NCBI RefSeq assembly: GCF_021654775.1
Contig: NZ_AP025343.1
Span: 6,353,501 to 6,417,500, forward strand
DNA length: 64,000 nt
Reading direction: 5' to 3'
From: Paenibacillus azoreducens
Lineage (GTDB): Bacteria; Bacillota; Bacilli; Paenibacillales; Paenibacillaceae
Shown: in pieces, positions 1 through 64,000 of the stretch
How positions within the stretch are numbered: position 1 is the stretch's first letter
How the letters are laid out: each line of letters starts with the position of its first letter
Notes under the pieces: model-generated
Told to the model about the DNA's origin: nothing
Database searches by the model: none
The model's input: the letters and a program-made list of their open reading frames with translations, nothing else
Made by a program: the position numbers and the translations under genes

Positions 1-133
1 CTTCGCCGCTGCCTGCCTCTCCGACGACCTCAATTCCTTCCTCGGTGCCCAGAACGGCAGCCAAACCGATTCGGACCATCTCATGATCATCTACGAGCAG
101 TACTTTAATTTCCGGCTTTTCCATGTCATCCAT
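1..133 (-). CDS. liaR: LiaR-like response regulator, N-terminal part (cut by window edge)
   Basis: Only the first 44 or so codons are in the window. The translation starts [20 protein letters not shown], the start of a receiver domain with the acidic pair (DD) that binds Mg2+ before phosphorylation. The start overlaps the end of the upstream sensor kinase gene (ATG inside its last codons), so the two are translationally coupled. By family knowledge it would be a NarL/LuxR-type DNA-binding regulator phosphorylated by the neighbouring kinase and controlling this same envelope-stress operon. The output domain lies outside the window, so the NarL class is inferred from the partner kinase and the liaF-liaS-liaR order. 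Confidence 0.85.
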
Positions 134-1190
134 GTTCCTCATCTCCTCCCTTCTCTTCATTTACGAGCGGAACCGTAATTTCGATTCGCGTTCCTTTGCC
201 AGGGGCCGTAATAAACTGAATCGAACCGCCGATTTCATTCACCCGTTCCTGCATGTTGGAGAGACCATAGGAAGTCTGTTTTTTCTCATCGAGTTCAAAA
301 CCCTGGCCGTCATCGCGCAGCATCACCCATACAGCATCCTGCTTCTGGTGAATCCGTATTTCCATTTTATCGGCCTTGGCATGGCGCAGCGTGTTGGACA
401 TCGCTTCCTGGATAATCCGGAACAGGTGATTTTCAATCCCTTTCATCAGATGAATGCCTTCATCCATTTCAAACACGATATCCATCGGTACTTTAACCTT
501 AAGCTCTTTAACCAGCTCTTTCAAGCCCTGCTCCAGCGGTTTGCCTTCCAGATATACCGGCCGCAGATGAAGGAGGAGCGCTCTCATCTCCGATTGGGCC
601 ACGGCGGCCATTTCCTCGATCAAAGCCACTTGACGCTGTGCTTTGTCAAAATCCTTGGCGAGCGTTCTTCCCACTGCCGTTGCTGTCATCGAAATCGCAA
701 ACAGCTGCTGCGATACCGCATCATGAAGCTCGCGTGCAAGGCGCTGCCGCTCTTCGACGATCGCAGAAACCCTCGCCTGTTCGGCAAGCTGGGCATTGTT
801 GGTGGACAAACGTTGGAGCGAGGTAACCTGCTCCTCCCACTTTTTGCTGATCCGGCCCAACTGCTCGCCAAGCCTGCCCACCTCATCCACGCCAAGCTCG
901 GGAACGTCACGCGACAAATTCCCTTTTTCCCAGGAAAGCAGCGTATCCCGCAGCAGCTCGAGTCTCCGTTTGGTGCGGTAACTTTGATAAAAGCCGTACA
1001 TCGCACCGATCCCCGCCGGCACCAGAATCAACATCAAAACAGGACGTATCATTCTTTTCCAGGAGTCAAATGGAGCCAAATAACCATATGTATACAACAC
1101 ATAAAAAATAACAAGCATCAAAACAAACGAAAGAAGGGCTCCCTCGCCCATGCTTCGGGAGACCATATTGGCTTGCTTTTTTGATTTCAC
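126..1190 (-). CDS. liaS: LiaS-like sensor histidine kinase
   Basis: A 354-residue membrane sensor kinase. Two hydrophobic segments lie at about residues 17-38 and 47-71, with almost no extracytoplasmic loop, as in intramembrane-sensing kinases. A HAMP-like and coiled-coil region (about 72-150) leads to a HisKA_3 dimerisation domain with the phospho-acceptor His in [12 protein letters not shown]. The ATPase domain shows the N box ([15 protein letters not shown]), the G1 box (DDGQGF) and the G2 box ([10 protein letters not shown]). It follows liaF by about 20 bp and overlaps the regulator gene. In the LiaFSR family, LiaF holds the kinase off until cell-wall or membrane stress occurs, and the kinase then phosphorylates LiaR. 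The family call is firm; the inducing signal is inferred. Confidence 0.92.
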
Positions 1191-1211
1191 TTGCGGGGAA
1201 CCCCCTTCTTA

Positions 1212-1859
1212 CTATGTTATGTTAATATCCAGATCTCCAACGAGATAGGATACGACAAACTTCACCTTCTGCTCGCATTCGTCATAGTTTGGCGATTTCC
1301 AGTTCAGCCGGTTCATCATGCCATTATCCCGGTTTCCCCGGAACTCAATGGAACCAAACAGAACAAAAGCTTCGATCTCAACGCCGTAATACTCCGGAAT
1401 TTGCAGATCCATATCCCCCATAATTCCTTGGAACAGCATCACGGTTTGCTTATCTTCCGGCAAGGCAAGCGACAGGTCCAAATCGGCTTCCCCCAGCACA
1501 TGCCATACGCTCATGCTGCGCATCACCCACGGCCGCTGATCCCAATCAAATTGAGAGGAAAAGTTTTGCTTCTGCAAAAAACCTTCCTTCGGTTGAATCT
1601 TCTTGGCTTTGATAAAAAATAATCCTAGTGACAAAAGCGCAATTCCCACTACCATCATAAAATGGTCAAGCAGCAGCAAAATAGCGCCGACAGCCAGAAA
1701 TCGATAGCCTCTTTTGACATTGCCGCCCCGGATCGTATAAATTCCCATGAATAAAAATAGGAGCGCGACAATGGTGAAAAAGCCAACCCACTTGCCGACC
1801 AGCATAAGCAGGCCAACGCCAATGAGTATGAACGCAATGACGTGATTTCTTTTTTCCAT
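1212..1859 (-). CDS. liaF: LiaF-like inhibitor of the LiaRS system
   Basis: About 215 residues. I chose the ATG at 1859 (MEKRNHVIAF) because AAGGAGG stands just upstream; a longer reading frame exists but has no such site. The N-terminal half contains four hydrophobic segments (about residues 6-100). The C-terminal half is the soluble LiaF domain, with the repeated beta-strand pattern seen in VMLFQGIMGDMDLQIP and VVSYLVGDLDINIT. LiaF proteins keep the LiaS kinase inactive without envelope stress. The gene sits between pspA and liaS in one minus-strand operon, which supports the call. Confidence 0.9.
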   Translation of the reverse strand: MEKRNHVIAFILIGVGLLMLVGKWVGFFTIVALLFLFMGIYTIRGGNVKRGYRFLAVGAILLLLDHFMMVVGIALLSLGLFFIKAKKIQPKEGFLQKQNFSSQFDWDQRPWVMRSMSVWHVLGEADLDLSLALPEDKQTVMLFQGIMGDMDLQIPEYYGVEIEAFVLFGSIEFRGNRDNGMMNRLNWKSPNYDECEQKVKFVVSYLVGDLDINIT

Positions 1860-1995
1860 GTCGCACCTCCTTATGTTGTTTACAGTCAGATTATCCGAAA
1901 GGTCGGAAAAGCCATATGATACGGGAACCGCACCAGTATGGCTTTTCTTCATTTCAGTCTTTATAGCATATCATATTGTCCAGCGTTGTGAATAC

Positions 1996-2700
1996 TTATT
2001 CTTTTGTTTGTTTAGATACGCTGTTGCTCGAAGGATTGAGTTTGCTCTTGAGCGCATTCAGCTGCTCTTCAACCTTCAATTGCTTTTCAGCATCGACCGG
2101 GCTTGTAAGTGCGCTGGCCGAAGGACGATATGGGGCACGGAGTACATCAGCTTCCGCTTCCATTTGCATAATTTTTTCTTCCATGCGGTGGAAGCCAAGG
2201 GATGCGCTGCCGCTTTCAATCGTATGCAAGCTGTTGATTTGGGACATTTGCTTTTTGGCTTTGGCCATTTGAGCGCGAGTCACCAGTTCATTGCGTTTGT
2301 TGCGCATTTTGTAGAATTCGTCTTTCATGTCATGCAGCTGCTGCACCAGTTCCTTGGCTTGAGTTTCGGATTGCGCATGCAGATCGCGGTATTCGGTGAT
2401 CTTTTGATCGAAGTAAATTTTCTCTTCCAAAAGCTTGCGGGCAACTTCCTCCTGACCGTTCTTGAGAGCCAGTTCGGCTTGAGCCTCGCGCTGTACGGAC
2501 ATTTTTTCAGCTTCATCGACACGCTGTTTCATGCGGCGTTCATTAGCCATTTGCTTCGCAACCGTAACCTCAGCTTCGTGAATTTCAGCCTCCATATCGC
2601 GGAGATACTGATTCAGCATGATGATTGGATCCTCTACTTTATCCAGCAATTCATTTACCGACGCCTTCGTCATATCTTTCAGTCTTTTAAATACTCCCAT
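1996..2700 (-). CDS. pspA: PspA/IM30 family membrane-stress protein (copy 1)
   Basis: A 234-residue, nearly all-helical, highly charged protein of the PspA/IM30/LiaH family. It begins [20 protein letters not shown], with the amphipathic first helix that touches stressed membranes, followed by the characteristic [17 protein letters not shown]. Long coiled coils fill about residues 25-190. Such proteins polymerise into rings or rods (ESCRT-III-like) and stabilise leaky membranes. It is one of two PspA paralogues in the operon, on either side of the pspC gene, and is separated from pspC by only 3 bp. It would act on the inner face of the membrane when the Lia system is switched on. Confidence 0.93.
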
Positions 2701-2703
2701 GTT

Positions 2704-3180
2704 TTACACTTCTCCCTTCTCGTAATTAGACAGTTTTTTCTTCAATTCATCGAGTTCTTTTTTCATGGCTTTCTTTTCGATATCTTCCATCATGGCATCC
2801 AGATTGGATGACTGGGAAGAGAATCCTCCGGATGGTCTGCTGCCAAAGGAAGGATCGTTATATGGACTTCTCGGATCATAGGACTGGCCGCTGTAGCCAC
2901 CATTCCCACCGTTATAGCTGTTGTTATAGCCGTTGTTGCCTGGGCGTCCTCCATAATATCCGCCTGACCCGGGGCCATACGGATTATAAGGGGGCACCGG
3001 TTCTTTCGGGACCACTAGAGATGCGATGAAATAGATGAACAACGTCGTTCCGCCGGTGAAAAAGATCGAGATGATAAACAGTACCCGCAGCAGCGTTGAA
3101 TCAATTCCGACCGCCTCTGACAGTCCGCCGCAAAGCCCTGTTGCTACCTTGTCTCGCGTCGAACGGTAGAGTTTGCTCAT
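2704..3180 (-). CDS. pspC: PspC-domain membrane protein
   Basis: 158 residues. The N-terminal 60 residues are a clear PspC domain: LYRSTRDKVATGLCGGLSEAVGID, then a transmembrane helix ending in VVPKEP. The middle (about 65-125) is a glycine/asparagine/tyrosine/proline-rich low-complexity linker, and the C-terminus (about 128-158) is a short charged coiled coil, DAMMEDIEKKAMKKELDEL. PspC proteins sit in the membrane and recruit or regulate PspA. Here the gene lies between two pspA genes with 3-4 bp gaps on each side, which suggests the three proteins work together. The coiled-coil tail is a plausible PspA docking site (inference). Confidence 0.9.
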   Translation of the reverse strand: MSKLYRSTRDKVATGLCGGLSEAVGIDSTLLRVLFIISIFFTGGTTLFIYFIASLVVPKEPVPPYNPYGPGSGGYYGGRPGNNGYNNSYNGGNGGYSGQSYDPRSPYNDPSFGSRPSGGFSSQSSNLDAMMEDIEKKAMKKELDELKKKLSNYEKGEV

Positions 3181-3184
3181 GGTG

Positions 3185-3862
3185 TTACTCCTTTCCGCTG
3201 TTGTTCAGCTTTTGCTTCAAACGGGCCATTTCCTTTTCTAGGACGCTAGAAACCGTTTCGCCGGCTTGTTCTAAGTATTGCTGACCCATGCGGCGCAGAT
3301 CGCGCAAGCTTTGTGTTTCGAGCTCCCAATCGGATATCCGGTCTTCCAGGCGGTTAAACATCTTAGGTACATCCTGGACGCTTCCGTAATTCTCCATCCG
3401 TTGGTTCATGCGCTGCTGCAGCCGCAGTGTTTCCATACGTGCCACATAATATTGGCGCTTGTTGTAAACCGTTTGGTACTCCATTTTCAATTCATTCAGT
3501 TGACTTTCCAAATCAGCAAGCGAACCTTTGGTTGTATCCAGCAGTTCACTGTACTGCTGCAGCTTTTCCTCATAGATAATTTTCTCTTGCAGCGCCAGCT
3601 TGGCGAGATGATCCTCACCGGCTTTCAAAGCCAGCAGCGCCTGTTCTTCGCGCTTGTTTTTCATCATTTCCGCTTGATCGACTTGCTGCTTTAGCTGTCT
3701 CATATGAGCCGCAGACTGTTGTACAAGCTTCTCTGCTTCGACGATGTCATTCCGTGTGGTAGCCAGAAACTGATCGATCAGCCGTACCGGATCCTGACTT
3801 TGCTCCAAACGCTCATTCAAATTCGCTGCGGTGATATCCCGCACCCGACGAAAAACACTCAT
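3185..3862 (-). CDS. PspA/IM30 family membrane-stress protein (copy 2)
   Basis: 225 residues, starting at the ATG at 3862 (MSVFRRVRDITAANLNERLE) behind AAGGAGG; a longer open frame upstream is not needed. It has the same layout as the other PspA in the operon: an amphipathic first helix, QDPVRLIDQFLATTRNDI, then long coiled coils. Sequence identity with the downstream copy looks only moderate, so this is an old duplication rather than a recent one. The two PspA forms may co-polymerise or be specialised for different stresses (inference). It follows the LiaI-like gene by about 50 bp. Confidence 0.92.
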   Translation of the reverse strand: MSVFRRVRDITAANLNERLEQSQDPVRLIDQFLATTRNDIVEAEKLVQQSAAHMRQLKQQVDQAEMMKNKREEQALLALKAGEDHLAKLALQEKIIYEEKLQQYSELLDTTKGSLADLESQLNELKMEYQTVYNKRQYYVARMETLRLQQRMNQRMENYGSVQDVPKMFNRLEDRISDWELETQSLRDLRRMGQQYLEQAGETVSSVLEKEMARLKQKLNNSGKE

Positions 3863-3912
3863 CTTGTGTAGTCCCTCCTTATTCGTTTTTTTCCTCATAG
3901 AAGTTATTTATG

Positions 3913-4209
3913 TTAGTAGGAATTGCGTTTTCCCTTCAGAAGGGAGATTCCGAAAATCACCAACGCTACGCCGAGCAGCGGTCCGATGAACCAGGACAAT
4001 TTTGCCAGCAGGGACAATACGCCAAACGCGAGGATGATAGTCCCGATCAGTGTGCGGCCTCTGCGGATTCCGTAATAGCCAAGGACGATCATCAGAATCG
4101 GGAAGAGCAGGCCAATCACCTTGCCAAGCAGCGGGGCGAATAAACCAAAGAGCATCAGGCCTCCGACTACGATCAATACAATTGCTGTTCCGTTGTTGCG
4201 GTTATTCAT
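3913..4209 (-). CDS. LiaI-like small membrane protein
   Basis: 98 residues, almost entirely membrane-embedded, with three to four hydrophobic segments (about residues 8-26, 30-46, 55-70 and 73-90) separated by short basic loops such as YYGIRRGRTLIG. This resembles the membrane part of LiaI/LiaF proteins. It is the first gene of the envelope-stress operon, the place LiaI holds before liaH in Bacillus, where it anchors the PspA-like LiaH to the membrane. The start is the ATG at 4209 with GAAAGGAAGTGAG upstream. The role is by position and topology, because the sequence itself is generic. Confidence 0.75.
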   Translation of the reverse strand: MNNRNNGTAIVLIVVGGLMLFGLFAPLLGKVIGLLFPILMIVLGYYGIRRGRTLIGTIILAFGVLSLLAKLSWFIGPLLGVALVIFGISLLKGKRNSY

Positions 4210-4299
4210 GCATTTCTCACTTCCTTTCAGTGCATCAACCTTATGTCTTTATTTTAGGTGGTTCGGCCTTTTTCCAAAACAGACCGTGGACGGTTTTTC

Positions 4300-4355
4300 A
4301 TCCTAGACCTTGGTCGGGGGACTTTTCAGACTTATGGTACCTGCTATCCTAGACC
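4300..4355 (-). promoter_or_regulatory. Candidate LiaR-type operator region of the envelope-stress operon
   Basis: The 10-mer ATCCTAGACC occurs twice on the plus strand (4300-4309 and 4346-4355), 46 bp apart. The first copy runs into an inverted repeat GACC-TT-GGTC (4306-4315). Both lie 90-150 bp upstream of the first gene of the lia/psp operon, in an otherwise non-coding stretch, which is where a response regulator would bind. LiaR binding at these repeats is inference; I did not match them to a published consensus. Confidence 0.4.
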
Positions 4356-4473
4356 ATGCAAGGCTAAGAACCAGAGGGCGCTTTGCATGCCATACCACAA
4401 CTCCCTGGCGGGCCACGTTTGAATAAGGCGATAGATATGAACGCAATTCCTTGATGCTCCTATCCCTTTTAAT

Positions 4474-4505
4474 GAAAAAAGCGCCGGAATCTCTTCCAAC
4501 GCTTT
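4474..4505 (-). terminator. Rho-independent terminator of the MFS gene
   Basis: Read on the minus strand, AAGCG-TTGGAA pairs with TTCCGG-CGCTT around a GAGA loop (two mismatches in the middle), followed directly by a T run. It lies about 35 bp after the stop codon of the transporter gene and separates it from the lia operon. Confidence 0.7.
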
Positions 4506-4537
4506 GCTTGCAAGTACTCTGCACGGAGGCTGAATCT

Positions 4538-5740
4538 TTACATATTGGTTTGAGCTTGCTGCTCGGAAACAGTGGCGCTTTTCCCGTCATGCTTCACCAA
4601 TAAGATCAATATTAATGCCAGGAGCATTCCTGCTGAAGCATAGATAAATAACGAACCGTATCCGAACTGATCGATGATAAGGCCAAGCAATGGCGGTGAG
4701 GCGACCGCAGCCAGCGATGACACCAAATAATACAAGCCGGTGCGCGTACCGATACTGGATTCACTGCCAATGGATACGACAAAGGGATAGGAGTTAATAT
4801 TGATAAAAGCCCAGCACATTCCTCCCAGCGCAAGTAACATGCGAAGCAGCAGCAGACTTTCCGCCAGCGGAATGGCAGCAAAAATGAGGATCAATCCAAT
4901 TACGCCGGTCATAATAATCCTTCTTTTGCCGTACCGATTGCCAAGCCAGCCGCTTGGGATAGCGAATATAACGAAAAACAGGGAGAAAAATGTGAGGGAG
5001 AAAGCCGAATCTTTTTCTGACAATCCCATATAGTGCTTGCCATATAAGGTGAACAGCGCCTCGACGCCTTGATACGATACAAACCAGAAAAAGATGGCTG
5101 CAAGCAGCAGCACCGTCGTACGATCCAATTCCCCTCTCAGCTTGATTCTTGGCTGCTTTTCTGCGGAAACCGGGATGATGACATCCCTTTTCTCTTTAAT
5201 CGAGCGAACGACTATAAATAATGAAATCAGCGTGATGACAGCCGCCGCTAGAAAAGGAAACGACGGATTGGCATTATACAATATGGAGCCCAACCCGAAG
5301 GCTAAAATGCCGCCAATGCCGCCCATAAAGTTGATAATCCCGTTCGCTTTGGTACGTCTGCTATCCGGGGTAATATCAGGCATCAAGGCAATCGTAGGCG
5401 ATCTGTAGACGCTCATGGCCAAGTTCATCAGCATCATAAAAAGAACAAGCGTAATAAAACTTGTGTGAAAAGGAATCAACATCACAAACAGTGCCGCGAG
5501 CGGCATTCCAAACATCAGATAAGGCATCCTGCGGCCAAAGCGGGTATTGGTTTTATCACTGAGGTTGCCGATCCACGGCTGTAGAAACAGGGCAAAATAA
5601 TTATCAATTGTCATCATGAAACCTATCAATGAAGCACGCTGCAGATATGTATCCAGAAAAAAAGGAACAAAGGCATTATAAAGCGACCAGGTAATGCTGA
5701 TGCTGAAAAATCCGAATCCGAGCAGCCAAGTTTTTTTCAT
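4538..5740 (-). CDS. MFS transporter of the sugar-cation symporter (GPH/SLC45-like) type
   Basis: 400 residues from the ATG at 5740 (MKKTWLLGFGFFSISITWSL); a 15-codon upstream extension has no better start. Twelve hydrophobic segments are visible. The loop between segments 2 and 3 carries GNLSDKTNTRFGRRMPYL, matching the D-x(4)-G-R-R signature of MFS carriers and resembling glycoside/sucrose symporters of the GPH or SLC45 type. It stands alone with its own terminator. The upstream region holds an AAGCGCTT palindrome that could be a LacI-family or CcpA-like operator. The substrate cannot be told from sequence; a disaccharide is the best guess. Confidence 0.8.
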   Translation of the reverse strand: MKKTWLLGFGFFSISITWSLYNAFVPFFLDTYLQRASLIGFMMTIDNYFALFLQPWIGNLSDKTNTRFGRRMPYLMFGMPLAALFVMLIPFHTSFITLVLFMMLMNLAMSVYRSPTIALMPDITPDSRRTKANGIINFMGGIGGILAFGLGSILYNANPSFPFLAAAVITLISLFIVVRSIKEKRDVIIPVSAEKQPRIKLRGELDRTTVLLLAAIFFWFVSYQGVEALFTLYGKHYMGLSEKDSAFSLTFFSLFFVIFAIPSGWLGNRYGKRRIIMTGVIGLILIFAAIPLAESLLLLRMLLALGGMCWAFININSYPFVVSIGSESSIGTRTGLYYLVSSLAAVASPPLLGLIIDQFGYGSLFIYASAGMLLALILILLVKHDGKSATVSEQQAQTNM

Positions 5741-5812
5741 AAAGAAAGGCCCCCCATTCTGTCTGATCGTACAGCCATTTTGCAAACAGTTGTTTCGGGG
5801 GGCATTTGAAGC

Positions 5813-5832
5813 ATTTGAAGCGCTTTCGAATC
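5813..5832 (-). promoter_or_regulatory. Palindromic LacI/CcpA-like operator candidate upstream of the MFS gene
   Basis: The sequence TTGAAGCGCTTTCGAA (5815-5830) contains the palindrome AAGCGCTT, the core of many LacI-family and catabolite-repression sites, but it deviates from the full CcpA consensus. It lies about 75 bp upstream of the transporter start. The rest of 5741-6036 shows nothing else I can name. Confidence 0.3.
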
Positions 5833-6036
5833 TTTTTTGTCGATGAATTCAACCGCCGTTATCCTCCTTGCGGTTCCAAAATCATTCCACATCCGCAGAC
5901 CTCCAATTCCGGTAGATGTTTGTAGTTAATATTATATAATAAGTCTTTTCACAATTCGTTCAATAATTTATTGACTTATATGAATTAAAAGTAAAATTTG
6001 TTTTGCCCGCTTTGTAAGTGAAATATAGAAAACAAA

Positions 6037-6071
6037 AAAACTCTTTATCTGAACTACAGATAAAGAGTTTT
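6037..6071 (-). terminator. Terminator of the tRNA-Leu gene
   Basis: A 15 bp perfect stem (AAAACTCTTTATCTG with CAGATAAAGAGTTTT, loop AACTA). On the minus strand it is followed by a run of seven T. It sits 11 bp beyond the 3' end of the tRNA-Leu fragment, in the tRNA's direction of transcription, so it is the original chromosomal terminator of that tRNA gene. Confidence 0.8.
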
Positions 6072-6082
6072 CGTTTGAAGTA

Positions 6083-6136
6083 TGCTGGTGAAGGGACTTG
6101 AACCCCCACTCCGTCGCCGGAAGCGGATTTTGAGTC
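6083..6136 (-). other. 3' half of tRNA-Leu(CAA): attachment site at one end of the element
   Basis: On the minus strand this reads from GACTCAAAATC (anticodon loop with CAA anticodon) through a variable arm, the T-loop GGTTCAAGTCC and the acceptor strand CACCAGC plus discriminator A. The 5' half of a tRNA-Leu (D arm, 5' acceptor strand GCTGGTG) is absent: the sequence diverges just before the anticodon loop, at about 6137. A tRNA 3' end without its 5' half, abutting a conjugative element, is the classic leftover of tyrosine-recombinase integration into a tRNA gene. The intact tRNA should stand at the far end of the element and was not seen in this window. Confidence 0.8.
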
Positions 6137-6186
6137 GCATATGCTATTCGGAAGATAGCAGAAGTTAAGTCAAAGAAGAGGAATAT

Positions 6187-6234
6187 AAAACCCGCGAAAA
6201 GCCTTGTAAAATCAAGGTTTTTTGCGGGTTTTTG
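6187..6234 (+). terminator. Hairpin terminator between the att site and parA
   Basis: The stem AACCCGC-GAAAA-GCCTTG pairs with CAAGG-TTTTTT-GCGGG around TAAAAT, followed by TTTTT. A-rich and T-rich flanks allow it to work in both directions. It insulates the element's left-end transcription from the chromosome. Confidence 0.6.
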
Positions 6235-6343
6235 TGTTTTTTTCAGTACCCGTAAGGCTTCCCGGCGACAACCTGAAATGAAGCCATTTTTGGACGTTGG
6301 GAAGAACTCGGAAAGAACTACAGCAGAACCAGCCCGCTCCCTG

Positions 6344-6373
6344 CCATTGACAAATTAATGGAGCAAATGCTCC
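6344..6373 (+). promoter_or_regulatory. Paired inverted repeats just upstream of parA
   Basis: Two adjacent inverted repeats, CCATT-N8-AATGG (6344-6361) and GGAGCA-AA-TGCTCC (6360-6373), lie 16-45 bp before the parA start. They overlap a TTGACA hexamer (6348-6353). Partition operons are often autoregulated from such sites, or carry their centromere there, so these are candidates for a ParB site or operator (inference). The ribosome site GGGAGG follows at 6375. Confidence 0.4.
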
Positions 6374-6388
6374 AGGGAGGGTTTTAAT

Positions 6389-7180
6389 ATGTCCAACACA
6401 ACAGTAATCACCATTGCAAACCAAAAAGGCGGTACCGGGAAAACGACCACCGCCTACAATCTGGCCTACGCCTTATCTAATGAAGGAAAAAAAGTGCTGC
6501 TCGTCGATTTCGACCCGCAAGGCAATCTGTCCATGTGCTTTGGTATCGAGCAACCGGATCAACTCAAATACTCCATGTTCAATGTCATGAATGCTATTAT
6601 GAGCGACGAACCTCTTCCACCTGCTGAGGAATACATCCATTCTCATGGCAACATCGACCTGATTCCGAGCAATATCGAATTGTCAGTTGCTGAAATCAAT
6701 CTGCGGGATGAAATGGGCGGCGAAAAAACGCTGGCGTCTCTGTTGGAACCGATGAAGCCGAACTATGACTACATCATCATCGATACCAATCCCTCACTTG
6801 GTCTGCTAACGATCAATGCTCTTGCAGCCAGTGATAGCGTGCTGATTCCCGTCAATCCGCAACTATGGTCTGCAACAGGATTAACCCAATTGCTCAGAAT
6901 CATTGTAAAGGTCAAAAAACGCATCAATCCGCGCATCAGCATTGAAGGAATCCTGATGACCATGTGCAACACCCGCACCAATTTATATAAGGAAGCTTTT
7001 CGTCTGGTCAAAGTTTATTACCGAGAAACCTTCCGTATCTTCGATGTACAAATTCCATTGTCCGTCAAAGTGGGCGAAGCGAATTTTTACAGCCAAAGCA
7101 TTATGGAGTTTGAACCCAAATCAAAGGTAGCAACAGCTTATCAAGAATTGGCTAAGGAGCTGACGCTTCATGGCAACTAA
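6389..7180 (+). CDS. parA: ParA/Soj family partition ATPase
   Basis: 263 residues. The deviant Walker A motif of ParA proteins is present at the N-terminus (NQKGGTGKTTTAYNLA, about residues 11-26), then Walker A' (VLLVDFDPQGNLS) and Walker B (YDYIIIDTNPSLGLLTINAL). It would move along DNA in its ATP form and segregate the circular form of the element, or stabilise it. It overlaps parB by 11 bp, a normal partition operon. It is the first gene inside the left attachment site. The class is certain; whether it still segregates an extrachromosomal form is inferred. Confidence 0.95.
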   Translation: MSNTTVITIANQKGGTGKTTTAYNLAYALSNEGKKVLLVDFDPQGNLSMCFGIEQPDQLKYSMFNVMNAIMSDEPLPPAEEYIHSHGNIDLIPSNIELSVAEINLRDEMGGEKTLASLLEPMKPNYDYIIIDTNPSLGLLTINALAASDSVLIPVNPQLWSATGLTQLLRIIVKVKKRINPRISIEGILMTMCNTRTNLYKEAFRLVKVYYRETFRIFDVQIPLSVKVGEANFYSQSIMEFEPKSKVATAYQELAKELTLHGN

Positions 7181-8228
7181 ACGCCCTGTTCCCAAACTGT
7201 CCAGCATCGACGAGTTGTTATTGCTATCGGAGCAGACTCAAACTCCCCTTGAGCAAACTGGCGGAATCCAAACTATACCCATCAGCAAAATCAGAATGTA
7301 TAAAAACCATCCGTTCCGCTTGTATGACGGTGAGCGATTGGCGGATATGGTGAGCAGCATTGAAAGCAACGGTATTCTTGTCCCGGTCATTCTGCGGAAA
7401 ATCGAAGCCGATGAGAATGGCTGTGACCACGAAATGCTGGCCGGACATAACCGGATGAACGCGGCGCAATTGCTGGGGCTTGAACAACTGCCCGCTATTG
7501 TGAAGGAAGGCCTAACCGATGTAGAAGCGCTCATGTATGTGGTTGAAACCAATGTTTTGCAGCGTTCCTTTTCGGATATGTTGCCATCCGAAAAAGCCAA
7601 GGTTCTTGCACTGCGCTATTCGGAAATGTTCTCCCAAGGCAAACGAAACGATATTATTCATGAACTTAAAATGCTTGAAAACCCGCAGTATGACAAGGAA
7701 AACGAAACTTCGGCCCTATTAGGGCACAAGTTGAAAAGTCGAGATATTGTCGCTCAAGAATACGGCCTATCCAAAAATACAGTCGCCCGCCTGCTTCGCA
7801 TCGACAAACTATCCCCTTCACTCAAGAAGCTGGTAGACGATGCGAGGATCGGACTATATCCTGCGGTCAGTCTTTCCTATCTAAATGAAACAGAACAGCA
7901 GGCTGTCCATGAGGTGCTGTCACAGAACGAATACAAGGTAGATATGAAAAAGGCAGAACTCCTGCGGGAATACTCCGGCCAATTAACAAACGAGCAAGCA
8001 GCCAGAATCTTGTCCGGCGAAGCCACACGCAAGCCGCGCAACAAAACGCCAGCACCCTTCAAGCTCAAACATAAGTTATATGCGAAATATTTTACCTCAA
8101 CCCATAAAGCAGCCGAAGTCGAGGAGATCATCGACAAGGCATTGGAAATGTATTTTTACCAACAACACCAACAAAATCCTGAATCCAATGAAAAAAAGGA
8201 GGACAACACCCATGAATCCGGTCTTTAA
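7170..8228 (+). CDS. parB: ParB family partition protein
   Basis: 352 residues. The N-terminal ParB/sulfiredoxin-like domain (about 34-130) includes PISKIRMYKNHPFRLY, LADMVSSIESNGILVPVILR and the CTP-binding AGHNRMNAAQLLG. The central helix-turn-helix (about 190-220) reads SRDIVAQEYGLSKNTVARLLRI, and the C-terminal part is a charged dimerisation region. It would bind parS-like sites and stimulate the ParA ATPase. It starts within the 3' end of parA (ATG at 7170 after AAGGAG), so the two are coupled. The length is typical for element-encoded ParB. Confidence 0.94.
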   Translation: MATKRPVPKLSSIDELLLLSEQTQTPLEQTGGIQTIPISKIRMYKNHPFRLYDGERLADMVSSIESNGILVPVILRKIEADENGCDHEMLAGHNRMNAAQLLGLEQLPAIVKEGLTDVEALMYVVETNVLQRSFSDMLPSEKAKVLALRYSEMFSQGKRNDIIHELKMLENPQYDKENETSALLGHKLKSRDIVAQEYGLSKNTVARLLRIDKLSPSLKKLVDDARIGLYPAVSLSYLNETEQQAVHEVLSQNEYKVDMKKAELLREYSGQLTNEQAARILSGEATRKPRNKTPAPFKLKHKLYAKYFTSTHKAAEVEEIIDKALEMYFYQQHQQNPESNEKKEDNTHESGL

Positions 8229-8664
8229 AGACATTGAGCATGAGCAATTCTATGAGGGCAATCTTCGAATGACTCACAGCCAACATGATCCGTATCGTCA
8301 GGCTTTCTTCTATGTCCTTGGCCTTACGCCGCAAACCCGCCAGCATATCCGCGACCTCTACGATTACGAAGAACAGGCAATTCGCTTGGAGGGTTTAGAA
8401 CAAGGCTGGCAGACCAGCACTTCTGTAAAAATGACCCGCCTCGCCTTTAATCTGTACAACGGCTATACCGGGGATGCTGAAATAGGCCGGGATCATCCCC
8501 GCCATTACAGTCCGTATCATCTATTCGACACCGGGCTGATGCCGTACTTCTTTGAAGCGATCAAGCTTCGTTATGCGGAATATACCCGTTCTCTGGAGCT
8601 GCCACACTTTGCATTTCCAACAACAGAGACAGAACCCTATGCTTCATATGAACACGAAGCCTGA
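8212..8664 (+). CDS. DUF6075-like conserved element protein
   Basis: 150 residues from the ATG at 8212 (MNPVFKDIEHEQFYEGNLRM), preceded by AAAAAGGAGG; the longer frame that overlaps parB lacks a good start. It is a soluble, aromatic-rich protein with HDPYRQAFFYVLGLTPQTR and a C-terminal YSPYHLFDTGLMPYFFEAIKLRY. This pattern matches the small proteins (DUF6075) found beside parB and the large helicase gene in Firmicutes conjugative elements. Its role is unknown; position suggests maintenance or early transfer. Confidence 0.7.
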   Translation: MNPVFKDIEHEQFYEGNLRMTHSQHDPYRQAFFYVLGLTPQTRQHIRDLYDYEEQAIRLEGLEQGWQTSTSVKMTRLAFNLYNGYTGDAEIGRDHPRHYSPYHLFDTGLMPYFFEAIKLRYAEYTRSLELPHFAFPTTETEPYASYEHEA

Positions 8665-8712
8665 GACATATAACGCCAGCCTGATTATTCTATTTGGAAA
8701 GGAGAGCCTGAC

Positions 8713-11700
8713 ATGAGCCGCATTTTGCCTTTGCGCCACCTGTACGCATCTGCTATTAGGGAGATCACATCCAGCGGGGACGACTGGCAACACTATCTGC
8801 ACTTTGCTGCATCCATCTACAAATACTCATTTGACAACAGCCTGCTCATTTACGCCCAACACCCGGACGCGACCATGCTGGCTCCCCTCCCACTATGGAA
8901 TGAGTTAGGCCGTTATGTGAAAAGGGGCGAAAAGAGCATTGCCGTCTGTGATTTCCAGCAAGGCACTCCGATACTAAGTCGTTTGTTCGATGTCAACCAA
9001 ACGACAGGCAGACAAGTCCCTGTCCTCTGGAGCCTGGAACAGCTTGATACCGATGAACTGGCTGGGCGGCTGACTTCCTACGATACGCTAAACCTCGCTA
9101 AAGCCATTTCGCAGCTTGTGCATGAAACTGTCCTTTCATCCTGGGAAGAGTGGCTGCAAGATATTGAGCATGACATTCACGATCATTTCCTAAGTAACAT
9201 CCCCTTGCTTGGACTAGAGCAACATATGGGCGACTTAATTGAAGACAGCGTTCGCTATCTCATCCATCGCCGCTGTCAGTTGCCTGAACCGAATCACACC
9301 GACTTTTCAACGATCACCCATTTTGATACTTTACCGCTTGCCGCACGTTTGGGCTATCAGGTGAACACTCACGCCCGCAGCTTGCTTACCGACATTGCTC
9401 GTTATGTAAAAATTATGGAACAGGAAAGGAGCCTGGCTCATGAATCATCCCGACAAACCGAAGTTGACGTACCACGAAATCGACGGACTGCTGTATCCGA
9501 ACCTGCACATCTCGAACGAAGCGACAACCGAACAGCAGCCCCTAGGAAAATTCGGTCGACTGGCGCTGAATCATCTACGGAATCATCACCCGCAACGCTT
9601 TCAGATTCTTCAAATGGAAGGCAACTTGATGAAGAAAATGCAGCAGGTCGAACAAGAGGCGCTGGAACGGATGGAGCAATTGACCGATCAACTGCTTCGC
9701 CTTCATCCCATGCCACAGACGGACGACACATTGAAAAGAGCACAGCATCTGAATCAGATCAAATCGACAGCCGAGGAACTGGTCATGAACGACATCATCC
9801 TGAAACCACGGTAACCGAAGCAAATCTCCCTTCTTCCCCATCATCCGAGCCGCCGATAAGCGGTTCTTTTTTTATGCCCAATGAAGGCTCAGTTCTTTCA
9901 GGAACACGAACAGGAGAAGATATGCTGGCCTATCTGCTAATCAGCGGCAGAGGCGCTATGTCCGGTAAACAGCGTATTTATCAGTTTGTATTGGATCATC
10001 ATCCCGTGAAAGCGCCTGATCTGATCGCTTTTCTAAAGCCGCTATATGGCATCGGCGGTGCCAGAAGAGATTTAGGTAGTGGATTGGTCGGCTACATGAC
10101 AGATAGTAAAGGCGTTCAGCTTTCCTGGCAGGATGTTTCCGGGTCACATGAAGAGCAATTTAAATGGAAAAAAGTCAGCGATACATTACTGCAACTGATC
10201 TCCCAGGGGCATTACGATGAACAATTTGCTCCTTTTCCGCCTGTAGAACCGGAATGGACGTTATTTGATTACGCCAACGAACAAGCAGACGTTGAAGAGG
10301 ACTCTGGAGAACTCGAAGGTCAGAACAATTTGCCCGAACTTACCGATAACCAGCTTCAAGACACTCGTTCCCTACTGGATACCAAAAACATTAGTGAAAA
10401 CTCTACTCTTTCTCCAGATTCTCAACGCAATCTCCCTACTGCGGTAAACTATCGTTTTCAAGCCGAGCAATCGCCTTATGTATCCGGTGCAAAGAGCAAA
10501 TATAAACGGAACGTGGAGGCTATTCGTCTACTCAAGCAATTGGAATCAGAGCAGCGGCAAGCGACTACAGAGGAACAACATATTTTAGCCGGTTATGTGG
10601 GCTGGGGCGGATTAGCGAATGCGTTCCACCCTAACGCGAATGGCTGGGAAACCGAATATACCGAATTAAAGCAGCTCCTGGGTGAAGACGAATATGCAGC
10701 AGCCCGTAACTCCACCATTACCGCCTTCTACACAGAGCAGTCCTTAATTCAGACCATCCATGCAACATTACAGCGTTTTGGCTTAACCTCCGGTGCTGGA
10801 CGCCGCTTGTTAGAGCCTTCTATGGGCAGCGGAAACTTCTTTTCTGTTATCCCACCGGAATGGGAAAATGCTGAACTTCACGGCGTGGAACTGGATTCGT
10901 TGACGGGACGCATTTCACGACAACTCTATCCCAAGGCAAACATCCACATCCAAGGATTTGAAACCATTGATTGGCGCGAACAGCGTTTTGATGCCATGTT
11001 CTCCAACATTCCCTTTCATAACATTCGCATCCATGATCGCCGCTACAGCAGCAGCCACTACATTCACGATTACTTTTTTATCCGTTCGCTGGACTTGCTC
11101 AAGCCTGGAGGCATCTTGGCTTTTATCGTCAGCAAAGGTACTATGGACAAACAAGACTCCAGTGTACGGCAGATCCTGGCACAGAAAGCGGAATTAATCG
11201 GGATGGTTCGCTTGCCGAATACTACCTTTCAATCGCTGGCCGGAGCTACAGTCACAACAGATATTGTATTTCTACAAAAACGGGAGTCCTCGCTCCCCCT
11301 CACTCAAGAAGACATGCCGGAATGGATTGAAATTGGTGAAACGGCTGACGGCGTGCCTGTCAATCGCTATTACCTGTCTCATCCTGAAATGCTGCTCGGA
11401 CAAATGAAATGGGATCGTGGCATGTACGGTGCAGAGAAAACCAGCGCATGTATTCCACATGAGGAACAGCCTCTGCTTCACTCCTTGGAGAAAGCACTTG
11501 GTACATTGCAAGCTCGCTTTCCTGACTTGCCAGAGCAAGTTACTCAAGAAAGCAACACCCGCTCCCCCCTCCTGCTGGATGAGGAAGAGGAGCCAATTCG
11601 AAAAGCGCCGCCTGGCACAAAAAACTTTACGTTTATTGTCGAACAGGAACGCATCTATTACTGTGAAAATGGTATTCTTCTCCCCCAAGACATCAAAGGC

Positions 11701-14700
11701 AGGAAGGCAGAGCGTATCAAAGGCTTATGCGCCATACGCGCGGCGCTTTTGGATGTAATTGAAATCCAATCCCGTGAATACGGTTATGAAGCAGAGGAAC
11801 TGAAGCAAGCCCAGTCCAGGCTGAATCACATCTATGACCGCTTTGCTCATCAATATGGAGCTATTAACGAACGGGCCAATACTTCTGCTTTTACCGACGA
11901 TGACCAACTGCCGCTGTTGCGCTCCATTGAAGATTTCACAGAAGATAAAACCTGGACAAAAGCCGCTATTTTCAGTCGTCCGACTATTCGAGTCAACGCC
12001 TTGCCGGAGCATACGGATGATCCGCTGGAAGCATTGCAAATTTGTCTGAACCACCGGCTGCGCATCGAACTGCCGTATATCGCCCATCTCTGCGGTAAAA
12101 CAACGGATGAAGTGCGGGAGGCGCTTGGTGAACGCATTTTCCAAAACCCGCAAGCCTATACAGGAGATGTAGATGAAGGCTGGGAGCTGGACGAAGAATA
12201 CTTGTCCGGCAACGTCAAAGACAAGCTCGCCTATGCTACGCTCAAAGCACAGGAGTACCCGGATGTATTTCAGCGCAATGTCGCTGCACTTACTCGTGTC
12301 CAACCTGCTCCACTGCTGCCGGGAGACATCGACTTCCGTATCGGCAGTCCCTGGATTCCAGTTAAAGTATATCGGGCATTTATGTATGAAACGTTTGGCA
12401 CGGCTCAAATCATGCAGGATTCGCAGACCATTGATGTAGACTATCTCGAATACACCAATACGTGGCGCGTATCCGGCAAACCCCTGGAAAGAGGCTCGAT
12501 TAAAGTTAACCAAACCTTCGGCACAGGGCGAGCCAACGCTTATGAGATTTTTGAAAGCAGCCTGAATCTGCAAAGCATTACCGTGCGTGATCCGTTCACT
12601 TATCTGGATGCGAACGGCAATGAGCAGATCAAGTATGTGGTCAATGCCAAAGAAACGATGATTGCCCGTGCCAAGCAGCAGCAGATGAAAGAAGCATTTG
12701 CCTCCTGGCTCTTTCAGGACAAGGAACGAGCCGATGCACTGCTCTCCATTTACAACGACAGATTCAATACGATTCGTCCCCGCACGTATGACGGCGATCA
12801 TCTGGTGTTTCAGGGAATGAATCAGGAAATGAGCCTGCGCAAGCATCAACGGGATGTGACAGCCCGTATTATTTATTCCGGTACAGCGCTTATGGCTCAT
12901 GAAGTCGGAGCCGGCAAAACGGCGGCGATGATCGCTGCAGGCATGTATTTAAGGCGTATTGGTGCGGTTCACAAGCCACTATACTGCGTACCCAATCACT
13001 TGACCGAGCAGTGGGCCAACGAATTTTTGCGCTTCTTCCCCTCTGCCAATGTGTTAGTGACCACGAAAAAGGATTTTAGCTTGGCTAACCGTCAGCGCTT
13101 CGTTTCCAAAATTGCCATGGGCAATTACGATGCCGTTATTATTGGTCATTCGCAATTCGAGAAAATCCCCATCTCCCGTGAGCGGCAGGAACAGCTCCTG
13201 CAAGATGAAATCCGCAACGTCTCCCGCATGATTAACCAGATGAAAAAAGAAAAAGGCGACAACTGGAGCATCAAGCAAATGGTTGTGTTTGAAAACAACC
13301 TGAAATCCCGCTTGGAACACCTGATGAATGAAAGTAAAAAAGACGACCTGCTCACCTTTGAACAACTTGGCGTGGATATGTTATTTGTCGATGAAGCCCA
13401 TGCCTACAAAAACTGCTTCACCTTTACCAAAATGCGCAATGTTGCTGGGATCGGCAAATCAAGCAGCCAACGGGCTATCGATATGCTGCTCAAATGCCAA
13501 TACTTGCAGGAGATGAACCAAGGACGTGGGGTCGTTTTTGCTACCGGCACACCCATTAGTAACAGCATGTCCGAGATGTACGTCATGCAGCGTTTTCTCC
13601 AACCTCACTTGCTGCAAAAGCTGGGACTAAACTTTTTCGATAATTGGGCTGCAACGTTTGGCGAGGTTGTTTCTTCCCTGGAGATTACACCCGAAGGCAG
13701 CGGCTATCGCATGAAATCCCGTTTTGCCAAGTTTCACAATTTGCCGGAGCTGATGAGCATGTTCCGTCTCGTTGCCGATATTCAAACCGCCGATATGCTC
13801 AAGCTCCCGGTTCCACTGCTGGAGGGAGATAAAGCCAGCGTCATCGTCAGTGACCGCTCCCCCTATCAAGAGCAGATGATGGATGAGTTCGTTGAACGAG
13901 CCGAAAAAATTCGGAACAATGAAGTCGATGCCAAAGAAGACAACATGCTCAAGCTGACTCATGAAGCCAAGCTCATGTCGATTGACCCGCGCCTGGTACA
14001 TGAAGATGCTCCCGTTGATCCAATGTCCAAGCTGAATCTTTGCATTAATAACGTATTTGATATTTGGCAGGAAACACAGGCGAATCGACTTACTCAGGTT
14101 ATATTCAGCGACAGCGGCACTCCAAAGTCAGGGCAGTTTAATGTGTATGATGAAATGAAATCCCAATTAGTTCTTCGCGGTATCCCGGAGCAGGAAATCG
14201 CCTTTATTCATGATGTAAATACGGACGCTGCACGGGAGGCTTTGTTCGAACAGGTGCGCCGCGGCGAAATCCGAATCCTGCTAGGCTCCACGCAAAAAAT
14301 GGGAACCGGGACGAATATACAGACGAAGCTCATCGCTGCCCATCATATCGACTGTCCGTGGCGTCCTTCCGACATCATTCAACGGGATGGCCGCATTCTG
14401 CGGCAAGGCAACCAAAATGAAACGGTGCGGATTTTCCGCTACGTGACCAAAGGAACCTTCGACTCTTATTTGTGGCAAATCCAGGAGCAAAAGCTGCGCT
14501 ACATCTCGCAAGTCATGACTGGCAGAAGCATTTCCCGCTCCTGTCAGGATGCCGATGAAACGGTACTGTCTGCGGCTGAAGTGAAGGCTGTTGCTGTGGG
14601 CAACCCGATGCTGGCGGAGAAGATGGAAGTGGACAATGAAGTCATCCGCCTCAAGCTGCTCAAAACAAACTGGCATAACGAGCAAGTCATGCTGGAACGG

Positions 14701-15306
14701 CAGCTCAGTCAGCATTATCCGCGAGTGCTGGCTTCCTGTGCGGAAAAGCTAGAGCAATATCAAGCAGATTGGAAGCTCGCTGAACAGCACCGACTCCAGG
14801 ACTTTTCAATCACCTTGGATGGCACAGTTTATGATGAGCGTCCTCAAGCAGGAGAAGTTCTGCTTCTCTTATCCAAAGTCACTCAACTGGAGCATCAGGC
14901 TGTAAAGGTAGGACAATTCAAAGGATTCGACATTCTGCTGTCCCGCTCCGGTTTTGAGCATGTACAACTTCGAGGAACGGCGACCTACACGGTTGAGCTT
15001 GGAGATTCAGCTCTAGGCAATATCAGCAGGCTGGAAAATTTACTGGAGAAAATTCCTGCCAAGATTGAGGCAACCAAACAGCAGCAACAAGATACCCTCC
15101 ACCAGATCGAGACCGCGAAGAAAGAAATCGGGAAGCCCTTTGAATTTGAAGATCGGCTAAGTCAATTTGTAGTGCGGCAGTCTGAGATTAACTCGGCGCT
15201 GGAGTTTAAGGAGTTACAGGGGCAAGAAATACTGAACGAGGAATCCGATGAAGAATTATTAACGGAATCAAGTCTAAACTGGAATGAGGATCATGAAAAA
15301 GAATAG
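8713..15306 (+). CDS. Giant N6-adenine methylase / SNF2-like helicase of a conjugative element
   Basis: 2197 residues. Domains in order: an ArdC-like N-terminal domain (about 10-235: YSFDNSLLIYAQHPDATM, KRGEKSIAV); a low-complexity Ser/Thr/Arg/Glu-rich linker (about 243-370) that coincides with a second gene in another frame; a conserved block (about 380-480); an N6-adenine DNA methylase (about 590-840; SAM motif LLEPSMGSGNFF, catalytic NIPF); and a superfamily-2 helicase in the C-terminal 800 residues (Walker A AHEVGAGKTAAM, DEAH in FVDEAHAYKN, ATGTPISNS, and IIQRDGRILRQGN). Such proteins are typical of Firmicutes conjugative elements and may protect incoming DNA from restriction and remodel it. 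No frameshift breaks the frame. Confidence 0.9.
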   Translation: MSRILPLRHLYASAIREITSSGDDWQHYLHFAASIYKYSFDNSLLIYAQHPDATMLAPLPLWNELGRYVKRGEKSIAVCDFQQGTPILSRLFDVNQTTGRQVPVLWSLEQLDTDELAGRLTSYDTLNLAKAISQLVHETVLSSWEEWLQDIEHDIHDHFLSNIPLLGLEQHMGDLIEDSVRYLIHRRCQLPEPNHTDFSTITHFDTLPLAARLGYQVNTHARSLLTDIARYVKIMEQERSLAHESSRQTEVDVPRNRRTAVSEPAHLERSDNRTAAPRKIRSTGAESSTESSPATLSDSSNGRQLDEENAAGRTRGAGTDGAIDRSTASPSSHATDGRHIEKSTASESDQIDSRGTGHERHHPETTVTEANLPSSPSSEPPISGSFFMPNEGSVLSGTRTGEDMLAYLLISGRGAMSGKQRIYQFVLDHHPVKAPDLIAFLKPLYGIGGARRDLGSGLVGYMTDSKGVQLSWQDVSGSHEEQFKWKKVSDTLLQLISQGHYDEQFAPFPPVEPEWTLFDYANEQADVEEDSGELEGQNNLPELTDNQLQDTRSLLDTKNISENSTLSPDSQRNLPTAVNYRFQAEQSPYVSGAKSKYKRNVEAIRLLKQLESEQRQATTEEQHILAGYVGWGGLANAFHPNANGWETEYTELKQLLGEDEYAAARNSTITAFYTEQSLIQTIHATLQRFGLTSGAGRRLLEPSMGSGNFFSVIPPEWENAELHGVELDSLTGRISRQLYPKANIHIQGFETIDWREQRFDAMFSNIPFHNIRIHDRRYSSSHYIHDYFFIRSLDLLKPGGILAFIVSKGTMDKQDSSVRQILAQKAELIGMVRLPNTTFQSLAGATVTTDIVFLQKRESSLPLTQEDMPEWIEIGETADGVPVNRYYLSHPEMLLGQMKWDRGMYGAEKTSACIPHEEQPLLHSLEKALGTLQARFPDLPEQVTQESNTRSPLLLDEEEEPIRKAPPGTKNFTFIVEQERIYYCENGILLPQDIKGRKAERIKGLCAIRAALLDVIEIQSREYGYEAEELKQAQSRLNHIYDRFAHQYGAINERANTSAFTDDDQLPLLRSIEDFTEDKTWTKAAIFSRPTIRVNALPEHTDDPLEALQICLNHRLRIELPYIAHLCGKTTDEVREALGERIFQNPQAYTGDVDEGWELDEEYLSGNVKDKLAYATLKAQEYPDVFQRNVAALTRVQPAPLLPGDIDFRIGSPWIPVKVYRAFMYETFGTAQIMQDSQTIDVDYLEYTNTWRVSGKPLERGSIKVNQTFGTGRANAYEIFESSLNLQSITVRDPFTYLDANGNEQIKYVVNAKETMIARAKQQQMKEAFASWLFQDKERADALLSIYNDRFNTIRPRTYDGDHLVFQGMNQEMSLRKHQRDVTARIIYSGTALMAHEVGAGKTAAMIAAGMYLRRIGAVHKPLYCVPNHLTEQWANEFLRFFPSANVLVTTKKDFSLANRQRFVSKIAMGNYDAVIIGHSQFEKIPISRERQEQLLQDEIRNVSRMINQMKKEKGDNWSIKQMVVFENNLKSRLEHLMNESKKDDLLTFEQLGVDMLFVDEAHAYKNCFTFTKMRNVAGIGKSSSQRAIDMLLKCQYLQEMNQGRGVVFATGTPISNSMSEMYVMQRFLQPHLLQKLGLNFFDNWAATFGEVVSSLEITPEGSGYRMKSRFAKFHNLPELMSMFRLVADIQTADMLKLPVPLLEGDKASVIVSDRSPYQEQMMDEFVERAEKIRNNEVDAKEDNMLKLTHEAKLMSIDPRLVHEDAPVDPMSKLNLCINNVFDIWQETQANRLTQVIFSDSGTPKSGQFNVYDEMKSQLVLRGIPEQEIAFIHDVNTDAAREALFEQVRRGEIRILLGSTQKMGTGTNIQTKLIAAHHIDCPWRPSDIIQRDGRILRQGNQNETVRIFRYVTKGTFDSYLWQIQEQKLRYISQVMTGRSISRSCQDADETVLSAAEVKAVAVGNPMLAEKMEVDNEVIRLKLLKTNWHNEQVMLERQLSQHYPRVLASCAEKLEQYQADWKLAEQHRLQDFSITLDGTVYDERPQAGEVLLLLSKVTQLEHQAVKVGQFKGFDILLSRSGFEHVQLRGTATYTVELGDSALGNISRLENLLEKIPAKIEATKQQQQDTLHQIETAKKEIGKPFEFEDRLSQFVVRQSEINSALEFKELQGQEILNEESDEELLTESSLNWNEDHEKE
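9440..9814 (+). CDS. TnpV-like protein nested in the giant helicase gene
   Basis: 124 residues in the +1 frame relative to the surrounding gene. It has its own ribosome site (GGAAAGGAG, 8 nt before the ATG). The sequence KLTYHEIDGLLYPNLHI, PLGKFGRLALNHLRNHH and the coiled-coil tail ending AEELVMNDIILKPR follow the pattern of transposon-encoded TnpV proteins, which usually run KLTYHEVDGLLYPDL and so on. The product is a plausible globular protein, whereas the same bases read in the large frame give only a Ser/Thr/Arg-rich linker. So the nested frame probably came first and the large frame runs through it. The function of TnpV is unknown. Confidence 0.72.
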   Translation: MNHPDKPKLTYHEIDGLLYPNLHISNEATTEQQPLGKFGRLALNHLRNHHPQRFQILQMEGNLMKKMQQVEQEALERMEQLTDQLLRLHPMPQTDDTLKRAQHLNQIKSTAEELVMNDIILKPR

Positions 15307-15428
15307 AGGTTGTGGTTTAAGCTTAGAACCAAACTTGCCTGTTCCACTTTATCTTCAATTTATTAGTTCAACCCGATATAATAAAAAGTACAAACCGCAC
15401 GTTACGCGGCAAAAGGAGCAATGGAATC

Positions 15429-16124
15429 ATGAAGGCAAAGTACCATATGACGGCAGAACAAAACATTTTTGTAGCCAAGCGAAACATCATTGATTATATC
15501 TGGAAGAGTGCCAAACTGGAGGGCTTCGCCGTTACCTATCCTGATACAGAAGCCATCTTTAATGGATTAAGCGTTCCTGGCATCAAGGTAAATGAAATTG
15601 TTGGCGTAAACAACTTGAAACATGCTTGGCAATTCATCTTGGGGAATCTCGATTATCCAATTGACTTGACCTATATCTGCAAAATCAACCAGTTGGTTGG
15701 AGGAGATAACCTGATTGTTCAAGCGGGTTATTTACGAAAAGTTCCCGTTTCTATTGGCGGTACAACATGGCGTCCCGACATGCCTGATGAAGACCAAATC
15801 AAAGATGAACTTGCCAAGATACTGGATATCGAAAGTCCTACAGACCGAGCCATTACCTTAATGCTGTATCTGATGAGAAAACAAATGTTCTTGGACGGAA
15901 ACAAACGGACTGCGATGCTCTCCGGCAATCAGGTAATGATTGCATCAGGTAGCGGGATTATTTCGATTCCTATTGAACATCAACGTACCTTTACTGGCTT
16001 ATTGGTACATTATTATGAAACAAATGATATGGAAGAAATAAAACAATTTGTATATGATTTTTGTATTGACGGCATTCAGTTTGACCCGATTCAAGAGCAA
16101 GATGAGCCTGATCTCGAACGTTAA
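15429..16124 (+). CDS. Fic/Doc-fold protein with altered catalytic motif
   Basis: 231 residues behind AAAAGGAG. The Fic core motif region reads MRKQMFLDGNKRTAML (about residues 149-164). The usual motif is H-x-F-x-[DE]-G-N-[GK]-R; here the catalytic His position is Gln (codon CAA). All other motif residues (F, D, G, N, K, R) are kept. Fic proteins with His transfer AMP or other phosphate groups onto proteins. Loss of His normally ends AMP transfer, so this may be an inactive or functionally changed family member. It lies just after the giant helicase gene and has its own terminator. No antitoxin partner is visible beside it. Confidence 0.82.
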   Translation: MKAKYHMTAEQNIFVAKRNIIDYIWKSAKLEGFAVTYPDTEAIFNGLSVPGIKVNEIVGVNNLKHAWQFILGNLDYPIDLTYICKINQLVGGDNLIVQAGYLRKVPVSIGGTTWRPDMPDEDQIKDELAKILDIESPTDRAITLMLYLMRKQMFLDGNKRTAMLSGNQVMIASGSGIISIPIEHQRTFTGLLVHYYETNDMEEIKQFVYDFCIDGIQFDPIQEQDEPDLER

Positions 16125-16130
16125 CAGCCC

Positions 16131-16168
16131 AAAGAGCCGCATTCACACCATTGATGCAGCTCTTTTTC
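16131..16168 (+). terminator. Terminator of the Fic-like gene
   Basis: AAAGAGC-CGCAT pairs with ATGC-A-GCTCTTT around TCACACCATTG and is followed by more T. It begins about 7 bp after the Fic stop codon. The remaining 190 bp up to the sigma-factor gene contain no frame I can support; a short stretch ending in GDRK looks like the tail of a lost gene. Confidence 0.65.
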
Positions 16169-16361
16169 GTTTCCTCCCATCACTATAGGGCAATGCAGGA
16201 GCAAGCAGTAATGGATGAATCGGAAGATGAGCAACAACCGGAAGACTTGGGAGATAGAAAGTAATGGAACACTAACCCATGATAAAAAAGAAAAACCGCT
16301 CCAAAGGAACGGATTTAGTAGGCTTGCTTGCGCCAATCTTCAATTATAAATGTGTCAAAAT

Positions 16362-17420
16362 TTATTTTTTCTTACTATATACCGCCTTTTGAAGTTTCAC
16401 TAAGGCTCGTTTTTCCGTCTGTGACACATCTGTCAAGCTAATTTTAAGTTCCGTAGCAATATCTTGGTATGTCCGCTTTATTCCTGATGGTTCAAGTCCA
16501 AATCTTTTTATTATGATTTCCTTCTCATGAGTATCCAAGATATCAATATATTTATAAAGTTCTTTTTTATAAAATATATCAACCGTATCCTCTGAGCTAT
16601 GCCCTGACTCATCAATATAAGTATTTGGGCTTCTTTCTTCTATCAAATCTAAGTCATAGCTAGGTTGGGTACTTTGCTTCTTTCTTGAACGTAGGTACAT
16701 TAATATTTCATTTTCAATGCATCGCGAAGCAAAAGTGGAAAACTTCACCCCTTTTATAGGATTAAAATTTTCAAGAGCTTTAATAAGACCAACCGTTCCT
16801 ATAGAAACTAAATCGTCAAAATCCTCATCCGTATGTTCAAATTTTTTTGCTATATATCCTACTAACCTCAAATTGTTTTCTAGCAGTACATTTCGTGCTA
16901 AATTACTTCCTTCAGCTACCCTCTCCAAAGATTCTTGAATCTCAGAAGGCTGAGAGTATGGAAAATTATTATAGTTAAATTCTTTAATTGATTCTTCTTC
17001 CTCTTCTTTGTTTCCATGGTTTGGTACATCTTCTGAGATATTATTTGGCTTCTTATGATTAGAAACTAATTCAAAATTATATTCACTCAAAATTTTCTCT
17101 AAAAAAATTTCGAGATTCGTCATATTCACGCCTACGTATTCTATTCCCGGGGAAAGCAGTTTAAACATAGCGGAATCATTAAAAAAAATAGTAAATACGT
17201 TATATTCCTGAATATATGGCAGAATAACCACAATATCAATCTGAATTGATTTAAGAAGAAATGGGTTATCGACATTACCAAATAGCCTTATTTGCTTATT
17301 CATTGATCTGTAAAAATTTTTCATAGAAGATTGAATAATAGTAAGAATCGATTTAATTGGTTCTTCTGAAATGATTTTTTCATTTAAATTGTATATTTCT
17401 AAAGGGATTGAATCGGGCAA
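16362..17420 (-). CDS. Sigma-70 family sigma factor with a novel N-terminal domain
   Basis: 352 residues from a TTG start at 17420 (GAAGTGAG just upstream). Residues about 150-352 are a clear sigma factor of the sporulation/SigB-like group. Region 2 reads NNLRLVGYIAKKFEHTDEDFDDLVSIGTVGLIKALENF then FSTFASRCIENEILMYLR; region 4 reads LDTHEKEIIIKRFGL and YQDIATELKISLTDVSQTEKRAL. Residues 1-150 resemble nothing I recognise and end in an acidic EEEEE stretch. The gene is much more AT-rich than its neighbours, a sign of separate acquisition. It follows the frameshifted nuclease-like gene by 38 bp in the same orientation, so they form one unit. Confidence 0.85.
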   Translation of the reverse strand: MPDSIPLEIYNLNEKIISEEPIKSILTIIQSSMKNFYRSMNKQIRLFGNVDNPFLLKSIQIDIVVILPYIQEYNVFTIFFNDSAMFKLLSPGIEYVGVNMTNLEIFLEKILSEYNFELVSNHKKPNNISEDVPNHGNKEEEEESIKEFNYNNFPYSQPSEIQESLERVAEGSNLARNVLLENNLRLVGYIAKKFEHTDEDFDDLVSIGTVGLIKALENFNPIKGVKFSTFASRCIENEILMYLRSRKKQSTQPSYDLDLIEERSPNTYIDESGHSSEDTVDIFYKKELYKYIDILDTHEKEIIIKRFGLEPSGIKRTYQDIATELKISLTDVSQTEKRALVKLQKAVYSKKK

Positions 17421-17457
17421 CTCACTTCACCACACATTCCTATAATTTTACAGTATA

Positions 17458-18295
17458 CTATAATTTCAAAGAATATTTGATTGGTAAGTGATCTGAATAC
17501 CTCTCTTTATCAGGGATCATTTCTTCATTTAACAGACTTTCATGTAAGGTACCAGTAAGTACATCAAAGGAATTGGTGTAATTTGAGATTAAATCGGGAC
17601 GTATAAGAACCTGATCAAAAACAGCCCAGTAATTAACATACGTTTCCTTATTAACTGGAACATAATGAATAGTTCCAGGTGGGTTTCCCTTCCTGTGCGG
17701 TCAAATCATTTGAATATATGCTCCATGAAGGATTAAAGAAATACCGCTTATTGGACTTTGTCCTTAAAGCTGTTCTTTTACAATGAGTAGCCTTTAATGA
17801 CAATTCACTAACCATTCCTTTGTCAAAAGGATTCATATTAAAATCACCAATGATAATTGTCTTCTCGACCTTGTAGATGCGTTCTATAGCCTCAATCAAT
17901 CCAAATTGTTCAGTCGCACAAACATATCTGTCATTCACATCGGGATACGATGCTGGAGAGTCTAAATGAACGCCCACAATCATAATATGCTGCCCATCCA
18001 TTTTATAAATCAATATTGTAAACCGCTGATCTTCCCTTAGATAAACTACATTTGAAGTAATTATTTTATCGTAGACTGCGACCCGGACATTCCCCTTCAG
18101 TTGAGTCCGAGAGGTATATCCATGTTGGAAAAGAAGTCGCTCTACCGACCTTCTACTTTGTTGAGTGGTTTCGCTAAGTATTAACACCTCAGGAACGTTA
18201 TGCTCCATTATTAAATCGCAAACTGTTTGACTCAGTTCCTTTTTTTGTAGATTCCAAAACAGAAGTGTAAGAAAAGCTTGAGCTCTTCGCTTCAT
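17458..18295 (-). pseudogene. Endonuclease/exonuclease/phosphatase family gene with a frameshift
   Basis: The first 200 codons (from 18295) read as an EEP-fold phosphodiesterase: LLFWNLQKKELSQTVCDLI, a Glu in LILSETTQ, GVHLDSPASYPD and TIIIGDFNMNPFDKGM. Near 17685 the frame runs into TWNYSLCSS and stops. In a neighbouring frame the family continues cleanly as PPGTIHYVP, YWAVFDQVLIRPDLI and finally SDHLPIKYSLKL, stopping at 17458. That final part supplies the catalytic Asp-His (SDHLP). So the full gene spans both frames with one frameshift around a GGGAAACCC tract. It could be a real mutation or a sequencing error. Confidence 0.75.
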
Positions 18296-18591
18296 TATCT
18301 CTGTTCTTTTCTGGCAATAATTCAGGCCAGTTCATAACATCACCTTCAATTGTTTAATTAATTATCTGATATGTGAAACAGGAGTTACAGAAGTAAAAAT
18401 TAGGAAATCGTTATATTCAAGATTATCACAATACTATACTTATTTGCTAATCTCTACGTTCTCTAGCATATAACCTGGTGAAGAGATACTCAGAGATATT
18501 CCGTTCTATAAACTTTCTTTCTAATATAGATTCTACTTACTTTATTCCTCAGTTCAACATAAATAATTTTCTTATTGAAAGGAAGTATTTC

Positions 18592-19584
18592 ATGAGAAAC
18601 AACTTACGTTTTTCTCATTCACAAATTAACCAAGCCAACAACATCAACCTTGTCGAATTCGTTAAGTCTCACGGCTACATTCTCATAAATGGGGGCCGTC
18701 GCGCGCTTCATGCGAAGCAAAGTGGTGGCCTTTACTTTTTCAAGGACAGTAATAAGTACTATCATTTTTCCACCGACACCCACGGCGGTCCCATCGATTT
18801 TGTCATGCAATTTTGGAATCTTAATTTCAAAGAGGCCGTTGCCCTACTCCTAGACAGTAAGACGCCCCACTACACCCTTCCTCACTCTCCTGATCATAAA
18901 TTTACCGGTCAACTCATTCTTCCTAAGAAAGCACAAAATTACAGACGAGTAGTCTGGTATCTTGTCCATGTTCGAGGCATCGAACATGAAATCATCTCCT
19001 GCCTCATGCACGAAAAAAAGCTTTACCAACAAGACAAAACAGGAAACTGTATCTTTGTCGCCTACGATCAAGATGGCATTGCTAAGTATTGTTCTATGCG
19101 TGGAAGTACACCAGAGCGCCCCTTCAAGCAAGACAGGGAACACTCGGATAAAAGCTATCCCTTCCACATCCCAGGCAACGGCAACGGTCAGCGAGTCTAT
19201 GTATGTGAAAGCCCTATTGACGCTATGAGCCACGCCACCCTCTCAAAACTGAGCGGCCTCGACTGGCAAACTGATCACCGTATTTCTCTAGGCTGCTTAT
19301 CCGATAACGCACTTGAACGCTTTCTCTCCCAGCATAGCATCCAAGAAATTATCTTCTGTTTAGACAACGACCATAACGCCACCTTTCGAAACGGCAGCCC
19401 GGCTCCTAACTGGGGACAAGAGGCTGCCATTAAATTTGCCCAAAAGTATGCAGAGCTGGGCTATCAGATCTCAGTTCAAACACCAAAACGAAAAGACTTC
19501 AACGAAGACCTCATAGCTTTCCGAGAGGCTGAACGTGAAGCGAAACTCCCCCCAATTAAGGAGGAATGTGAGCATGAGCTTTAA
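18592..19584 (+). CDS. DUF3991/TOPRIM primase-like protein
   Basis: 330 residues from the ATG at 18592, behind GAAAGGAAG. The N-terminal half resembles a primase zinc-finger-like domain (INLVEFVKSHGYILINGGRRALHAKQSGGLYFF, then GGPIDFVMQFWNLNFKEAVALLL). The C-terminal half (about 190-310) is a TOPRIM-type domain with VYVCESPIDAMSHATLS (the conserved Glu) and EIIFCLDNDHNA (the D-x-D motif). Such proteins occur next to relaxase genes in mobile elements and may prime the complementary strand during transfer. It stands just before the probable oriT. The 296 bp between it and the divergent nuclease gene are AT-rich and must hold both promoters; no clear one was found. Confidence 0.85.
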   Translation: MRNNLRFSHSQINQANNINLVEFVKSHGYILINGGRRALHAKQSGGLYFFKDSNKYYHFSTDTHGGPIDFVMQFWNLNFKEAVALLLDSKTPHYTLPHSPDHKFTGQLILPKKAQNYRRVVWYLVHVRGIEHEIISCLMHEKKLYQQDKTGNCIFVAYDQDGIAKYCSMRGSTPERPFKQDREHSDKSYPFHIPGNGNGQRVYVCESPIDAMSHATLSKLSGLDWQTDHRISLGCLSDNALERFLSQHSIQEIIFCLDNDHNATFRNGSPAPNWGQEAAIKFAQKYAELGYQISVQTPKRKDFNEDLIAFREAEREAKLPPIKEECEHEL

Positions 19585-19617
19585 ACTTTTTTCTCATTGG
19601 ATAGTAACTTTGCTTTT

Positions 19618-19765
19618 CCACTCTCCAAGAGGCCCGCCTCTTGGGAGTGGTGTAAAGGCAGGAATAGCAAAATGTCATTTTGCGACAATACAGCGTGAAA
19701 GCAGAGCTTTCACCGACATTTTGAGAGGATTAGCCCCGACAATCGAATGTCACGTTCAAATCCTC
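19618..19765 (+). other. Probable origin of transfer (oriT) with four inverted repeats
   Basis: This non-coding stretch stands directly before the relaxase operon. It holds CCACTC-T-CCAAGAGG / CCTCTTGG-GAGTGG (19618-19650), GCAAAATG-T-CATTTTGC (19667-19683, perfect), GTGAAAGC-AGA-GCTTTCAC (19695-19713, perfect) and an outer GAGGATT ... AATCCTC pair (19725-19765). Stacked hairpins next to a mobC-like gene and a relaxase gene are the usual form of an oriT. The nick site cannot be located from sequence alone. Confidence 0.65.
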
Positions 19766-19783
19766 CTAAGGAAGGAGATGCCA

Positions 19784-20266
19784 TTGGCCAGAAAAGAAAA
19801 AACAGAACAGATTACCGTCAAGTTGCCCAAATCTCAGTATGACTCACTTAAGAAATACGCGGCTTCCAAACATCTCAGCATGGCGGATGTAGTACGCGCC
19901 TTCATCCAAAAAGGGATGTCCATCGAAACCTACTCCCAAGAGATCGACTTCATTACTTCTATCATCCGCCAAGAGATTGGAATTGCGATTAACGGCCTCA
20001 GCAATCGTCTGGCCGGACTTGCCAGCAAAGACCTGATCATGTCCGCCGCGGCGTACTATTCCACGATTGCCATCATTGCCGACCTCATTGATCCCCACCG
20101 TTACACGACCTTTCGGGAAATCGAACGGAAAGCACGACAACTGGCGGTCGAGTATACCAAAATGAAGCTGACCGATGCGGAAAAGCTGTTCCTCTCTGGC
20201 GATGCTTTTGAGCAAAACCTGGAGCGCTTGCGTGGAGGACAATCCGATGTCGGCACTGATTTATAA
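19784..20266 (+). CDS. Ribbon-helix-helix relaxosome accessory protein (MobC-like)
   Basis: About 160 residues. I prefer the TTG at 19784, which has GGAAGGAG at the right distance; the ATG at 19778 sits too close to that site. The N-terminal 50 residues form a ribbon-helix-helix DNA-binding domain (EQITVKLPKSQYDSLKKYAA, then LSMADVVRAFIQKGM). The rest is helical. Such proteins bind oriT beside the relaxase and help open it. The gene overlaps the relaxase gene by 20 bp, and the oriT candidate ends about 18 bp upstream. Confidence 0.82.
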   Translation: MARKEKTEQITVKLPKSQYDSLKKYAASKHLSMADVVRAFIQKGMSIETYSQEIDFITSIIRQEIGIAINGLSNRLAGLASKDLIMSAAAYYSTIAIIADLIDPHRYTTFREIERKARQLAVEYTKMKLTDAEKLFLSGDAFEQNLERLRGGQSDVGTDL

Positions 20267-21482
20267 GCAGCGCTTCTTTCATCCCAATCATCCTAAAACG
20301 GCCGTTAGCAACTATGTGCATATCGGGTATATCGCCACCCGTCCTGGTGCAGTCAAGCATCCAAACAAAAGACACGGGTTATTTGGTAAACTGAAGCCCG
20401 GTCCATTGCAAGCCTTTGATTCCTGGCAAGAAGTCGCTCGGATTGCCCGACAAATCTCCCGGGAAGGCAAAAATATGTACCGCAGTGTTATTTCGTTTCA
20501 AACCTCGACCGCGCTTGAACTTGGCTTAATGGACTTCTCAGATTGGCAGCAGTATATCGAACAACATATCGCCACCGTGGCTGCCCAAAACCAGATCAAG
20601 ATTGAAAACCTATGCTGGGCCGCCGCCTTCCATAATGAGCGCGATCATCCACATCTCCACATTGTATTTTGGGACAAATCGCAAACGATCACCAAAAACT
20701 TCACCCATCCTGAAATCCCTAATCGCATTCGCAAGCAGCTCATCAAAGACACTTTTGCATATAAAATCAAGCAATTTTGTGCGCTACGCGACGAGGCGAA
20801 ATCCGGTTTCACGGAACTAACGGACCGCCTTGTTGATGAATTTGAGGATTACCTGAAACGATTGAATCCAAAAGCATTCCGCACTTTCCAGCATCGCTTC
20901 GAACATGAAGACGAAGACTTCTTGATTCGATTCCCCAAACATCATCTCATCGAAACGTCTTCCGCCAAGCACTTGGCAAATCGATTGTTTGAACTCCGTC
21001 ACTTTCTCCCTCCCACCGGCAGGCTCGCCTATCAACTGCTGCCACAGGAAACCAAAATACATCTCGACGAGCTGGTGCAAGAACTACTCAATGACAATCG
21101 CTATCTGGCGCAATTGGTCGAGGATTATGTACAGGCCAAGCTGGAGCTTGCCCGTCTCTATACGTCCGATCCGGATCGTATGGAGAAACAGCGCGGCAAC
21201 TATCAAGCGGAGGCAGAAAAGCGGATTGCAAACCGCATCCTTTCCACACTACGCACCATGATCAAAATGGAGATGGAGTCGGCATCTGCCATACGGCAAG
21301 CAGATCGGCAACATGCACTCGCTGAGCAGCTACTGTTGGAACTGCTGAACATGATGGAGAATCTTGCGATGCGTATCCGATTGGATGTCGATGACAAACT
21401 TAACGTAATGGGTGGTGAACTGTCCAAGCAAGCCAAAAAAGAATGGTTGCTACGGCACAAAGACCGCGGCATGGAAAGATAA
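20247..21482 (+). CDS. MOBP-type relaxase
   Basis: 411 residues from the ATG at 20247 behind GGAGG. The N-terminal domain reads SNYVHIGYIATRPGAVKHPN and HGLFG, as in MobP3-type relaxases of Firmicutes. The metal-binding histidines are in HNERDHPHLHIVFW (about residues 132-145). The C-terminal half is long helical and coiled-coil sequence rich in Arg/Glu/Leu. It would nick oriT through a tyrosine, stay bound to the 5' end and lead the single strand to VirD4. It shares an operon with the ribbon-helix-helix protein. The family is firm; the precise catalytic Tyr was not settled. Confidence 0.88.
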   Translation: MSALIYKQRFFHPNHPKTAVSNYVHIGYIATRPGAVKHPNKRHGLFGKLKPGPLQAFDSWQEVARIARQISREGKNMYRSVISFQTSTALELGLMDFSDWQQYIEQHIATVAAQNQIKIENLCWAAAFHNERDHPHLHIVFWDKSQTITKNFTHPEIPNRIRKQLIKDTFAYKIKQFCALRDEAKSGFTELTDRLVDEFEDYLKRLNPKAFRTFQHRFEHEDEDFLIRFPKHHLIETSSAKHLANRLFELRHFLPPTGRLAYQLLPQETKIHLDELVQELLNDNRYLAQLVEDYVQAKLELARLYTSDPDRMEKQRGNYQAEAEKRIANRILSTLRTMIKMEMESASAIRQADRQHALAEQLLLELLNMMENLAMRIRLDVDDKLNVMGGELSKQAKKEWLLRHKDRGMER

Positions 21483-21498
21483 TTCTGCCACTCTTTTT

Positions 21499-21542
21499 TG
21501 TGGACAACCCGTGTACAACATGTGTATAAACTGTGGATGATT
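21499..21542 (+). repeat. Four tandem 11-bp iteron-like repeats resembling DnaA boxes
   Basis: Directly after the relaxase gene are TGTGGACAACC, CGTGTACAACA, TGTGTATAAAC and TGTGGATGATT, starting at 21499, 21510, 21521 and 21532. Three of the four differ from the DnaA-box core TGTGGATAA at one position. The exact 11 bp period puts all copies on the same face of the helix. They may be iterons or DnaA sites for replication of the circular form, or an operator for the next operon (inference). Confidence 0.5.
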
Positions 21543-21563
21543 CAAATCGAAAGGAGCTATTCG

Positions 21564-21764
21564 ATGTTCTTTACAGATGGAAAACTTCGCCCCTATGAAC
21601 AACTAATGCGCCAGTCCCCACGCCGGCCGCCCTCAAACAAAAAGCAAAAAGAACACTCTCAACCTCTCTCGAAATCACGTCCAAAGATGCCCAGCAAGGA
21701 GCAAACAGATAGAATCACTGATCGGCTGTTGGAACCTGATGCGGAAGCAGATCAAGAAAGCTAA
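21564..21764 (+). CDS. Small basic hypothetical protein
   Basis: 66 residues from the ATG at 21564 with AAAGGAG seven bases upstream. The sequence starts MFFTDGKLRPYEQLMRQSPRRPPSNKK and the remainder is a disordered stretch of Lys, Ser, Pro and Glu ending in an acidic tail. I recognise no family. It sits between the relaxase and the VirD4 genes, together with two further unrecognised proteins, so a relaxosome or coupling role is possible (inference only). Confidence 0.6.
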   Translation: MFFTDGKLRPYEQLMRQSPRRPPSNKKQKEHSQPLSKSRPKMPSKEQTDRITDRLLEPDAEADQES

Positions 21765-21802
21765 TGATTACTTTACCGACCATCTGAAAGGTGGGGAATC
21801 CC

Positions 21803-22507
21803 TTGAAAAGCAAAAGCGAATTTTACAAAGCCTTTTTTGCTGCGCTTGTCGAGCAGGGAATCGAAGTTCACCGCTCTACCTCCGCCGACTATTTGGCTGA
21901 TTTTTATTGGAAAGACCAGCTCATTGCCTTTTTCACTCGTATGGACAGCCTCGAAAAAAATCCCTTTGTCACGGTTCCTGACCGACTAATGAGCGGGATT
22001 CAAGACTTGGCCCGCAAAACGGCGTTGCAGCTTGGCATCTGCACCGAAAAACCGTACACAGACAAAGATGCCAAAATTGCCAACGGTGTCTATAAGTTGT
22101 GCGAGTACGGCGATGTCGTGCTGGCGTGTAAGCATCATCCGCTGTTCGAATACGTCTTTTCCACTTATCGCATGTCCCCGGACAACGGGACCCCTGTACA
22201 GCGCCAATACTTCTACAACAAAGAAGAAGCGTTGGAGAACTTTGCGTGCCGCAGCGGGTTAGTCGATGAACGAAAATTGTTCAATGAAGCTGAATTACTG
22301 CTTATTCACGATGAAATGGTCAAATTCCTCATCACGCCGAATGACAAAACAGTCGTGCAGTTTGAGCAGGTACAGATCCTGATTGATAAGCTGGAAGACC
22401 TGTTGCCCGCGCTAAAAGATCGGGAAATCCACCTCGATTACGAGCAAGAATTTGCCCATGATTACGACGGCAATCCGGAAGCACTGGAGGTCGCCGACGA
22501 ACGATAA
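21803..22507 (+). CDS. Conserved-looking hypothetical protein of the transfer region
   Basis: About 234 residues. The TTG at 21803 fits AAGGTGGGG best; a GTG at 21791 would add four residues but overlaps that site. The N-terminus, SKSEFYKAFFAALVEQGIEVH then YLADFYWKDQLIAFF, looks like a small alpha/beta domain. The remainder is soluble and acidic (LEDLLPALKDREIHLDYEQEF). There is no signal peptide and no membrane segment. I do not recognise a family. It is in an operon with the gene below (15 bp gap) and close to the VirD4 genes. Confidence 0.7.
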   Translation: MKSKSEFYKAFFAALVEQGIEVHRSTSADYLADFYWKDQLIAFFTRMDSLEKNPFVTVPDRLMSGIQDLARKTALQLGICTEKPYTDKDAKIANGVYKLCEYGDVVLACKHHPLFEYVFSTYRMSPDNGTPVQRQYFYNKEEALENFACRSGLVDERKLFNEAELLLIHDEMVKFLITPNDKTVVQFEQVQILIDKLEDLLPALKDREIHLDYEQEFAHDYDGNPEALEVADER

Positions 22508-22521
22508 AGGAGGTCGCTCAC

Positions 22522-23373
22522 ATGTCCAAGCCGGAAAGCTCCATATGGGGCAACATTTTAACCTGCATCGAAATCGGCTTGCACATCTACGGCATTATCG
22601 CTGAGAAAAACAGCGGTGTGGTACTAGATGCCGATTACGCCAAAGAGGCGCTTAGTGAACAAGCGTTGCAAGCCGGAGAAGTTCATGGCGATCACATCTA
22701 TTTTGACGATGTGAAGAGCGTCATTCCCGCTTACGAATTGCTGCAACAGGATGCCATAACCGACCCTGAATTTAAGGAACACTGCGGCAGCCCCGAGCAA
22801 CTTGCCGAAGAAGGTAAGTTTTTCGCACCAGAATACTTTGGAGAGTTTTCTGCACCGAGTGCAACGCCTTGGGGCGAGATCACTGGTAATCGCTTCCTTC
22901 ATAACGGGCTATATATGCTGGAAAGTCGCGGGGAATGGCAATTAGCTGTGCATCAAACGATTGCCGAACATTGTTTGTCTGAGTCCGCTCAACAGTTAGC
23001 CCCTGGATATGGCGATTACCTCTACTACCCGCTGGATGCCTGCGCGATCCCGATCTACGAATTATCCGCATCACACCCCGCTATTGCCGAACAAATTATC
23101 AGTGACGACAGTTTGTCGCATACGTTATGTGAAGACTATCCGGCTTACGTGGCGATGCACAACCTGCATACGGATGAATGGAGCCACATCCATGATTGCG
23201 CTGCACCCAAATCACTCTTTCTGCAAATCCAACTGGATCAGGCCGCTGCCGCCGAAGAAGAACCGAGCCATCGGCATATACAGGTTCCCTACGAGACGGA
23301 CAAAATAGCCGCGCCGCTTCAGGCCAGGGAGCCGGACGATTTTTTTGAACCTACAGGAGAACTTGAACTTTGA
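22522..23373 (+). CDS. Hypothetical protein of the transfer region
   Basis: 283 residues from an ATG behind AAAGGAGG. The protein is soluble, acidic and rich in Ala/Glu/His. Around residues 105-235 there are several similar short patterns of the type GxYLYYPLDACAIPIYELSA, and an N-terminal counterpart HGDHIYFDDVKSVIPAYELL, suggesting two related domains. The C-terminus is disordered (EPDDFFEPTGELEL). No known family was recognised. Its stop codon overlaps the TTG start of the VirD4 membrane protein, so it is translationally coupled to the coupling-protein genes. Confidence 0.7.
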   Translation: MSKPESSIWGNILTCIEIGLHIYGIIAEKNSGVVLDADYAKEALSEQALQAGEVHGDHIYFDDVKSVIPAYELLQQDAITDPEFKEHCGSPEQLAEEGKFFAPEYFGEFSAPSATPWGEITGNRFLHNGLYMLESRGEWQLAVHQTIAEHCLSESAQQLAPGYGDYLYYPLDACAIPIYELSASHPAIAEQIISDDSLSHTLCEDYPAYVAMHNLHTDEWSHIHDCAAPKSLFLQIQLDQAAAAEEEPSHRHIQVPYETDKIAAPLQAREPDDFFEPTGELEL

Positions 23374-23873
23374 AGACGAAACAAAAAGCCTGGATTTCTG
23401 GCCTCATCGCCGTGCTGGGAGGCGTATGCAATCTCTTTATCAGCAACGCCCTTCATTCCCTGTTGTCTGGGGAAACTTCCCGGCTCGCCCTTTCTTCCCT
23501 TGCCTCTTGTCTCGGCAGTCTGCTTATCCATCGCGGGCATCTTCTCCTATTCGTATGCCTGCAAAGCATTGTCCTGGTGCTTGCCGTTCTGTTCTTTCTC
23601 ACGAACAGTCAGCCTTATCAAAGCAAATTACGGCAAGTCGCTCCCGGTATTGAAACACCGGTTCCTACTGGACAGCATCAGCACGGATCGGCCCGCTGGT
23701 TGGGAGAAGAAGAATGGTCCCACGCTTTTGATCATTACACACTTGAGCTTCGCCATCCGCTTATCCGGCATCTGATTCATTCGGGCTACGATGATCTGCA
23801 ATTTTTGCACTCATCTAAACAGGAGGTCACGGAAGATGAAGCTGTTTCATCCGAAAACTATTCCGAAACTTGA
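23370..23873 (+). CDS. VirD4/TraG N-terminal membrane domain as a separate protein
   Basis: 167 residues, TTG start overlapping the previous stop. Two hydrophobic segments (about 8-28 and 50-77) are followed by a cytoplasmic part with HGSARWLGEEEW (about 104-115). HGSARW is the hallmark that normally follows the membrane anchor of TraG/VirD4 coupling proteins, just before the ATPase domain. Here the protein ends about 50 residues later. The ATPase domain is encoded by the next gene, which starts inside this one in another frame. So the coupling protein is split into an anchor and an ATPase. Confidence 0.75.
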   Translation: MKTKQKAWISGLIAVLGGVCNLFISNALHSLLSGETSRLALSSLASCLGSLLIHRGHLLLFVCLQSIVLVLAVLFFLTNSQPYQSKLRQVAPGIETPVPTGQHQHGSARWLGEEEWSHAFDHYTLELRHPLIRHLIHSGYDDLQFLHSSKQEVTEDEAVSSENYSET

Positions 23874-25407
23874 TTCATCGTTACCTCTAAAAACTGGCGG
23901 CATTGTGCTGGGGCTGAATCAGCAACGTGGAAAGGAACGACTCTATTATGTAGGTGATGATGTCCATACGCTTTGTATCGGCGCTACACGCAGCGGTAAA
24001 TCCCGCTCGGTCGTCCTGCAATCCATTGGCCTATTGGCGCTTGCCGGTGAATCGCTTGTCATCTCCGATCCGAAAGCAGAGTTATTCCACTACAGCGCTC
24101 CCCTTCTGGAAAAGCTCGGTTATGAGGTACTCACGCTGGATTTTCGTCACCCGGAAAAGAGCCACCATTATAATTTGCTTCAACCGGTTATTGATGCCAC
24201 CCTGAGAGGAGATCAGGAGCAAGCCGAAATGTTAGCCTGGGACATGACGAATGTGCTGGTCGGCAAAGCGCAGGGCGAAAAAATTTGGACGAATGGCGAA
24301 ATGTCCGTTATCGCTGCCTCCATCCTGAGCGTCATTTGGGACAATATCAAGCGGCCGGAATATCAGAATATGACGAACGTATATTGGTTCCTCGCCGAAA
24401 TGAACAGGCCAACGGGCAACAAAACACCGATGCAGGAGTACATCAAGCGTCTGCCGCAGCAACATCCGGCGCGAGCGCTGCTCAGTATCTCCGACATTGC
24501 CCCATCGCGTACTAAAGGCAGCTTCTTTACCTCGGCGCTCACGACACTGCGATTGTTTACGTCCAAGTCTATCTATGCGATTACCCATAAAAGCGACTTT
24601 TCTTTAGCCGACCTTGGCGAGAAGAAACAGGCGCTTTTTATTATTTTGCCGGATGAAAAGACGACCTTCTATCCGGTGGCCTCGCTGATGATTTCTCAGC
24701 TATACGAGCTATTGACAGCTGAGGCCGACAAACGCGGCGGACGGCTCAAGCGGCGTGTCAACTTTCTGCTCGACGAGTTTGGAAACTTTACGCCGATTGC
24801 CGATTTTACGAACAAATTGACGGTCGGCGGCGGACGCGGGATGCGCTTCAATCTGTTTGTGCAGAGTTTCGAACAGCTAAAGGAAAAATACGACGATCAT
24901 GTGGCGAGTACGATCAAATCGAACTGCCAAACGTGGATTTATTTGCAGGCAGACGACTTGGAAACGCTACGTGAAGTCAGCGAGAAACTCGGAACCTACA
25001 CCACCTCCAGCTATCAGTTGTCCGCCTCCCACGGAAAGTATACGACGCCAAGCACATCCCATAGTCTCAATCTGTTGGAGCGCAAGTTGCTAACCATAGA
25101 TGAAGTGCGCCGCATCTCCCGTCCTTATCAACTCGTCCTCTCCCGCAGTCATCCTGCGATGATGTTCGCTCCCGATTTAAGTGCTTGGGCTTTCAATCGC
25201 ATGATGGGACTTGGCGACAAGGAGCATAATCGCCGAGTACGAGAAGAACGGGAAAAGCGAAGGCCCATCCGAACCGACACCCGAGAGGAGGTGAAACTGT
25301 GGAACATATGGGTGTATTACCAGAAGGACATCGCAAGGCAATTAGCCGAACAGCAACGCGCGGCAGCCGCGCAAAACGGATTTCCGCCTTTTTCTTCCGA
25401 AGAGTAG
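23836..25407 (+). CDS. VirD4/TraG type IV coupling protein, ATPase part
   Basis: 523 residues from the ATG at 23836 behind AGGAGG. It lacks a membrane anchor, which the preceding gene supplies. GGIVLGLNQQ opens the ATPase domain, followed by Walker A GATRSGKSRSVV (about residues 48-59), SDPKAELFHY, Walker B VNFLLDEFGNF and LFVQSFEQLKEKY. Family members couple the relaxase-DNA complex to the secretion channel and pump DNA. The usual length is about 600-700 residues in one chain, so the split form is about the normal total. It overlaps the upstream gene by 38 bp and the pilin gene by about 110 bp. Confidence 0.9.
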   Translation: MKLFHPKTIPKLDSSLPLKTGGIVLGLNQQRGKERLYYVGDDVHTLCIGATRSGKSRSVVLQSIGLLALAGESLVISDPKAELFHYSAPLLEKLGYEVLTLDFRHPEKSHHYNLLQPVIDATLRGDQEQAEMLAWDMTNVLVGKAQGEKIWTNGEMSVIAASILSVIWDNIKRPEYQNMTNVYWFLAEMNRPTGNKTPMQEYIKRLPQQHPARALLSISDIAPSRTKGSFFTSALTTLRLFTSKSIYAITHKSDFSLADLGEKKQALFIILPDEKTTFYPVASLMISQLYELLTAEADKRGGRLKRRVNFLLDEFGNFTPIADFTNKLTVGGGRGMRFNLFVQSFEQLKEKYDDHVASTIKSNCQTWIYLQADDLETLREVSEKLGTYTTSSYQLSASHGKYTTPSTSHSLNLLERKLLTIDEVRRISRPYQLVLSRSHPAMMFAPDLSAWAFNRMMGLGDKEHNRRVREEREKRRPIRTDTREEVKLWNIWVYYQKDIARQLAEQQRAAAAQNGFPPFSSEE

Positions 25408-25733
25408 AAGCTTTGATCCGCTTTTCTTCAGTGGCAGCGGGCGCCCTCTTTGGTTTCCTTTGCTTAACGTCTTCCGTTTCTGCAAACAGCATTCAGGATA
25501 GTAAATTAGCCAAAGGGACGGAGAAACTGATCGGAGACGCCACCACATGGCTGATGATACTGGCTCCCGTTGTAACCGGACTGCTCATTATTTATTTCTT
25601 TATTCGCCGATCGGCTGCTGACGAAATGGACACCAAAAAGTGGAACAACCGTATTATCGTCGCGGTTGTGTCTTGTATCGGTGCAGTGCTTGGTTCAGCC
25701 TTGCTCAACGTCATTATCGGTTATTACAAGTAA
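25299..25733 (+). CDS. VirB2/TrbC-like conjugative pilin
   Basis: 144 residues. The GTG at 25299 has an excellent ribosome site (AGGAGGTG), which puts the start inside the VirD4 gene. A basic N-region is followed by a signal peptide (VAAGALFGFLCLTSSVSANS; cleavage near residue 63). The mature part of about 80 residues has two hydrophobic helices (DATTWLMILAPVVTGLLIIYFF and RIIVAVVSCIGAVLGSALLNVIIG) joined by a charged loop. This is the VirB2/TrbC pilin layout. A TTG at 25411 could also start a shorter precursor. It is followed by a hairpin that may stabilise its mRNA. Confidence 0.75.
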   Translation: MEHMGVLPEGHRKAISRTATRGSRAKRISAFFFRRVEALIRFSSVAAGALFGFLCLTSSVSANSIQDSKLAKGTEKLIGDATTWLMILAPVVTGLLIIYFFIRRSAADEMDTKKWNNRIIVAVVSCIGAVLGSALLNVIIGYYK

Positions 25734-25737
25734 GACC

Positions 25738-25759
25738 AGCCTGCTGATATCGGCAGGCT
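25738..25759 (+). terminator. Intercistronic hairpin after the pilin gene
   Basis: AGCCTGC pairs perfectly with GCAGGCT around TGATATCG, followed by ATTTCATTT. It may be a weak terminator or an mRNA 3' stabiliser that raises pilin levels over the downstream genes. Confidence 0.5.
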
Positions 25760-25796
25760 ATTTCATTTCCAATATCCATTTAGGAGGCTACTTTTT

Positions 25797-28626
25797 ATGA
25801 AACAATGGCTGCAAAAGAAATTCATTCGTCCGGTAATCAAAGCAAAGAAAGCGGTAAGTAACCGCCGCGGAGAAGGTTTCGTGGATACGGCGGGTGCGTC
25901 CGTAAGAGCATAGTGACTGCACAAAGTCACTGTGTTCGCGGACGATGAGAAAATCTGCTTTGGCAAGCAGCAATGAAACATATCCAAATCATTGTCATCA
26001 TCCCATTTATCCAAAAGGGAAACCTGGCGGGGAGTGTAGCATATGGGAAAATCCCTAAGTCAGCCTAACGATCAAGGCTGCGACTGCAAGGGTGAGATGA
26101 AACGTCAAAGACGAGGATCAAGGCTGAATTGCTTGAAGGATAGTCCGAGGGGTCATAGTCGAGACCTTAACGCAGGATCGTTGCAGCGTTAAGCGGTGCA
26201 GGAGCTGCATAGACTGCGGGTGCAGCCGTCCGGGATATGTGTACCGACCAACTGGAGTAACCAGTAAAGGACGAACGTCCGATCCGACACTTTGACATGC
26301 CTGTTTCTCATCGTCTAAACGGAGATTGCCTAAACCGGAACGCCGGAAAATCGGCTATGCGTAATGCCGCGAGGGGATAAATTTCAAGGGCTGACCCCCA
26401 AGAAAGATGACGCTGAATATCTGGCAAGGCAACGGAGCTTCCATAGTAGTCCGAGAACCCTGAATGGACAGGGAAAGCCGTAAAATCGGATGCGGATAAT
26501 GCCGCTCACATGGCGAAGGGAAGCAGTCTGTCTCTTAATACAAAGAATGGAAGGATGCGAGAGGCATTGCGAAATCCAGTTGAAGTATTAAACAGTCTAT
26601 CTAACCAAGCATGCAAGGAAGGCTATCGCTACGAACGTCTGTACCGCAACCTGTACAACGTAGAGTTCTTTCTGCTGGCTTATCAAAATATCTACGCCAG
26701 CGAAGGCAATATGACGGCAGGAACCGATGGTCAAACCATCGACGGTATGGGCGTAGCGAGAATCGAAACACTGATTGCCCGTTTGAAAGACCACAGCTAT
26801 CAGCCTCATCCGGCGCGGCGTACTTACATCAACAAAAAGAACGGCAAGAAACGCCCGCTGGGTATCCCCTCCTTCGAGGACAAGCTGGTGCAGGAAGTGG
26901 TCCGCCTGATACTGGAGAGTATTTATGAGCCGACCTTTTCAAATCTATCTCACGGATTCCGTCCAAAGCGAAGCTGCCATACTGCTCTGCTGCAACTGCA
27001 AGCCCATTTTACCGGAACCAAGTGGTTTATTGAGGGAGACATTAAAGGATTCTTCGACAATATTGACCATACTGTATTGATCCAACTTCTGCGCAAACGA
27101 ATTCGGGATGAATACTTTATCGCACTCATCTGGAAATTCCTTAAAGCGGGTTATGTCGAGGATTGGACCCTTCATGCCACATATTCCGGGACGCCGCAAG
27201 GCTCTATTGTCAGTCCGATTCTATCGAACATCTATTTGAACGAACTGGATGGCTACATGGAGCGGTTGATGAGGCAGTTCAACAGCGGCCAAAAGCGAAC
27301 CAAAAGTGAGGCTTATGCCCATCTGGAACAAAAGCTGAAATACATGCGCTATAATAAGTGTTCCTCTTCCAACTGGGAAAAGCTTGATGCAGCAGAAAAG
27401 CAGCAAGCGGTGAAAACAATCAAAGGGATTCGCAGCGCCATGCACCAAACCGCCTACTCTGACCCGCAAGACAGTAGCTACAGGCGTCTTTTCTACATCC
27501 GGTATGCAGATGATTGGCTGTGCGGTGTCATCGGCAGCAAGGCGGATGCGGAGGAAATCAAGACGAACATCAAGGCATTTCTGGCCGACACGCTCAAACT
27601 GGAGCTATCGGAGGAGAAGACCCTGATTACCCATGCCCATGACAAAGCGCGTTTTCTCGGGTACGACATTTTTGTTGCGGACAATGAAAGCCTGCGAAAA
27701 GACAAAAATGGGTATACCCGGCGCACCCGTAATGGCAAGGTTAAATTGTTCGTCCCCCGTGAAAAGTGGCAGAACAAGCTCATCGAATACAAAGCTCTGG
27801 AAATCAGCGTTCACAGCGGTCAAGAAGTATTCCGCCCGACTCATCGCACGTACCTCATCAGCAATGACGACCTGGAGATCCTGAACCAATACAATGCTGA
27901 AATCCGGGGCATGTACAATTATTACCGCATCGCGGATAACGTAAGTGTCCTCGGTCACTTCAATTATGTGATGAAGTTCAGCATGTTCAAAACCTTTGGG
28001 GCCAAATACAAGCTTCGTATCAGCCAAGTGCGGAAGAAGTACGGATATAAACGCTTTGGCGTAAAATACCGCACGAAAGCAGGCAAAAAGACCTTGTATT
28101 TTTACGATGGTGGCTTCAAGAAGGATCAAACAGGAACAGCCAACGCCGATGTGGACATGGTTCCCAAAGTGTTTCGCAACAGTAATCCGACAAGTCTGAT
28201 TACGCGGCTAAAAGCCAGCCGCTGCGAATGGTGTGAGACGGAAAATGTCTGTCTGGAAATTCACCATGTCCGCAAGTTAAAAGACTTGAAGGGCAAAAAA
28301 CGTTGGGAGCGGCTGATGATCTCCCGAAGACGCAAGACATTGGCCTTGTGCGGTCCATGTCATGATCGTCTGCATGCTGGAAAGCTAGACTGATAGACAG
28401 ATGGAGAGCCGGATACGCTGAGAGGTGTACGTCCGGTTCGGAGGGGAGTGTTTGAAGACCTGCCGCTCGTAAAACGGCAAGGCGTTGGGCGCTTACCCTA
28501 CTCAAGATTCTTATGGCTGTTGTCATTGGGGCGCTCGTCTTGGCCGGTCTGTATATGCTCTTTGGTGATACCATTTTACCGACGCTGAAACAACGAATTC
28601 AGGAAATGTTCAATTACAGGGGATAA
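25797..28626 (+). CDS. DUF6133-like small membrane protein, interrupted by a group II intron
   Basis: Exon 1 is 25797-25893 and exon 2 is 28502-28626. Joined they give exactly 222 nt: 73 residues and a stop. The joined protein begins MKQWLQKKFIRPVIKAKKAV, then RRGEGFVDTA/VKILMAVVIG across the junction, one transmembrane helix, and a tail ending QEMFNYRG. This matches the DUF6133 proteins of Firmicutes conjugative elements (pattern GDGFIDTAVKIL ... LFGDTVLP). The junction falls inside one Val codon (G/TC). Without splicing the product stops after about 38 residues. The RRGEGFVD motif before the helix suggests a pseudopilin. The family is likely, the role inferred. Confidence 0.85.
26510..28393 (+). 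CDS. ltrA: Group II intron reverse transcriptase/maturase with HNH endonuclease
   Basis: 627 residues. Reverse transcriptase blocks are clear: RRTYINKKNGKKRPLGIPSF, FIEGDIKGFFDNIDH, YSGTPQGSIVSPILSNIYL and the active site FYIRYADDW (about residue 329). After it come the maturase X domain (about 440-530) and a C-terminal HNH/zinc-type endonuclease domain (CEWCETENVCLEIHH ... LALCGPCHDRLH). It would bind its own intron RNA, aid splicing, nick the DNA target and copy the intron in. All domains look intact. It lies inside the intron and is not part of the transfer machinery. Confidence 0.95.
   Translation: MAKGSSLSLNTKNGRMREALRNPVEVLNSLSNQACKEGYRYERLYRNLYNVEFFLLAYQNIYASEGNMTAGTDGQTIDGMGVARIETLIARLKDHSYQPHPARRTYINKKNGKKRPLGIPSFEDKLVQEVVRLILESIYEPTFSNLSHGFRPKRSCHTALLQLQAHFTGTKWFIEGDIKGFFDNIDHTVLIQLLRKRIRDEYFIALIWKFLKAGYVEDWTLHATYSGTPQGSIVSPILSNIYLNELDGYMERLMRQFNSGQKRTKSEAYAHLEQKLKYMRYNKCSSSNWEKLDAAEKQQAVKTIKGIRSAMHQTAYSDPQDSSYRRLFYIRYADDWLCGVIGSKADAEEIKTNIKAFLADTLKLELSEEKTLITHAHDKARFLGYDIFVADNESLRKDKNGYTRRTRNGKVKLFVPREKWQNKLIEYKALEISVHSGQEVFRPTHRTYLISNDDLEILNQYNAEIRGMYNYYRIADNVSVLGHFNYVMKFSMFKTFGAKYKLRISQVRKKYGYKRFGVKYRTKAGKKTLYFYDGGFKKDQTGTANADVDMVPKVFRNSNPTSLITRLKASRCEWCETENVCLEIHHVRKLKDLKGKKRWERLMISRRRKTLALCGPCHDRLHAGKLD
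28406..28439 (+). ncRNA. Group II intron domain V
   Basis: A 34-nt hairpin, GAGCCGGATACGC ... GTACGTCCGGTTC, with the typical GAGAGGT-type tip. This is the most conserved part of the ribozyme and carries the catalytic triad region. The domain VI stem (with AAAACGG bulge region) follows before the splice site at 28501/28502. Confidence 0.9.
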
Positions 28627-28681
28627 GTCCTGCCTGGAGCGGAAGCGGCGTTACCGCCGCTTTCCCGGAAAGGAGGAATCG

Positions 28682-29518
28682 GTGGATAAAATTCTATTGT
28701 TACTCATTATCGCCATTCTAAATGGCACGCTCATCTACATGGATACGTTGTTGAAAGACATCATCCCCATCTCTCTTTATGCAGAGCGTTACATGACGCT
28801 TTCCACCGGTGTGGATCTTGCTGAGAGTTTGTATGATATCCTATTCAGCTTTGGCGTCGCGCTTATGATCTTGAAGTTTTTGAAAAAAGGATTTGAAATT
28901 TATGTCCTTTGGACGGACGGCGATCCGGATGAGGAACCGCTGTTTTTGCTCACCAACTTTTTCCGGGCCATGGCCGTCGCCATCTGCTTTCCCACCATCT
29001 ACACGTGGCTCGGTCAGATCGTAGAGGAATTAACCGACCGGCTGCTGGTCGTCATTGGCCAATCCACCGATTATAACTGGCAGTATTGGGTGGACAGCAT
29101 CAGTTCATTGGGACTCGTGACGGCCATTTTCGGTCTAATCTTTGTTGTCTGCTTCTTCATTCTTTATTTCCAATTTCTGATGCGCGGGCTGGAGATGTTT
29201 ATTTTGCGGGTCGGTATTCCACTTGCTTGCGCAGGGCTGCTGGATAATGATCGAGGCATCTTTCGCGCCTATGCGCAGAAATTCATGCAATCGATGCTGG
29301 CCGTCGTCATTCAAATCGCACTAGCCAAATTGGGCGTTGGCCTGATGTTGCAAGACCATATTTTTTGGGGTATGGCTTGCATGGTGGTAGCGATTCGGAC
29401 GCCTCGATTCCTGTCTGACTTCCTGATTACAACCGGTGGGGGCGGCGGTGTCGTGAACAACGTCTACCAGAGCGTAAGGCTAGTCGGCATGGCCCGAAAG
29501 CTCATAAAGGCCGGGTGA
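28682..29518 (+). CDS. VirB6/TrbL-like polytopic conjugation protein
   Basis: 278 residues, GTG start behind GGAAAGGAGG. At least six hydrophobic segments are visible (about 4-22, 50-70, 93-115, 140-170, 180-200 and 215-250). There is a conserved-looking cytoplasmic loop, YVLWTDGDPDEEP, and the C-terminus carries a GGGGG stretch. This topology and location match the VirB6/TrbL inner-membrane channel proteins of Firmicutes conjugative elements. It is in the same operon as the DUF6133 gene and is followed 4 bp later by a small membrane protein. It probably forms the membrane part of the DNA channel. Confidence 0.78.
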   Translation: MDKILLLLIIAILNGTLIYMDTLLKDIIPISLYAERYMTLSTGVDLAESLYDILFSFGVALMILKFLKKGFEIYVLWTDGDPDEEPLFLLTNFFRAMAVAICFPTIYTWLGQIVEELTDRLLVVIGQSTDYNWQYWVDSISSLGLVTAIFGLIFVVCFFILYFQFLMRGLEMFILRVGIPLACAGLLDNDRGIFRAYAQKFMQSMLAVVIQIALAKLGVGLMLQDHIFWGMACMVVAIRTPRFLSDFLITTGGGGGVVNNVYQSVRLVGMARKLIKAG

Positions 29519-29522
29519 AGAA

Positions 29523-29732
29523 ATGATTACGCTAGAGGAACTGGCCCAGGCGATTATCGTACTCATTCGCCTGGGCTGCGTTTTCCGTTTCATCTATTGC
29601 ATGGTGCGCCTTTCAGGAGCCGACGATGAAGCAACCAAATACAAAAAGCGCACGCGCAATGTCGTATTGTTTTATCTGCTCGCAGAAAGCATCTGGCAAG
29701 TGAAGGACATTATTCAGTATTACTACCAGTAA
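29523..29732 (+). CDS. Small conserved membrane protein of the transfer operon
   Basis: 69 residues. Two hydrophobic helices (about 7-28 and 44-62) flank a charged loop, SGADDEATKYKKRTRN. It starts 4 bp after the VirB6-like gene, with GAAG before the ATG. I know no named function, but small two-helix proteins of this kind are regular partners of VirB6-like proteins in these elements. It is the last gene before a cargo gene on the other strand. Confidence 0.65.
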   Translation: MITLEELAQAIIVLIRLGCVFRFIYCMVRLSGADDEATKYKKRTRNVVLFYLLAESIWQVKDIIQYYYQ

Positions 29733-29803
29733 CAGAGGTTTCCCTCCCTATCACAGGGGAAAGCGGAACCTGCATCTATGAGCCCCTGCAAATCTTAATC
29801 GTT

Positions 29804-30403
29804 TCACTTAACCGCATTCGCTCTCTCCATAATTTCCTTTACAATTGAATCTTTTGCATCTGCATAATCTTGCACGTGACGCCATTGATGTCGTGCCAAG
29901 CTACGCTTCACTTGTGCATACACGTCCCGGTCGGAGTCGTTCGCTTTGAGCCAATTGCGGAAAAGCAACATTCGCTCGATTTCGGACGCCCCCTGGCTAA
30001 ATACGTGAAGATTAATTGCTGTATCGGGACCTTGGAATAGACGGTGTTCAAACCAATCGGGTTCCCGTATGTGTAGCGTGTACCCCTCTTCCTCCAAGTC
30101 AGGAACGTAGGCCGTTTCGTCCGCAGAATTCTCTACTACCAGCAGCATATCGATGATTGGCTTGGCACATAATCCTGGCACCGAAGTAGATCCAACATGC
30201 TCCAATTGCAGAACCTTGTTTCCAAGTATTGAACGAATTCGTTCGGCCTCTTGCTCGAAAATTTTAGGCCAGTGCGGATCATAATCCTGGAGAATTATGG
30301 ATGTGTTGTGAGGCTTCAGTTCACCAATCGTTGCTTTCTGAAGCCTTTCCTCACTGGTAGATGCCATATTTGAATGATTATGATTCGATGTCAAATACTC
30401 CAC
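29804..30403 (-). CDS. GrpB family nucleotidyltransferase-like protein (cargo)
   Basis: 199 residues, GTG start at 30403; a TTG three codons later fits the GGTGGAG site equally well. The GrpB/UPF0157 pattern is clear: LQDYDPHWPKIFEQEAERIRSILG, then LEHVGSTSVPGLCAKPIIDMLLVV with the GSTS and D-x-L motif of the nucleotidyltransferase fold, and INLHVFSQGASEIERMLLFRNWL. The biochemical role of the family is poorly known. It is the only minus-strand gene inside the transfer region, a typical sign of a passenger gene inserted between two operon parts. Confidence 0.9.
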   Translation of the reverse strand: MEYLTSNHNHSNMASTSEERLQKATIGELKPHNTSIILQDYDPHWPKIFEQEAERIRSILGNKVLQLEHVGSTSVPGLCAKPIIDMLLVVENSADETAYVPDLEEEGYTLHIREPDWFEHRLFQGPDTAINLHVFSQGASEIERMLLFRNWLKANDSDRDVYAQVKRSLARHQWRHVQDYADAKDSIVKEIMERANAVK

Positions 30404-30555
30404 CCGCTTTCTTTCATATTTGATATGAAAACGCTAAGCTCTTCAATATACCACAAATGTATATCGAAGCAAAGGCCTGTACCTTCCCCTTTCCTTACCC
30501 TCTATCCCTTGTTCTTAATTCTTTTCAATCGGAAAAAGGAGGTTCCTACTTTACC

Positions 30556-30891
30556 ATGGATCAAAATCAATCTCTATACATTCCCTTAGGCGTCAAGCCG
30601 GAAGCCGAGTGGTTTCCCGGCTTCGGTAAACATCAGCTTGGTCAATCATCTATTGGCTCACTTGCTGCTGTTGTAGTCGCCCTATGTCTTTGGCTGATGG
30701 GCAGAAGTGTTCCGCTCGCAGTGGTTACTTTCCTGATCGGCGTGTCCGCCTCTGTGATGATGACAACCAAGGACCGTCATAATTTGTCTGTACTGGATCA
30801 GATCATGTTTATGATTCGTTATGCCAAGTCTCAGAAGTTCTACCCTTATCGCAGTTTAAACACTTGGACTACGACGGAATACAAGCTATGA
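30556..30891 (+). CDS. VirB3/PrgI-like membrane protein
   Basis: 111 residues from the ATG at 30556 behind AAAAAGGAGG. After a short N-terminus (SLYIPLGVKPEAEWFPGFG) there are two adjacent transmembrane helices (about 32-52 and 54-72) and a basic C-terminal tail ending KFYPYRSLNTWTTTEYKL. Small proteins with this two-helix hairpin near the N-terminus are VirB3 or PrgI type partners of VirB4. The stop overlaps the next start (ATGA). The assignment rests on topology and context. Confidence 0.6.
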   Translation: MDQNQSLYIPLGVKPEAEWFPGFGKHQLGQSSIGSLAAVVVALCLWLMGRSVPLAVVTFLIGVSASVMMTTKDRHNLSVLDQIMFMIRYAKSQKFYPYRSLNTWTTTEYKL

Positions 30892-31334
30892 TGCACACAG
30901 AAACCGCCACCGCCTTACTGATACAGGGGATGTTATTTTCTACGCTTCTTCTTATTGCTAGTTTTCACGACATTCGCACACGCGAGGTCCCCAATTGGGT
31001 GCCGATCGCCTTAATCGGCTCAGGCTTGCTCCAGTTCCAGCTTGTTCCGGCTCTTATCGGCCTCGTATCTACCAGCTTGCCTTATCTGCTTGCCGCTGTT
31101 ACCACAAACGGAAAAATCGGCGGCGGCGATATTACGCTGATGGCAGCCTGTGGTTTTGTTTTGGGCCCAGTCGGCGGCCTTCTGCAAAGCATTATCGGGT
31201 TAACATTCGTTTTGCTCTTCGCGATAGGAATCGTTTATCGTCATGGGCTTAAAAAAACCAAGCAAACCGCCTTCCCGCTCGTTCCTTTTCTTACGGCAGG
31301 CGGTTTGCTCACGTTTACATTACTTTATTTGTGA
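30888..31334 (+). CDS. A24 prepilin peptidase (TadV/CpaA-like)
   Basis: 148 residues from the ATG at 30888, overlapping the previous stop. The protein is a compact polytopic peptidase with both catalytic aspartates visible: SFHDIRTREVPNW (segment 1-2 loop) and GKIGGGDITLMA (the G-x-G-D motif). This is the short Tad type without the methylase domain. It would remove basic leader peptides from prepilin-like proteins. Within this element the candidates are the DUF6133, DUF4320 and TadE-like proteins. It opens the run of Tad-type genes. Confidence 0.9.
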   Translation: MMHTETATALLIQGMLFSTLLLIASFHDIRTREVPNWVPIALIGSGLLQFQLVPALIGLVSTSLPYLLAAVTTNGKIGGGDITLMAACGFVLGPVGGLLQSIIGLTFVLLFAIGIVYRHGLKKTKQTAFPLVPFLTAGGLLTFTLLYL

Positions 31335-31359
31335 TTGACGAAGGAGGATATTCCAATTC

Positions 31360-32100
31360 ATGAATTGGCTAAAAAACCGTACCGTTCTGGGGATAAGTTG
31401 CATAATCTTATCCCTTATCCTTTGTCTCGGCATTGCGCCGCTGTTGAATCGAAGCGCCAGTGAAAAAGTCGCGATTGCCCGCATCGTTCAAGAGGTAGCC
31501 GAGGGCGAGGCCATCACTGCCGCTCATGTAGAGACCGTGTATGTAGGAGCCTACAATCTGCCCACTGACGTGCTAAAATCCGAAGACCAAGTTGTCGGAC
31601 AGTATGCCGCGGCGGATCTGAAAGTTGGAGATTATTTGCTCCCTTCCAAATTGTCAGCCTCTCCCCTCGATGCTTATTTAACCCGTCTGGACGGACAGAG
31701 ACAAGCCTTGTCGGTTACAATCAAAAGCCTCGCAGCGGGCCTTTCCGGCAAGCTTCAACCTGGTGATATTGTTAGCTTATTCGCCACCGACTACGGCGAC
31801 TTTCGCACAACCACGTTGCCCCCGGAACTGCAATACGTAGAAGTGCTGTCGGTTACGACCAGCAGTGGTCTGGATGCCCAAACCACAGCAAACGATCAAA
31901 ACGAAAGAGAACTGCCTTCCACACTTACCTTGCTCGTCCGGCCTGAGCAAGCCGTATTGCTGACCGACATTGAAAGCAAAGGAAAACTACATGCGGCATT
32001 GGTTTATCGGGGAGATGCGGCAACAACACAGTTATTCCTCGATAAACAAGAAGCGTATTTCTCGTCCAAATCACAACCGGAGGATGTTGCTCATGAGTAA
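31360..32100 (+). CDS. CpaB/RcpC-like pilus assembly protein with SAF domain
   Basis: 246 residues. One N-terminal membrane anchor (about 9-29) is followed by an extracellular SAF domain (IVQEVAEGEAITAAHVETVYVGAYNLP ... VGDYLLPSKL), then a CpaB-type C-terminal domain (ALSVTIKSLAAGLSGKLQPGDIVSLFAT). CpaB/RcpC proteins are part of Tad/Flp pilus systems and interact with the cell wall or the pilus base. It lies 25 bp after the prepilin peptidase gene and overlaps the next gene. The family is clear. Confidence 0.88.
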   Translation: MNWLKNRTVLGISCIILSLILCLGIAPLLNRSASEKVAIARIVQEVAEGEAITAAHVETVYVGAYNLPTDVLKSEDQVVGQYAAADLKVGDYLLPSKLSASPLDAYLTRLDGQRQALSVTIKSLAAGLSGKLQPGDIVSLFATDYGDFRTTTLPPELQYVEVLSVTTSSGLDAQTTANDQNERELPSTLTLLVRPEQAVLLTDIESKGKLHAALVYRGDAATTQLFLDKQEAYFSSKSQPEDVAHE

Positions 32101-32941
32101 TAAACCGCTTATCGTCCTATGGGGCAGTCCGAATAGCGGTAAAACCATCGCTACCGTCAAATTAGCGCAAGCTCTGGCCGCTCACCGTAAAAATGTACTC
32201 GTCATATTCAGTGACGCCCTCTGCCCTTCCGTTGCCGCTATCGTACCTGGGCAAGCTAATGAGCAGAAATCGCTTGGTGAGCTGCTCAGTCTGCCTTCGC
32301 TTGCCCAGGAAGATCTGCTCCACTATTCGCTTGCGTTAAAAGGCTCGCCCCATCTCGCCTTTCTCGGTTATAAAAAAGGCGATCATGTCTTTTCTTATGC
32401 TGACTATAGCCGCGAGCGAGCCGTCGACTTGCTGACTCTGGCCAGACATACTGCCGATGTTGTGCTGGTAGACTGCGCCAGTTATGTGTCTTCTTATTTG
32501 CTTTCGACCGTGGCGCTGGAGTTAGCCGACGTAATATTCCGATTTCACAACTGCGATCTCAAAAGCCTGATGTTTTACGCCTCCTATTTGCCGTTATTGT
32601 CCGATGCCCGATTTCAGCATGCGGAGACGATTCCGATTTTGTCCAATGTCAAGCCGGGACAAGATAACCGGGCATATAGCCAAGTTGTCGGGGGAATCCA
32701 ATTCCTTCTGCCGCACGTCGCAGCGCTGGAACAACAATCCCTCGAAGCACGACTCATGGACCCGCTTCCGCCCGGCAAGGACGCGACTCTTTATCAGGAA
32801 GGCATCTCCCACATGATGAGGTTGATCATCCCCGAGGACGTACAGAAGTCACATAAGAGTACCGCGGCAGCTACGAGCAAAGCGTCTGTCGCTCCATGGT
32901 TCAGAAAGCAGCTTGAACTTTGGCGAGGTGATCGAAAATGA
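32093..32941 (+). CDS. CpaE/MinD-like P-loop ATPase of the Tad module
   Basis: 282 residues from the ATG at 32093 (CGGAGG upstream, overlap of 8 bp with the CpaB-like gene). Walker A is LWGSPNSGKTIATVKLA (about residues 8-24), with a normal Lys-Thr. A Walker B-like DVVLVDCASYVSSYLL follows at about residue 125. In Tad systems CpaE/TadZ places the secretion machine at the membrane or pole. A second, degenerate ATPase of similar size ends the element's transfer region. The C-terminal 20 residues are basic and Trp-rich. Confidence 0.8.
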   Translation: MSNKPLIVLWGSPNSGKTIATVKLAQALAAHRKNVLVIFSDALCPSVAAIVPGQANEQKSLGELLSLPSLAQEDLLHYSLALKGSPHLAFLGYKKGDHVFSYADYSRERAVDLLTLARHTADVVLVDCASYVSSYLLSTVALELADVIFRFHNCDLKSLMFYASYLPLLSDARFQHAETIPILSNVKPGQDNRAYSQVVGGIQFLLPHVAALEQQSLEARLMDPLPPGKDATLYQEGISHMMRLIIPEDVQKSHKSTAAATSKASVAPWFRKQLELWRGDRK

Positions 32942-34278
32942 ATCAATCCGCACTCTATTTCTCTAGCCAGTCCAAGCCTTTTAGTGAAGTGTTGATAGAG
33001 GTGCAAGCTTACCTCTCCAGCAAATACGCGACTTTGCTCAGTAGTCATCAGGTAGAACAGAAGCAGCAGATTATCGCCTATATCAGTCAATACTTGACCG
33101 ATCACCGGCTGCACGTGCCTGGCCTAGCTTTTGATGAGCTAATCGACCGTTTGTATGCGGAAATGGTCGAGTATTCGTTTTTGACACGCTATTTATTCGC
33201 GAGTGATGTGGAAGAGATCAACATTAACGGCTATAACGACGTGAAAATCAGTTACACGAATGGCGCTATCCTGCCTGCTGATGAACAATTTGCTTCCCCT
33301 GAACACGCGATCAATGTCATTAGGCGTTTGCTGCACCAATCCGGTATGATTCTCGACTACTCGCAGCCCATCGTTCGCGGACACTTGGCCAACAATATTC
33401 GCATTACCGTTTTCGGCATGCCGATCACGGATAAGGACAAGGGCATCGCCGCTTCCATTCGAATCGTCAACCCACAAAAACTGGCGCGGGAAGATTTTAT
33501 CCACAGCGGTACAGCCACCGGTGAAATGCTGGACTTTCTCAGCCTATGCCTGCGATACGGTCTTTCGATCTGCGTAACCGGAGCAACCGGCAGCGGCAAG
33601 ACGACCCTTATGAGCTGGCTATTGTCAACGATTCCTTATGACAAGCGAATCTTTACGATTGAAAACGGCACTCGCGAGTTTGACCTGGTGATGACGGACG
33701 GGGAAGGGCACGTCCTGAACAACGTGGTGCATACAGTGACACGATCCAGTGAAGACCCTCGTCAAAACATCGACCAAGAAAAATTGTTAGAGTATGCCTT
33801 GACTGCCAACCCCGATGTAATTTGTGTAGGTGAGATGAAATCTGCCGAAGCATTTGCTGCACAGGAAGCAGCCCGTACCGGACATACGGTCATTACGACA
33901 ACCCACGCCAATTCCTGTCTCGCCACCTATTACCGAATGGTGACACTTTGCACACAAAAATACGAAATGAACGATACAACACTGTACAATCTGGTTACTG
34001 AAGCATTTCCGATTGTTCTGTTTGTCAAAAAACTGGAGGATAATGTCCGTCGCATCATGGAAATCACCGAATGCCGCATTCATTCTGACGGTACGCGTGA
34101 GGTGGTTCCTTTATACCGATTCGCCGTCCACTCTACACGGGAAGTCTGCGGGCAAATTCGTATCGAAGGTGACTTCGAAAAAGTAAATGACATCTCACCC
34201 GGTTTGCAGAAACGTCTATTGGAAAATGGCTTGCCGCTATCCATGTTGCAACAATTAAGAGGGGGCGATAGCACATGA
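32938..34278 (+). CDS. CpaF/TadA-type secretion ATPase (VirB11 superfamily)
   Basis: 446 residues, ATG overlapping the previous stop. The N-terminal domain (about 70-190) contains FASDVEEININGYNDVKI. The ATPase domain has Walker A TGATGSGKTTLMSWLL (about residues 218-233), the Asp box, TRSSEDPRQNIDQEKLL, the Walker B-like PDVICVGEMKSAEAFAA and the His box GHTVITTTHA. It would power pilin-like subunit extrusion together with TadB/TadC, and could also serve as the VirB11 of the secretion channel, since no other VirB11 is present. The family is certain. Confidence 0.93.
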   Translation: MNQSALYFSSQSKPFSEVLIEVQAYLSSKYATLLSSHQVEQKQQIIAYISQYLTDHRLHVPGLAFDELIDRLYAEMVEYSFLTRYLFASDVEEININGYNDVKISYTNGAILPADEQFASPEHAINVIRRLLHQSGMILDYSQPIVRGHLANNIRITVFGMPITDKDKGIAASIRIVNPQKLAREDFIHSGTATGEMLDFLSLCLRYGLSICVTGATGSGKTTLMSWLLSTIPYDKRIFTIENGTREFDLVMTDGEGHVLNNVVHTVTRSSEDPRQNIDQEKLLEYALTANPDVICVGEMKSAEAFAAQEAARTGHTVITTTHANSCLATYYRMVTLCTQKYEMNDTTLYNLVTEAFPIVLFVKKLEDNVRRIMEITECRIHSDGTREVVPLYRFAVHSTREVCGQIRIEGDFEKVNDISPGLQKRLLENGLPLSMLQQLRGGDST

Positions 34279-35213
34279 TGGTGTTGCTCCTGCTTTCCTT
34301 TGTTGGCTTATCCGCTGGAAGCCTGATATTACTGAGCCTGACTCCCCGTTCGTTAATGGAAGCTTTATCGGAGTTCTTGCAACGGAGGCAGATGCGCAGG
34401 CAGCCGATCGCCGAGCAAATTCGGCGTGTTCAGCGACCGAAGAAATTGAAGGGCTGGCGCGCCACCATTGTCGAGGCGACCACGATCTTACATCAAATCG
34501 GACACGAACAGCGTACAGGTTTCCTTTTCGCCCTTTCCTTGATGCTGGCGATAGGCGGCGCTCTACTCGCCCTGATACTGAACAACATTTGGCTTTTGCC
34601 CGTCCTTGCAGGCGGGTTTGCCATGTCGCCTTTTTGGATCGTGCTATTTCGTGCAACGTTCTACAAAAAGCGGCTGCATGACGAATTGGAAACCGCATTA
34701 TCCGTTATTACAACATCTTATCTGCGCAGCGAGAATATTCTAGCGGCGGTCGAGGAGAATTTGCCGTATCTGAATCCGCCCGTATCCGATGTGTTTCAAG
34801 CATTTTTAGCGGAGTCCAAACTGATTCATACGAATCTTCATCTGGCGCTCACAAGACTGCGTGGTCGCATTCATAATAGTGTCTTTCAGGAATGGTGCGA
34901 CGCATTGATGGCCTGTCAGGAGGATCGCGCGCTGAAAACGACACTCATGCCCATTGTCGCCAAGCTATCCGACATGCGCGTCGTTTCGGCTGAACTGGAC
35001 GCAGCCCTCTATGAACCACTCAAAGAGTTTATTACGATGGCTCTGCTGCTGATCGGCAACATTCCACTGCTCTATTTCTTAAATCGGGATTGGTATCGCG
35101 CTCTGACGCAAACGACGCCAGGGCATGCTGTGTTGGCATTGTGCGCGCTAGCAATCTTGGTATCTTTGGCTGCCGTCATTCGGCTGACGCGGCCACTCGA
35201 TTATCGAAGATAG
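34275..35213 (+). CDS. TadB-like inner-membrane pilus assembly protein
   Basis: 312 residues, start overlapping the CpaF stop. Layout: an N-terminal helix, a basic cytoplasmic part (RRQMRRQPIAEQIRRVQRPKK), two central helices (about 85-125), a T2SSF-type cytoplasmic domain (ELETALSVITTSYLRSENILAAVEENL), and two helices at the C-terminus (about 255-300). This is the arrangement of TadB and GspF proteins, which bind the CpaF ATPase. It pairs with the TadC-like gene 1 kb downstream. In standard tad operons the two are adjacent; here three small genes separate them. Confidence 0.85.
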   Translation: MMVLLLLSFVGLSAGSLILLSLTPRSLMEALSEFLQRRQMRRQPIAEQIRRVQRPKKLKGWRATIVEATTILHQIGHEQRTGFLFALSLMLAIGGALLALILNNIWLLPVLAGGFAMSPFWIVLFRATFYKKRLHDELETALSVITTSYLRSENILAAVEENLPYLNPPVSDVFQAFLAESKLIHTNLHLALTRLRGRIHNSVFQEWCDALMACQEDRALKTTLMPIVAKLSDMRVVSAELDAALYEPLKEFITMALLLIGNIPLLYFLNRDWYRALTQTTPGHAVLALCALAILVSLAAVIRLTRPLDYRR

Positions 35214-35224
35214 GAGGCCCCTAT

Positions 35225-35476
35225 ATGAACAACAAAGACGTCGCTTCCTTGCTGGGAGAGTTGATAGAGGCGGATAAGGATGAGTGGGTCAGTTTGGAAA
35301 GGCTGCTTAATCGGTACGGCGTGGTCGGCTTTTTCCAAAAGTTAGATGAGAGAATGCCCTTGTCAACGGAAAGCTTGGAAAAACTTCAAGCGCTTCAATC
35401 ATTGATAGACATCCTGTCAAAAAGGTATGTGGAACTTGGGGAGGGAAACGGATGTGAGCCAGCTCCACACCAATGA
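35225..35476 (+). CDS. Small hypothetical protein between TadB and RadC
   Basis: 83 residues from the ATG at 35225 behind AGGAGG. A soluble, acidic helical protein (NNKDVASLLGELIEADKDEWVSLERLLNRYGVVGFFQKL). No family recognised. It overlaps the RadC-like gene by 23 bp, so the two are probably co-translated and may act together. Confidence 0.6.
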   Translation: MNNKDVASLLGELIEADKDEWVSLERLLNRYGVVGFFQKLDERMPLSTESLEKLQALQSLIDILSKRYVELGEGNGCEPAPHQ

Positions 35477-36053
35477 GAAGTATGTGGCTGACTTTGTCCA
35501 TTCCATTCACAAATTAACCCGCATCCCATTGCACAAGCTGGAGGAATACGGCAAGGTAAACAACCTCATCAACGTACTGGAACATCCTCGCGTATTGGAG
35601 CCGACCACTGCACAATTTCAAAAAATTGAGCAACTCAATGCGTTCCTTCGGGCCTACCGCGTGGTCAAGTGGGAGGAGGAAAACGCCAGACAGTGTATTC
35701 GCTCACCACAACATGCTGGCGACTATTTTTCCACGCTTCTCGATGGCGTTCGGGACCGGGAACGGTTTATGGTTGCCTTCTTGAACAACAGCAATCGCAT
35801 CATCGAGACCCGCACGATTTCGGAAGGCGGCATCGACCAAGCGCCTGTCTACCCCCGTGATGTCCTAAAAGCCGCCTTGAATTGCGACTGCTCTGCTGTG
35901 ATTTTTGCGCATAATCATCCGGGCGGCACCCTCTCCCCTTCTCCCGAAGACATACAGTTAACGCGACGGATGGTCGATATTTTCGAGCCCTTAAACATCC
36001 AAGTACTCGATCATATCATCATCGCGGGCAATGGCTACCTGTCCATGGCTTAA
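35454..36053 (+). CDS. RadC/JAMM-domain protein
   Basis: About 199 residues from the GTG at 35454 (GGGAGG at the right distance); an ATG at 35427 would add nine residues but lies before that site. A helical N-terminal part leads into the RadC/MPN domain with FMVAFLNNSNRIIETRTISEGG, and the metal site FAHNHPGGTLSPSPEDIQLT (about residues 146-165) with both His and the Asp. RadC-like proteins are common in mobile elements; their activity is still disputed (proposed DNA repair or isopeptidase). Its place within a pilus operon is unusual. Confidence 0.9.
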   Translation: MSQLHTNEKYVADFVHSIHKLTRIPLHKLEEYGKVNNLINVLEHPRVLEPTTAQFQKIEQLNAFLRAYRVVKWEEENARQCIRSPQHAGDYFSTLLDGVRDRERFMVAFLNNSNRIIETRTISEGGIDQAPVYPRDVLKAALNCDCSAVIFAHNHPGGTLSPSPEDIQLTRRMVDIFEPLNIQVLDHIIIAGNGYLSMA

Positions 36054-36188
36054 ATGGGCAAACTGCCGAGCGTTGCAGAAAGGGCCGCCAACTACGATTC
36101 CATCTCCCTTCCGGTGATGGAACAAATCGGCTTTCTATACGAAACATTGCATTCGCCAGATGAAGTTGAAGATGAATGGGAACGGTAA
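36054..36188 (+). CDS. Very small hypothetical protein (44 residues)
   Basis: The ATG follows the RadC stop codon directly (TAAATG). The product is soluble and acidic, with GKLPSVAERAANYDSISLP and a C-terminal EVEDEWER. An open frame of this size could be chance. However, coupling to RadC, a fitting gap to the next gene (20 bp) and the codon use speak for a real gene. Confidence 0.45.
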   Translation: MGKLPSVAERAANYDSISLPVMEQIGFLYETLHSPDEVEDEWER

Positions 36189-36207
36189 AGGAGGTGTCAT
36201 CTGATTC

Positions 36208-37080
36208 ATGACTGAACTTCTTGTGGGCTTCAGTCTATTTTTTGCAGCCGGAGCCTATTTTTTATTAGCCGATCTATTGCAAGTCTCCACCCGTGCCAAC
36301 ACAAAAGCGATTCTGCAGGTCGCCAAAATTGGAAAAGGGAAATCATCCTCCCTGCATGTCCTGCTCTTTCGCCTCTCCGCTTGGCTAGCCGAACACTTGA
36401 AGCTCAGTGACTACTACAAACGAAAAACAGCGGCTACGCTTCGTTCAGCCGGCATCACCCTCACGCCCGAAGTGTTTCTGTCGCAAGCGATTGTGAAAGC
36501 AAGTCTAATCTTTGGTGCCGGAATGGCCCTTCTTCCCTTTCTACCGCTGCTATCCCCGCTCTTGATCTTTCTGGCTATCGCCTTCTTTTTTAAAGACTAC
36601 CGCTCCGCCGATGAAGCGGTACGAAAAAAGCGTGAGCAAATCGAATCCGAACTTCCCCGATTCGTCGCAACCGTATCGCAAGAATTGAAGGCCTCACGCG
36701 ATGTCCTGCGGATACTCGAGACGTATGCGAACCATGCTGGAGAGAGTTTACAGCATGAACTACAAATGACGATCGCTGATATGAAAAGCGGTAGTCTGGA
36801 AACCGCGCTACTCCGACTGGAGACCCGGATCGGCAGCACGATGCTGTCTGATATGGTACGTGGCTTGTTGGCCGTGTTGCGCGGTGATCAGGGTGTGGTC
36901 TATTTTGAAATGCTAGCGCATGATTTCAAGCTGGCCGAGATCCAACGACTCAAACGGATCGCGATGAAGCGCCCCGGCAAAATCCGCAAATATTCCTTCC
37001 TAATGTTAGCCTGCTTCATGCTTACCTACATGGTCATTATCGGCATGGAGATTATGAAGGCTGTTGGTGAGTTGTTTTAA
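36208..37080 (+). CDS. TadC-like inner-membrane pilus assembly protein
   Basis: 290 residues, start after AAAGGAGG. An N-terminal helix (about 5-25), two central helices (about 90-130), a T2SSF domain (QIESELPRFVATVSQELKASRDVLRIL, about 145-170, and GSTMLSDMVRGLLAVLRGDQG), then a C-terminal helix (about 265-285). The layout matches TadC, the partner of TadB in the inner-membrane platform. The last residues before the C-terminal helix are very basic (RLKRIAMKRPGKIRKYSF). Confidence 0.82.
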   Translation: MTELLVGFSLFFAAGAYFLLADLLQVSTRANTKAILQVAKIGKGKSSSLHVLLFRLSAWLAEHLKLSDYYKRKTAATLRSAGITLTPEVFLSQAIVKASLIFGAGMALLPFLPLLSPLLIFLAIAFFFKDYRSADEAVRKKREQIESELPRFVATVSQELKASRDVLRILETYANHAGESLQHELQMTIADMKSGSLETALLRLETRIGSTMLSDMVRGLLAVLRGDQGVVYFEMLAHDFKLAEIQRLKRIAMKRPGKIRKYSFLMLACFMLTYMVIIGMEIMKAVGELF

Positions 37081-37104
37081 TCTGCTTATGAAAGGAGGCT
37101 TTCT

Positions 37105-37500
37105 ATGCTGTATCGAGCTCTCCGCTCCCGCCGCGGCGAAGGGTATATCGATGTTACCGTCATTGTGCTCGCAGCCATGCTTTGCATCGGACTTGCCGTT
37201 CAAGTTTTTCCGGTATTTATGGCCCAGCAAAAGCTGGATACGTTCGCGAGTGAATTGGCCCGGGAAGCAGAGATTTCTGGCAGAGTCGGCCCTGAAACCA
37301 CACAGCGAGCCAATGAGTTGCAACTGCAAACCGGGCTGTCTCCCAACATCGCATGGAGCAAAACCGGCCCAATTCAAATCAACCAAGAGGTAACAGTCAC
37401 ACTGCGCACGACAGCAGATATCGGTTTTGGAAGCTTTGGATCATTTCCCATCGAGCTTTCAGCTACTGCGAAAGGAAAGTCCGAGGTGTACTGGAAATGA
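37105..37500 (+). CDS. DUF4320-like pseudopilin
   Basis: 131 residues behind AAAGGAGG. A short basic leader with RRGEGYID (residues 9-16) precedes one hydrophobic helix (about 17-37), and the rest is a predicted extracellular beta-rich domain. This is the form of a pilin or pseudopilin, and DUF4320 proteins hold this place in Firmicutes elements with Tad-type genes. The same RRGEG-aromatic-aliphatic-D motif stands before the helix of the DUF6133 protein in this element. The stop codon overlaps the next start (ATGA). Confidence 0.8.
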   Translation: MLYRALRSRRGEGYIDVTVIVLAAMLCIGLAVQVFPVFMAQQKLDTFASELAREAEISGRVGPETTQRANELQLQTGLSPNIAWSKTGPIQINQEVTVTLRTTADIGFGSFGSFPIELSATAKGKSEVYWK

Positions 37501-38033
37501 TGCGATTCTGGAAAAATTGTTCCGGCAGCGGGTATCCGCTTGCGATTACAATTGTGCTGGCAATTCTGCTGCTATCTTGCTGCATATTTGAATATTTCCG
37601 GCTATCCATCATCGCAGCAGAGGTAAGGATCGCCACACAAAGTGCCATTATATCCGTAGCAACAGAAAATTACAACCTGGTCTACAACGGCTTGCGGCAA
37701 AGCTATTCAGGCGGGTATACTCGAGCCGACAATCAATGGCAAGAATCTTGGACAACAGGTGACATTTACAACCGCATTAGCCGGGATTTAGGACTGGTTC
37801 AAGAAGGGAGCAGATATATGCGGAAATCCGCTGACTACACCGAGTACAGCATCTCTGAACTTGAAGTCGATATCATGAATACGCCGTTCGCTCCTGCGTC
37901 ACCCGATTCCATTCAACAATTTACCGCCGAGGCACAGCTACAGCTTTCCGTGCCGCTATCTTTCGGCTGGGGCCATCTGCCTCCCATGAAAGCGAGTTTG
38001 AAGGTTCAGGCTGTGTATCGACCACGATTTTGA
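37497..38033 (+). CDS. TadE-like pseudopilin
   Basis: 178 residues from the ATG at 37497, overlapping the previous stop. A short leader (MMRFWKNCSGSGYP) precedes a hydrophobic helix (about 15-40), then an extracellular domain with IAAEVRIATQSAIISVATENYNLVYN, as is common for TadE/TadF proteins, which have few conserved residues. It completes a set of pseudopilin-like candidates. The class is likely from size, topology and coupling to DUF4320. Confidence 0.65.
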   Translation: MMRFWKNCSGSGYPLAITIVLAILLLSCCIFEYFRLSIIAAEVRIATQSAIISVATENYNLVYNGLRQSYSGGYTRADNQWQESWTTGDIYNRISRDLGLVQEGSRYMRKSADYTEYSISELEVDIMNTPFAPASPDSIQQFTAEAQLQLSVPLSFGWGHLPPMKASLKVQAVYRPRF

Positions 38034-38079
38034 AAGTGCAAGCAAGATTCTACTGTAATCAACAAGATCGCTGTTCAAG

Positions 38080-38108
38080 TTGGAATTTACAGATTTATAC
38101 ATTATAAT
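38080..38108 (+). promoter_or_regulatory. Sigma-A-type promoter for the downstream transfer genes
   Basis: TTGGAA (38080-38085), a 17 bp spacer and a perfect TATAAT (38103-38108). It lies 53 bp before the GTG start of the DUF6550-like gene, in the 127 bp gap after the pseudopilin genes. It shows that 38.1-45.0 kb can be transcribed as a unit of its own. Confidence 0.7.
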
Positions 38109-38160
38109 GAGGATAACCTTTCCTTTTTCGATTCGTTCACTGAAAAGGAGTTGATTCGTC

Positions 38161-38763
38161 GTGAAACGTAAAATATGGGTATGGACGAGTTGCATTATTC
38201 TTTTAGGTGCCATTGGTTTGTGGGCGTTCAGCAACGATGGAGGCCAATCTTCCGAGGTTGAAACGATCGTGCCTCCCTCTCCCGATTCTGCTCTTGTGAC
38301 GATACCCGATATTGATCCCGAACCATCTTCTAAGACCGACACAAATTCGGAATCACCTGGGCAGAACCCCGAAAAAGACGGTTCTGCTTCAAGTCATATT
38401 CCCGAAGCTTCGCAAAATACAGAACTAAGTATTTCAGAACCACCTGGCCTGCAACCGGAGAAAGAAGTTACAGAAGTCGAAGTCCCCCTTACCGATCCGA
38501 CACCAACGCCAAAGCCGACAGAGCCGCCAAAGCCTAAGCCCAAAGAAACAGATAAACCACAGTCTCCTGACACTCCGCCTACTTATGAGGAGAAGGAAAC
38601 TCAGCCCAACAAGCCGCAGGATGAGCCGAAAGCTGGTAACAAAAACGAAAATGGAAAAGTCCTCGTGCCAGGGTTCGGTTGGGTTGAGCAAGGAGGCCCT
38701 AGTCAAGGTAGCAAAAGTGAATCAGATGGTGATTGGAATAAACAAATAGGTACAATGGATTAA
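38161..38763 (+). CDS. DUF6550-like membrane-anchored proline-rich protein
   Basis: 200 residues, GTG start with AAAAGGAG upstream. One N-terminal transmembrane helix (about 6-23) is followed by a long extracellular stretch rich in Pro, Glu, Ser and Lys (including PTPTPKPTEPPKPKPK). A short conserved C-terminal motif reads VLVPGFGWVEQGG. This pattern is that of DUF6550 proteins of Firmicutes conjugative elements. The disordered region could span the cell wall, and the C-terminal motif could bind a partner at the surface (inference). Confidence 0.75.
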   Translation: MKRKIWVWTSCIILLGAIGLWAFSNDGGQSSEVETIVPPSPDSALVTIPDIDPEPSSKTDTNSESPGQNPEKDGSASSHIPEASQNTELSISEPPGLQPEKEVTEVEVPLTDPTPTPKPTEPPKPKPKETDKPQSPDTPPTYEEKETQPNKPQDEPKAGNKNENGKVLVPGFGWVEQGGPSQGSKSESDGDWNKQIGTMD

Positions 38764-38777
38764 TCTATTAATGAAGC

Positions 38778-38805
38778 AGAGGTACAGGTAATCACCTGTA
38801 CCTCT
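38778..38805 (+). terminator. Strong hairpin (terminator or attenuator)
   Basis: A perfect 12 bp stem (AGAGGTACAGGT with ACCTGTACCTCT, loop AATC) followed by TTGCTTT. It lies right after the DUF6550-like gene and just before the ribosome site of the next one. With only a weak T run it may attenuate instead of ending transcription. Confidence 0.6.
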
Positions 38806-38826
38806 TTGCTTTGGGAGGAGATTCGA

Positions 38827-40557
38827 TTGAAACGTATCCTCATATCGGTTCTAACTTTATTGGTCATGGTTTCTTCCCTCTGTTCCCCTATTTATGCAAA
38901 CGGCGACGGGAATATTGACAATGGCGGAGGGGACATGGGATCAGGAACATCTCAAAATAAATGGTCACCCGGTTATGACGGAGTACGGATTACCATAATT
39001 CGCTCTAGTGACAAAGCAGTGGTTTCCACCCCTATTGACTATACCAACAAGACATTGCCTAGAGACATCATACACTTTGGGAAGACTAGCAAGATTCAAT
39101 ATCTAAATCACAGCCCATTGAAGCCCTCTACCGATATCTACCGATATAAAATCCCTGCATCGCCAATGCCACGTATAATCAGCTCTGGCGAAACCGTTAC
39201 CGACATCGAGGTCATCAAAAAATATTTCACTTCTGAAGGCGCAGTAAAAATGGTAGCCAACGATACTGGCATCGACTTCGATTCGTTAACTAACGGAAAC
39301 TATAAGCTGTTGCTGGAGCCCATTGCGTATCTAACCTTTCAAGGCGTATTCATGTCGATGACTGCTCATGAAGCGGCTTTGTACGATCAAATCCTTAGTG
39401 GCGGTCTACGTTCCAAGATGGTGAGCCTCACCCATCAAAATCTGCCTTTGTCCATGTTTCTTGAAACGCCTGACCTCGATTTTCCCGCATGGAGCGGCTC
39501 ACGCAGAGGCAGAGTGAGCAACGACCAGATTATCTCATCCTTAGGACTTGGTATTGTCCGTTTTAACGGTGCGCCAACTACACCTCCACCACCGGTCCAG
39601 ACAAGCGTGCAGTACCGTACCAATACCGATGTCATCACCTCCGTAAGGCTCTCCACTTCCGCCGCGATTACTCCCGAATCCCCAGCCAGCGTATCGTTTC
39701 ATATTTTGGGTAGCCGTTATACGGTTAGCAATATTGTCATTCCAGAGGGGGACAGTCAACTGGTTTGGGTGAAATGGCGCACGCCAAGCCAGCCACAAAC
39801 ACTCTCCATTCAGGTAAGTTCCTCCAAGGGTTCATTAAGTGCATCTTCTATCACCGCCTCCATTGTTGATTTAAATCAGAATACTCCCCCTGATCCGAAG
39901 GCCACAGATCGAAATGACAGTTTTCGGCAACCGTCCATCCCTAGCTATGCAGATAAAACGTCCGCTTCATGGGGCATATGGTCTGCACACTGGCATGAAT
40001 ATTGGGTTTGGATTCCCAAGTGGCGTTGGATCAGCACGGGACCCGATTCCGGTTATTGGGTAGACAACGGACATTGGGAGGATCAGGGCTGGTGGGAATA
40101 TACTTGGACAGGTTATCGTGCCTCGCTTTCTGCCACACAATCTATTTCCCCTGATGCCAAGTCTCCCAGTACAGTTTCCGACCGTATCAAATCCGGATAC
40201 GGAATTGAAATGGACGTATCGGCTGACGTGCCTTCAAATGCGCCCAGCAGCCACTTAACCGGCGCGCAAAATGCCGTTTCCTATTTTCCTGAGTTTAACT
40301 ATCGAACATATTGGCGATTGCATGATTCGAAAACGAGTGGATTAAAGGCCGACTTTGGGCTAAAACCGAATGACTTCTCCACTTATCAAAGTCGGGTACA
40401 CTTTACGCCTATTTGGTATCCCGACGGTTTCTATACTCCAATTACTCGTGTGTTGGACGCCTGGACACCGGACGGGATGCTTACCTTGCAGCTTCAAAGT
40501 GCGATCACGATTTCCGGCAACTTGTTTTCCGATTGGCATATTTCACCACTAAAATAA
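38827..40557 (+). CDS. Secreted surface protein of the transfer region
   Basis: 576 residues from the TTG at 38827 (GGGAGGAG upstream; the ATG at 38806 lies before the site). A signal peptide (LLVMVSSLCSPIYA, cleavage near residue 25) is followed by a Gly/Asp/Asn-rich segment, a middle domain, an Ig-like or beta-sandwich region (about 265-345, VSFHILGSRYTVSNIVIPEGD) and a Trp/Gly-rich segment (WSAHWHEYWVWIPKWRW, about 385-430). No wall-anchor motif is visible. I do not know a family name. It may act in mating-pair contact at the donor surface (inference). Confidence 0.7.
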   Translation: MKRILISVLTLLVMVSSLCSPIYANGDGNIDNGGGDMGSGTSQNKWSPGYDGVRITIIRSSDKAVVSTPIDYTNKTLPRDIIHFGKTSKIQYLNHSPLKPSTDIYRYKIPASPMPRIISSGETVTDIEVIKKYFTSEGAVKMVANDTGIDFDSLTNGNYKLLLEPIAYLTFQGVFMSMTAHEAALYDQILSGGLRSKMVSLTHQNLPLSMFLETPDLDFPAWSGSRRGRVSNDQIISSLGLGIVRFNGAPTTPPPPVQTSVQYRTNTDVITSVRLSTSAAITPESPASVSFHILGSRYTVSNIVIPEGDSQLVWVKWRTPSQPQTLSIQVSSSKGSLSASSITASIVDLNQNTPPDPKATDRNDSFRQPSIPSYADKTSASWGIWSAHWHEYWVWIPKWRWISTGPDSGYWVDNGHWEDQGWWEYTWTGYRASLSATQSISPDAKSPSTVSDRIKSGYGIEMDVSADVPSNAPSSHLTGAQNAVSYFPEFNYRTYWRLHDSKTSGLKADFGLKPNDFSTYQSRVHFTPIWYPDGFYTPITRVLDAWTPDGMLTLQLQSAITISGNLFSDWHISPLK

Positions 40558-40578
40558 CGAAAGGATGGTGCTGCTTTT

Positions 40579-41259
40579 ATGCTGATACCGATCCTCATCC
40601 TGCTCTTCTGCGTCATAGGCGGAGGAGCTGTTCTATTTTTTCTCCGAACCGGCAAACGACGGTCGCAATTGACCATCGACGCGGCCGCGCAAACAGCGCA
40701 ACAATTCGTCAACGTTCAAGATATTCAAGGCCATTTCTTGTATACGTTGGACGGCTGGGTACTATCTTATCTTCGCATCTTTCCGATCAGCCTTGACCTG
40801 TTAAGCCTATCAGAGAAACGAATGCTCATCCGCAAGCTAACCGCTGAGCTTTCTTCCATTCGATTCCCCTTTAAATTTCTGGCTGTAAGCCGCCCCGTCG
40901 ATATTTCTCCCCTAATCACAGATCTTTCCTCCCTGCTCCCCTCTGCCGATTCAGCACAAAAAGAATTGCTGCGTCAAGAATTGATGGAGATGAACTCATT
41001 AGCGCTATCCGGTGAAGTGGTAGAGCGACAATTTTATTTGTCACTCTGGCAACGGCAAGAGCAAGGCGGTGAACGCGAACTACTAGACAAGGCAAAGCGA
41101 CTTGTCCAGCACTTTGAGGATGCTGGGGTTCAGGCTCAACTCCTCAAGCAACAGGAGATTGTTCGGCTATGCAATCTGGTAAACAACCCAGCATACAGTC
41201 ATCTGGACCAAGCTGACCCAGAGGAAGCAATACCATTTTTATTTTACAGGGAGGGATAA
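40579..41259 (+). CDS. VirB4 N-terminal-like domain as a separate membrane protein
   Basis: 226 residues. One N-terminal helix (about 2-22) is followed by a soluble domain: FVNVQDIQGHFLYTLDGWVLSYLRIFPISLDLLSLSEKRML. The pattern (domain opens with a strand on V-x-V-x-D/G, then a TLDGWVLSYLRI beta hairpin, then a helix after LLS) resembles the N-terminal domain of VirB4/TraC ATPases. The VirB4 ATPase encoded 0.85 kb downstream seems to lack this part. So VirB4, like VirD4, may be split in this element. The homology is by eye only. Confidence 0.55.
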   Translation: MLIPILILLFCVIGGGAVLFFLRTGKRRSQLTIDAAAQTAQQFVNVQDIQGHFLYTLDGWVLSYLRIFPISLDLLSLSEKRMLIRKLTAELSSIRFPFKFLAVSRPVDISPLITDLSSLLPSADSAQKELLRQELMEMNSLALSGEVVERQFYLSLWQRQEQGGERELLDKAKRLVQHFEDAGVQAQLLKQQEIVRLCNLVNNPAYSHLDQADPEEAIPFLFYREG

Positions 41260-41262
41260 CAC

Positions 41263-42090
41263 ATGGACCCAACTACTGCCAAGCTGTTAGCACAACTTGC
41301 CGTGAAAGTGGCAGCCGATGAAGAAGCACGTAAACGACTCCTCCTTCTCATCGCAATTCCTGCCGCCACGCTATTACTTTTGATTGCTATGATTTTGCAA
41401 CTGTTAACTTCACCAATCGAATCCCTCAAGATATTCCTCACTCCCAATGAAACGCCGATTGTAAAGGGATTGCGTTCTGATTACGGATACACACAGTTGT
41501 TACAGAAAGAAGATGACGGTTACTTGGAAAGTAACGGGCAGCAATATGAGGGTGTCGTATTTCAAGACGGTAGCCGTGAGGTCGTGTACTTCAATCAAAT
41601 GGATGCTCGATGGGCAGACAAGCCTTATGGCCCTATCGATACGATCGGTATTGCCGGTTGCGGCCCGACTTCTCTTTCCATCGTTGTCTCCACGCTTCTC
41701 ACTGATCAAACCGTTGATCCGGTCACCATGTCGAAGTGGGCCTACGACAATGGATATTTAGCGGAAGGCACCGGCAGCTACCATAGCCTGATTCCAGACG
41801 GGGCCAAACATTTTGGCTTACAGGTAACAGGCGCAACCGCTAAGGAAAAGCAGACCATCATCGATGCTTTAGCTGCCGGTAAGCTCGTTGTCGCCATTAT
41901 GGGCAAAGGCCATTTCACTTCAACCGGCCATTTTATTGTTCTGCGCGGCGTCACAGAAGATGGACACATTTTAGTCGCTGATCCTGCAAGTAAAAAAAGG
42001 AGCGAGCAAACTTGGGACTTCAATATCATCTTGGCTGAAGCCAGAAAAAATGCCGGTGCAGGCGGACCATTTTGGATTATTCATTCATGA
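41263..42090 (+). CDS. Membrane-anchored C39-like cysteine peptidase
   Basis: 275 residues. An N-terminal transmembrane helix (about 26-46) is followed by an extracellular C39-like domain: YFNQMDARWADKPYG, the catalytic Cys in IAGCGPTSLSIVVSTL (about residues 129-144), then the His in STGHFIVLRGV and the Asp in LVADPASKK. The family includes bacteriocin-type and wall-associated peptidases. In conjugation systems a wall-degrading enzyme (VirB1 or CwlT) opens the peptidoglycan; this protein may hold that position, although it looks like a peptidase and not a muramidase. It lies between the two VirB4 parts. Confidence 0.82.
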   Translation: MDPTTAKLLAQLAVKVAADEEARKRLLLLIAIPAATLLLLIAMILQLLTSPIESLKIFLTPNETPIVKGLRSDYGYTQLLQKEDDGYLESNGQQYEGVVFQDGSREVVYFNQMDARWADKPYGPIDTIGIAGCGPTSLSIVVSTLLTDQTVDPVTMSKWAYDNGYLAEGTGSYHSLIPDGAKHFGLQVTGATAKEKQTIIDALAAGKLVVAIMGKGHFTSTGHFIVLRGVTEDGHILVADPASKKRSEQTWDFNIILAEARKNAGAGGPFWIIHS

Positions 42091-42107
42091 AAGGAGTGGC
42101 AATTCAT

Positions 42108-43919
42108 ATGTCACGAGATACTTCCGTGTCCTCTAATCCCTCTTTGTTGAATGCGATCACACCAATGGGCCTTGAATTCTTACGCACAGGCCTCTCCGTC
42201 GGTGAAGAATCTGCAAAAATGTATGGCGTAATCCAATACCCTCAAAAAGTGGACATTGGTTGGCTCTCCCCTCTTACCAATCTGCCTGCTACTATGGCTG
42301 CCATCGGTTTTCAGCCGATTGACAACAGCGCGTTGATCAACGCCATCTCCAAGTCCATCACCCAAAACCGCAGTCTGGCCGACAGCGCAAAAGACCCGCT
42401 CACCCGACAGCGGGCAGAAAAGGCAGCGGCAGACGGCGAACAAATTATGTTGCAAATCGACCAGAACGGCGAGACAGTTGGTTTGATGAATATGGTTGTC
42501 ATGCCGTTTGCCCAGGAAGAAAAACATTTTACTCGTGCTTGCCGCCGCGTTGAAAATACATTCAGCATGATGCGCTGTAAAATTCGTACGCTCGCTCACC
42601 TACAAAAAGAAAGCTACACTCATTTATCTCCCTTATATCCAGCGCATGAGCAAATTGAACAGGTGCTGAACAAAATTATGCCGATGAGCACCTTCGTCGG
42701 CGGGTTTCCCTTTGCCAGTAGTGGTTTTAATGACGGGACTGGTTATTACTTAGCTAAAGACGCCAGCGGCGGGCTGATTATTGTTGATCTATGGCGGCGC
42801 GGCGGCGATCGAACGAATTCCAACATCGTTGTGATGGGTGTAGCCGGTGTGGGTAAATCGACGGCGGTCAAACATATCGCGCTTAGCGAATATATGAAAG
42901 GAACCAAAATCATTTTTGTGGACCCGGAATCTGAATATAAGGAACTGACTCAGAAGTTAAACGGCGATTGGATTAATGCCGGTGGCGGCATGGGCGGGAA
43001 AATCAATCCGCTGCAAATTCGCCCAGCTCCTCGTGACGAAGAAGACGAGGAGCATCCCCTATATAAGGATGAAGGAAACGGCATGTCGGATATGGCCTTG
43101 CATCTCAAAAATTTGGAGATATTTTTTAATCTTTACATCCCTGATCTTACAATGATGCAAAAAGCCGTTCTCAAGCAATGTTTAATCGAGCTATATCACC
43201 AGTTTCAAATCTCTTGGACAACGGACATCTCTAAACTGACGAGTACGGACTTCCCTACCTTTTCCAATCTCCATGACCTTCTTCAAGCTAAAGAACAGAA
43301 TACAAACGATGAAGTCTATAAAGAATTATCCCTGCTGTTGCACGACATTGCACACGGCGGGGATTCTTTTTTATGGAACGGTCACAGCACCATTCAAACC
43401 CGCAGCCGCTGCATTTGCCTGGACACGCATTCACTGCAAAATACGTCCGACAATATTAAGCGAACGCAATACTTTAATCTGCTGTCCTGGTGCTGGGAAC
43501 AAATGTCGCAAGATCGGAATGAACGGGTACTACTGATCTGTGATGAATCTTACCTTATGATTGACCCGAACGTCCCACAAAGCCTTGTCTTTTTGCGGAA
43601 CGTTGAGAAGAGAGCGCGGAAGTATGAGGCGAGTCTGGCGATCGTCTCTCATAGCGTGGTTGACTTTCTTGCCCCCGAGGTAAAAATGTACGGTCAAGCT
43701 CTGCTCGATATTCCAAGCATCAAAATCCTAATGGGAACCGATGGACAAAATCTCCAAGAAACACGAGAACTATACAATTTAACCGAAGCGGAAGAGGAAT
43801 TGCTTGCCAGTAAAAAACGCGAACACGCCTTACTTATGATCGGCTCCAAACGCATGCACGTCCACTTCGAGATTCCCGAATACAAGTTTGCTTATATGGG
43901 ATCTGCAGGAGGACGATGA
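42108..43919 (+). CDS. VirB4-type conjugation ATPase
   Basis: 603 residues from the ATG at 42108 (AAAGGAG upstream). The N-terminal 220 residues are the middle part of VirB4 proteins. The ATPase follows with GGLIIVDLWRRGGDRTNSNIVV, Walker A GVAGVGKSTAVKH (about residues 245-257), the Walker B region RVLLICDESYLMIDP and SLAIVSHSVVDFL. Standard VirB4 proteins of Gram-positive elements are about 650-830 residues. The missing N-terminal domain seems to be the separate protein at 40579. It would energise channel assembly and substrate transfer at the membrane. Confidence 0.92.
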   Translation: MSRDTSVSSNPSLLNAITPMGLEFLRTGLSVGEESAKMYGVIQYPQKVDIGWLSPLTNLPATMAAIGFQPIDNSALINAISKSITQNRSLADSAKDPLTRQRAEKAAADGEQIMLQIDQNGETVGLMNMVVMPFAQEEKHFTRACRRVENTFSMMRCKIRTLAHLQKESYTHLSPLYPAHEQIEQVLNKIMPMSTFVGGFPFASSGFNDGTGYYLAKDASGGLIIVDLWRRGGDRTNSNIVVMGVAGVGKSTAVKHIALSEYMKGTKIIFVDPESEYKELTQKLNGDWINAGGGMGGKINPLQIRPAPRDEEDEEHPLYKDEGNGMSDMALHLKNLEIFFNLYIPDLTMMQKAVLKQCLIELYHQFQISWTTDISKLTSTDFPTFSNLHDLLQAKEQNTNDEVYKELSLLLHDIAHGGDSFLWNGHSTIQTRSRCICLDTHSLQNTSDNIKRTQYFNLLSWCWEQMSQDRNERVLLICDESYLMIDPNVPQSLVFLRNVEKRARKYEASLAIVSHSVVDFLAPEVKMYGQALLDIPSIKILMGTDGQNLQETRELYNLTEAEEELLASKKREHALLMIGSKRMHVHFEIPEYKFAYMGSAGGR

Positions 43920-43922
43920 AGG

Positions 43923-44012
43923 ATGGATAAAAAGAAGCAACTCATCGAGCTCTTCATTTATATCATCATCGTGATTGTAGGAGCAATCCTATTGATTATG
44001 AAAGAAGGATGA
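43923..44012 (+). CDS. 29-residue single-helix membrane protein
   Basis: ATG just after GGAGGACGATGAAGG. The product is a charged start (MDKKKQLIEL), one transmembrane helix (FIYIIIVIVGAILLIM) and a Lys-Glu end. Its stop overlaps the next gene. The exact fit between two genes, the clean helix and the strong ribosome site support a real small gene. The function is unknown. Confidence 0.6.
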   Translation: MDKKKQLIELFIYIIIVIVGAILLIMKEG

Positions 44013-45028
44013 CCATGATTCTATATTTGACCAGCCATGCAAACGTGAATTTACTGGATCAATTCGAGATGGAGCAGGAAATGCCGGTAAAGAAACTGAT
44101 CGGACAATTTTCGCTCCTCTCCTTTGTGGTCAAGGACATGCGGCACTTTAACCATGTTCGATACATCGCGATTGATCGAAAGGCCATATTGGAATCCGAT
44201 GAAGAAATGATACAGGCCCTTTTATCGTTTCAAACGATGTACGAGATTCGTATCATTGTCATTGCCGAAGGACTGCCGGACAGCAGTCCCTTTCTACAGC
44301 AACTAATTCAAATTAGAATCACGAATGTGGTGACTTCAGAACATATCAAGACAATGCTGGAAGAAATACAGGATTGCTTTTCAGAGCAAGGGATGCAGCG
44401 ATATATTCCTGCTTTTCCCCCTGAACCGGTTAACGAAACAGTGGGTACTTTTCATCCTCATGAAGAAAAATATAGATTTGATTGTAAAAACATACAGATT
44501 GCCGTAGCTGGTAGCGATCGACGGGTAGGCGTTACGACAACAGCAATGAATTTGGTTTTTTGGATTCAAGCACATGGAGGGAATGCCTGTTATTTAGAAG
44601 CCAACACGAGCAAGCATTTGGCTCACATTATCCATCTGTTCGATCCGGAAAAAGTGGGTAACGCTTATGTAATGGAGGGGGCTGATTTTTACTTAACCCC
44701 AGAGTTTGATCGCGATTATAACTTTATTGTGACGGATTGTGGAGTTTTAGGTGAGCCCAGACTACAGGACTCCTTCACAAAAGCAGATGTTCGAGTACTC
44801 TGCGGCTCGGCTATGCCTTATGAACTGCCAGTGTTTTATCGGGCCTTGGAACGCTGTAAAGGCCTTTCTGTATGTGCAGTGGGATTATCCGTAACTGAAA
44901 ATTTAAAGCCTGTTTTGCTTCAAATGCTGAGTCATAACATCCTATTCGGCGATAGCTCCCATGACCTTTTTGATTCAAAGGCTAATCATCAACTCTATTA
45001 TCAGCTTCTTAAATGCTATGTATATTAA
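44009..45028 (+). CDS. CpaE-like protein with degenerate P-loop
   Basis: 339 residues. The N-terminal part (about 1-125) looks like a receiver-like alpha/beta domain, as found in CpaE (MILYLTSHANVNLL ... RIIVIAEGLPDSSPFLQQLI). The C-terminal part is MinD/ParA-like with IAVAGSDRRVGVTTTAMNLVFW (about residues 163-184) and NFIVTDCGVLGEP. The P-loop lacks the usual Gly-Lys pair: the Lys is replaced by Val in GVTTT, so ATP hydrolysis is doubtful. It is the last intact gene of the element. It could locate the apparatus at the membrane without cycling. Confidence 0.75.
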   Translation: MTMILYLTSHANVNLLDQFEMEQEMPVKKLIGQFSLLSFVVKDMRHFNHVRYIAIDRKAILESDEEMIQALLSFQTMYEIRIIVIAEGLPDSSPFLQQLIQIRITNVVTSEHIKTMLEEIQDCFSEQGMQRYIPAFPPEPVNETVGTFHPHEEKYRFDCKNIQIAVAGSDRRVGVTTTAMNLVFWIQAHGGNACYLEANTSKHLAHIIHLFDPEKVGNAYVMEGADFYLTPEFDRDYNFIVTDCGVLGEPRLQDSFTKADVRVLCGSAMPYELPVFYRALERCKGLSVCAVGLSVTENLKPVLLQMLSHNILFGDSSHDLFDSKANHQLYYQLLKCYVY

Positions 45029-45268
45029 AATAGAATTACATGGTATAACAACCAGAGGTAGCGTCAAGAAGTTGGTGTATATTGTGCCTTTTGTGTATAC
45101 CATGGTAATTTACGGTAGGGGTATCCATCAGCACGATGAATACCAAAATCACATTGTTTTGAATTTTTAGAAAAGGATCATCGAATAGCGTTTTTATCGC
45201 GTGATGCTGGAGGGAATTTTCTTCAAAGGCTTTGCATGGGAAAGGCGGGCATAATAGGTTATTGCCTT

Positions 45269-45295
45269 GGCGATACGAGTTTACGAGGTATCGCC
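45269..45295. repeat. Inverted repeat GGCGATAC / GTATCGCC
   Basis: A perfect 8 bp inverted repeat around an 11-base spacer in the non-coding stretch after the element's last intact gene. It may be a terminator stem, an IS end or part of a recombination site. The stretch 45029-45480 contains no gene I can support; fragments of open frame there do not resemble known proteins. Confidence 0.3.
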
Positions 45296-45484
45296 GCTCC
45301 ATGTCAAGCCGGCAGCAAAAGGACCTTTATGCAATCTGCTTTGAACGTTTCCACTCGGGTAGCAACCGTTATTCAAACATCTCTTTGAGCTTTTGTTTGA
45401 TCCCCTCATCGTCAAATCCGCGGATCACTCAGTCTCATTGTAATCCATAATTCCCACGTAGACGAGGGCGAGTCCCGCGCATTT

Positions 45485-46211
45485 TTGTGGGTGATGCAAT
45501 GTTGGACATCCGCCTTCGGCTAAGTCTCTTTAAAGGTCTCCTCAAGTCATGGATGGCCATCGAACACACCAAGCAGTACTTCTTTGGCACCACGGCGATG
45601 CTGGTCTCTTAGTACATCTCTCCATTCATTTGTGCTTTCATGGCCGCCGATATAGAAACCTAAGATTTGTCGGCAACTTTGTTCATTGATACCCATGCCC
45701 AGGTTCACTTCACTGTCGACCGTTTGGCGTTTTAATTTGATATAGCGACCATCTAAGTAAATCACATAATAGCGAGTTTCGAGCGGTCTGTTTTGCCAAT
45801 TCTCAATGTCCTCCAGTACGGTAAGGGTAATTGTTAATGATCGTAGTCGGAGGCTATAGGAAGCCAAACATGCTCTCGATGAATTTTGTCACATCTCGGG
45901 TCTCCATGCCGGCCTTGTATATATAGATAACACCTCTTCAAGCCAACCGTCACGTCGTTGATACGGCTCAAACACCTGCGTTTGATATTGACCATTGTGA
46001 TCTCTAAAAACTTGCAGGTCGTCAACTTTACCATAACGGGTATACAGAGTTCATTCATAGTGCCATCGCGGCTGTTCCAGTGATTAGGTTGCTCAACGTG
46101 AAGGTAGTTGCTGAGTTCTTCTTTCATGAGGAGTTCAATCTTCACTTGAACAAAGTTCTTCACAAGATTATCAAGTAGATCTGGGAGGACTAATTCGTAT
46201 ACAGTAGTCAT
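45485..46211 (-). pseudogene. IS256-family transposase remnant
   Basis: The N-terminal part (from 46211) reads MTTVYELVLPDLLDNLVKNFVQVKIELLMKEEL, then the mid part VIYLDGRYIKLKRQTVDSEV, ILGFYIGGHESTNEW and EVLLGVFDG, and beyond a stop the catalytic-region stretch KADVQHCITHK. The pieces lie in different frames with a gap between about 45870 and 46050. The C-terminal third, with the last catalytic Glu, is missing. It is a dead insertion sequence that marks the decayed right side of the conjugative element. Confidence 0.85.
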
Positions 46212-46269
46212 GAGTAAGGTTCCATCCTTTCAGGTCACTTGGCATCTCTGAGGATGCCCTACTTTTTGT

Positions 46270-46748
46270 CCCCAGTGAAGGATCCATATCATAGTACACA
46301 AACAATTGTACGTCATCTGAATACAACATTGATGCTTGATTAAGATTTAGCAATAAGTGAGATAGCGACTTAATATCTTTATTGGGATCGATTTCTCCCG
46401 TCTGCTGTCCTTCCCGGAGAAGCTCATAAAATGCCTGTTACAATTCCTCGAAAAAGTCTTGTATCATTGTACGAAGTTGTTCATCAGCGTATCCAAGCCA
46501 ATGGTTGCTTTCGTAATCAAGTAACTTCCGGACAAATTCTCATCAAATGCAGAAGCGATATGATAGTCAAAATAGTACCGTATGCCAGCTTTTGCGGAAG
46601 AAGAATTGACCAAGAGATTTATTCTATAATCGCGTGTTTTTTTGTAATGACACAGTGCCTCAGAATAAAGCGTCTCTTTGTCCTCAAACGTATTGTACAA
46701 ACTTGATCGTGTATAATGGTCCCAAAGCATCCTTATGGTACGGTTCAT
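46270..46748 (-). pseudogene. TetR-family regulator remnant
   Basis: In one frame SSLYNTFEDKETLYSEALCHYKK (the end of the TetR DNA-binding domain) is followed by KAGIRYYFDYHIASAF and SYLITKATIGLDT. A frameshift then leads to EQLRTMIQDFFEEL, a stop codon, and QAFYELLREGQQTGEIDPNKDIKSLSHLLLNLNQASMLY. The start of the gene is not recoverable. It is clearly inactive. Between about 46750 and 47043 I see no gene. Confidence 0.75.
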
Positions 46749-47043
46749 GAAACGAAAGCAATTGCCAAGTCTGTTGAAGAAGACTGAATGAAACTAAAAA
46801 GTAATAATGGAGACAAAATTATTCCCAGAAATATTGAACAAACGGAGAACGAGGGTTCAAGTAACACTACAGCCGTCTAAGGCACAATCAAATAAATAAC
46901 TGATCAATTTAAGATAGTGGAGAGTTGGGAAGAAATGCGTGTCCGTTTTAGTCCATACTGTCTGGAAATGAACTCCTTTTCTGGTTAAAAAAAGCCACTC
47001 TTCGACTTTTGGATACACTTCCCCCTACCCCAATGGCTATTTC

Positions 47044-48246
47044 TTAGGTTGAAAAATCCAATTCCAATGCTTTTTTACATCGTTGAGGATGAAGTGTAAT
47101 AAACCATTTTCCAAGGGTGGAATCGCGATCCATCAGCTCTTCATAGGCGTCCATCGCTTTCTTGCTCAGTTTCTTGCCCGTTTCATACGCCTGTTCCACT
47201 ATCGATACACCCGGATGCTTTACCTTTCACGACATCGTTTGCGCGAACTCGTAGACCGTTTCTTCGTCCCGGAGCAAATTGCCATTCCAACGCTGCTCCA
47301 GCCGTCCCCACACCCGTTCAATCGGGTTATATTTGCTGTGATACGGCGGTTAGTAGGCCAGAATAACCTTCACCTCGTAACGCGCACAAAATTCCACGAT
47401 TCGCTTGATGAACTGCGTTCTGCGACTGCTGTTTTCTGGGCCATTATCGGCGTTCAGAATCAGCGTGTCTTTCTCTTTGCTCGCAGCATACCCGCTACTG
47501 ATCCAATACCGTTCCATCGCGTCTACCATAAAATCGGCCGTCACCTTCGTTTGGGTAAACGACAACGCGTTCTCGTCCGCCTTCACATCCAGGATGCCGA
47601 ACGGCGTTACGAACTTCTTGGAAAAATCGTGGTCCGCTGCCTTGACCACCACGCGGCTTGCGCCGCCTCTGGAAAATTCTCCGATCTTCACACGGTCCTT
47701 CGTATCAAACGAGAGTCGAACCACGTTGTCTTGATCCTTGGCCTTATCATGGATTTCCTTCAGTTTGCTGAAGATTCCGTCCGTTTCCTTGATCTTTTTT
47801 AACGGCTTGGTTTTTCTTACCTTTTTCAGGATGTAGCCCAACCCATTAACTTTCGTATGGAGCGTTTGAAGGGTGGGCAACTCCTCCTCCCTATAGCCTT
47901 TTTCCTGAATCAACTGCTTTCGGATCTCCCTTACCGTCAGCCGTGTGTACAGTTTTTCGGTCTGGCTCTGGCTATCTACCACGGCTTGGATGTCCTTCAG
48001 CAAATTCGGCAACTTCTCTTCAGCCCGGAGCCGTCCCCGCTTATGAAATTGGTCTGCCACCGCAACTCCGGATTCTACTTCCCGCATCCCCTTGGCAATC
48101 GTATTGCGACTGACTCGGAAGGTTCGTGCAACGCGGGTTACTTCGCCTCGGCCGACTTCCTTCGCCAGCTTGGCCAAGACGACCCGTTTCTGTCCTCCGT
48201 TCAGCAAATCCACCGTTTCTTTCAGAATTTCTTTGCATCTATTCAA
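47044..48246 (-). pseudogene. ISAzo13-like transposase with two in-frame stops
   Basis: The frame from 48246 reads as a complete ISAzo13-type transposase. An N-terminal helix-turn-helix (VTRVARTFRVSRNTIAKGM) is followed by the DDE region (VVRLSFDTKDRVKIGEFSRGG, LILNADNGPENSSRRTQF). At 47350-47352 a TAA interrupts ILAY/PPYHSKYNPIERVWG, the part that carries the catalytic Glu. A TGA follows about 40 codons later, in QTMS/KGKHPG-like sequence, and the frame then ends at 47044. Both stops stand where the family usually has an aromatic codon. Each is a single-base change, so the element is recently dead. About 230 bp to its left and right hold no gene. Confidence 0.85.
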
Positions 48247-48429
48247 CCCTTGCGTTATATCCTTCGTTCATGTTTTGGTTTGTTCGGAAAACCAATCAAA
48301 ACATATTTCGAAGGATTTTTCAATTCCGCTTGTTACCACCATTTTGCTCAGTTATTTTATTGAACATGCCTAAGACTTTAATTCAATACTTAGTCCGCCG
48401 CTGATTCAATCAATCTAATATTCTTGCAT

Positions 48430-48478
48430 GTTCAAAAAAAAAATTAAGAACCGTCCATTGTTAACGGTCCGTCAGATG
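48430..48478 (-). terminator. Terminator after the Rpn-like fragment
   Basis: On the minus strand GGACCGT pairs with ACGGTTC (one wobble), followed by TTAA and a run of ten T (plus strand A run at 48438-48447). Confidence 0.6.
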
Positions 48479-48481
48479 AAA

Positions 48482-48688
48482 TCAATGAGAATTTCCGTGT
48501 AACTGGTCTACCTTATCGGGAGAGAAACCCGTAGCAGCAATGACCGAGACTTTCATTCCCAGGTCAATCATACGTTTAGAAACATCTGCTTTAGCTTTTT
48601 GTCCTCCTCTTCGATATATACTCCACAACCTTTTCCAACCCCATAACTTCAGATAATCCGTCTGTGATCTGTCAATTACAATGTCCAT
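48482..48688 (-). pseudogene. C-terminal fragment resembling Rpn-type nuclease/transposase
   Basis: 68 codons ending in AKADVSKRMIDLGMKVSVIAATGFSPDKVDQL. This resembles the helical tail of Rpn family (PD-(D/E)XK) proteins, which typically ends with a short helix-turn-helix of this kind. The catalytic domain is absent, so it can only be a remnant. It is followed by a hairpin and a long T run, a terminator that outlived its gene. Confidence 0.35.
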
Positions 48689-48808
48689 TTCTGGTCTTGA
48701 TGCGGCTCATTTCATTAATAACTCCATAATTTGTCGGGACCCGCGCTCTGCGAGTCACTTTTTGATGACCGGAAAAATTCATTTGCGAACTAGTAGCAAA
48801 AAAAACGG

Positions 48809-49882
48809 TTATTCTGTTGAGCTCGCCATTCGCGGCCCTAACGCAATTGAATCACGAAATACGATCGATCCGGACATATAAAGCGTTTCTCTCGGGAAAT
48901 TAGCATGAGTCATATGATTAAATAAAACCTGTACAGCCCTTCTGCCCATCAGTTCTTTTTCCACGTTGACCGTCGTCAGCGGAGGTTCGGTAAAAAATGC
49001 GTCCTCAATATTATCAAACCCCGTAATTGACACTTCTTGGGGAATTCTAACATTCAACGACTTTAACGCATTAATCGCGCAAATCGCAATCGCATCATTA
49101 GCGCAAACAAGCGCAGTCGGAAAATCATTCCGGCCTTTCCAAGATTCAAGAATGGCCCGGATCTGTTCCGTATGCTCCACGCGGTTTTCTCCTGCAAGAC
49201 AACTCAGAGGATGCTGCTTGGATACCGAAAACTCCATCTCTTCCATCGCATCTTTGTAGCCGTTCCAACGACTAAGAAAGCTGAGAGAATAATCCGTATC
49301 CCCGACAAAATAAATATATCTATGTCCCAAGGACAGCAAGTGATTTGTCAAGTGATACACGCATTCCCGGTTATTCGCAAACAGTTCGCTGGATTTAACT
49401 AGAGGCTCCCGGTGATCGATCAATACGATAGGAACTTCAAGCTTCCCTGCCTCCTGAAGAACTTGGGTACTAACTTGTCCGACGCCGATAAATCCTTGAA
49501 TATTATCCTGATCAACAAGCGATAAAAAGCTATCCGCCGTCTGATCGGTAATCACAACTGCTCTAGCTCCGTTCATTTGAAGCTCTTGCGTTATTCCATC
49601 GACGATCCGGCCCCAATAAACAGAATCACGAAGCTGATAACGAATATTCGGTAACAGTACTACGACTGTCGACTTTCTTGTCTTTCCGATTGCCTCCACA
49701 GTACCCTGACTCACGTTCGTGGGACGCGCGTGAAAGCGGTAACCCAGCTTGGCGGCTACTTGAAGAACCCTTTCTCGTGTTGCTGGATTTACGCCTCCCT
49801 TACCCGAGAGCGATTTTGAAACGACATATTTCGATACCCCCGCCGCATCCGCCACATGCTGCATGGTGATTTTTTTGCCCAT
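48809..49882 (-). CDS. LacI-family transcriptional regulator (mannan locus)
   Basis: 357 residues. The N-terminal helix-turn-helix reads KITMQHVADAAGVSKYVVSKSLSGKGGVNPATRERVL, followed by the hinge helix region. The sugar-binding core contains VYWGRIVDGITQEL, VPIVLIDHREP, VYHLTNHLLSLGHRYIYFVG, ALVCANDAIAICAI and ITGFDNIEDAFFTEPPLTTV, all typical of LacI/GalR proteins. The gene is downstream of the GH26 mannanase in the same direction but behind a terminator, so it has its own promoter. It probably represses the mannan genes until a mannooligosaccharide binds (inference). Confidence 0.93.
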   Translation of the reverse strand: MGKKITMQHVADAAGVSKYVVSKSLSGKGGVNPATRERVLQVAAKLGYRFHARPTNVSQGTVEAIGKTRKSTVVVLLPNIRYQLRDSVYWGRIVDGITQELQMNGARAVVITDQTADSFLSLVDQDNIQGFIGVGQVSTQVLQEAGKLEVPIVLIDHREPLVKSSELFANNRECVYHLTNHLLSLGHRYIYFVGDTDYSLSFLSRWNGYKDAMEEMEFSVSKQHPLSCLAGENRVEHTEQIRAILESWKGRNDFPTALVCANDAIAICAINALKSLNVRIPQEVSITGFDNIEDAFFTEPPLTTVNVEKELMGRRAVQVLFNHMTHANFPRETLYMSGSIVFRDSIALGPRMASSTE

Positions 49883-49962
49883 GAAAATTCCTCTCCAAAC
49901 CTTCCGATTGGTTCGAAATGAACCAAGATGCTTAATTCCTCACATTATAACATTGTTACTGC

Positions 49963-50019
49963 AAAAAAAAACAGGAGTAATCCTTCAACATGAACAATGA
50001 AGGAAATACCCCTGTTTTC
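49963..50019 (-). terminator. Terminator of the mannanase gene
   Basis: On the minus strand AACAGGGGTA ... TTACTCCTGTT forms the outer stem and CCTTCA ... TGAAGG the inner stem, followed by nine T. It lies 13 bp after the mannanase stop and separates it from the LacI gene. Confidence 0.8.
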
Positions 50020-50031
50020 TTCAAGAATTAT

Positions 50032-53000
50032 TCAGTTTTTATAGGCCTTAACTTCATCAATATAAACGGTTGCGTTTCCCACCGTGCCGGATGGAGTTAC
50101 GACTTGAATGCCCACCTCGTTCCCTTTCTTCAGATCATCCGGCGTGAATGGAGGTTCATTGGGATCGCCGATATAAGGATACATGTTGGAAAAGTCAATC
50201 CTCAAGGTCGCGAAACCCGCACCGTCCGCATTCAACGCGCCTGAATCAACCCAGATGGCGTAGTTACGCAGTTTGATAAATAGCTTTGCCTGAACGTTCG
50301 GAATGTCGGAAACGATCTTTACTTTTGCCTCGATGCCGTCAAACGCACTAAGATCCATGTCCCCCACTTTGCTAACAGCAATATATTCGCCATCGGTTTG
50401 CCAAGACAGGTCGTTCTTCAAAACAGTCCAGCTCTGCCCGTTTTCCGAATACACCCCTTGGGTAACGGTCACATTTCCGGCTTCCGTTCCCCAGCCTTCC
50501 ACATCCTGATCAAACGCGAAACGTAATTCGGATTCAGTGCCGTTCAAGATCACGTCCTTCAAAAGCAGCTTCGCGGATCCGCCGTCATTCCCGATTTCTT
50601 CGATTTTAACGCCGATCGCCTTGATATCCTTTAGATCGACGCCTGCCGATTTAGCCGCCTCCGTCAAGGAAATAGCCAGCGTCGTAAATCCGTTGGCGTC
50701 TACGGGAAGAGGCGATCCGCTGTCCGACCAAGCCCAGCCCGAACCGCTCTTCATGAATAGCCGGGCTTTCGCCGTACCGTTGCTCAATTTGATCCGTGCC
50801 GCGATGCTGTCCAAGCTTTTCAAATCCAGATTGGATGGGGAAGCTACGAGTTCAAAAGCTTCTTTTCCCGTATTCGTCAAAGGAAACTCGACGCTGAGCG
50901 CCCCTTCGCTCGAATCAAATTCCGGATTCATCGCTTGGGTCGTACTGTTTTCTAATCGCCATCCGGCAATATCCGCCGCGGATTCGAATTTGTACAATAC
51001 ACCGGGAGGCGTTCCAGGCTGCTCCCCACCGTTATCCGGAACTTCCGGAATGCCGGCATCCTTCACCGCCCGGATGTCGTCAAGGTATAAGACGCCACTA
51101 TGTTGTCCTTGATCCATAACATTCACGTAAAGATTAAAGCCGGTCACTTTTTTCAGGCTTTCCTTGGACACGGGTCCGCCTGAGCTCCAAGGCGCGACGA
51201 CGAATTCGCTGAACGGAATTGTCAAATCATAGGTTCGGGAAGCCTCCAACTGCGGATAAGCCTCATAGGCGGTCCCGTTCATGTTGATTTGGATCACCAG
51301 CTTAAGCGGCCGGCCATCCTTCGCATAAGCGCCGGTGTCGCCGGTTCCGATCCATACATGAAGCGCGTTCGTATCCGACCAGTCCACGGTGCCGAGACTT
51401 TTGCCTACTCCCGTGTATCCCGCCGTATCGATGGCGTATTGGAGCTTCATACCGTAATCGCCGGAGAATTTATGATCCTTGCTCAAACCAACGCTCACAT
51501 CGTCTCCTCCCGCCTTCGGATACTTAGCGGTTACCGCATCGTCCGAACCCCCGTAGGATTCGAAATCATCCACAAGGGAGGTATCTAGAACCGGCGCCGT
51601 ATAGGCACTGAACAATCCGAGATCGTCCACATAGATCGATTCGCTGCCGCCCTGCGAAAGATAGCTTCCCACCAGGGAAACCGCCAGACCCGTTGCGTCT
51701 GCAGCCGCCTGGACATCGTCCAGTTCAATAACGGCATCATATTTATAGTAGGTTTTGCCGTCCACGGTCACCTGTTCCAAATCGGTTAGCGTTTTTTTGG
51801 TGGCATCCATCCCGTATTTACGGTCCCAATCCTCTGGATACATGGCGATAGCTTGAATCGCCGCTCCTTGACCGGCGAGCGACGCCGGAATGAGCGCCGA
51901 CAGTTTCAAACGCCCGATCCGGGAAAGGTCGACGTCCGATAAAGCTTTGTCCGTCAATTGAAGCTTCAGCTCCTGCCAGGAATCCCCGGCGGAAAGGCCT
52001 TCGGAAACTTGAAGCTCAAGCTTCCCGTCTCCGTCCAGCACACCGTGCGTCAAATTCATTTTGATCGTATCGGGCCATGCTCCGTTATTTTGGACCAGCC
52101 CGAGGCTGTCCGCCGTGTCAAAAGTAATCTGCTTGACCGGCAGCTCCCTTACCTTAACAAACACGGAGATCGTTTGAACGAGCGCGGCTTTGCCCGTTTG
52201 ATGCGCACGGACCGTAATCTCCGCCGATTTCCCGTTCAGCGCCGCTTCGGGAAGCCAAGCCGCCGAATAATAACCGTCCGCATCCAGCTTCATTTCGATT
52301 TCTTCCCCTGTTTGACCGATGCTGTAGGTCACCTTGGAAGGCATCGTATTCAGCACTTTCGCCCGGATGATGAACGGTGCTTCGCTAACCGTGCCGATGT
52401 TCGTCGGCGTGACGATGTGCATGAACGGTTTGCCCGATGCCGTTGCGACAGTGCGGTTATACACGTTTTTCCCTTTGAGTTCGCCGGCAAATGAGGTATA
52501 GGGATCATTGTAATAATCAATAAAGTCCTCCAGAAGCTCATGGCTTCCCTTGCCCGGAACATCCTTGTAAGGAACGAATAAATTATTGCCTTCTCCGAAA
52601 TTGGCCCAGGTCAGCATGTACGCAATCCTGCGCGCGTCTGGATCGCTTTTGATCGCATTCAACACGTTGGTAAACCAGTTCAGGTCATTATTTCCGGTTG
52701 TTTTCATCCCTTGGGCGCTGTAACCGTATTCAGAGAAGGTCGCGACTTTGCCTTTGGCGTCAGCCAGCTTGGAGATCATCTTCAAATCTTTCACCAGCCC
52801 GCTCAGGAAAGAGGCGCTTCCCGCATTGTCCTTGTTGTCGTACTGGTCCATCCCGAGAATGTCCACAAATTCGTCGCCCGGGTAAGTCGCCAGGTACTCA
52901 TTTTCGTTTCCGTTAAACGGTCCGTTCGGCGAAAATACATACAAGAAGTTGCGAACCTGCTTCACGTCACGTAAGTATTCCACGGTGTAACGGTACAGTT

Positions 53001-54834
53001 CCACATATTCGCTCTTCGTCGTCGTGGCCGCACCCCACCAGAACCAGCTGCCGTTCTGCTCATGGAACGGACGGAACAAAACGGGGATCGGTTTGCCTTC
53101 GTCATCCTTCAATTGCGTGGCGAAAGCCGCGATGCGGTCCAGGTACTCCCGGAAATCGGCATTTTTGTCGCCGCCGGGCAAGATGCGGGTGACGACGGAT
53201 TGCGTCGCTCCCGGCGTGTTTCCGGTGTCGTTGAAGCTGCCGCCTGTGGCGAAATTGTAAGGATGCGTGCTCAGCGTCACGATACCGCCAAGCTCGTACG
53301 CCTCCTTCATGGCCGCCGACAATGCGATACGGCTGGCTTCATAATCCCCCGCTACTCCCGGCGGATTCTCCAGGCCGTCCAGACTGAGCGTGTCCCAACC
53401 GAACACGGCCGGGTAATCGCCGACCGAATTTTTCACATCGGAAACGACTTTGCCTTGATCGTCCTTGCCGGCAAAGGAAACCGTCGTGTCGTGTTGGTGC
53501 CCGAACAAAACTTCCTTGCCCCGCGTTTCGTTCAGGAACGCAAACAGCGATTTGGTTTCGGCGGTTGCCCGGGAATCCACCAGATAAGGAGCACGGGTTC
53601 CCGGAGTTTCCGGATTGGTGACTACGCCTCCGGAACCGCCCGAACCCGATCCGCCCGGTTCCCGTACCATAGCCGGAGGTGTAGTGTCCAATTGAGCTTC
53701 ATCCTGTAACTTGCCGTTTTTCAAGGTGAATTTTTTGTTCTTTTCTACAGCCATACCGTTAATAATGACGTTATCGGCCAAAACGTTGATCACGTCCACG
53801 CTGCCCTGGCCTTCCAGTGTCGTACCTTCCGCGCCGCTGCCAATCACCATGCCGGTAATGACGGACTCGTTCCCCAATTCCATGACGGCCGTCGTGCCTA
53901 CGGAAGCTTGAACTATTTTCGTTTTCCCCGAGAACACGATCCGAACCTTGCCGCCGGTTCGATTGACGATCAGTTTCGATAAGGTAGAATCGCCGATTTG
54001 TATCGAATGCTCCCCGCCTCCCGATACAAATGCGGTTCCTTTTACCGTGAGTCCTTGAAGCTCCGCGTTCCCGTCCCCGATGCCCGGAGCAAGATACAGA
54101 TTTCCGGCAATCGTACCGTTCTTCAGGGTGACGCCGCTTTGCTTAACGATCGCATTCCCCGAAATCTCCCCGTCCGAGAACGCTCCCGGATTCCGGTAAA
54201 ACTTGGCGACCAGATGATCGATAACCGTGATGAGCTCGGCTCGCGTCATGGTCCGTTCCGGACCAAAGCTCCCGTCCGGATAACCGGAAACCGCTCCGGC
54301 CAACGCCGCTACCGCTTCTCTCGCGTAACCGCTGATCTCGGCCGCATCCGTAAACGAAACAGGATTTGCAGCGCTTTCATTTTTTAATGAGAACGCTTTC
54401 GAAATCAGGGTGACAGCATCCTGCCGCGATATATAAGCGGTCGCTTTGGACAGATTCCCCGGAAACCCTTCATAATAGCCCGCCGCTTTGGCAAGCGACA
54501 AAGTCTCGCCGTACCAGGCTCCTTGGGGGATATCGGCAAAAGGAACCTCCGCTTTGTCGGTGTAACCGAACAAACGATTGATGATGGCCGCAAGCTCTGC
54601 CCGGGTCACTTTCTCGTTCGGATGAAAGGATCCGTCCGGATACCCTTGAACCACCCCCAAGCCCAGCCATCTGTCAATGCTCGCCTGCGCCCAATGCGCA
54701 CCGGTTTGAACCTGGGAGATATACCCTTTCCGCTCGGTATTGTCCACGGCATGGACATTGCCTGCCGGCATGGCGAGCTGCACGGACAAGAGCGCCGCCA
54801 GGGCGGTGATGCATCCTCTTTTAACTCTGCTCAA
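50032..54834 (-). CDS. SLH-anchored multidomain GH26 endo-beta-mannanase
   Basis: About 1600 residues from a TTG at 54834 (AAGGAG at the right distance; an ATG at 54861 is nine codons earlier). Order: signal peptide (ending NVHA); three SLH repeats (VVQGYPDGSFHPNEKVTRAELA, AISRQDAVTLISK-like, VSGYPDGSFGPERTMTRAEL), which bind the wall polymer; a beta-helix-like region; a Gly/Ser-rich linker; the GH26 catalytic domain (about 425-800; acid/base Glu in RPFHEQNGSWFWWG, nucleophile Glu in TFSEYGYS); then several carbohydrate-binding-type beta-sandwich domains (CBM27/CBM11-like, each ending VYVDDLGL or VLYLDDIRA). It would cut mannan at the cell surface. It has its own promoter and terminator. Confidence 0.92.
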   Translation of the reverse strand: MSRVKRGCITALAALLSVQLAMPAGNVHAVDNTERKGYISQVQTGAHWAQASIDRWLGLGVVQGYPDGSFHPNEKVTRAELAAIINRLFGYTDKAEVPFADIPQGAWYGETLSLAKAAGYYEGFPGNLSKATAYISRQDAVTLISKAFSLKNESAANPVSFTDAAEISGYAREAVAALAGAVSGYPDGSFGPERTMTRAELITVIDHLVAKFYRNPGAFSDGEISGNAIVKQSGVTLKNGTIAGNLYLAPGIGDGNAELQGLTVKGTAFVSGGGEHSIQIGDSTLSKLIVNRTGGKVRIVFSGKTKIVQASVGTTAVMELGNESVITGMVIGSGAEGTTLEGQGSVDVINVLADNVIINGMAVEKNKKFTLKNGKLQDEAQLDTTPPAMVREPGGSGSGGSGGVVTNPETPGTRAPYLVDSRATAETKSLFAFLNETRGKEVLFGHQHDTTVSFAGKDDQGKVVSDVKNSVGDYPAVFGWDTLSLDGLENPPGVAGDYEASRIALSAAMKEAYELGGIVTLSTHPYNFATGGSFNDTGNTPGATQSVVTRILPGGDKNADFREYLDRIAAFATQLKDDEGKPIPVLFRPFHEQNGSWFWWGAATTTKSEYVELYRYTVEYLRDVKQVRNFLYVFSPNGPFNGNENEYLATYPGDEFVDILGMDQYDNKDNAGSASFLSGLVKDLKMISKLADAKGKVATFSEYGYSAQGMKTTGNNDLNWFTNVLNAIKSDPDARRIAYMLTWANFGEGNNLFVPYKDVPGKGSHELLEDFIDYYNDPYTSFAGELKGKNVYNRTVATASGKPFMHIVTPTNIGTVSEAPFIIRAKVLNTMPSKVTYSIGQTGEEIEMKLDADGYYSAAWLPEAALNGKSAEITVRAHQTGKAALVQTISVFVKVRELPVKQITFDTADSLGLVQNNGAWPDTIKMNLTHGVLDGDGKLELQVSEGLSAGDSWQELKLQLTDKALSDVDLSRIGRLKLSALIPASLAGQGAAIQAIAMYPEDWDRKYGMDATKKTLTDLEQVTVDGKTYYKYDAVIELDDVQAAADATGLAVSLVGSYLSQGGSESIYVDDLGLFSAYTAPVLDTSLVDDFESYGGSDDAVTAKYPKAGGDDVSVGLSKDHKFSGDYGMKLQYAIDTAGYTGVGKSLGTVDWSDTNALHVWIGTGDTGAYAKDGRPLKLVIQINMNGTAYEAYPQLEASRTYDLTIPFSEFVVAPWSSGGPVSKESLKKVTGFNLYVNVMDQGQHSGVLYLDDIRAVKDAGIPEVPDNGGEQPGTPPGVLYKFESAADIAGWRLENSTTQAMNPEFDSSEGALSVEFPLTNTGKEAFELVASPSNLDLKSLDSIAARIKLSNGTAKARLFMKSGSGWAWSDSGSPLPVDANGFTTLAISLTEAAKSAGVDLKDIKAIGVKIEEIGNDGGSAKLLLKDVILNGTESELRFAFDQDVEGWGTEAGNVTVTQGVYSENGQSWTVLKNDLSWQTDGEYIAVSKVGDMDLSAFDGIEAKVKIVSDIPNVQAKLFIKLRNYAIWVDSGALNADGAGFATLRIDFSNMYPYIGDPNEPPFTPDDLKKGNEVGIQVVTPSGTVGNATVYIDEVKAYKN

Positions 54835-54928
54835 AAGTCTCACTCCTTGATTCGTATTCATAAAAGAATCTAAAAAAGAAAAGTAGCACTAACCTCCCTT
54901 CATCAACTAACTTTTGCTTTCGCATAAA

Positions 54929-54957
54929 ATATTAGCATCATGAAGCAGAATAAACAA
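54929..54957 (-). promoter_or_regulatory. Promoter of the mannanase gene
   Basis: On the minus strand TTGTTT, 17 bp spacer, TAATAT. It is followed downstream by the inverted repeat TGCGAAAGCA, a possible LacI-type site, and by the ribosome site. The 160 bp gap between the chemoreceptor stop and the mannanase start is very AT-rich. Confidence 0.5.
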
Positions 54958-55021
54958 TAATTTTAGTGCTAATTTAATGAATAAAATAAATTATACAATA
55001 ACTTTATGATAATTAAGAGAA

Positions 55022-57106
55022 CTATATCTTAAATAGCGCCAATTTCTGTTCCAATTTTGTAGAAGCCTGCTCCAAGTTATTGGATAGCTGAACAAGCATT
55101 TCACTGACATTCTGTTGCTCTCCGCTCAGTGAGGCCACTTCATCGGAAGTCGCGGAAGATTGCTGGGCCACGGCGCTGACGTTGCCCATCGATTCGGACA
55201 ACACGCCTTGCGAGACAACAAGCTGTTCGATTGAAGCCGTTACCGAGTCCAGCCGATCGATAAACGCCTGCATTTGCTCCTGAACGTCATAGAAAATAGC
55301 ATTCGTTTCTTTGACGGCCTCCCGTTGTTTGCCGAATAACGGCGTAACCTCGGACAAGGCAATGACCGTTTCGTTCATTTCGTTCATGATGCCGTCCGCA
55401 ATGCCCGCAACCATTTCGATCGATTGCCTGGATTGCTCGGCAAGTCCACGAATTTCGTCCGCCACGACCATAAAGCCCCTTCCTGCCGCTCCCGCTCTCG
55501 CTGCTTCAATGGTGGCGTTTAAAGACAGAATATTCGTTTGCTTCGTAATATTTTGTATGACGTCAAGGACATCAAGCACCGATGAGGCGGTTTCTTTCAA
55601 ACCGTTGACCCGCTCCGTGAGCGCCGCGGTTTTTTGCCCGGTCAAATCGGTCTGCACCTCCAGCTCTGCCAGCTGATCGATCCCCCGCTTGCTCGATTCC
55701 CCGACATTCAAAGCGGAATCTCCCATTTCCCGATTCACTGAAGCAAAATATTTCATTTGCCCTGTGATTTGCTCGGTCAACTCATTGCCTCGCTCCGCTT
55801 CCCGGGCAAGATTCGCAGCTCCCGTAGCGAACTGTTCGGTGGATGCCGCTATCTCTCTGGCGGAAATGGCCGTTTTGCGTGAGGCTTCTCCTAGTTCTTT
55901 TGCCGTTTCCAACACTTCCAACGCGGTCTTGCTAGTCTGGTCTACGAGCTCTGTGATCTGTTCCATCATTTCATTAAAAGATACGGTCAATTCGCCGATC
56001 TCATCCCGGCTTCGATTCTCCATACGCACCTTGAGATTGCCTTTCGCTGCTTCTTGCATCAATTTCTTCATTTTATTGAGTGGTCCCGCGATCGTTCTTG
56101 CCATCAAAAAACCGATGGCGATCGCGAGGATAGCTACGATGAATGCTGACAAATAAGTTGTCAACATGATTTTGTTAGCATCTAGGGTTAATTCACCAAC
56201 AGGAATGACACTTAGCAGTTTCCATCCGGAGGTGCCAAGGGTGCTGTACACCGTCAAGCTCTCCTTCCCCTCCGCATCTTTGCCCTGCAGGCTGTCCTGC
56301 TCCTGATCAGTTTTCGCCACGCTCCAGATCTGGTTGTATCCCCGGTCTCCTTGGGGAGCGGACGTGGCGATCAATCGTTGATCGGCCGTGACAAGCTGTA
56401 CGACGGATTTTTTTCCGAGGCTGATTTTTCCCAGCTCTTCCCCAAGGATCGAGCTTTTGATGTCGGCAACGACCACATATCCCGTTCCCAGCGAACCGGT
56501 TAGCGATTTTACCATGCGGAACAGGGAGGTCGGCCCGCCCGCTTCGGGAGCAACTTGGTCCGGCATCCACAGGGTTCGGCCGGAATCCAGCGATTCGCTA
56601 AACCATTCCGACTGCTTTGCCCCCTCCAGGAAATCATCATCCTTCATCCCTGTAGTCACGCTTTGCATCGAATCATTTTCGGGGATTAGGTACACCCCCA
56701 GTACCCCGGGGTTTGAAAAAGCCCAATTCCCCAAAGCAGAGACCAGCTTCTGCTTGATGATAATTTGCTGTCTGGCATCCGTTCCTGCAAGTGAGCCTTG
56801 ACGGACAAGCTCCTGAATTTCTTTGCCGAACAAGGATTGCTGCAGCGAATTTTCATAACGTTCCAGGACCAAATCCAACTTCTCGGCTGTCTGGTTGACG
56901 GTTTGTTGGTTCGACGACTTGGCGATAGTTTTGATGGTACTTTTCGACATCTGATAAGATACGCTTCCAAGACACAATACAAAAGCAAGGGTCGCAAAAA
57001 AGAAGATCATAAACAGCCGTGCCCCCACCGATTTGGAGGGGTGAACCTTGAGTTCGCGAAAGCCAGAAATGAGACGTCTCTTAACTATAAGTATTTTTTT
57101 TATCAC
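55022..57106 (-). CDS. Methyl-accepting chemotaxis protein
   Basis: About 694 residues from a GTG at 57106 (GAGGGGA upstream); a TTG at 57145 is possible but lacks such a site. A basic start leads to transmembrane helix 1 (about 28-50), an extracellular dCache-like sensor domain (about 55-320), helix 2 (LSAFIVAILAIAIGFLMA) and HAMP (KMKKLMQEAAKGNLKVRMENRSRDEIGEL). A long methylation and signalling coiled coil has its tip at AAGRGFMVVADEIRGLAEQSRQ. It lies between the mannoside phosphorylase and mannanase genes, so it may sense mannooligosaccharides (inference). Confidence 0.92.
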   Translation of the reverse strand: MIKKILIVKRRLISGFRELKVHPSKSVGARLFMIFFFATLAFVLCLGSVSYQMSKSTIKTIAKSSNQQTVNQTAEKLDLVLERYENSLQQSLFGKEIQELVRQGSLAGTDARQQIIIKQKLVSALGNWAFSNPGVLGVYLIPENDSMQSVTTGMKDDDFLEGAKQSEWFSESLDSGRTLWMPDQVAPEAGGPTSLFRMVKSLTGSLGTGYVVVADIKSSILGEELGKISLGKKSVVQLVTADQRLIATSAPQGDRGYNQIWSVAKTDQEQDSLQGKDAEGKESLTVYSTLGTSGWKLLSVIPVGELTLDANKIMLTTYLSAFIVAILAIAIGFLMARTIAGPLNKMKKLMQEAAKGNLKVRMENRSRDEIGELTVSFNEMMEQITELVDQTSKTALEVLETAKELGEASRKTAISAREIAASTEQFATGAANLAREAERGNELTEQITGQMKYFASVNREMGDSALNVGESSKRGIDQLAELEVQTDLTGQKTAALTERVNGLKETASSVLDVLDVIQNITKQTNILSLNATIEAARAGAAGRGFMVVADEIRGLAEQSRQSIEMVAGIADGIMNEMNETVIALSEVTPLFGKQREAVKETNAIFYDVQEQMQAFIDRLDSVTASIEQLVVSQGVLSESMGNVSAVAQQSSATSDEVASLSGEQQNVSEMLVQLSNNLEQASTKLEQKLALFKI

Positions 57107-57231
57107 GCTGATTCCCCTCTTGTGACCGTCTCCAATACGCTTCAAAATCCTGGGGTTTCGGGCTACACCCCTGATATTTCAGCAATTCTTCAATTGGATC
57201 GTTCACCAATTTTATTTTCCCCCAGAAACTC

Positions 57232-57267
57232 AAAAACGGATAATTCTTCGTAGAGTTATCCGTTTTT
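57232..57267 (-). terminator. Terminator after the GH130 gene
   Basis: A 12 bp stem (AAAAACGGATAA with TTATCCGTTTTT) around TTCTTCGTAGAG. The A and T runs make it work in both directions. It closes the transporter-phosphorylase operon 50 bp after the GH130 stop. Confidence 0.8.
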
Positions 57268-57316
57268 CGAAATGTATGGTTAGCTAGATTTCAGAATATT
57301 AGTTAGTAGTCAAAAA

Positions 57317-58339
57317 TTACATGATGCCGATTTCGGCATCATCACCGACTTCTTCATGCGTTGCTTTCACGTAATCGACGATTTCTTGGACTGTCGTGTA
57401 CGCCACACCTACATACGTATCAGCTGCACCATAATAAATCGCAATTTTGCCGGAACCTGCATCCGTCAACGTTGCGCAAGGGAACACAACATTGGGCACG
57501 AAACCGCGTTCCTCGTACCACTCTTCCGGTGTTAGCACGTATGTGCTAGAGCGATATTTGACTTTGGACGGCTCGTCTTTATCGAGGATAACCGCACCCA
57601 TGCTGTACACAAGCCCGTTGCAAGTGCCCGTTACGCCATGGTAGAACATCAGCCAACCTTCCGTCGTTTCGATTGGAGCAGGGCCGCCGCCGATTTTGAC
57701 GGATTGCCACCAGCCTTGACCGCCCTTAGTCATGACATGGCGGTGTTTGCCCCAATAGACGAAATCCGGGCTTTCACTCAGGAACACGTCACCAAACGGC
57801 GTATGTCCGCTATCGCTTGGACGGGATAACATCACGAAATTACCGTTAATTCTTTTAGGAAACAGAACGCCGTTCCGGTTAAACGGCAGGAACGGATTTC
57901 CCAAACGCACGAACGTTTTGAAATCAGTCGTTTTCGCCACCCCGATGGACGCTCCATAAAAATCAGTGCACCAGATGATATAATAAGTATCTTCTACCTT
58001 CACCAAGCGCGGATCGTAAGCATAATTTGGCTGGAACGGCTTGCCTTGCTCGTCTACAAACGAAATGCGCTCTTCTTCAATATTCCAATTCAGTGCGTCA
58101 TCACTCCACCCCAAGTGCAAATGAGGGCGGCCATTGATCGTTTCGGCTCGAAATACGCCCACAAATTTGCCTTCATAAGGAACAACCGCACTGTTGAAAA
58201 TACGCGCGATGCCTTTGGCCGGATTTCTTTTGACGACCGGGTTGTCGCTATGTCTCCAAACGGGACCAACAGCTCCCTCAGGTTTGTTTTGCCACGGAAT
58301 ATTCGGTAGATTCTCTCCAATAATTTTGACAGTAGTCAT
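57317..58339 (-). CDS. GH130 beta-1,4-mannooligosaccharide phosphorylase
   Basis: 340 residues from the ATG at 58339 (GGAAGGGG upstream). It is a five-bladed propeller-type sequence with GH130 marks: HSDNPVVKRNPAKGIARIFNSAVV, the catalytic Asp region FQPNYAYDPRLVKVEDTYYI, KIGGGPAPIETTEGWLMFYHGV, and near the end IAIYYGAADTYVGVAYT. There is no signal peptide, so it acts in the cytoplasm on imported sugars, splitting beta-mannosides with phosphate to give mannose 1-phosphate. It is the last gene of the ABC transporter operon. The exact chain-length preference cannot be read from the sequence. Confidence 0.92.
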   Translation of the reverse strand: MTTVKIIGENLPNIPWQNKPEGAVGPVWRHSDNPVVKRNPAKGIARIFNSAVVPYEGKFVGVFRAETINGRPHLHLGWSDDALNWNIEEERISFVDEQGKPFQPNYAYDPRLVKVEDTYYIIWCTDFYGASIGVAKTTDFKTFVRLGNPFLPFNRNGVLFPKRINGNFVMLSRPSDSGHTPFGDVFLSESPDFVYWGKHRHVMTKGGQGWWQSVKIGGGPAPIETTEGWLMFYHGVTGTCNGLVYSMGAVILDKDEPSKVKYRSSTYVLTPEEWYEERGFVPNVVFPCATLTDAGSGKIAIYYGAADTYVGVAYTTVQEIVDYVKATHEEVGDDAEIGIM

Positions 58340-58372
58340 GTAGTATTCCCCTTCCAAATCATATAATAAATT

Positions 58373-59206
58373 TTATTTCACTGAGCCTTGCGAAAAACCG
58401 TTGTATATATATTTTTGCAACGACAAGAACACGACTAGAATCGGAATAATCGTAATCATAATGCCCGCGCAAATCACTTCCCACTGTGAACCGTAAGGAC
58501 CTTTGAATTTGAAAAGAGCGGTGGATAATACTTGAAGGTCTTCGCTCGGCATGTATAAAAAGGGAGTATAAAAGTCGTTATAAATGTTTACACCTTTCAC
58601 AATGATGACCGTCACAATAGCCGGGGCGAGTAAAGGCAAAATGATTCGCCAATAAATCGTGAAGTAAGACGCTCCGTCCAACATCGCAGATTCGTCCAGC
58701 GATTCTGATATCGAATCCAGGAACTGCATGAAAATATATACTGCAATAATGTCCGTCCCTAGATAAAGAAGGATTGGTGCAAACCGTGTATCCACCAAGT
58801 GGAAGAAGTTGATGATCCTATATGTCGCAACTTGAGTCGTTACGCTGGGAATCAACGTGGCTAGAAGGAACGCACCCATCAACAGTTTATTTCCGCGGAA
58901 TTTAAAACGGTTTAATACGTAAGCGATCATAGAACCAATCAAAGTCGCCCCAATAATGGAGACAACTAGGATGATGATCGTGTTTCCAAAACCAAGCAGC
59001 ATTTTCCCGTTGACAAAGGCTTTCGTATAGTTGGAAAAATTAAGCCAGTTGTCTGGAGGAGTAAGCGGACTTGTTGCCCCGTATTCCTGATTCGTTTTGA
59101 AGGAGGCAAACAACACGACGATAATAGGAATCAGAGCAACAAACGCGCCAAATAGCAAGCTTGCGTATTTGACTACATTGGCTACACTGTATCTCAGTCT
59201 GTACAT
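58373..59206 (-). CDS. ABC sugar transporter permease (MalG/CUT1 type)
   Basis: 277 residues with six hydrophobic segments. The EAA loop that docks to the ATPase reads ESAMLDGASYFTIYWRIILPLLAP (about residues 188-211). The C-terminus ends GFSQGSVK, as is usual for MalG-type CUT1 permeases. It starts 1 bp after the other permease stop. No ATPase gene is in this locus, so a shared MsmX-type ATPase elsewhere is needed, as in many Bacillota. Confidence 0.92.
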   Translation of the reverse strand: MYRLRYSVANVVKYASLLFGAFVALIPIIVVLFASFKTNQEYGATSPLTPPDNWLNFSNYTKAFVNGKMLLGFGNTIIILVVSIIGATLIGSMIAYVLNRFKFRGNKLLMGAFLLATLIPSVTTQVATYRIINFFHLVDTRFAPILLYLGTDIIAVYIFMQFLDSISESLDESAMLDGASYFTIYWRIILPLLAPAIVTVIIVKGVNIYNDFYTPFLYMPSEDLQVLSTALFKFKGPYGSQWEVICAGIMITIIPILVVFLSLQKYIYNGFSQGSVK

Positions 59207-59207
59207 T

Positions 59208-60086
59208 CTATTTGTCCTCCTTGATCAGCAGCTTTTGAAGCAAGGTTACAATAATCACGATGAACAAGAGTACGACCGCCATCGCAGAAGCCAGGCCCAG
59301 CTTATTGAATTTAAACGCGGTGTTCACCGTCTGGATGACAAACGTGTTACTACCGTTGGAACCACCGGTCATAATATATGGAATGTCGAAGGCGCTGATA
59401 GCGCCACTGATTGCCAAGATCAGATTCAACTGAACAATACTTTTAATGCTTGGGAGAATAATGTGGCGGAACTGATGCCAGCGGTTGGCACCGTCAATAT
59501 CCGCAGCTTCATATACATCCTTGCCGATAGAGGAGATTGCGCCCAGAAAAATAATAAAGTTAAAACCCATATATCTCCATACAGACGCACCGGAGAGGGA
59601 GATATTAATGATGTTGGGATTCAGCAGCCAACCCTGCGTATATTCGCCCAAACCGAAAGATTGCATCAACGTGTCAAGTGTACCGTCCGGTCTGAAGAAG
59701 AACAGAAAAATAAAACCGATTGCTACACCGTTCAGTAAGTAAGGGAAGAATAATACCCCTTTAAAAAAATTTTTTAGACGCACCTTAAAACTGAGAATGG
59801 TAGCAAAATAAAGAGCAATCGCCATTTGCACAAAGGAACCTACAAAATAATACAAACTCACTTTAAATACGGTAAAATATTTGGAATCTGTAAAAATTGT
59901 TTTGTAATTATCAAACCCAACGTAATCGTAATGCTTACTATATCCGTTCCAGTCGGTGAAACTGTATTTGAACATATTGAATACGGGCAAGTACGAAAAC
60001 GTGAACAGTAAAGTGACGGGAATTAGCGAGAAAAGCACGATGATTAATTTTCGCTGCGTTTTGTAGCTTAAGTTTTTGAACACCAC
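59208..60086 (-). CDS. ABC sugar transporter permease (MalF/CUT1 type)
   Basis: 292 residues, GTG start at 60086 behind GGAGGTG. Six hydrophobic segments; the EAA loop reads YEAADIDGANRWHQFRHIILPSIKS (about residues 190-214). It pairs with the downstream permease as a heterodimer in the membrane. The gene originally followed the binding-protein gene; now an insertion sequence lies between them. It may therefore depend on a read-through or on a promoter inside the insertion sequence. Confidence 0.92.
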   Translation of the reverse strand: MVFKNLSYKTQRKLIIVLFSLIPVTLLFTFSYLPVFNMFKYSFTDWNGYSKHYDYVGFDNYKTIFTDSKYFTVFKVSLYYFVGSFVQMAIALYFATILSFKVRLKNFFKGVLFFPYLLNGVAIGFIFLFFFRPDGTLDTLMQSFGLGEYTQGWLLNPNIINISLSGASVWRYMGFNFIIFLGAISSIGKDVYEAADIDGANRWHQFRHIILPSIKSIVQLNLILAISGAISAFDIPYIMTGGSNGSNTFVIQTVNTAFKFNKLGLASAMAVVLLFIVIIVTLLQKLLIKEDK

Positions 60087-60248
60087 TCACACCTCCAATA
60101 GTCTTGCTGCGTATGGTTTCCTATCTTTATAAGCCAAATATAAGGGAAACGCACCCATTTAAACTGTACCCTATCGAGTAGACACTTTAAAAAAGTCTCT
60201 CGATAGGGTACTTTTGTCTATAACAAGAAGATGGGAAAGAGGAATGGT

Positions 60249-60665
60249 ATGAGCAAGAAAATATTCACAGATAAAGAAATCAAGCTGTTATCTAACAATC
60301 CTTATGTGAAGTCCGTATCTTCAAAGGCAATTACGTATACGGATGCGTTTAAGCAATTGTTCATCTCAGAGAGCAACCAAGGCAAGCTGCCAAGAGAAAT
60401 ATTTGAAGAATGTGGTTTTGACGTAACCGTCATCGGGGTCCAAAGAGTCAAATCCTCAGGGAATAGATGGCGTGCGAGCTACCAGGAGAACGGAATCTTA
60501 GGTTTGCAGGATACAAGAAGCCAAGCATCAGGAAGACCTCTTAAACGGGAACTGACGCTGGAAGAGAAGTATGCCAGGTTGGAAGCTCAGAACAACTTGT
60601 TAAAAGCGGAGAACGAGTTGTTAAAAAAGATTCGTTTTGCAGAAAGGGGGCAGAGCGAGAAATAA
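60249..60665 (+). CDS. IS150-type transposase OrfA
   Basis: 138 residues from the ATG at 60249 (AGAGGAA upstream; an ATG six codons earlier is possible). The protein has helix-turn-helix DNA-binding parts (TYTDAFKQLFISESNQGKLPREIFEECGFD, then RRWRASYQENGILGL-like) and a C-terminal leucine-zipper-like coiled coil, LTLEEKYARLEAQNNLL. Near its end, AAAAAAG (60623-60629) is a typical slippery site where a -1 shift fuses it to OrfB. Confidence 0.9.
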   Translation: MSKKIFTDKEIKLLSNNPYVKSVSSKAITYTDAFKQLFISESNQGKLPREIFEECGFDVTVIGVQRVKSSGNRWRASYQENGILGLQDTRSQASGRPLKRELTLEEKYARLEAQNNLLKAENELLKKIRFAERGQSEK

Positions 60666-60730
60666 GGCTGTCACCTAGCCAGAAATATATCCTTATTCAT
60701 ACGATCATCGAGAAATATCAGCTCCACCGT

Positions 60731-61582
60731 ATGGTCAATTATTTATGTAAGGTGTCAGGTGTCTCCAGAAGTGGATATTACAGGTACTGGTCTTCTGAAG
60801 CAACGCAAAAGAGAAGCCAGAAGGAACAGCGAGATGAGCAGCTAAGAGAAGTAATCTTAAAAGCATTTCATTTCAAAAGACGAAAGAAAGGGGCCCGTTC
60901 CATCAAGATGACATTGGAGGGGCAGTTTAAGGTAATCTACAATTTGAAACGGATTAGGAGGATTATGAAGAAATACGACATTGTATGTCCCTTCAGAAAG
61001 GCCAATCCCTATAAACGGATGATGAAGGCTACCCAGGAGCACAGGGTCGTTCCTAATCTGCTGAACCGGGAGTTTAAGCAGAACATCCCAGGTAAGGTAT
61101 TGCTGACTGATATCACCTATTTATTTTACGGATCAGGTAAAAAAGCTTACTTATCAACAATCAAAGACAGCTCAACCAATGAAATCTTGGCATATCATGT
61201 GTCAGATCGGATCACCATGGATCTTGCGACAGATACTCTCCTGAAACTTAAGAAAAATCGAAGGTTTAAGAGAGCCGATGGTGCCTTCATTCATTCTGAT
61301 CAGGGATCTCATTATACACATCCGGATTTTCAAAAAATGGTTAAGAAAATGAAATTGAAACAATCCATGTCTAGGCGAGGAAACTGCTGGGATAACGCCC
61401 CTCAGGAATCCTTTTTTGGCCATTTTAAAGATCAGGCTTCCATTAAACCTTGTTTGACTTTGCACGAGTTAAAACAGGAGATTAAGGACTACATAACCTA
61501 TTACAACCACTACAGGTATCAATGGAATTTAAAAAAGATGACCCCTGTTCAATACAGAGATCATCTTCTTCAATCTGCCTAG
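60731..61582 (+). CDS. IS150-type transposase OrfB (DDE catalytic part)
   Basis: 283 residues from the first ATG; the -1 frame is already open from the slippery site at 60623, so the working transposase is the OrfAB fusion. All three catalytic residues are seen: Asp in VLLTDITYL, Asp in AFIHSDQGSHYT and Glu in PQESFFGHF. An N-terminal HTH_21-like part (SGYYRYW) precedes them. The C-terminus has the usual YYNHYRYQWNLKKMTPVQYR. It looks intact. Confidence 0.93.
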   Translation: MVNYLCKVSGVSRSGYYRYWSSEATQKRSQKEQRDEQLREVILKAFHFKRRKKGARSIKMTLEGQFKVIYNLKRIRRIMKKYDIVCPFRKANPYKRMMKATQEHRVVPNLLNREFKQNIPGKVLLTDITYLFYGSGKKAYLSTIKDSSTNEILAYHVSDRITMDLATDTLLKLKKNRRFKRADGAFIHSDQGSHYTHPDFQKMVKKMKLKQSMSRRGNCWDNAPQESFFGHFKDQASIKPCLTLHELKQEIKDYITYYNHYRYQWNLKKMTPVQYRDHLLQSA

Positions 61583-61666
61583 ACTTTTTTTAAATGTCCT
61601 TTACATAGGGTACAGTTTAATTATGCGTTCCCCTTTTTTTCTGGCACTTGATCTGCTTCTTGCTGA

Positions 61667-63025
61667 CTATTCTTTCGTTACTTTCGCGCGAGAGTTCACC
61701 CATGCGTCATTCAAGTCTTTCATGATGTCGTCATAGGATTCGTTCAGATTACCGATTGCCGCTTCGATAATACGCTTTTTGAACCCTTCCTGCCAGAGAC
61801 CAATTTCGGCATCCTTGTCGATTTTATCGACCAGACCTTCTTGCCCTTCCTTGGCAGGTGCTTGCAATTCAAATTTTACATCAGTGCCTTCGAATGCTTT
61901 CAAGGATTCTGGGAGCGGAGCGCCTACTACCGGACTCATACCACCAGCCACTTCTGTTGGATACCCGGATTCTTTGACGAACCATTCGATCCACGCTCTG
62001 GCCGCTTCTTTGTTCTTACTGTGCTTGCTGATTCCGAGCAGATAATCGTCAGATAACGGCATAATTACTTCAGAAGCATTAGTCGGGAACGGCATGTAAG
62101 CAATATCATCAGGATTTGCCGCCAATTCCTTCACTTGAGCGATCGCCCAGGAACCGAGCACCATTGTACCAATTTTCCCATTCGCCATATCCCCTTTTGA
62201 AGCCTCCCAGTTTGTTGTCGTAGGGTCAGCTTCGATCAAGCCTTCTTTGGCTGCATCATACAATACCTTATAAAGTTCGTAGTGAGGTTTGCCAGGGACG
62301 AAGTTTTCATCTGTATTCGGCTGTTCCACATTGACGTAATCAACGCTCCCGGCTACCGTTGTCAAAACGGATTCCCATTGGTTCAACGGCCAGCTGTCCG
62401 CATAATTGGTATACAGAGGAACCGCATCGCCTTTTTCTTTAATCTTCTTCAATGCATCCAGAAATTCAGCGGGAGTTTTGGGAGGCGTCGCTATACCTGC
62501 ATCTGCAAACACCTTTTTGTTATACAAAATGCCCGAAAAGTTAACAGCAGTCGGAATTCCGTAAGCTTTGCCTTCTACCATTCGTTCTTCCAGACCGATA
62601 TATTCTTTGCTCAGCTCGCTATATTCGCCGAGCGGCTCGAAGAACTCAGGGAGATCCTTAATCGGAATACTAGTCGGCAACAACAATACATCGCCATAGT
62701 CGTCCGAATTCATGCGGACCAAAACTTGTCCTTCATAGTCAGACAAAGCTTGGAAGTTTACTTTTACCTTTGGATATTTTTCGTTGAATTTTGTTGCGTA
62801 ATCCTTGAAAACTGTATCTACAATATCCGTTCTTTGCGTAAGTACGGTAATTTCACCGGAGACTTCTCCCCCGGATTGTTCAGTCGCCGCGTTGTTTGCG
62901 CCAGAGGCATTCCCTTGCGCGTTGTTCTCCGCATTGTTATTCTTGGATCCGCATCCTGCCAGCATCGTCAACACCAGCACCAAAGCAATGAAACCGAGAA
63001 CTTTTTTGTTTTTCTTCACTTTCAC
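61667..63025 (-). CDS. ABC sugar-binding lipoprotein (CUT1 type)
   Basis: 452 residues. A lipoprotein signal peptide (KVLGFIALVLVLTMLAGC, Cys at about residue 25) is followed by an Asn/Ala-rich linker, then an extracellular solute-binding fold of the MalE type: ITVLTQRTDIVDTVFKDYATKFNEKYPKVKVNFQ and KIGTMVLGSWAIAQVKEL. The mature protein would be anchored to the outer face of the membrane and capture mannooligosaccharides. It is the first gene of the transporter operon, with a good promoter and operator. It is separated from its permeases by the insertion sequence. Confidence 0.93.
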   Translation of the reverse strand: MKVKKNKKVLGFIALVLVLTMLAGCGSKNNNAENNAQGNASGANNAATEQSGGEVSGEITVLTQRTDIVDTVFKDYATKFNEKYPKVKVNFQALSDYEGQVLVRMNSDDYGDVLLLPTSIPIKDLPEFFEPLGEYSELSKEYIGLEERMVEGKAYGIPTAVNFSGILYNKKVFADAGIATPPKTPAEFLDALKKIKEKGDAVPLYTNYADSWPLNQWESVLTTVAGSVDYVNVEQPNTDENFVPGKPHYELYKVLYDAAKEGLIEADPTTTNWEASKGDMANGKIGTMVLGSWAIAQVKELAANPDDIAYMPFPTNASEVIMPLSDDYLLGISKHSKNKEAARAWIEWFVKESGYPTEVAGGMSPVVGAPLPESLKAFEGTDVKFELQAPAKEGQEGLVDKIDKDAEIGLWQEGFKKRIIEAAIGNLNESYDDIMKDLNDAWVNSRAKVTKE

Positions 63026-63040
63026 TTACCCCTTTCGGTT

Positions 63041-63103
63041 AACTTAAATTAAGTTATCGATAAACTACGCTTTAATTCTATATTGAATACGCTTTCCCGT
63101 CAA
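63041..63103 (-). promoter_or_regulatory. Promoter and operators of the mannoside transporter operon
   Basis: On the minus strand: TTGACG (63098-63103), a 17 bp spacer and TAGAAT (63075-63080). About 12 bp downstream are the inverted repeat AACTTAA-A-TTAAGTT (63041-63055) and the overlapping palindrome TTATCGATAA (63054-63063). Their place over the transcription start fits repression by a LacI-type protein, perhaps the divergent regulator. Which of the two LacI proteins binds is not known. Confidence 0.65.
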
Positions 63104-63262
63104 TCACTAATTTATTCTTAGCGAGGATTTTAACTAATACGTAAAGTGCAAATTAATTTTTTATTAACTGTCTCTTTATATTTACAGTGTGAATAATGTA
63201 TACTGATTCTAAATCATAAAGCTGATTCCGTATAAAGCTTGACAGGACGGTGAATAAAGTTA

Positions 63263-64000
63263 ATGAAAAGTAACATAACGATGAAGGATATCGCCAATAA
63301 ATTGGGGGTCAGCAGCGTAACGGTATCTAAAGCGCTTAATGATAAAGAAGGCGTAAGCGACAATTTGAAGCTCAAAATTAAAAAAGTCGCTGGTGAAATG
63401 GGTTATCGTTTTAATTCTGCAGCGAAGTCCATCAAAGATGGACTCTCCTATAATATCGGCGTTATGATCCCTCAGCGTTTCACGGGCTTGAACGATTCCT
63501 TCTATCTTCGTGTTTATCAAGAAATCGCCGTACAACTGGACCATTACGGATATTTCGGGATCTTGAATATTTTGAGTAGCGATGAAGAAGAGGAACTAAG
63601 TTTCCCAAGAGTGTATAGCGAGAATAAAGTGGATGGCATCATAATTTTGGGCCAAATCAGCAAAAAATATATCGAAACGGTGCAAAATATGGATTTACCC
63701 AAGCTGTTTCTTGATTTCTATGATGAGCATGCCATGATCGATTCGATAGTTACCGATAACTTTTACGGTGCTTACGAATTAACGAACTATTTGATTCAAA
63801 ACGGTCATCGGGACATCGCCTATGTTGGCAATGTACATTCTACAAGTAGCATTCAGGACCGTTTCCTCGGGTATTACAAATCCCTGTTGGAACACGGGCT
63901 GAAGTTTGAGGAACGCCTGCTGCTGAATGACCGGGACGAACGCGGCTATTATATCGATATCGAGCTTCCGGATCGCATGCCAACAGCCTTCGTTTGCAAC
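63263..64000 (+). CDS. LacI-family regulator, divergent to the transporter (cut by window edge)
   Basis: 246 codons are in the window and the frame is open to the edge. The N-terminal helix-turn-helix reads MKSNITMKDIANKLGVSSVTVSKALNDKEGVSDNLKLKI. The core then has YNIGVMIPQRFTGL, VDGIIILGQISKKYIETV, FYGAYELTNYLIQNGHRDIAYVGN and the sequence ends at PTAFVCN, where the ligand-binding fold continues. About 100 residues are missing. It is transcribed away from the binding-protein gene, sharing the intergenic operator region. It is probably the local repressor or activator of mannoside uptake. Confidence 0.93.
   Translation, partial: MKSNITMKDIANKLGVSSVTVSKALNDKEGVSDNLKLKIKKVAGEMGYRFNSAAKSIKDGLSYNIGVMIPQRFTGLNDSFYLRVYQEIAVQLDHYGYFGILNILSSDEEEELSFPRVYSENKVDGIIILGQISKKYIETVQNMDLPKLFLDFYDEHAMIDSIVTDNFYGAYELTNYLIQNGHRDIAYVGNVHSTSSIQDRFLGYYKSLLEHGLKFEERLLLNDRDERGYYIDIELPDRMPTAFVCN

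Follow-up and report, generated by a model that had tools for sequence, protein, structure and literature searches.

Among conjugative elements that also encode a pilus, IncI plasmids and Pseudomonas aeruginosa PAPI-1 carry one whose class differs from Tad. As proposed for the locus described here, both place a type IV pilus and type IV secretion system (T4SS) parts on one element, and this pilus aids liquid mating in IncI and is essential in PAPI-1, but both are Gram-negative systems and IncI has its two gene clusters apart (PMC12857230). Conjugation in Gram-positive bacteria has been described as apparently pilus-free (PMC11730352, PMC8092201), or as relying on adhesins (PMC12102498). The Sulfobacillus thermotolerans plasmids pL15 and pY0017, together with an integrated copy in Kr1, encode CpaF/TadA, TadB/TadC, a TraG-like VirD4, VirB4 and a transglycosylase on one conjugative-type backbone, a system in which the authors recognized T4SS as well as T2SS homologues (PMC6803676). 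Linear plasmids of Cutibacterium acnes (pIMPLE-HL096PA1, p11-79 and pTP-CU411) bear an ATPase in the VirB4 place beside CpaB-CpaE-CpaF-TadB-TadC-TadE, with a C40 peptidase gene next to these same genes. In C. acnes, mass spectrometry of the surface fraction detected TadE2 and SEM showed appendages, although those authors call the link to conjugation unclear (PMC5696575); pTP-CU411 is reported to be transferable (PMC9119108). Bacillus subtilis pLS20 and similar Enterococcus and Listeria plasmids carry an annotated tadA or CpaF/VirB11 gene on a T4SS-bearing plasmid, followed by genes for proteins of about 270, 160-245 and 120 aa. Finally, it has been proposed that TadE-like pseudopilins may supply the structural subunits in Gram-positive tad operons without Flp, in a description that, unlike our locus, comes without conjugation genes (Imam et al. 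2011, PMC3244431). The original prediction knew of no experimental description of a combined Tad/T4SS machine; we likewise found none for this family in the literature searched, but similar mixes are already in print for the Sulfobacillus and Cutibacterium plasmids.

The locus studied here belongs to a mobile DNA element of Paenibacillus azoreducens, and was analyzed within a stretch of 64,000 nucleotides (the window). Its features, numbered from the first letter of the window, are as follows.

20175..21482, + strand: MobL-type relaxase (Pfam MobL 3.4e-15, Relaxase 1.8e-5)
23791..25407, + strand: VirD4-type coupling protein (Pfam T4SS-DNA_transf 2.1e-55, TraG-D_C 1.7e-32)
28682..29518, + strand: VirB6-type channel protein, TrbL_4 (Pfam TrbL_4 5.9e-115, full length)
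29523..29732, + strand: VirB2-like small membrane protein, candidate pilin (Pfam T4SS_pilin 0.0087, below cut-off)
30556..30891, + strand: VirB3/PrgI-like protein (Pfam PrgI 0.0069, below cut-off); end overlaps the A24 gene
30864..31334, + strand: A24 prepilin peptidase, TadV-like (Pfam Peptidase_A24 4.8e-13)
31360..32100, + strand: CpaB/RcpC (Pfam RcpC 1.1e-16, SAF 1.4e-6)
32084..32941, + strand: CpaE/TadZ-like ATPase of the Tad module (Pfam CbiA 6e-4, below cut-off; conserved place before CpaF)
32938..34278, + strand: CpaF-type ATPase (Pfam T2SSE 1.5e-28)
34275..35213, + strand: TadB-like platform protein (via intermediates L112 and L096; no T2SSF match of its own)
35427..36053, + strand: RadC-like JAB protein between TadB and TadC (Pfam RadC 2.5e-40)
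36208..37080, + strand: TadC-like platform protein (via intermediate L108; no T2SSF match of its own)
37105..37500, + strand: DUF4320 protein, candidate main pilin or pseudopilin (Pfam DUF4320 8.6e-32)
37497..38033, + strand: TadE2, TadE/F-like minor pseudopilin (conserved beside DUF4320)
38161..38763, + strand: DUF6550 protein, proline-rich with an N-terminal hydrophobic stretch (Pfam DUF6550 1.4e-19)
38827..40557, + strand: SecX, predicted secreted beta-rich surface protein (model; co-occurrence with the Tad module)
40579..41259, + strand: B4N, N-terminal part of the split VirB4 (NCBIfam VirB4_plasma 98-283/894, TrsD 3.1e-4)
41263..42090, + strand: membrane-anchored C39-type peptidase in a VirB1-like place (Pfam Peptidase_C39_2 4.3e-20)
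42087..43919, + strand: B4C, ATPase piece of the split VirB4 (NCBIfam VirB4_plasma 294-885/894, 5e-103)
44009..45028, + strand: second CpaE-like ATPase (after VirB4 in 44/47 loci)

The genes from VirB3 to the second CpaE-like ATPase form a row on one strand (30556-45028), and include A24, CpaB, CpaE, CpaF, TadB, TadC, DUF4320, the TadE-like protein, SecX and the split VirB4. The predicted mixture of T4SS and Tad genes was confirmed, except that the genes for VirD4, VirB6 and the VirB2-like protein precede this row (23791-29732), a short way upstream. In the Pfam scan, matches to A24, RcpC, T2SSE, DUF4320, DUF6550, Peptidase_C39_2, the TraG P-loop (VirB4, frame scanned as 42072-43919), VirD4 and TrbL_4 were above the cut-off, while those to PrgI/VirB3 (0.007), T4SS_pilin (0.0087) and CbiA for CpaE (6e-4) were below it. 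B4N and B4C align to successive segments of a single 894-position NCBIfam VirB4 model (98-283 and 294-885, respectively), and B4C gave the only match in the genome. Homologues of the VirB2-like and VirB3/PrgI-like proteins occupy the same places in G122 (4e-23 and 3e-28, respectively). VirD4, VirB4, VirB6, VirB3 (below the cut-off, with its position conserved in G122) and a relaxase together identify a conjugative T4SS of Gram-positive type. TrbL_4 was present in 13/13 searchable relatives' genomes (14 asked), ~11-17 kb upstream of VirB4 by coordinate subtraction with contigs assumed to correspond; therefore, the Tad genes fall between VirB6 and VirB4. The second CpaE-like ATPase probably belongs to the T4SS module, judging by its position with VirB4 rather than with the Tad block: it is found near the sister VirB4 in L080, L082 and L084, and had no match in 5 Tad-only loci.

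Since the VirB3 and A24 genes overlap, by 4 to 28 bp depending on start choice (the true A24 start may be the ATG at 30888), the T4SS and Tad modules meet without a gap; CpaE/CpaF and CpaF/TadB each overlap by 4 bp. The RadC-like JAB gene recurs between TadB and TadC in most Paenibacillus loci, as well as in L015 and L031. On the left side of the element, homology shared with the contig of a relative (G265) extends to about 6109. Its right end is near 45030, homology to L002 stopping at 44985, close to the stop codon of the second CpaE-like gene. The flanks examined contained no recombinase motif indicative of an integrase, nor a shared 14-mer indicative of attachment sites.

We consider it probable that the element encodes a Flp-less Tad-type pilus for mating contact, beside a Gram-positive conjugative T4SS channel. 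We weighed this against the original prediction's other option, replacement of channel parts by CpaF, TadB and TadC. In the form considered here, these proteins and the pseudopilins would belong to the DNA channel itself: a short pseudopilus would act as a piston through the thick wall with CpaF in the role of VirB11, the Tad set having replaced lost channel parts such as VirB8 or VirB11. We regard this as unlikely, albeit with several observations in its favor. The Tad genes are interleaved within the VirB3-VirB4 stretch and nearly fixed in the clade, no VirB8 was recognized by Pfam among the ORFs scanned, and PAPI-1 offers a precedent in which the type IV pilus is essential and only VirB4 and VirD4 are clear T4SS homologues (PMC12857230). 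The same interleaving, with its overlapping genes, argues against a further alternative, namely that the Tad module is cargo, a hitch-hiking pilus for colonization, adhesion or DNA uptake that would play no role in transfer.

As predicted, CpaF is the sole T2SSE/VirB11-family gene in the window, although the genome holds two others (one below the cut-off), and it is a T2SSE-family motor of CpaF type directly before the platform genes. Its best PDB matches were CpaF structures (8rkd/8rjf, 83 bits), with the archaeal 2oap level with these. Among NCBIfam models its best match was VirB11 (140 bits; cut-off 250), followed by TadA with 123 bits (cut-off 373). This favors a channel role, as does the fact that canonical TadA is not its nearest kin: TadA rows from the host's own chromosome, Rhizobium, Serratia and Moraxella fall outside the window's CpaF clade, on the VirB11/TrbB side of the tree under midpoint rooting. 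However, the VirB11+TrbB clade (96/85) did not include CpaF, which grouped with DUF4320-type Tad-only loci in a 25-row clade (100/100), in a tree whose deep order is not resolved. Given this placement and a score of 140 bits against a cut-off of 250, we rejected its assignment as a VirB11/TrbB ATPase.

The A24 peptidase and CpaB/RcpC expected of a Tad system are both present (4.8e-13 and 1.1e-16). In contrast, Pfam T2SSF matched neither the window's own TadB and TadC nor any of 26 TadB family members, and only weakly 2/28 TadC family members. The TadB/TadC identity of the pair is transitive and rests on intermediates: the TadB-like proteins of L112 (TadB profile 1e-10, T2SSF 2.1e-9) and L096 (2e-8 and 1.4e-9), and the TadC-like protein of L108 (TadC profile 7e-8, T2SSF 2e-12), all above the Pfam cut-off. 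With hhalign, family profiles against single known sequences gave best E values of 4e-4 to 5e-3 for TadC and 0.009 for TadB.

Using a strict, self-defined prepilin motif, we scanned window frames of at least 30 aa and obtained 3 raw matches, of which DUF4320 alone is plausible, the other two being 43-45-aa frames outside the element. The DUF4320 protein (131 aa) carries the prepilin-type motif with D at +5, and G followed by an acidic +5 residue was present in 45/45 aligned sequences of the window's clade; relatives in the more distant L066 and L063 lack the acid. Its AlphaFold model has a long N-terminal helix and a small beta part, and had no PDB match at E<=0.001, with no pilin among the matches listed. 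TadE2 had no Pfam match, and an acid at +5 in 0/46 sequences. The window motif scan did not find a canonical Flp pilin, the major subunit of about 60 aa in which G is followed by E at +5 and Y at +6. Because the scan left only DUF4320 plausible, we class the system as Tad-like and Flp-less rather than as a canonical Flp/Tad locus. With the Flp gene absent, a short pseudopilus is conceivable, as the channel-part alternative would have it.

We identified 57 related loci in the window's VirB4 clade, of which the 47 with at least 9 kb upstream of VirB4 formed the testable set. DUF4320, TadE2 and SecX accompanied both VirB4 pieces in 45/47, and gene order was collinear in 44 of 45 scorable loci; this conserved arrangement extends from Paenibacillus to a wide range of Clostridia. 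The 2 exceptions are not intact elements: the VirB4 frame of L051 ends early, 240 bp before the contig end, and L057 is a 46-residue remnant. In 249 genomes sampled from the phylum (VirB4 match counted at E<=1e-20), VirB4 occurred in 41, DUF4320 in 29 and both in 18 (odds ratio 14, Fisher p 2e-9, uncorrected for relatedness). Among 38 DUF4320 places, 18 had a VirB4 place within 30 kb, 11 were in genomes without a VirB4 match and 9 were on other contigs of VirB4-bearing genomes. The hybrid gene mix is real, and more than chance. Tad genes in 45/47 loci, and their recurrent pairing with different T4SS backbones, speak against cargo, which we judge somewhat less likely still than a channel role, even though DUF4320-Tad clusters occur without VirB4, and C. 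acnes plasmid Tad loci have been interpreted as host-adhesion factors (PMC3666418, PMC9119108).

The T4SS and Tad halves are separable. The Tad cassette also accompanies other VirB4 types and pLS20-type plasmids, and occurs where VirB4 is lacking; the 4 VirB4-less genomes inspected (L086, L089, L090 and L091) carry DUF4320 in a CpaF-TadC cluster, and the two VirB4 families had no match in 5 Tad-only loci. Absence of Tad genes from syntenic elements had been named as grounds for abandoning a hybrid machine, and the outcome here is split: they are retained in all intact testable loci of the window's clade, but not uniformly beside the sister VirB4 group (30-40% identical). At 16 sister places, T2SSE/CpaF was on the contig within 14-34 kb in 9, a point for the channel-part alternative, and was not found on the contig in 7, several of them short. 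Against that alternative, CpaF was absent from the contigs of sister VirB4 loci in G232 (which covers 173 kb upstream and under 3 kb downstream of VirB4), G072 (33 kb and 5 kb, respectively), G030 (19 kb and 137 kb) and G195 C12 (20 kb upstream; two T2SSE genes about 29 kb downstream were taken as PilB/PilT-type by score). Likewise, 8 Tad-side families had no match in the stretch examined of 4 sister VirB4 loci, and no complete Tad-free element was found. A pilus beside the channel is favored over replacement of channel parts because DUF4320-Tad clusters exist without VirB4, 4 sister T4SS loci lacked Tad genes over the stretch examined, and the cassette is associated with varied T4SS backbones. 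A natural experiment is offered by related T4SSs whose cassette is inside, distant or not found, and by cassettes that have no T4SS.

SecX (3753 homologous clusters), present in 45/47 loci with enough flank, tracks the cassette closely. Only 6 plasmids of 72,556 hold TadC, and the identical 6 hold SecX. Its predicted model comprises an N-terminal helix and beta sandwiches. This co-occurrence, and the single protein with a full prepilin motif, would suit a type II-like route that lacks a long filament and secretes either SecX or the C39 peptidase. We consider such a route very improbable: SecX was found in 2/5 Tad-only loci and absent from 3, TadE2 and CpaB point to a filament, and SecX could use the Sec route since its modeled N-terminal helix is of signal-peptide length.

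We infer the working of a mating pilus as follows. The T4SS set would comprise the MobL relaxase, VirD4, VirB6, VirB3, the split VirB4, the C39 peptidase in the VirB1 place and a CpaE-like ATPase, with the putative Tad-type pilus system threaded between VirB3 and VirB4 in the same row. The A24 peptidase would trim DUF4320, and perhaps TadE2; CpaF would power a TadB-TadC platform, from which a thin filament would grow by addition of DUF4320 subunits, with TadE2 as its cap and CpaB and CpaE positioning it. SecX may be an adhesive part, bound to the surface or tip. The filament would reach a recipient and perhaps draw it in by retraction, whereupon DNA would cross via the VirB/VirD4 channel.

Compared with these genes, pY0017 also carries a B4N match (2e-18) encoded ahead of VirB4, but its Tad genes stand apart as a block some 16-19 kb upstream of VirB4, its CpaF is divergent, and the stretch fetched had no DUF4320 or SecX match. 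The C. acnes plasmids differ in being actinobacterial, with two divergent blocks, a 64-aa Flp-like gene, a TadG-related gene and an FtsK-type translocase; against window-family profiles, only their CpaB (1e-5) and CpaF (4e-11) matched at E<=0.01. On the pLS20-type plasmids, the three ATPases formed a 100/100 clade nested in a 31-row set (96/93) to which the window's CpaF also belongs. Their 120-aa proteins matched DUF4320 weakly and below the cut-off (pLS20, E 0.0058; pZB18, 0.065), with no match for that of pFV3, and the platform candidates reached T2SSF at E 0.19 at best (one of five). The stretches fetched had no CpaB, TadB, TadC or SecX profile match, and a prepilin motif was not evident.

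How a Gram-positive donor grips its recipient can be tested by single-gene deletion in the Tad-like cassette between virB3 and virB4. We tentatively suggest, as a possible though doubtful generalization, that Flp-less Tad-type pili are an overlooked mating organ of Gram-positive conjugation, the cassette in the window representing the full form, while the 'VirB11/TadA' genes of pLS20 and similar Enterococcus and Listeria plasmids would encode the motors of a reduced version made of TadA, two platform proteins and a DUF4320-like pseudopilin. Were this so, Gram-positive conjugation would not be pilus-free. MOB-suite labelled all six plasmids with TadC and SecX as non-mobilizable, and such elements may therefore be under-counted.

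The conjugative-type element occupies about 6 kb to 45.03 kb of the window, within a host genome of 7.32 Mb in one contig, and carries the following features.

6389-8228, ParA/ParB
8713-15306, methylase/helicase-like protein of 2197 aa, with matches to ArdC-N (weak), an Eco57I-type methylase and SNF2/helicase
20175-21482, MobL relaxase
23791-25407, VirD4
26510-28501, group II intron: reverse transcriptase (26510-28393) and catalytic 3' part RF00029 (28404-28501)
from 28682, + strand, start of the transfer row: VirB6 (TrbL_4), VirB2-like, VirB3, A24 peptidase, CpaB, CpaE, CpaF, TadB
row continued, + strand: (RadC), TadC, DUF4320 (candidate main pilin or pseudopilin), TadE2 (TadE/F-like pseudopilin), DUF6550, SecX (predicted secreted beta-rich protein), B4N (first piece of a split VirB4), C39 peptidase, B4C (second piece), second CpaE-like protein

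VirB3 and the A24 gene share 4 to 28 bp, according to which start is taken, and overlaps of 4 bp are found at CpaE/CpaF, CpaF/TadB and C39/B4C. A perfect 12-pair hairpin (38778-38805) lies within the transfer row, between DUF6550 and SecX; terminator-like sites showed no excess over shuffles (19 versus a shuffle mean of 17.9). On the left, similarity to the contig of a relative (G265) extends to about 6109, and that contig ends soon after (edge zone 5700-6400). On the right, similarity to locus L002 ends at 44985, with a Mutator-type transposase fragment beyond (edge zone 44985-46200). Neither direct repeats nor a recombinase/integrase motif was found at the element ends and flanks examined. 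A locus of Paenibacillus sp. J2TS4 shares 96% identity with the transfer genes over 12.9 kb. The group II intron is intergenic, between VirD4 and VirB6, and interrupts no gene. Group II intron-type reverse transcriptases were again present in three compared loci (L016, L055 and L098), flanked by two VirB4 parts in L055 and by two SecX parts in L098.

Matches above Pfam cut-offs were obtained for A24, CpaB, CpaF, DUF4320, VirD4, VirB6 and VirB4. Both VirB4 pieces match consecutive stretches of a single 894-position NCBIfam VirB4 model, and unsplit, longer VirB4 genes occur in genome G030 and in an Oscillospiraceae plasmid. The window TadB and TadC had no direct Pfam match, and a Pfam scan of their families recovered T2SSF weakly in 2 of 28 TadC members and in none of 26 TadB members. 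Two TadB-like intermediates, from L112 and L096, matched the TadB profile (E-values of 1e-10 and 2e-8, respectively) as well as T2SSF (2.1e-9 and 1.4e-9), while a TadC-like intermediate from L108 matched the TadC profile at 7e-8 and T2SSF at 2e-12. Among 10 intermediate-locus proteins scanned for T2SSF, 5 were above the cut-off, one was near but below it and 4 had no match. We take the TadB and TadC identities as real but transitive, by way of these intermediate proteins. When five window-family profiles were compared with 44 single sequences using hhalign, the top four hits of the TadC profile were known TadB/TadC proteins (4 of the 7 in the set); since the E-values were unconvincing, this ranking was dropped as proof of TadC identity. 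The same comparison of 44 sequences did not demonstrate kinship of the pLS20 platform proteins.

A 42-row tree placed the window CpaF in a clade (support 100/100) of 25 rows, which brings together hybrid loci, three plasmids from Clostridia, and four loci with a DUF4320-Tad cluster and no VirB4 match (Tad-only loci). VirB11 and TrbB formed a separate clade (96/85), and canonical TadA proteins (from the host's own chromosome, Rhizobium, Serratia and Moraxella) fell outside the window clade, on the VirB11 side under midpoint rooting; how CpaF is placed at depth relative to TadA, VirB11 and archaeal ATPases is uncertain, with long branches. A PDB search returned CpaF at 83 bits, an archaeal ATPase at 82.7 and VirB11 at 59; among NCBIfam models VirB11 scored best (140 bits), then archaellum FlaI (128) and TadA (123), all under their cut-offs. 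The window CpaF is a predicted Tad-family motor by its company and fold family, not by clean tree placement. CpaF-driven retraction is known from other Tad systems.

The original prediction called for a test of whether this combination of VirB4 and Tad genes is kept in order among relatives, and it is. A VirB4 search of genome contigs yielded 57 loci, from Paenibacillus, one Brevibacillus MAG and many Clostridia, of which 47, with 9 kb or more of sequence upstream of VirB4, were counted; the 10 left out had less than 9 kb or, for L058, no VirB4 match. DUF4320, TadE2, SecX and B4N were each found in 45 of the 47, TadC and the second CpaE-like gene in 44, TadB in 42 and CpaF in 37, with TadC, TadB or CpaF missing from some of the 45 because the 10-kb flank starts only after their place in the row. 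Tad genes were missing from two loci: L051, in which the VirB4 frame stops at residue 535, 240 bp short of the contig end and behind ParAB/RadC genes, and L057, a remnant of 46 residues. Gene order was collinear in 44 of 45 scorable loci; in the sole non-collinear one (L004), two ORFs are cut at the locus edge. In Paenibacillus the C39 gene separates B4N from B4C, and in Clostridia it mostly follows B4C. TrbL_4 turned up in each of the 13 searchable relatives' genomes (that of L002 not being among them), about 11-17 kb upstream of VirB4 by coordinate subtraction, assuming that the contigs correspond. Genome G122 supplies a complete second example: VirD4-VirB6-VirB2-VirB3-A24-CpaB-CpaE-CpaF-TadB-TadC-DUF4320-TadE2-SecX-C39-B4N-B4C-CpaE-like. 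The interleaving of the genes and their near-fixed presence weaken the view that the Tad module is mere cargo, which we regard as very improbable.

Across 249 genomes sampled from the phylum, VirB4 (E<=1e-20) occurred in 41, DUF4320 in 29 and both in 18 (Fisher p 2e-9, with relatedness ignored). Within the window's own VirB4 clade (>900 bits, 3 genomes), DUF4320 lay within 5-6 kb at all four places. Of 38 DUF4320 places, 18 were at most 30 kb from a VirB4 place, 11 were in genomes without a VirB4 match and 9 were elsewhere in VirB4-bearing genomes. With VirB4 types defined as groups by identity bands, the Tad cassette was also paired with a second type (27-30% identity) in the same order (L092, L098) and with a third type in a different order (L096). 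Terrisporobacter and C. difficile plasmids annotated with pLS20-type conjugation proteins hold the cassette, including SecX.

Neither VirB4 piece was matched in five Tad-only loci, and none of eight families (CpaB, CpaE, CpaF, TadB, TadC, DUF4320, TadE2 and SecX) was matched in four loci of the sister group, whose VirB4 is 30-40% identical to that of the window. SecX was matched in 2 of the 5 Tad-only loci, and CpaB, CpaE and TadE2 went unmatched in two of them (L090 and L091); the Tad-only loci are therefore not all one cassette. TadC and SecX matched the identical 6 of 72,556 plasmids. In loci that combine the two modules, SecX thus accompanies the Tad module. The second CpaE-like protein was not matched in the five Tad-only loci, and the four Tad-free stretches mostly stop short of its place; going by position, it would be a partner of VirB4. 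All six TadC/SecX plasmids are classed as non-mobilizable by MOB-suite, and the three that were read have VirD4-type and other T4SS genes. A TadC belonging to this family is also encoded in four short human faecal records labelled 'Bacteriophage sp.' (MT838517, MT835617, MT836988 and MT837158), which may be conjugative elements under a wrong label.

The sister group comprised 16 places in 15 genomes, partial VirB4 matches in G171, G242 and G175 (C84) being outside these counts. That the group is Tad-free was ruled out, as a T2SSE/CpaF gene lies 14-34 kb from VirB4 on the same contig at 9 of the 16 places (G034, G229, G195 C21, G035, G104, G070, G239, G043 and G092; the match is partial in G043 and stop-containing in G092), although at 24-34 kb a shared contig does not imply a shared element. 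At the remaining 7 places (G232, G211, G072, G175 C85, G030, G195 C12 and G102), several of them on short contigs, no such gene was found on the contig; in G195 C12, a pair of T2SSE genes some 29 kb off was taken as PilB/PilT-type by score. The eight-family comparison used four of these seven, picked for longer stretch (G232, G030, G195 C12 and G072). CpaF was absent from 173 kb upstream and <3 kb downstream in G232, from 33 kb and 5 kb in G072, and from 19 kb and 137 kb in G030. A T4SS of the sister kind can probably exist without Tad parts, the Tad-free examples being contig stretches rather than complete elements. The separability of the two modules weakens the alternative that Tad parts stand in for parts of the DNA channel, which we consider unlikely.

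All 45 DUF4320 sequences of the clade have a charged start, a G, an acidic residue at +5 and then a hydrophobic helix. L065 has the motif; L066 and L063, which are more distantly related, lack it. TadE2 retains the G and has the +5 acid in 0 of 46 sequences; some tip subunits of type II/IV systems typically lack this acid. The DUF4320 model (pLDDT 82) combines two helices, the N-terminal one long, with a sheet of three strands, which would correspond to the general pilin layout, and had no significant match in the PDB. SecX was modelled as an N-terminal helix followed by beta sandwiches, and 3753 protein clusters matched it at E<=1e-5 among 7993 candidates scored.

We favor as the probable arrangement a Tad-type filament that would serve mating contact, alongside an ordinary T4SS channel. 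That Flp-less Tad-type pili are a general Gram-positive mating organ, with the tadA genes of pLS20-like plasmids as motors of a reduced form, is a tentative proposal that we hold doubtful. Two observations slightly lower the odds of both: the CpaF clade excludes canonical TadA, and two distant relatives do not keep the DUF4320 motif. In pLS20 of B. subtilis (L078 9839-12971), pZB18 of E. faecium (L069 12683-16106) and pFV3 of Listeria (L070 5429-8602), a tadA/CpaF gene is followed by genes whose products are about 270, 160-245 and 120 aa long; the 120-aa product matches DUF4320 weakly in pLS20 (E 0.0058) and pZB18 but not in pFV3. The three ATPases form a 100/100 clade within a 31-row set (96/93) that includes the window CpaF. 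pLS20 possibly carries a reduced form of the Tad cassette.

The portions of earlier reports consulted describe Sulfobacillus plasmids as a mix of T4SS and T2SS homologues (PMC6803676), C. acnes plasmids with tad and conjugation genes and a surface-exposed TadE2, the link between the two being called unclear (PMC5696575), Gram-positive tad operons without Flp, in 2011 (PMC3244431), and IncI and PAPI-1 as Gram-negative precedents joining a pilus and a T4SS (PMC12857230). In the literature searched, which was covered in part, we recognized no experimental study of this hybrid family and found DUF4320 in no paper; what is new relative to it is that the interleaved genes keep a fixed order across Bacillota, that the system is modular, that SecX accompanies the hybrids and that pLS20 possibly has a reduced form.

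A further Tad-type locus, which has an ATPase of its own scoring 190 bits to T2SSE, lies on the host chromosome at 6.07-6.09 Mb (L067), roughly 0.3 Mb away from the element. A cluster at 3.138-3.149 Mb (L068) contains a kinase-like gene, CpaE/ParA-like genes, a 635-aa weakly T2SSE-like protein that falls below the cut-off, and a number of short proteins that begin with a helix, all named by eye, and looks like another pilus-like system.
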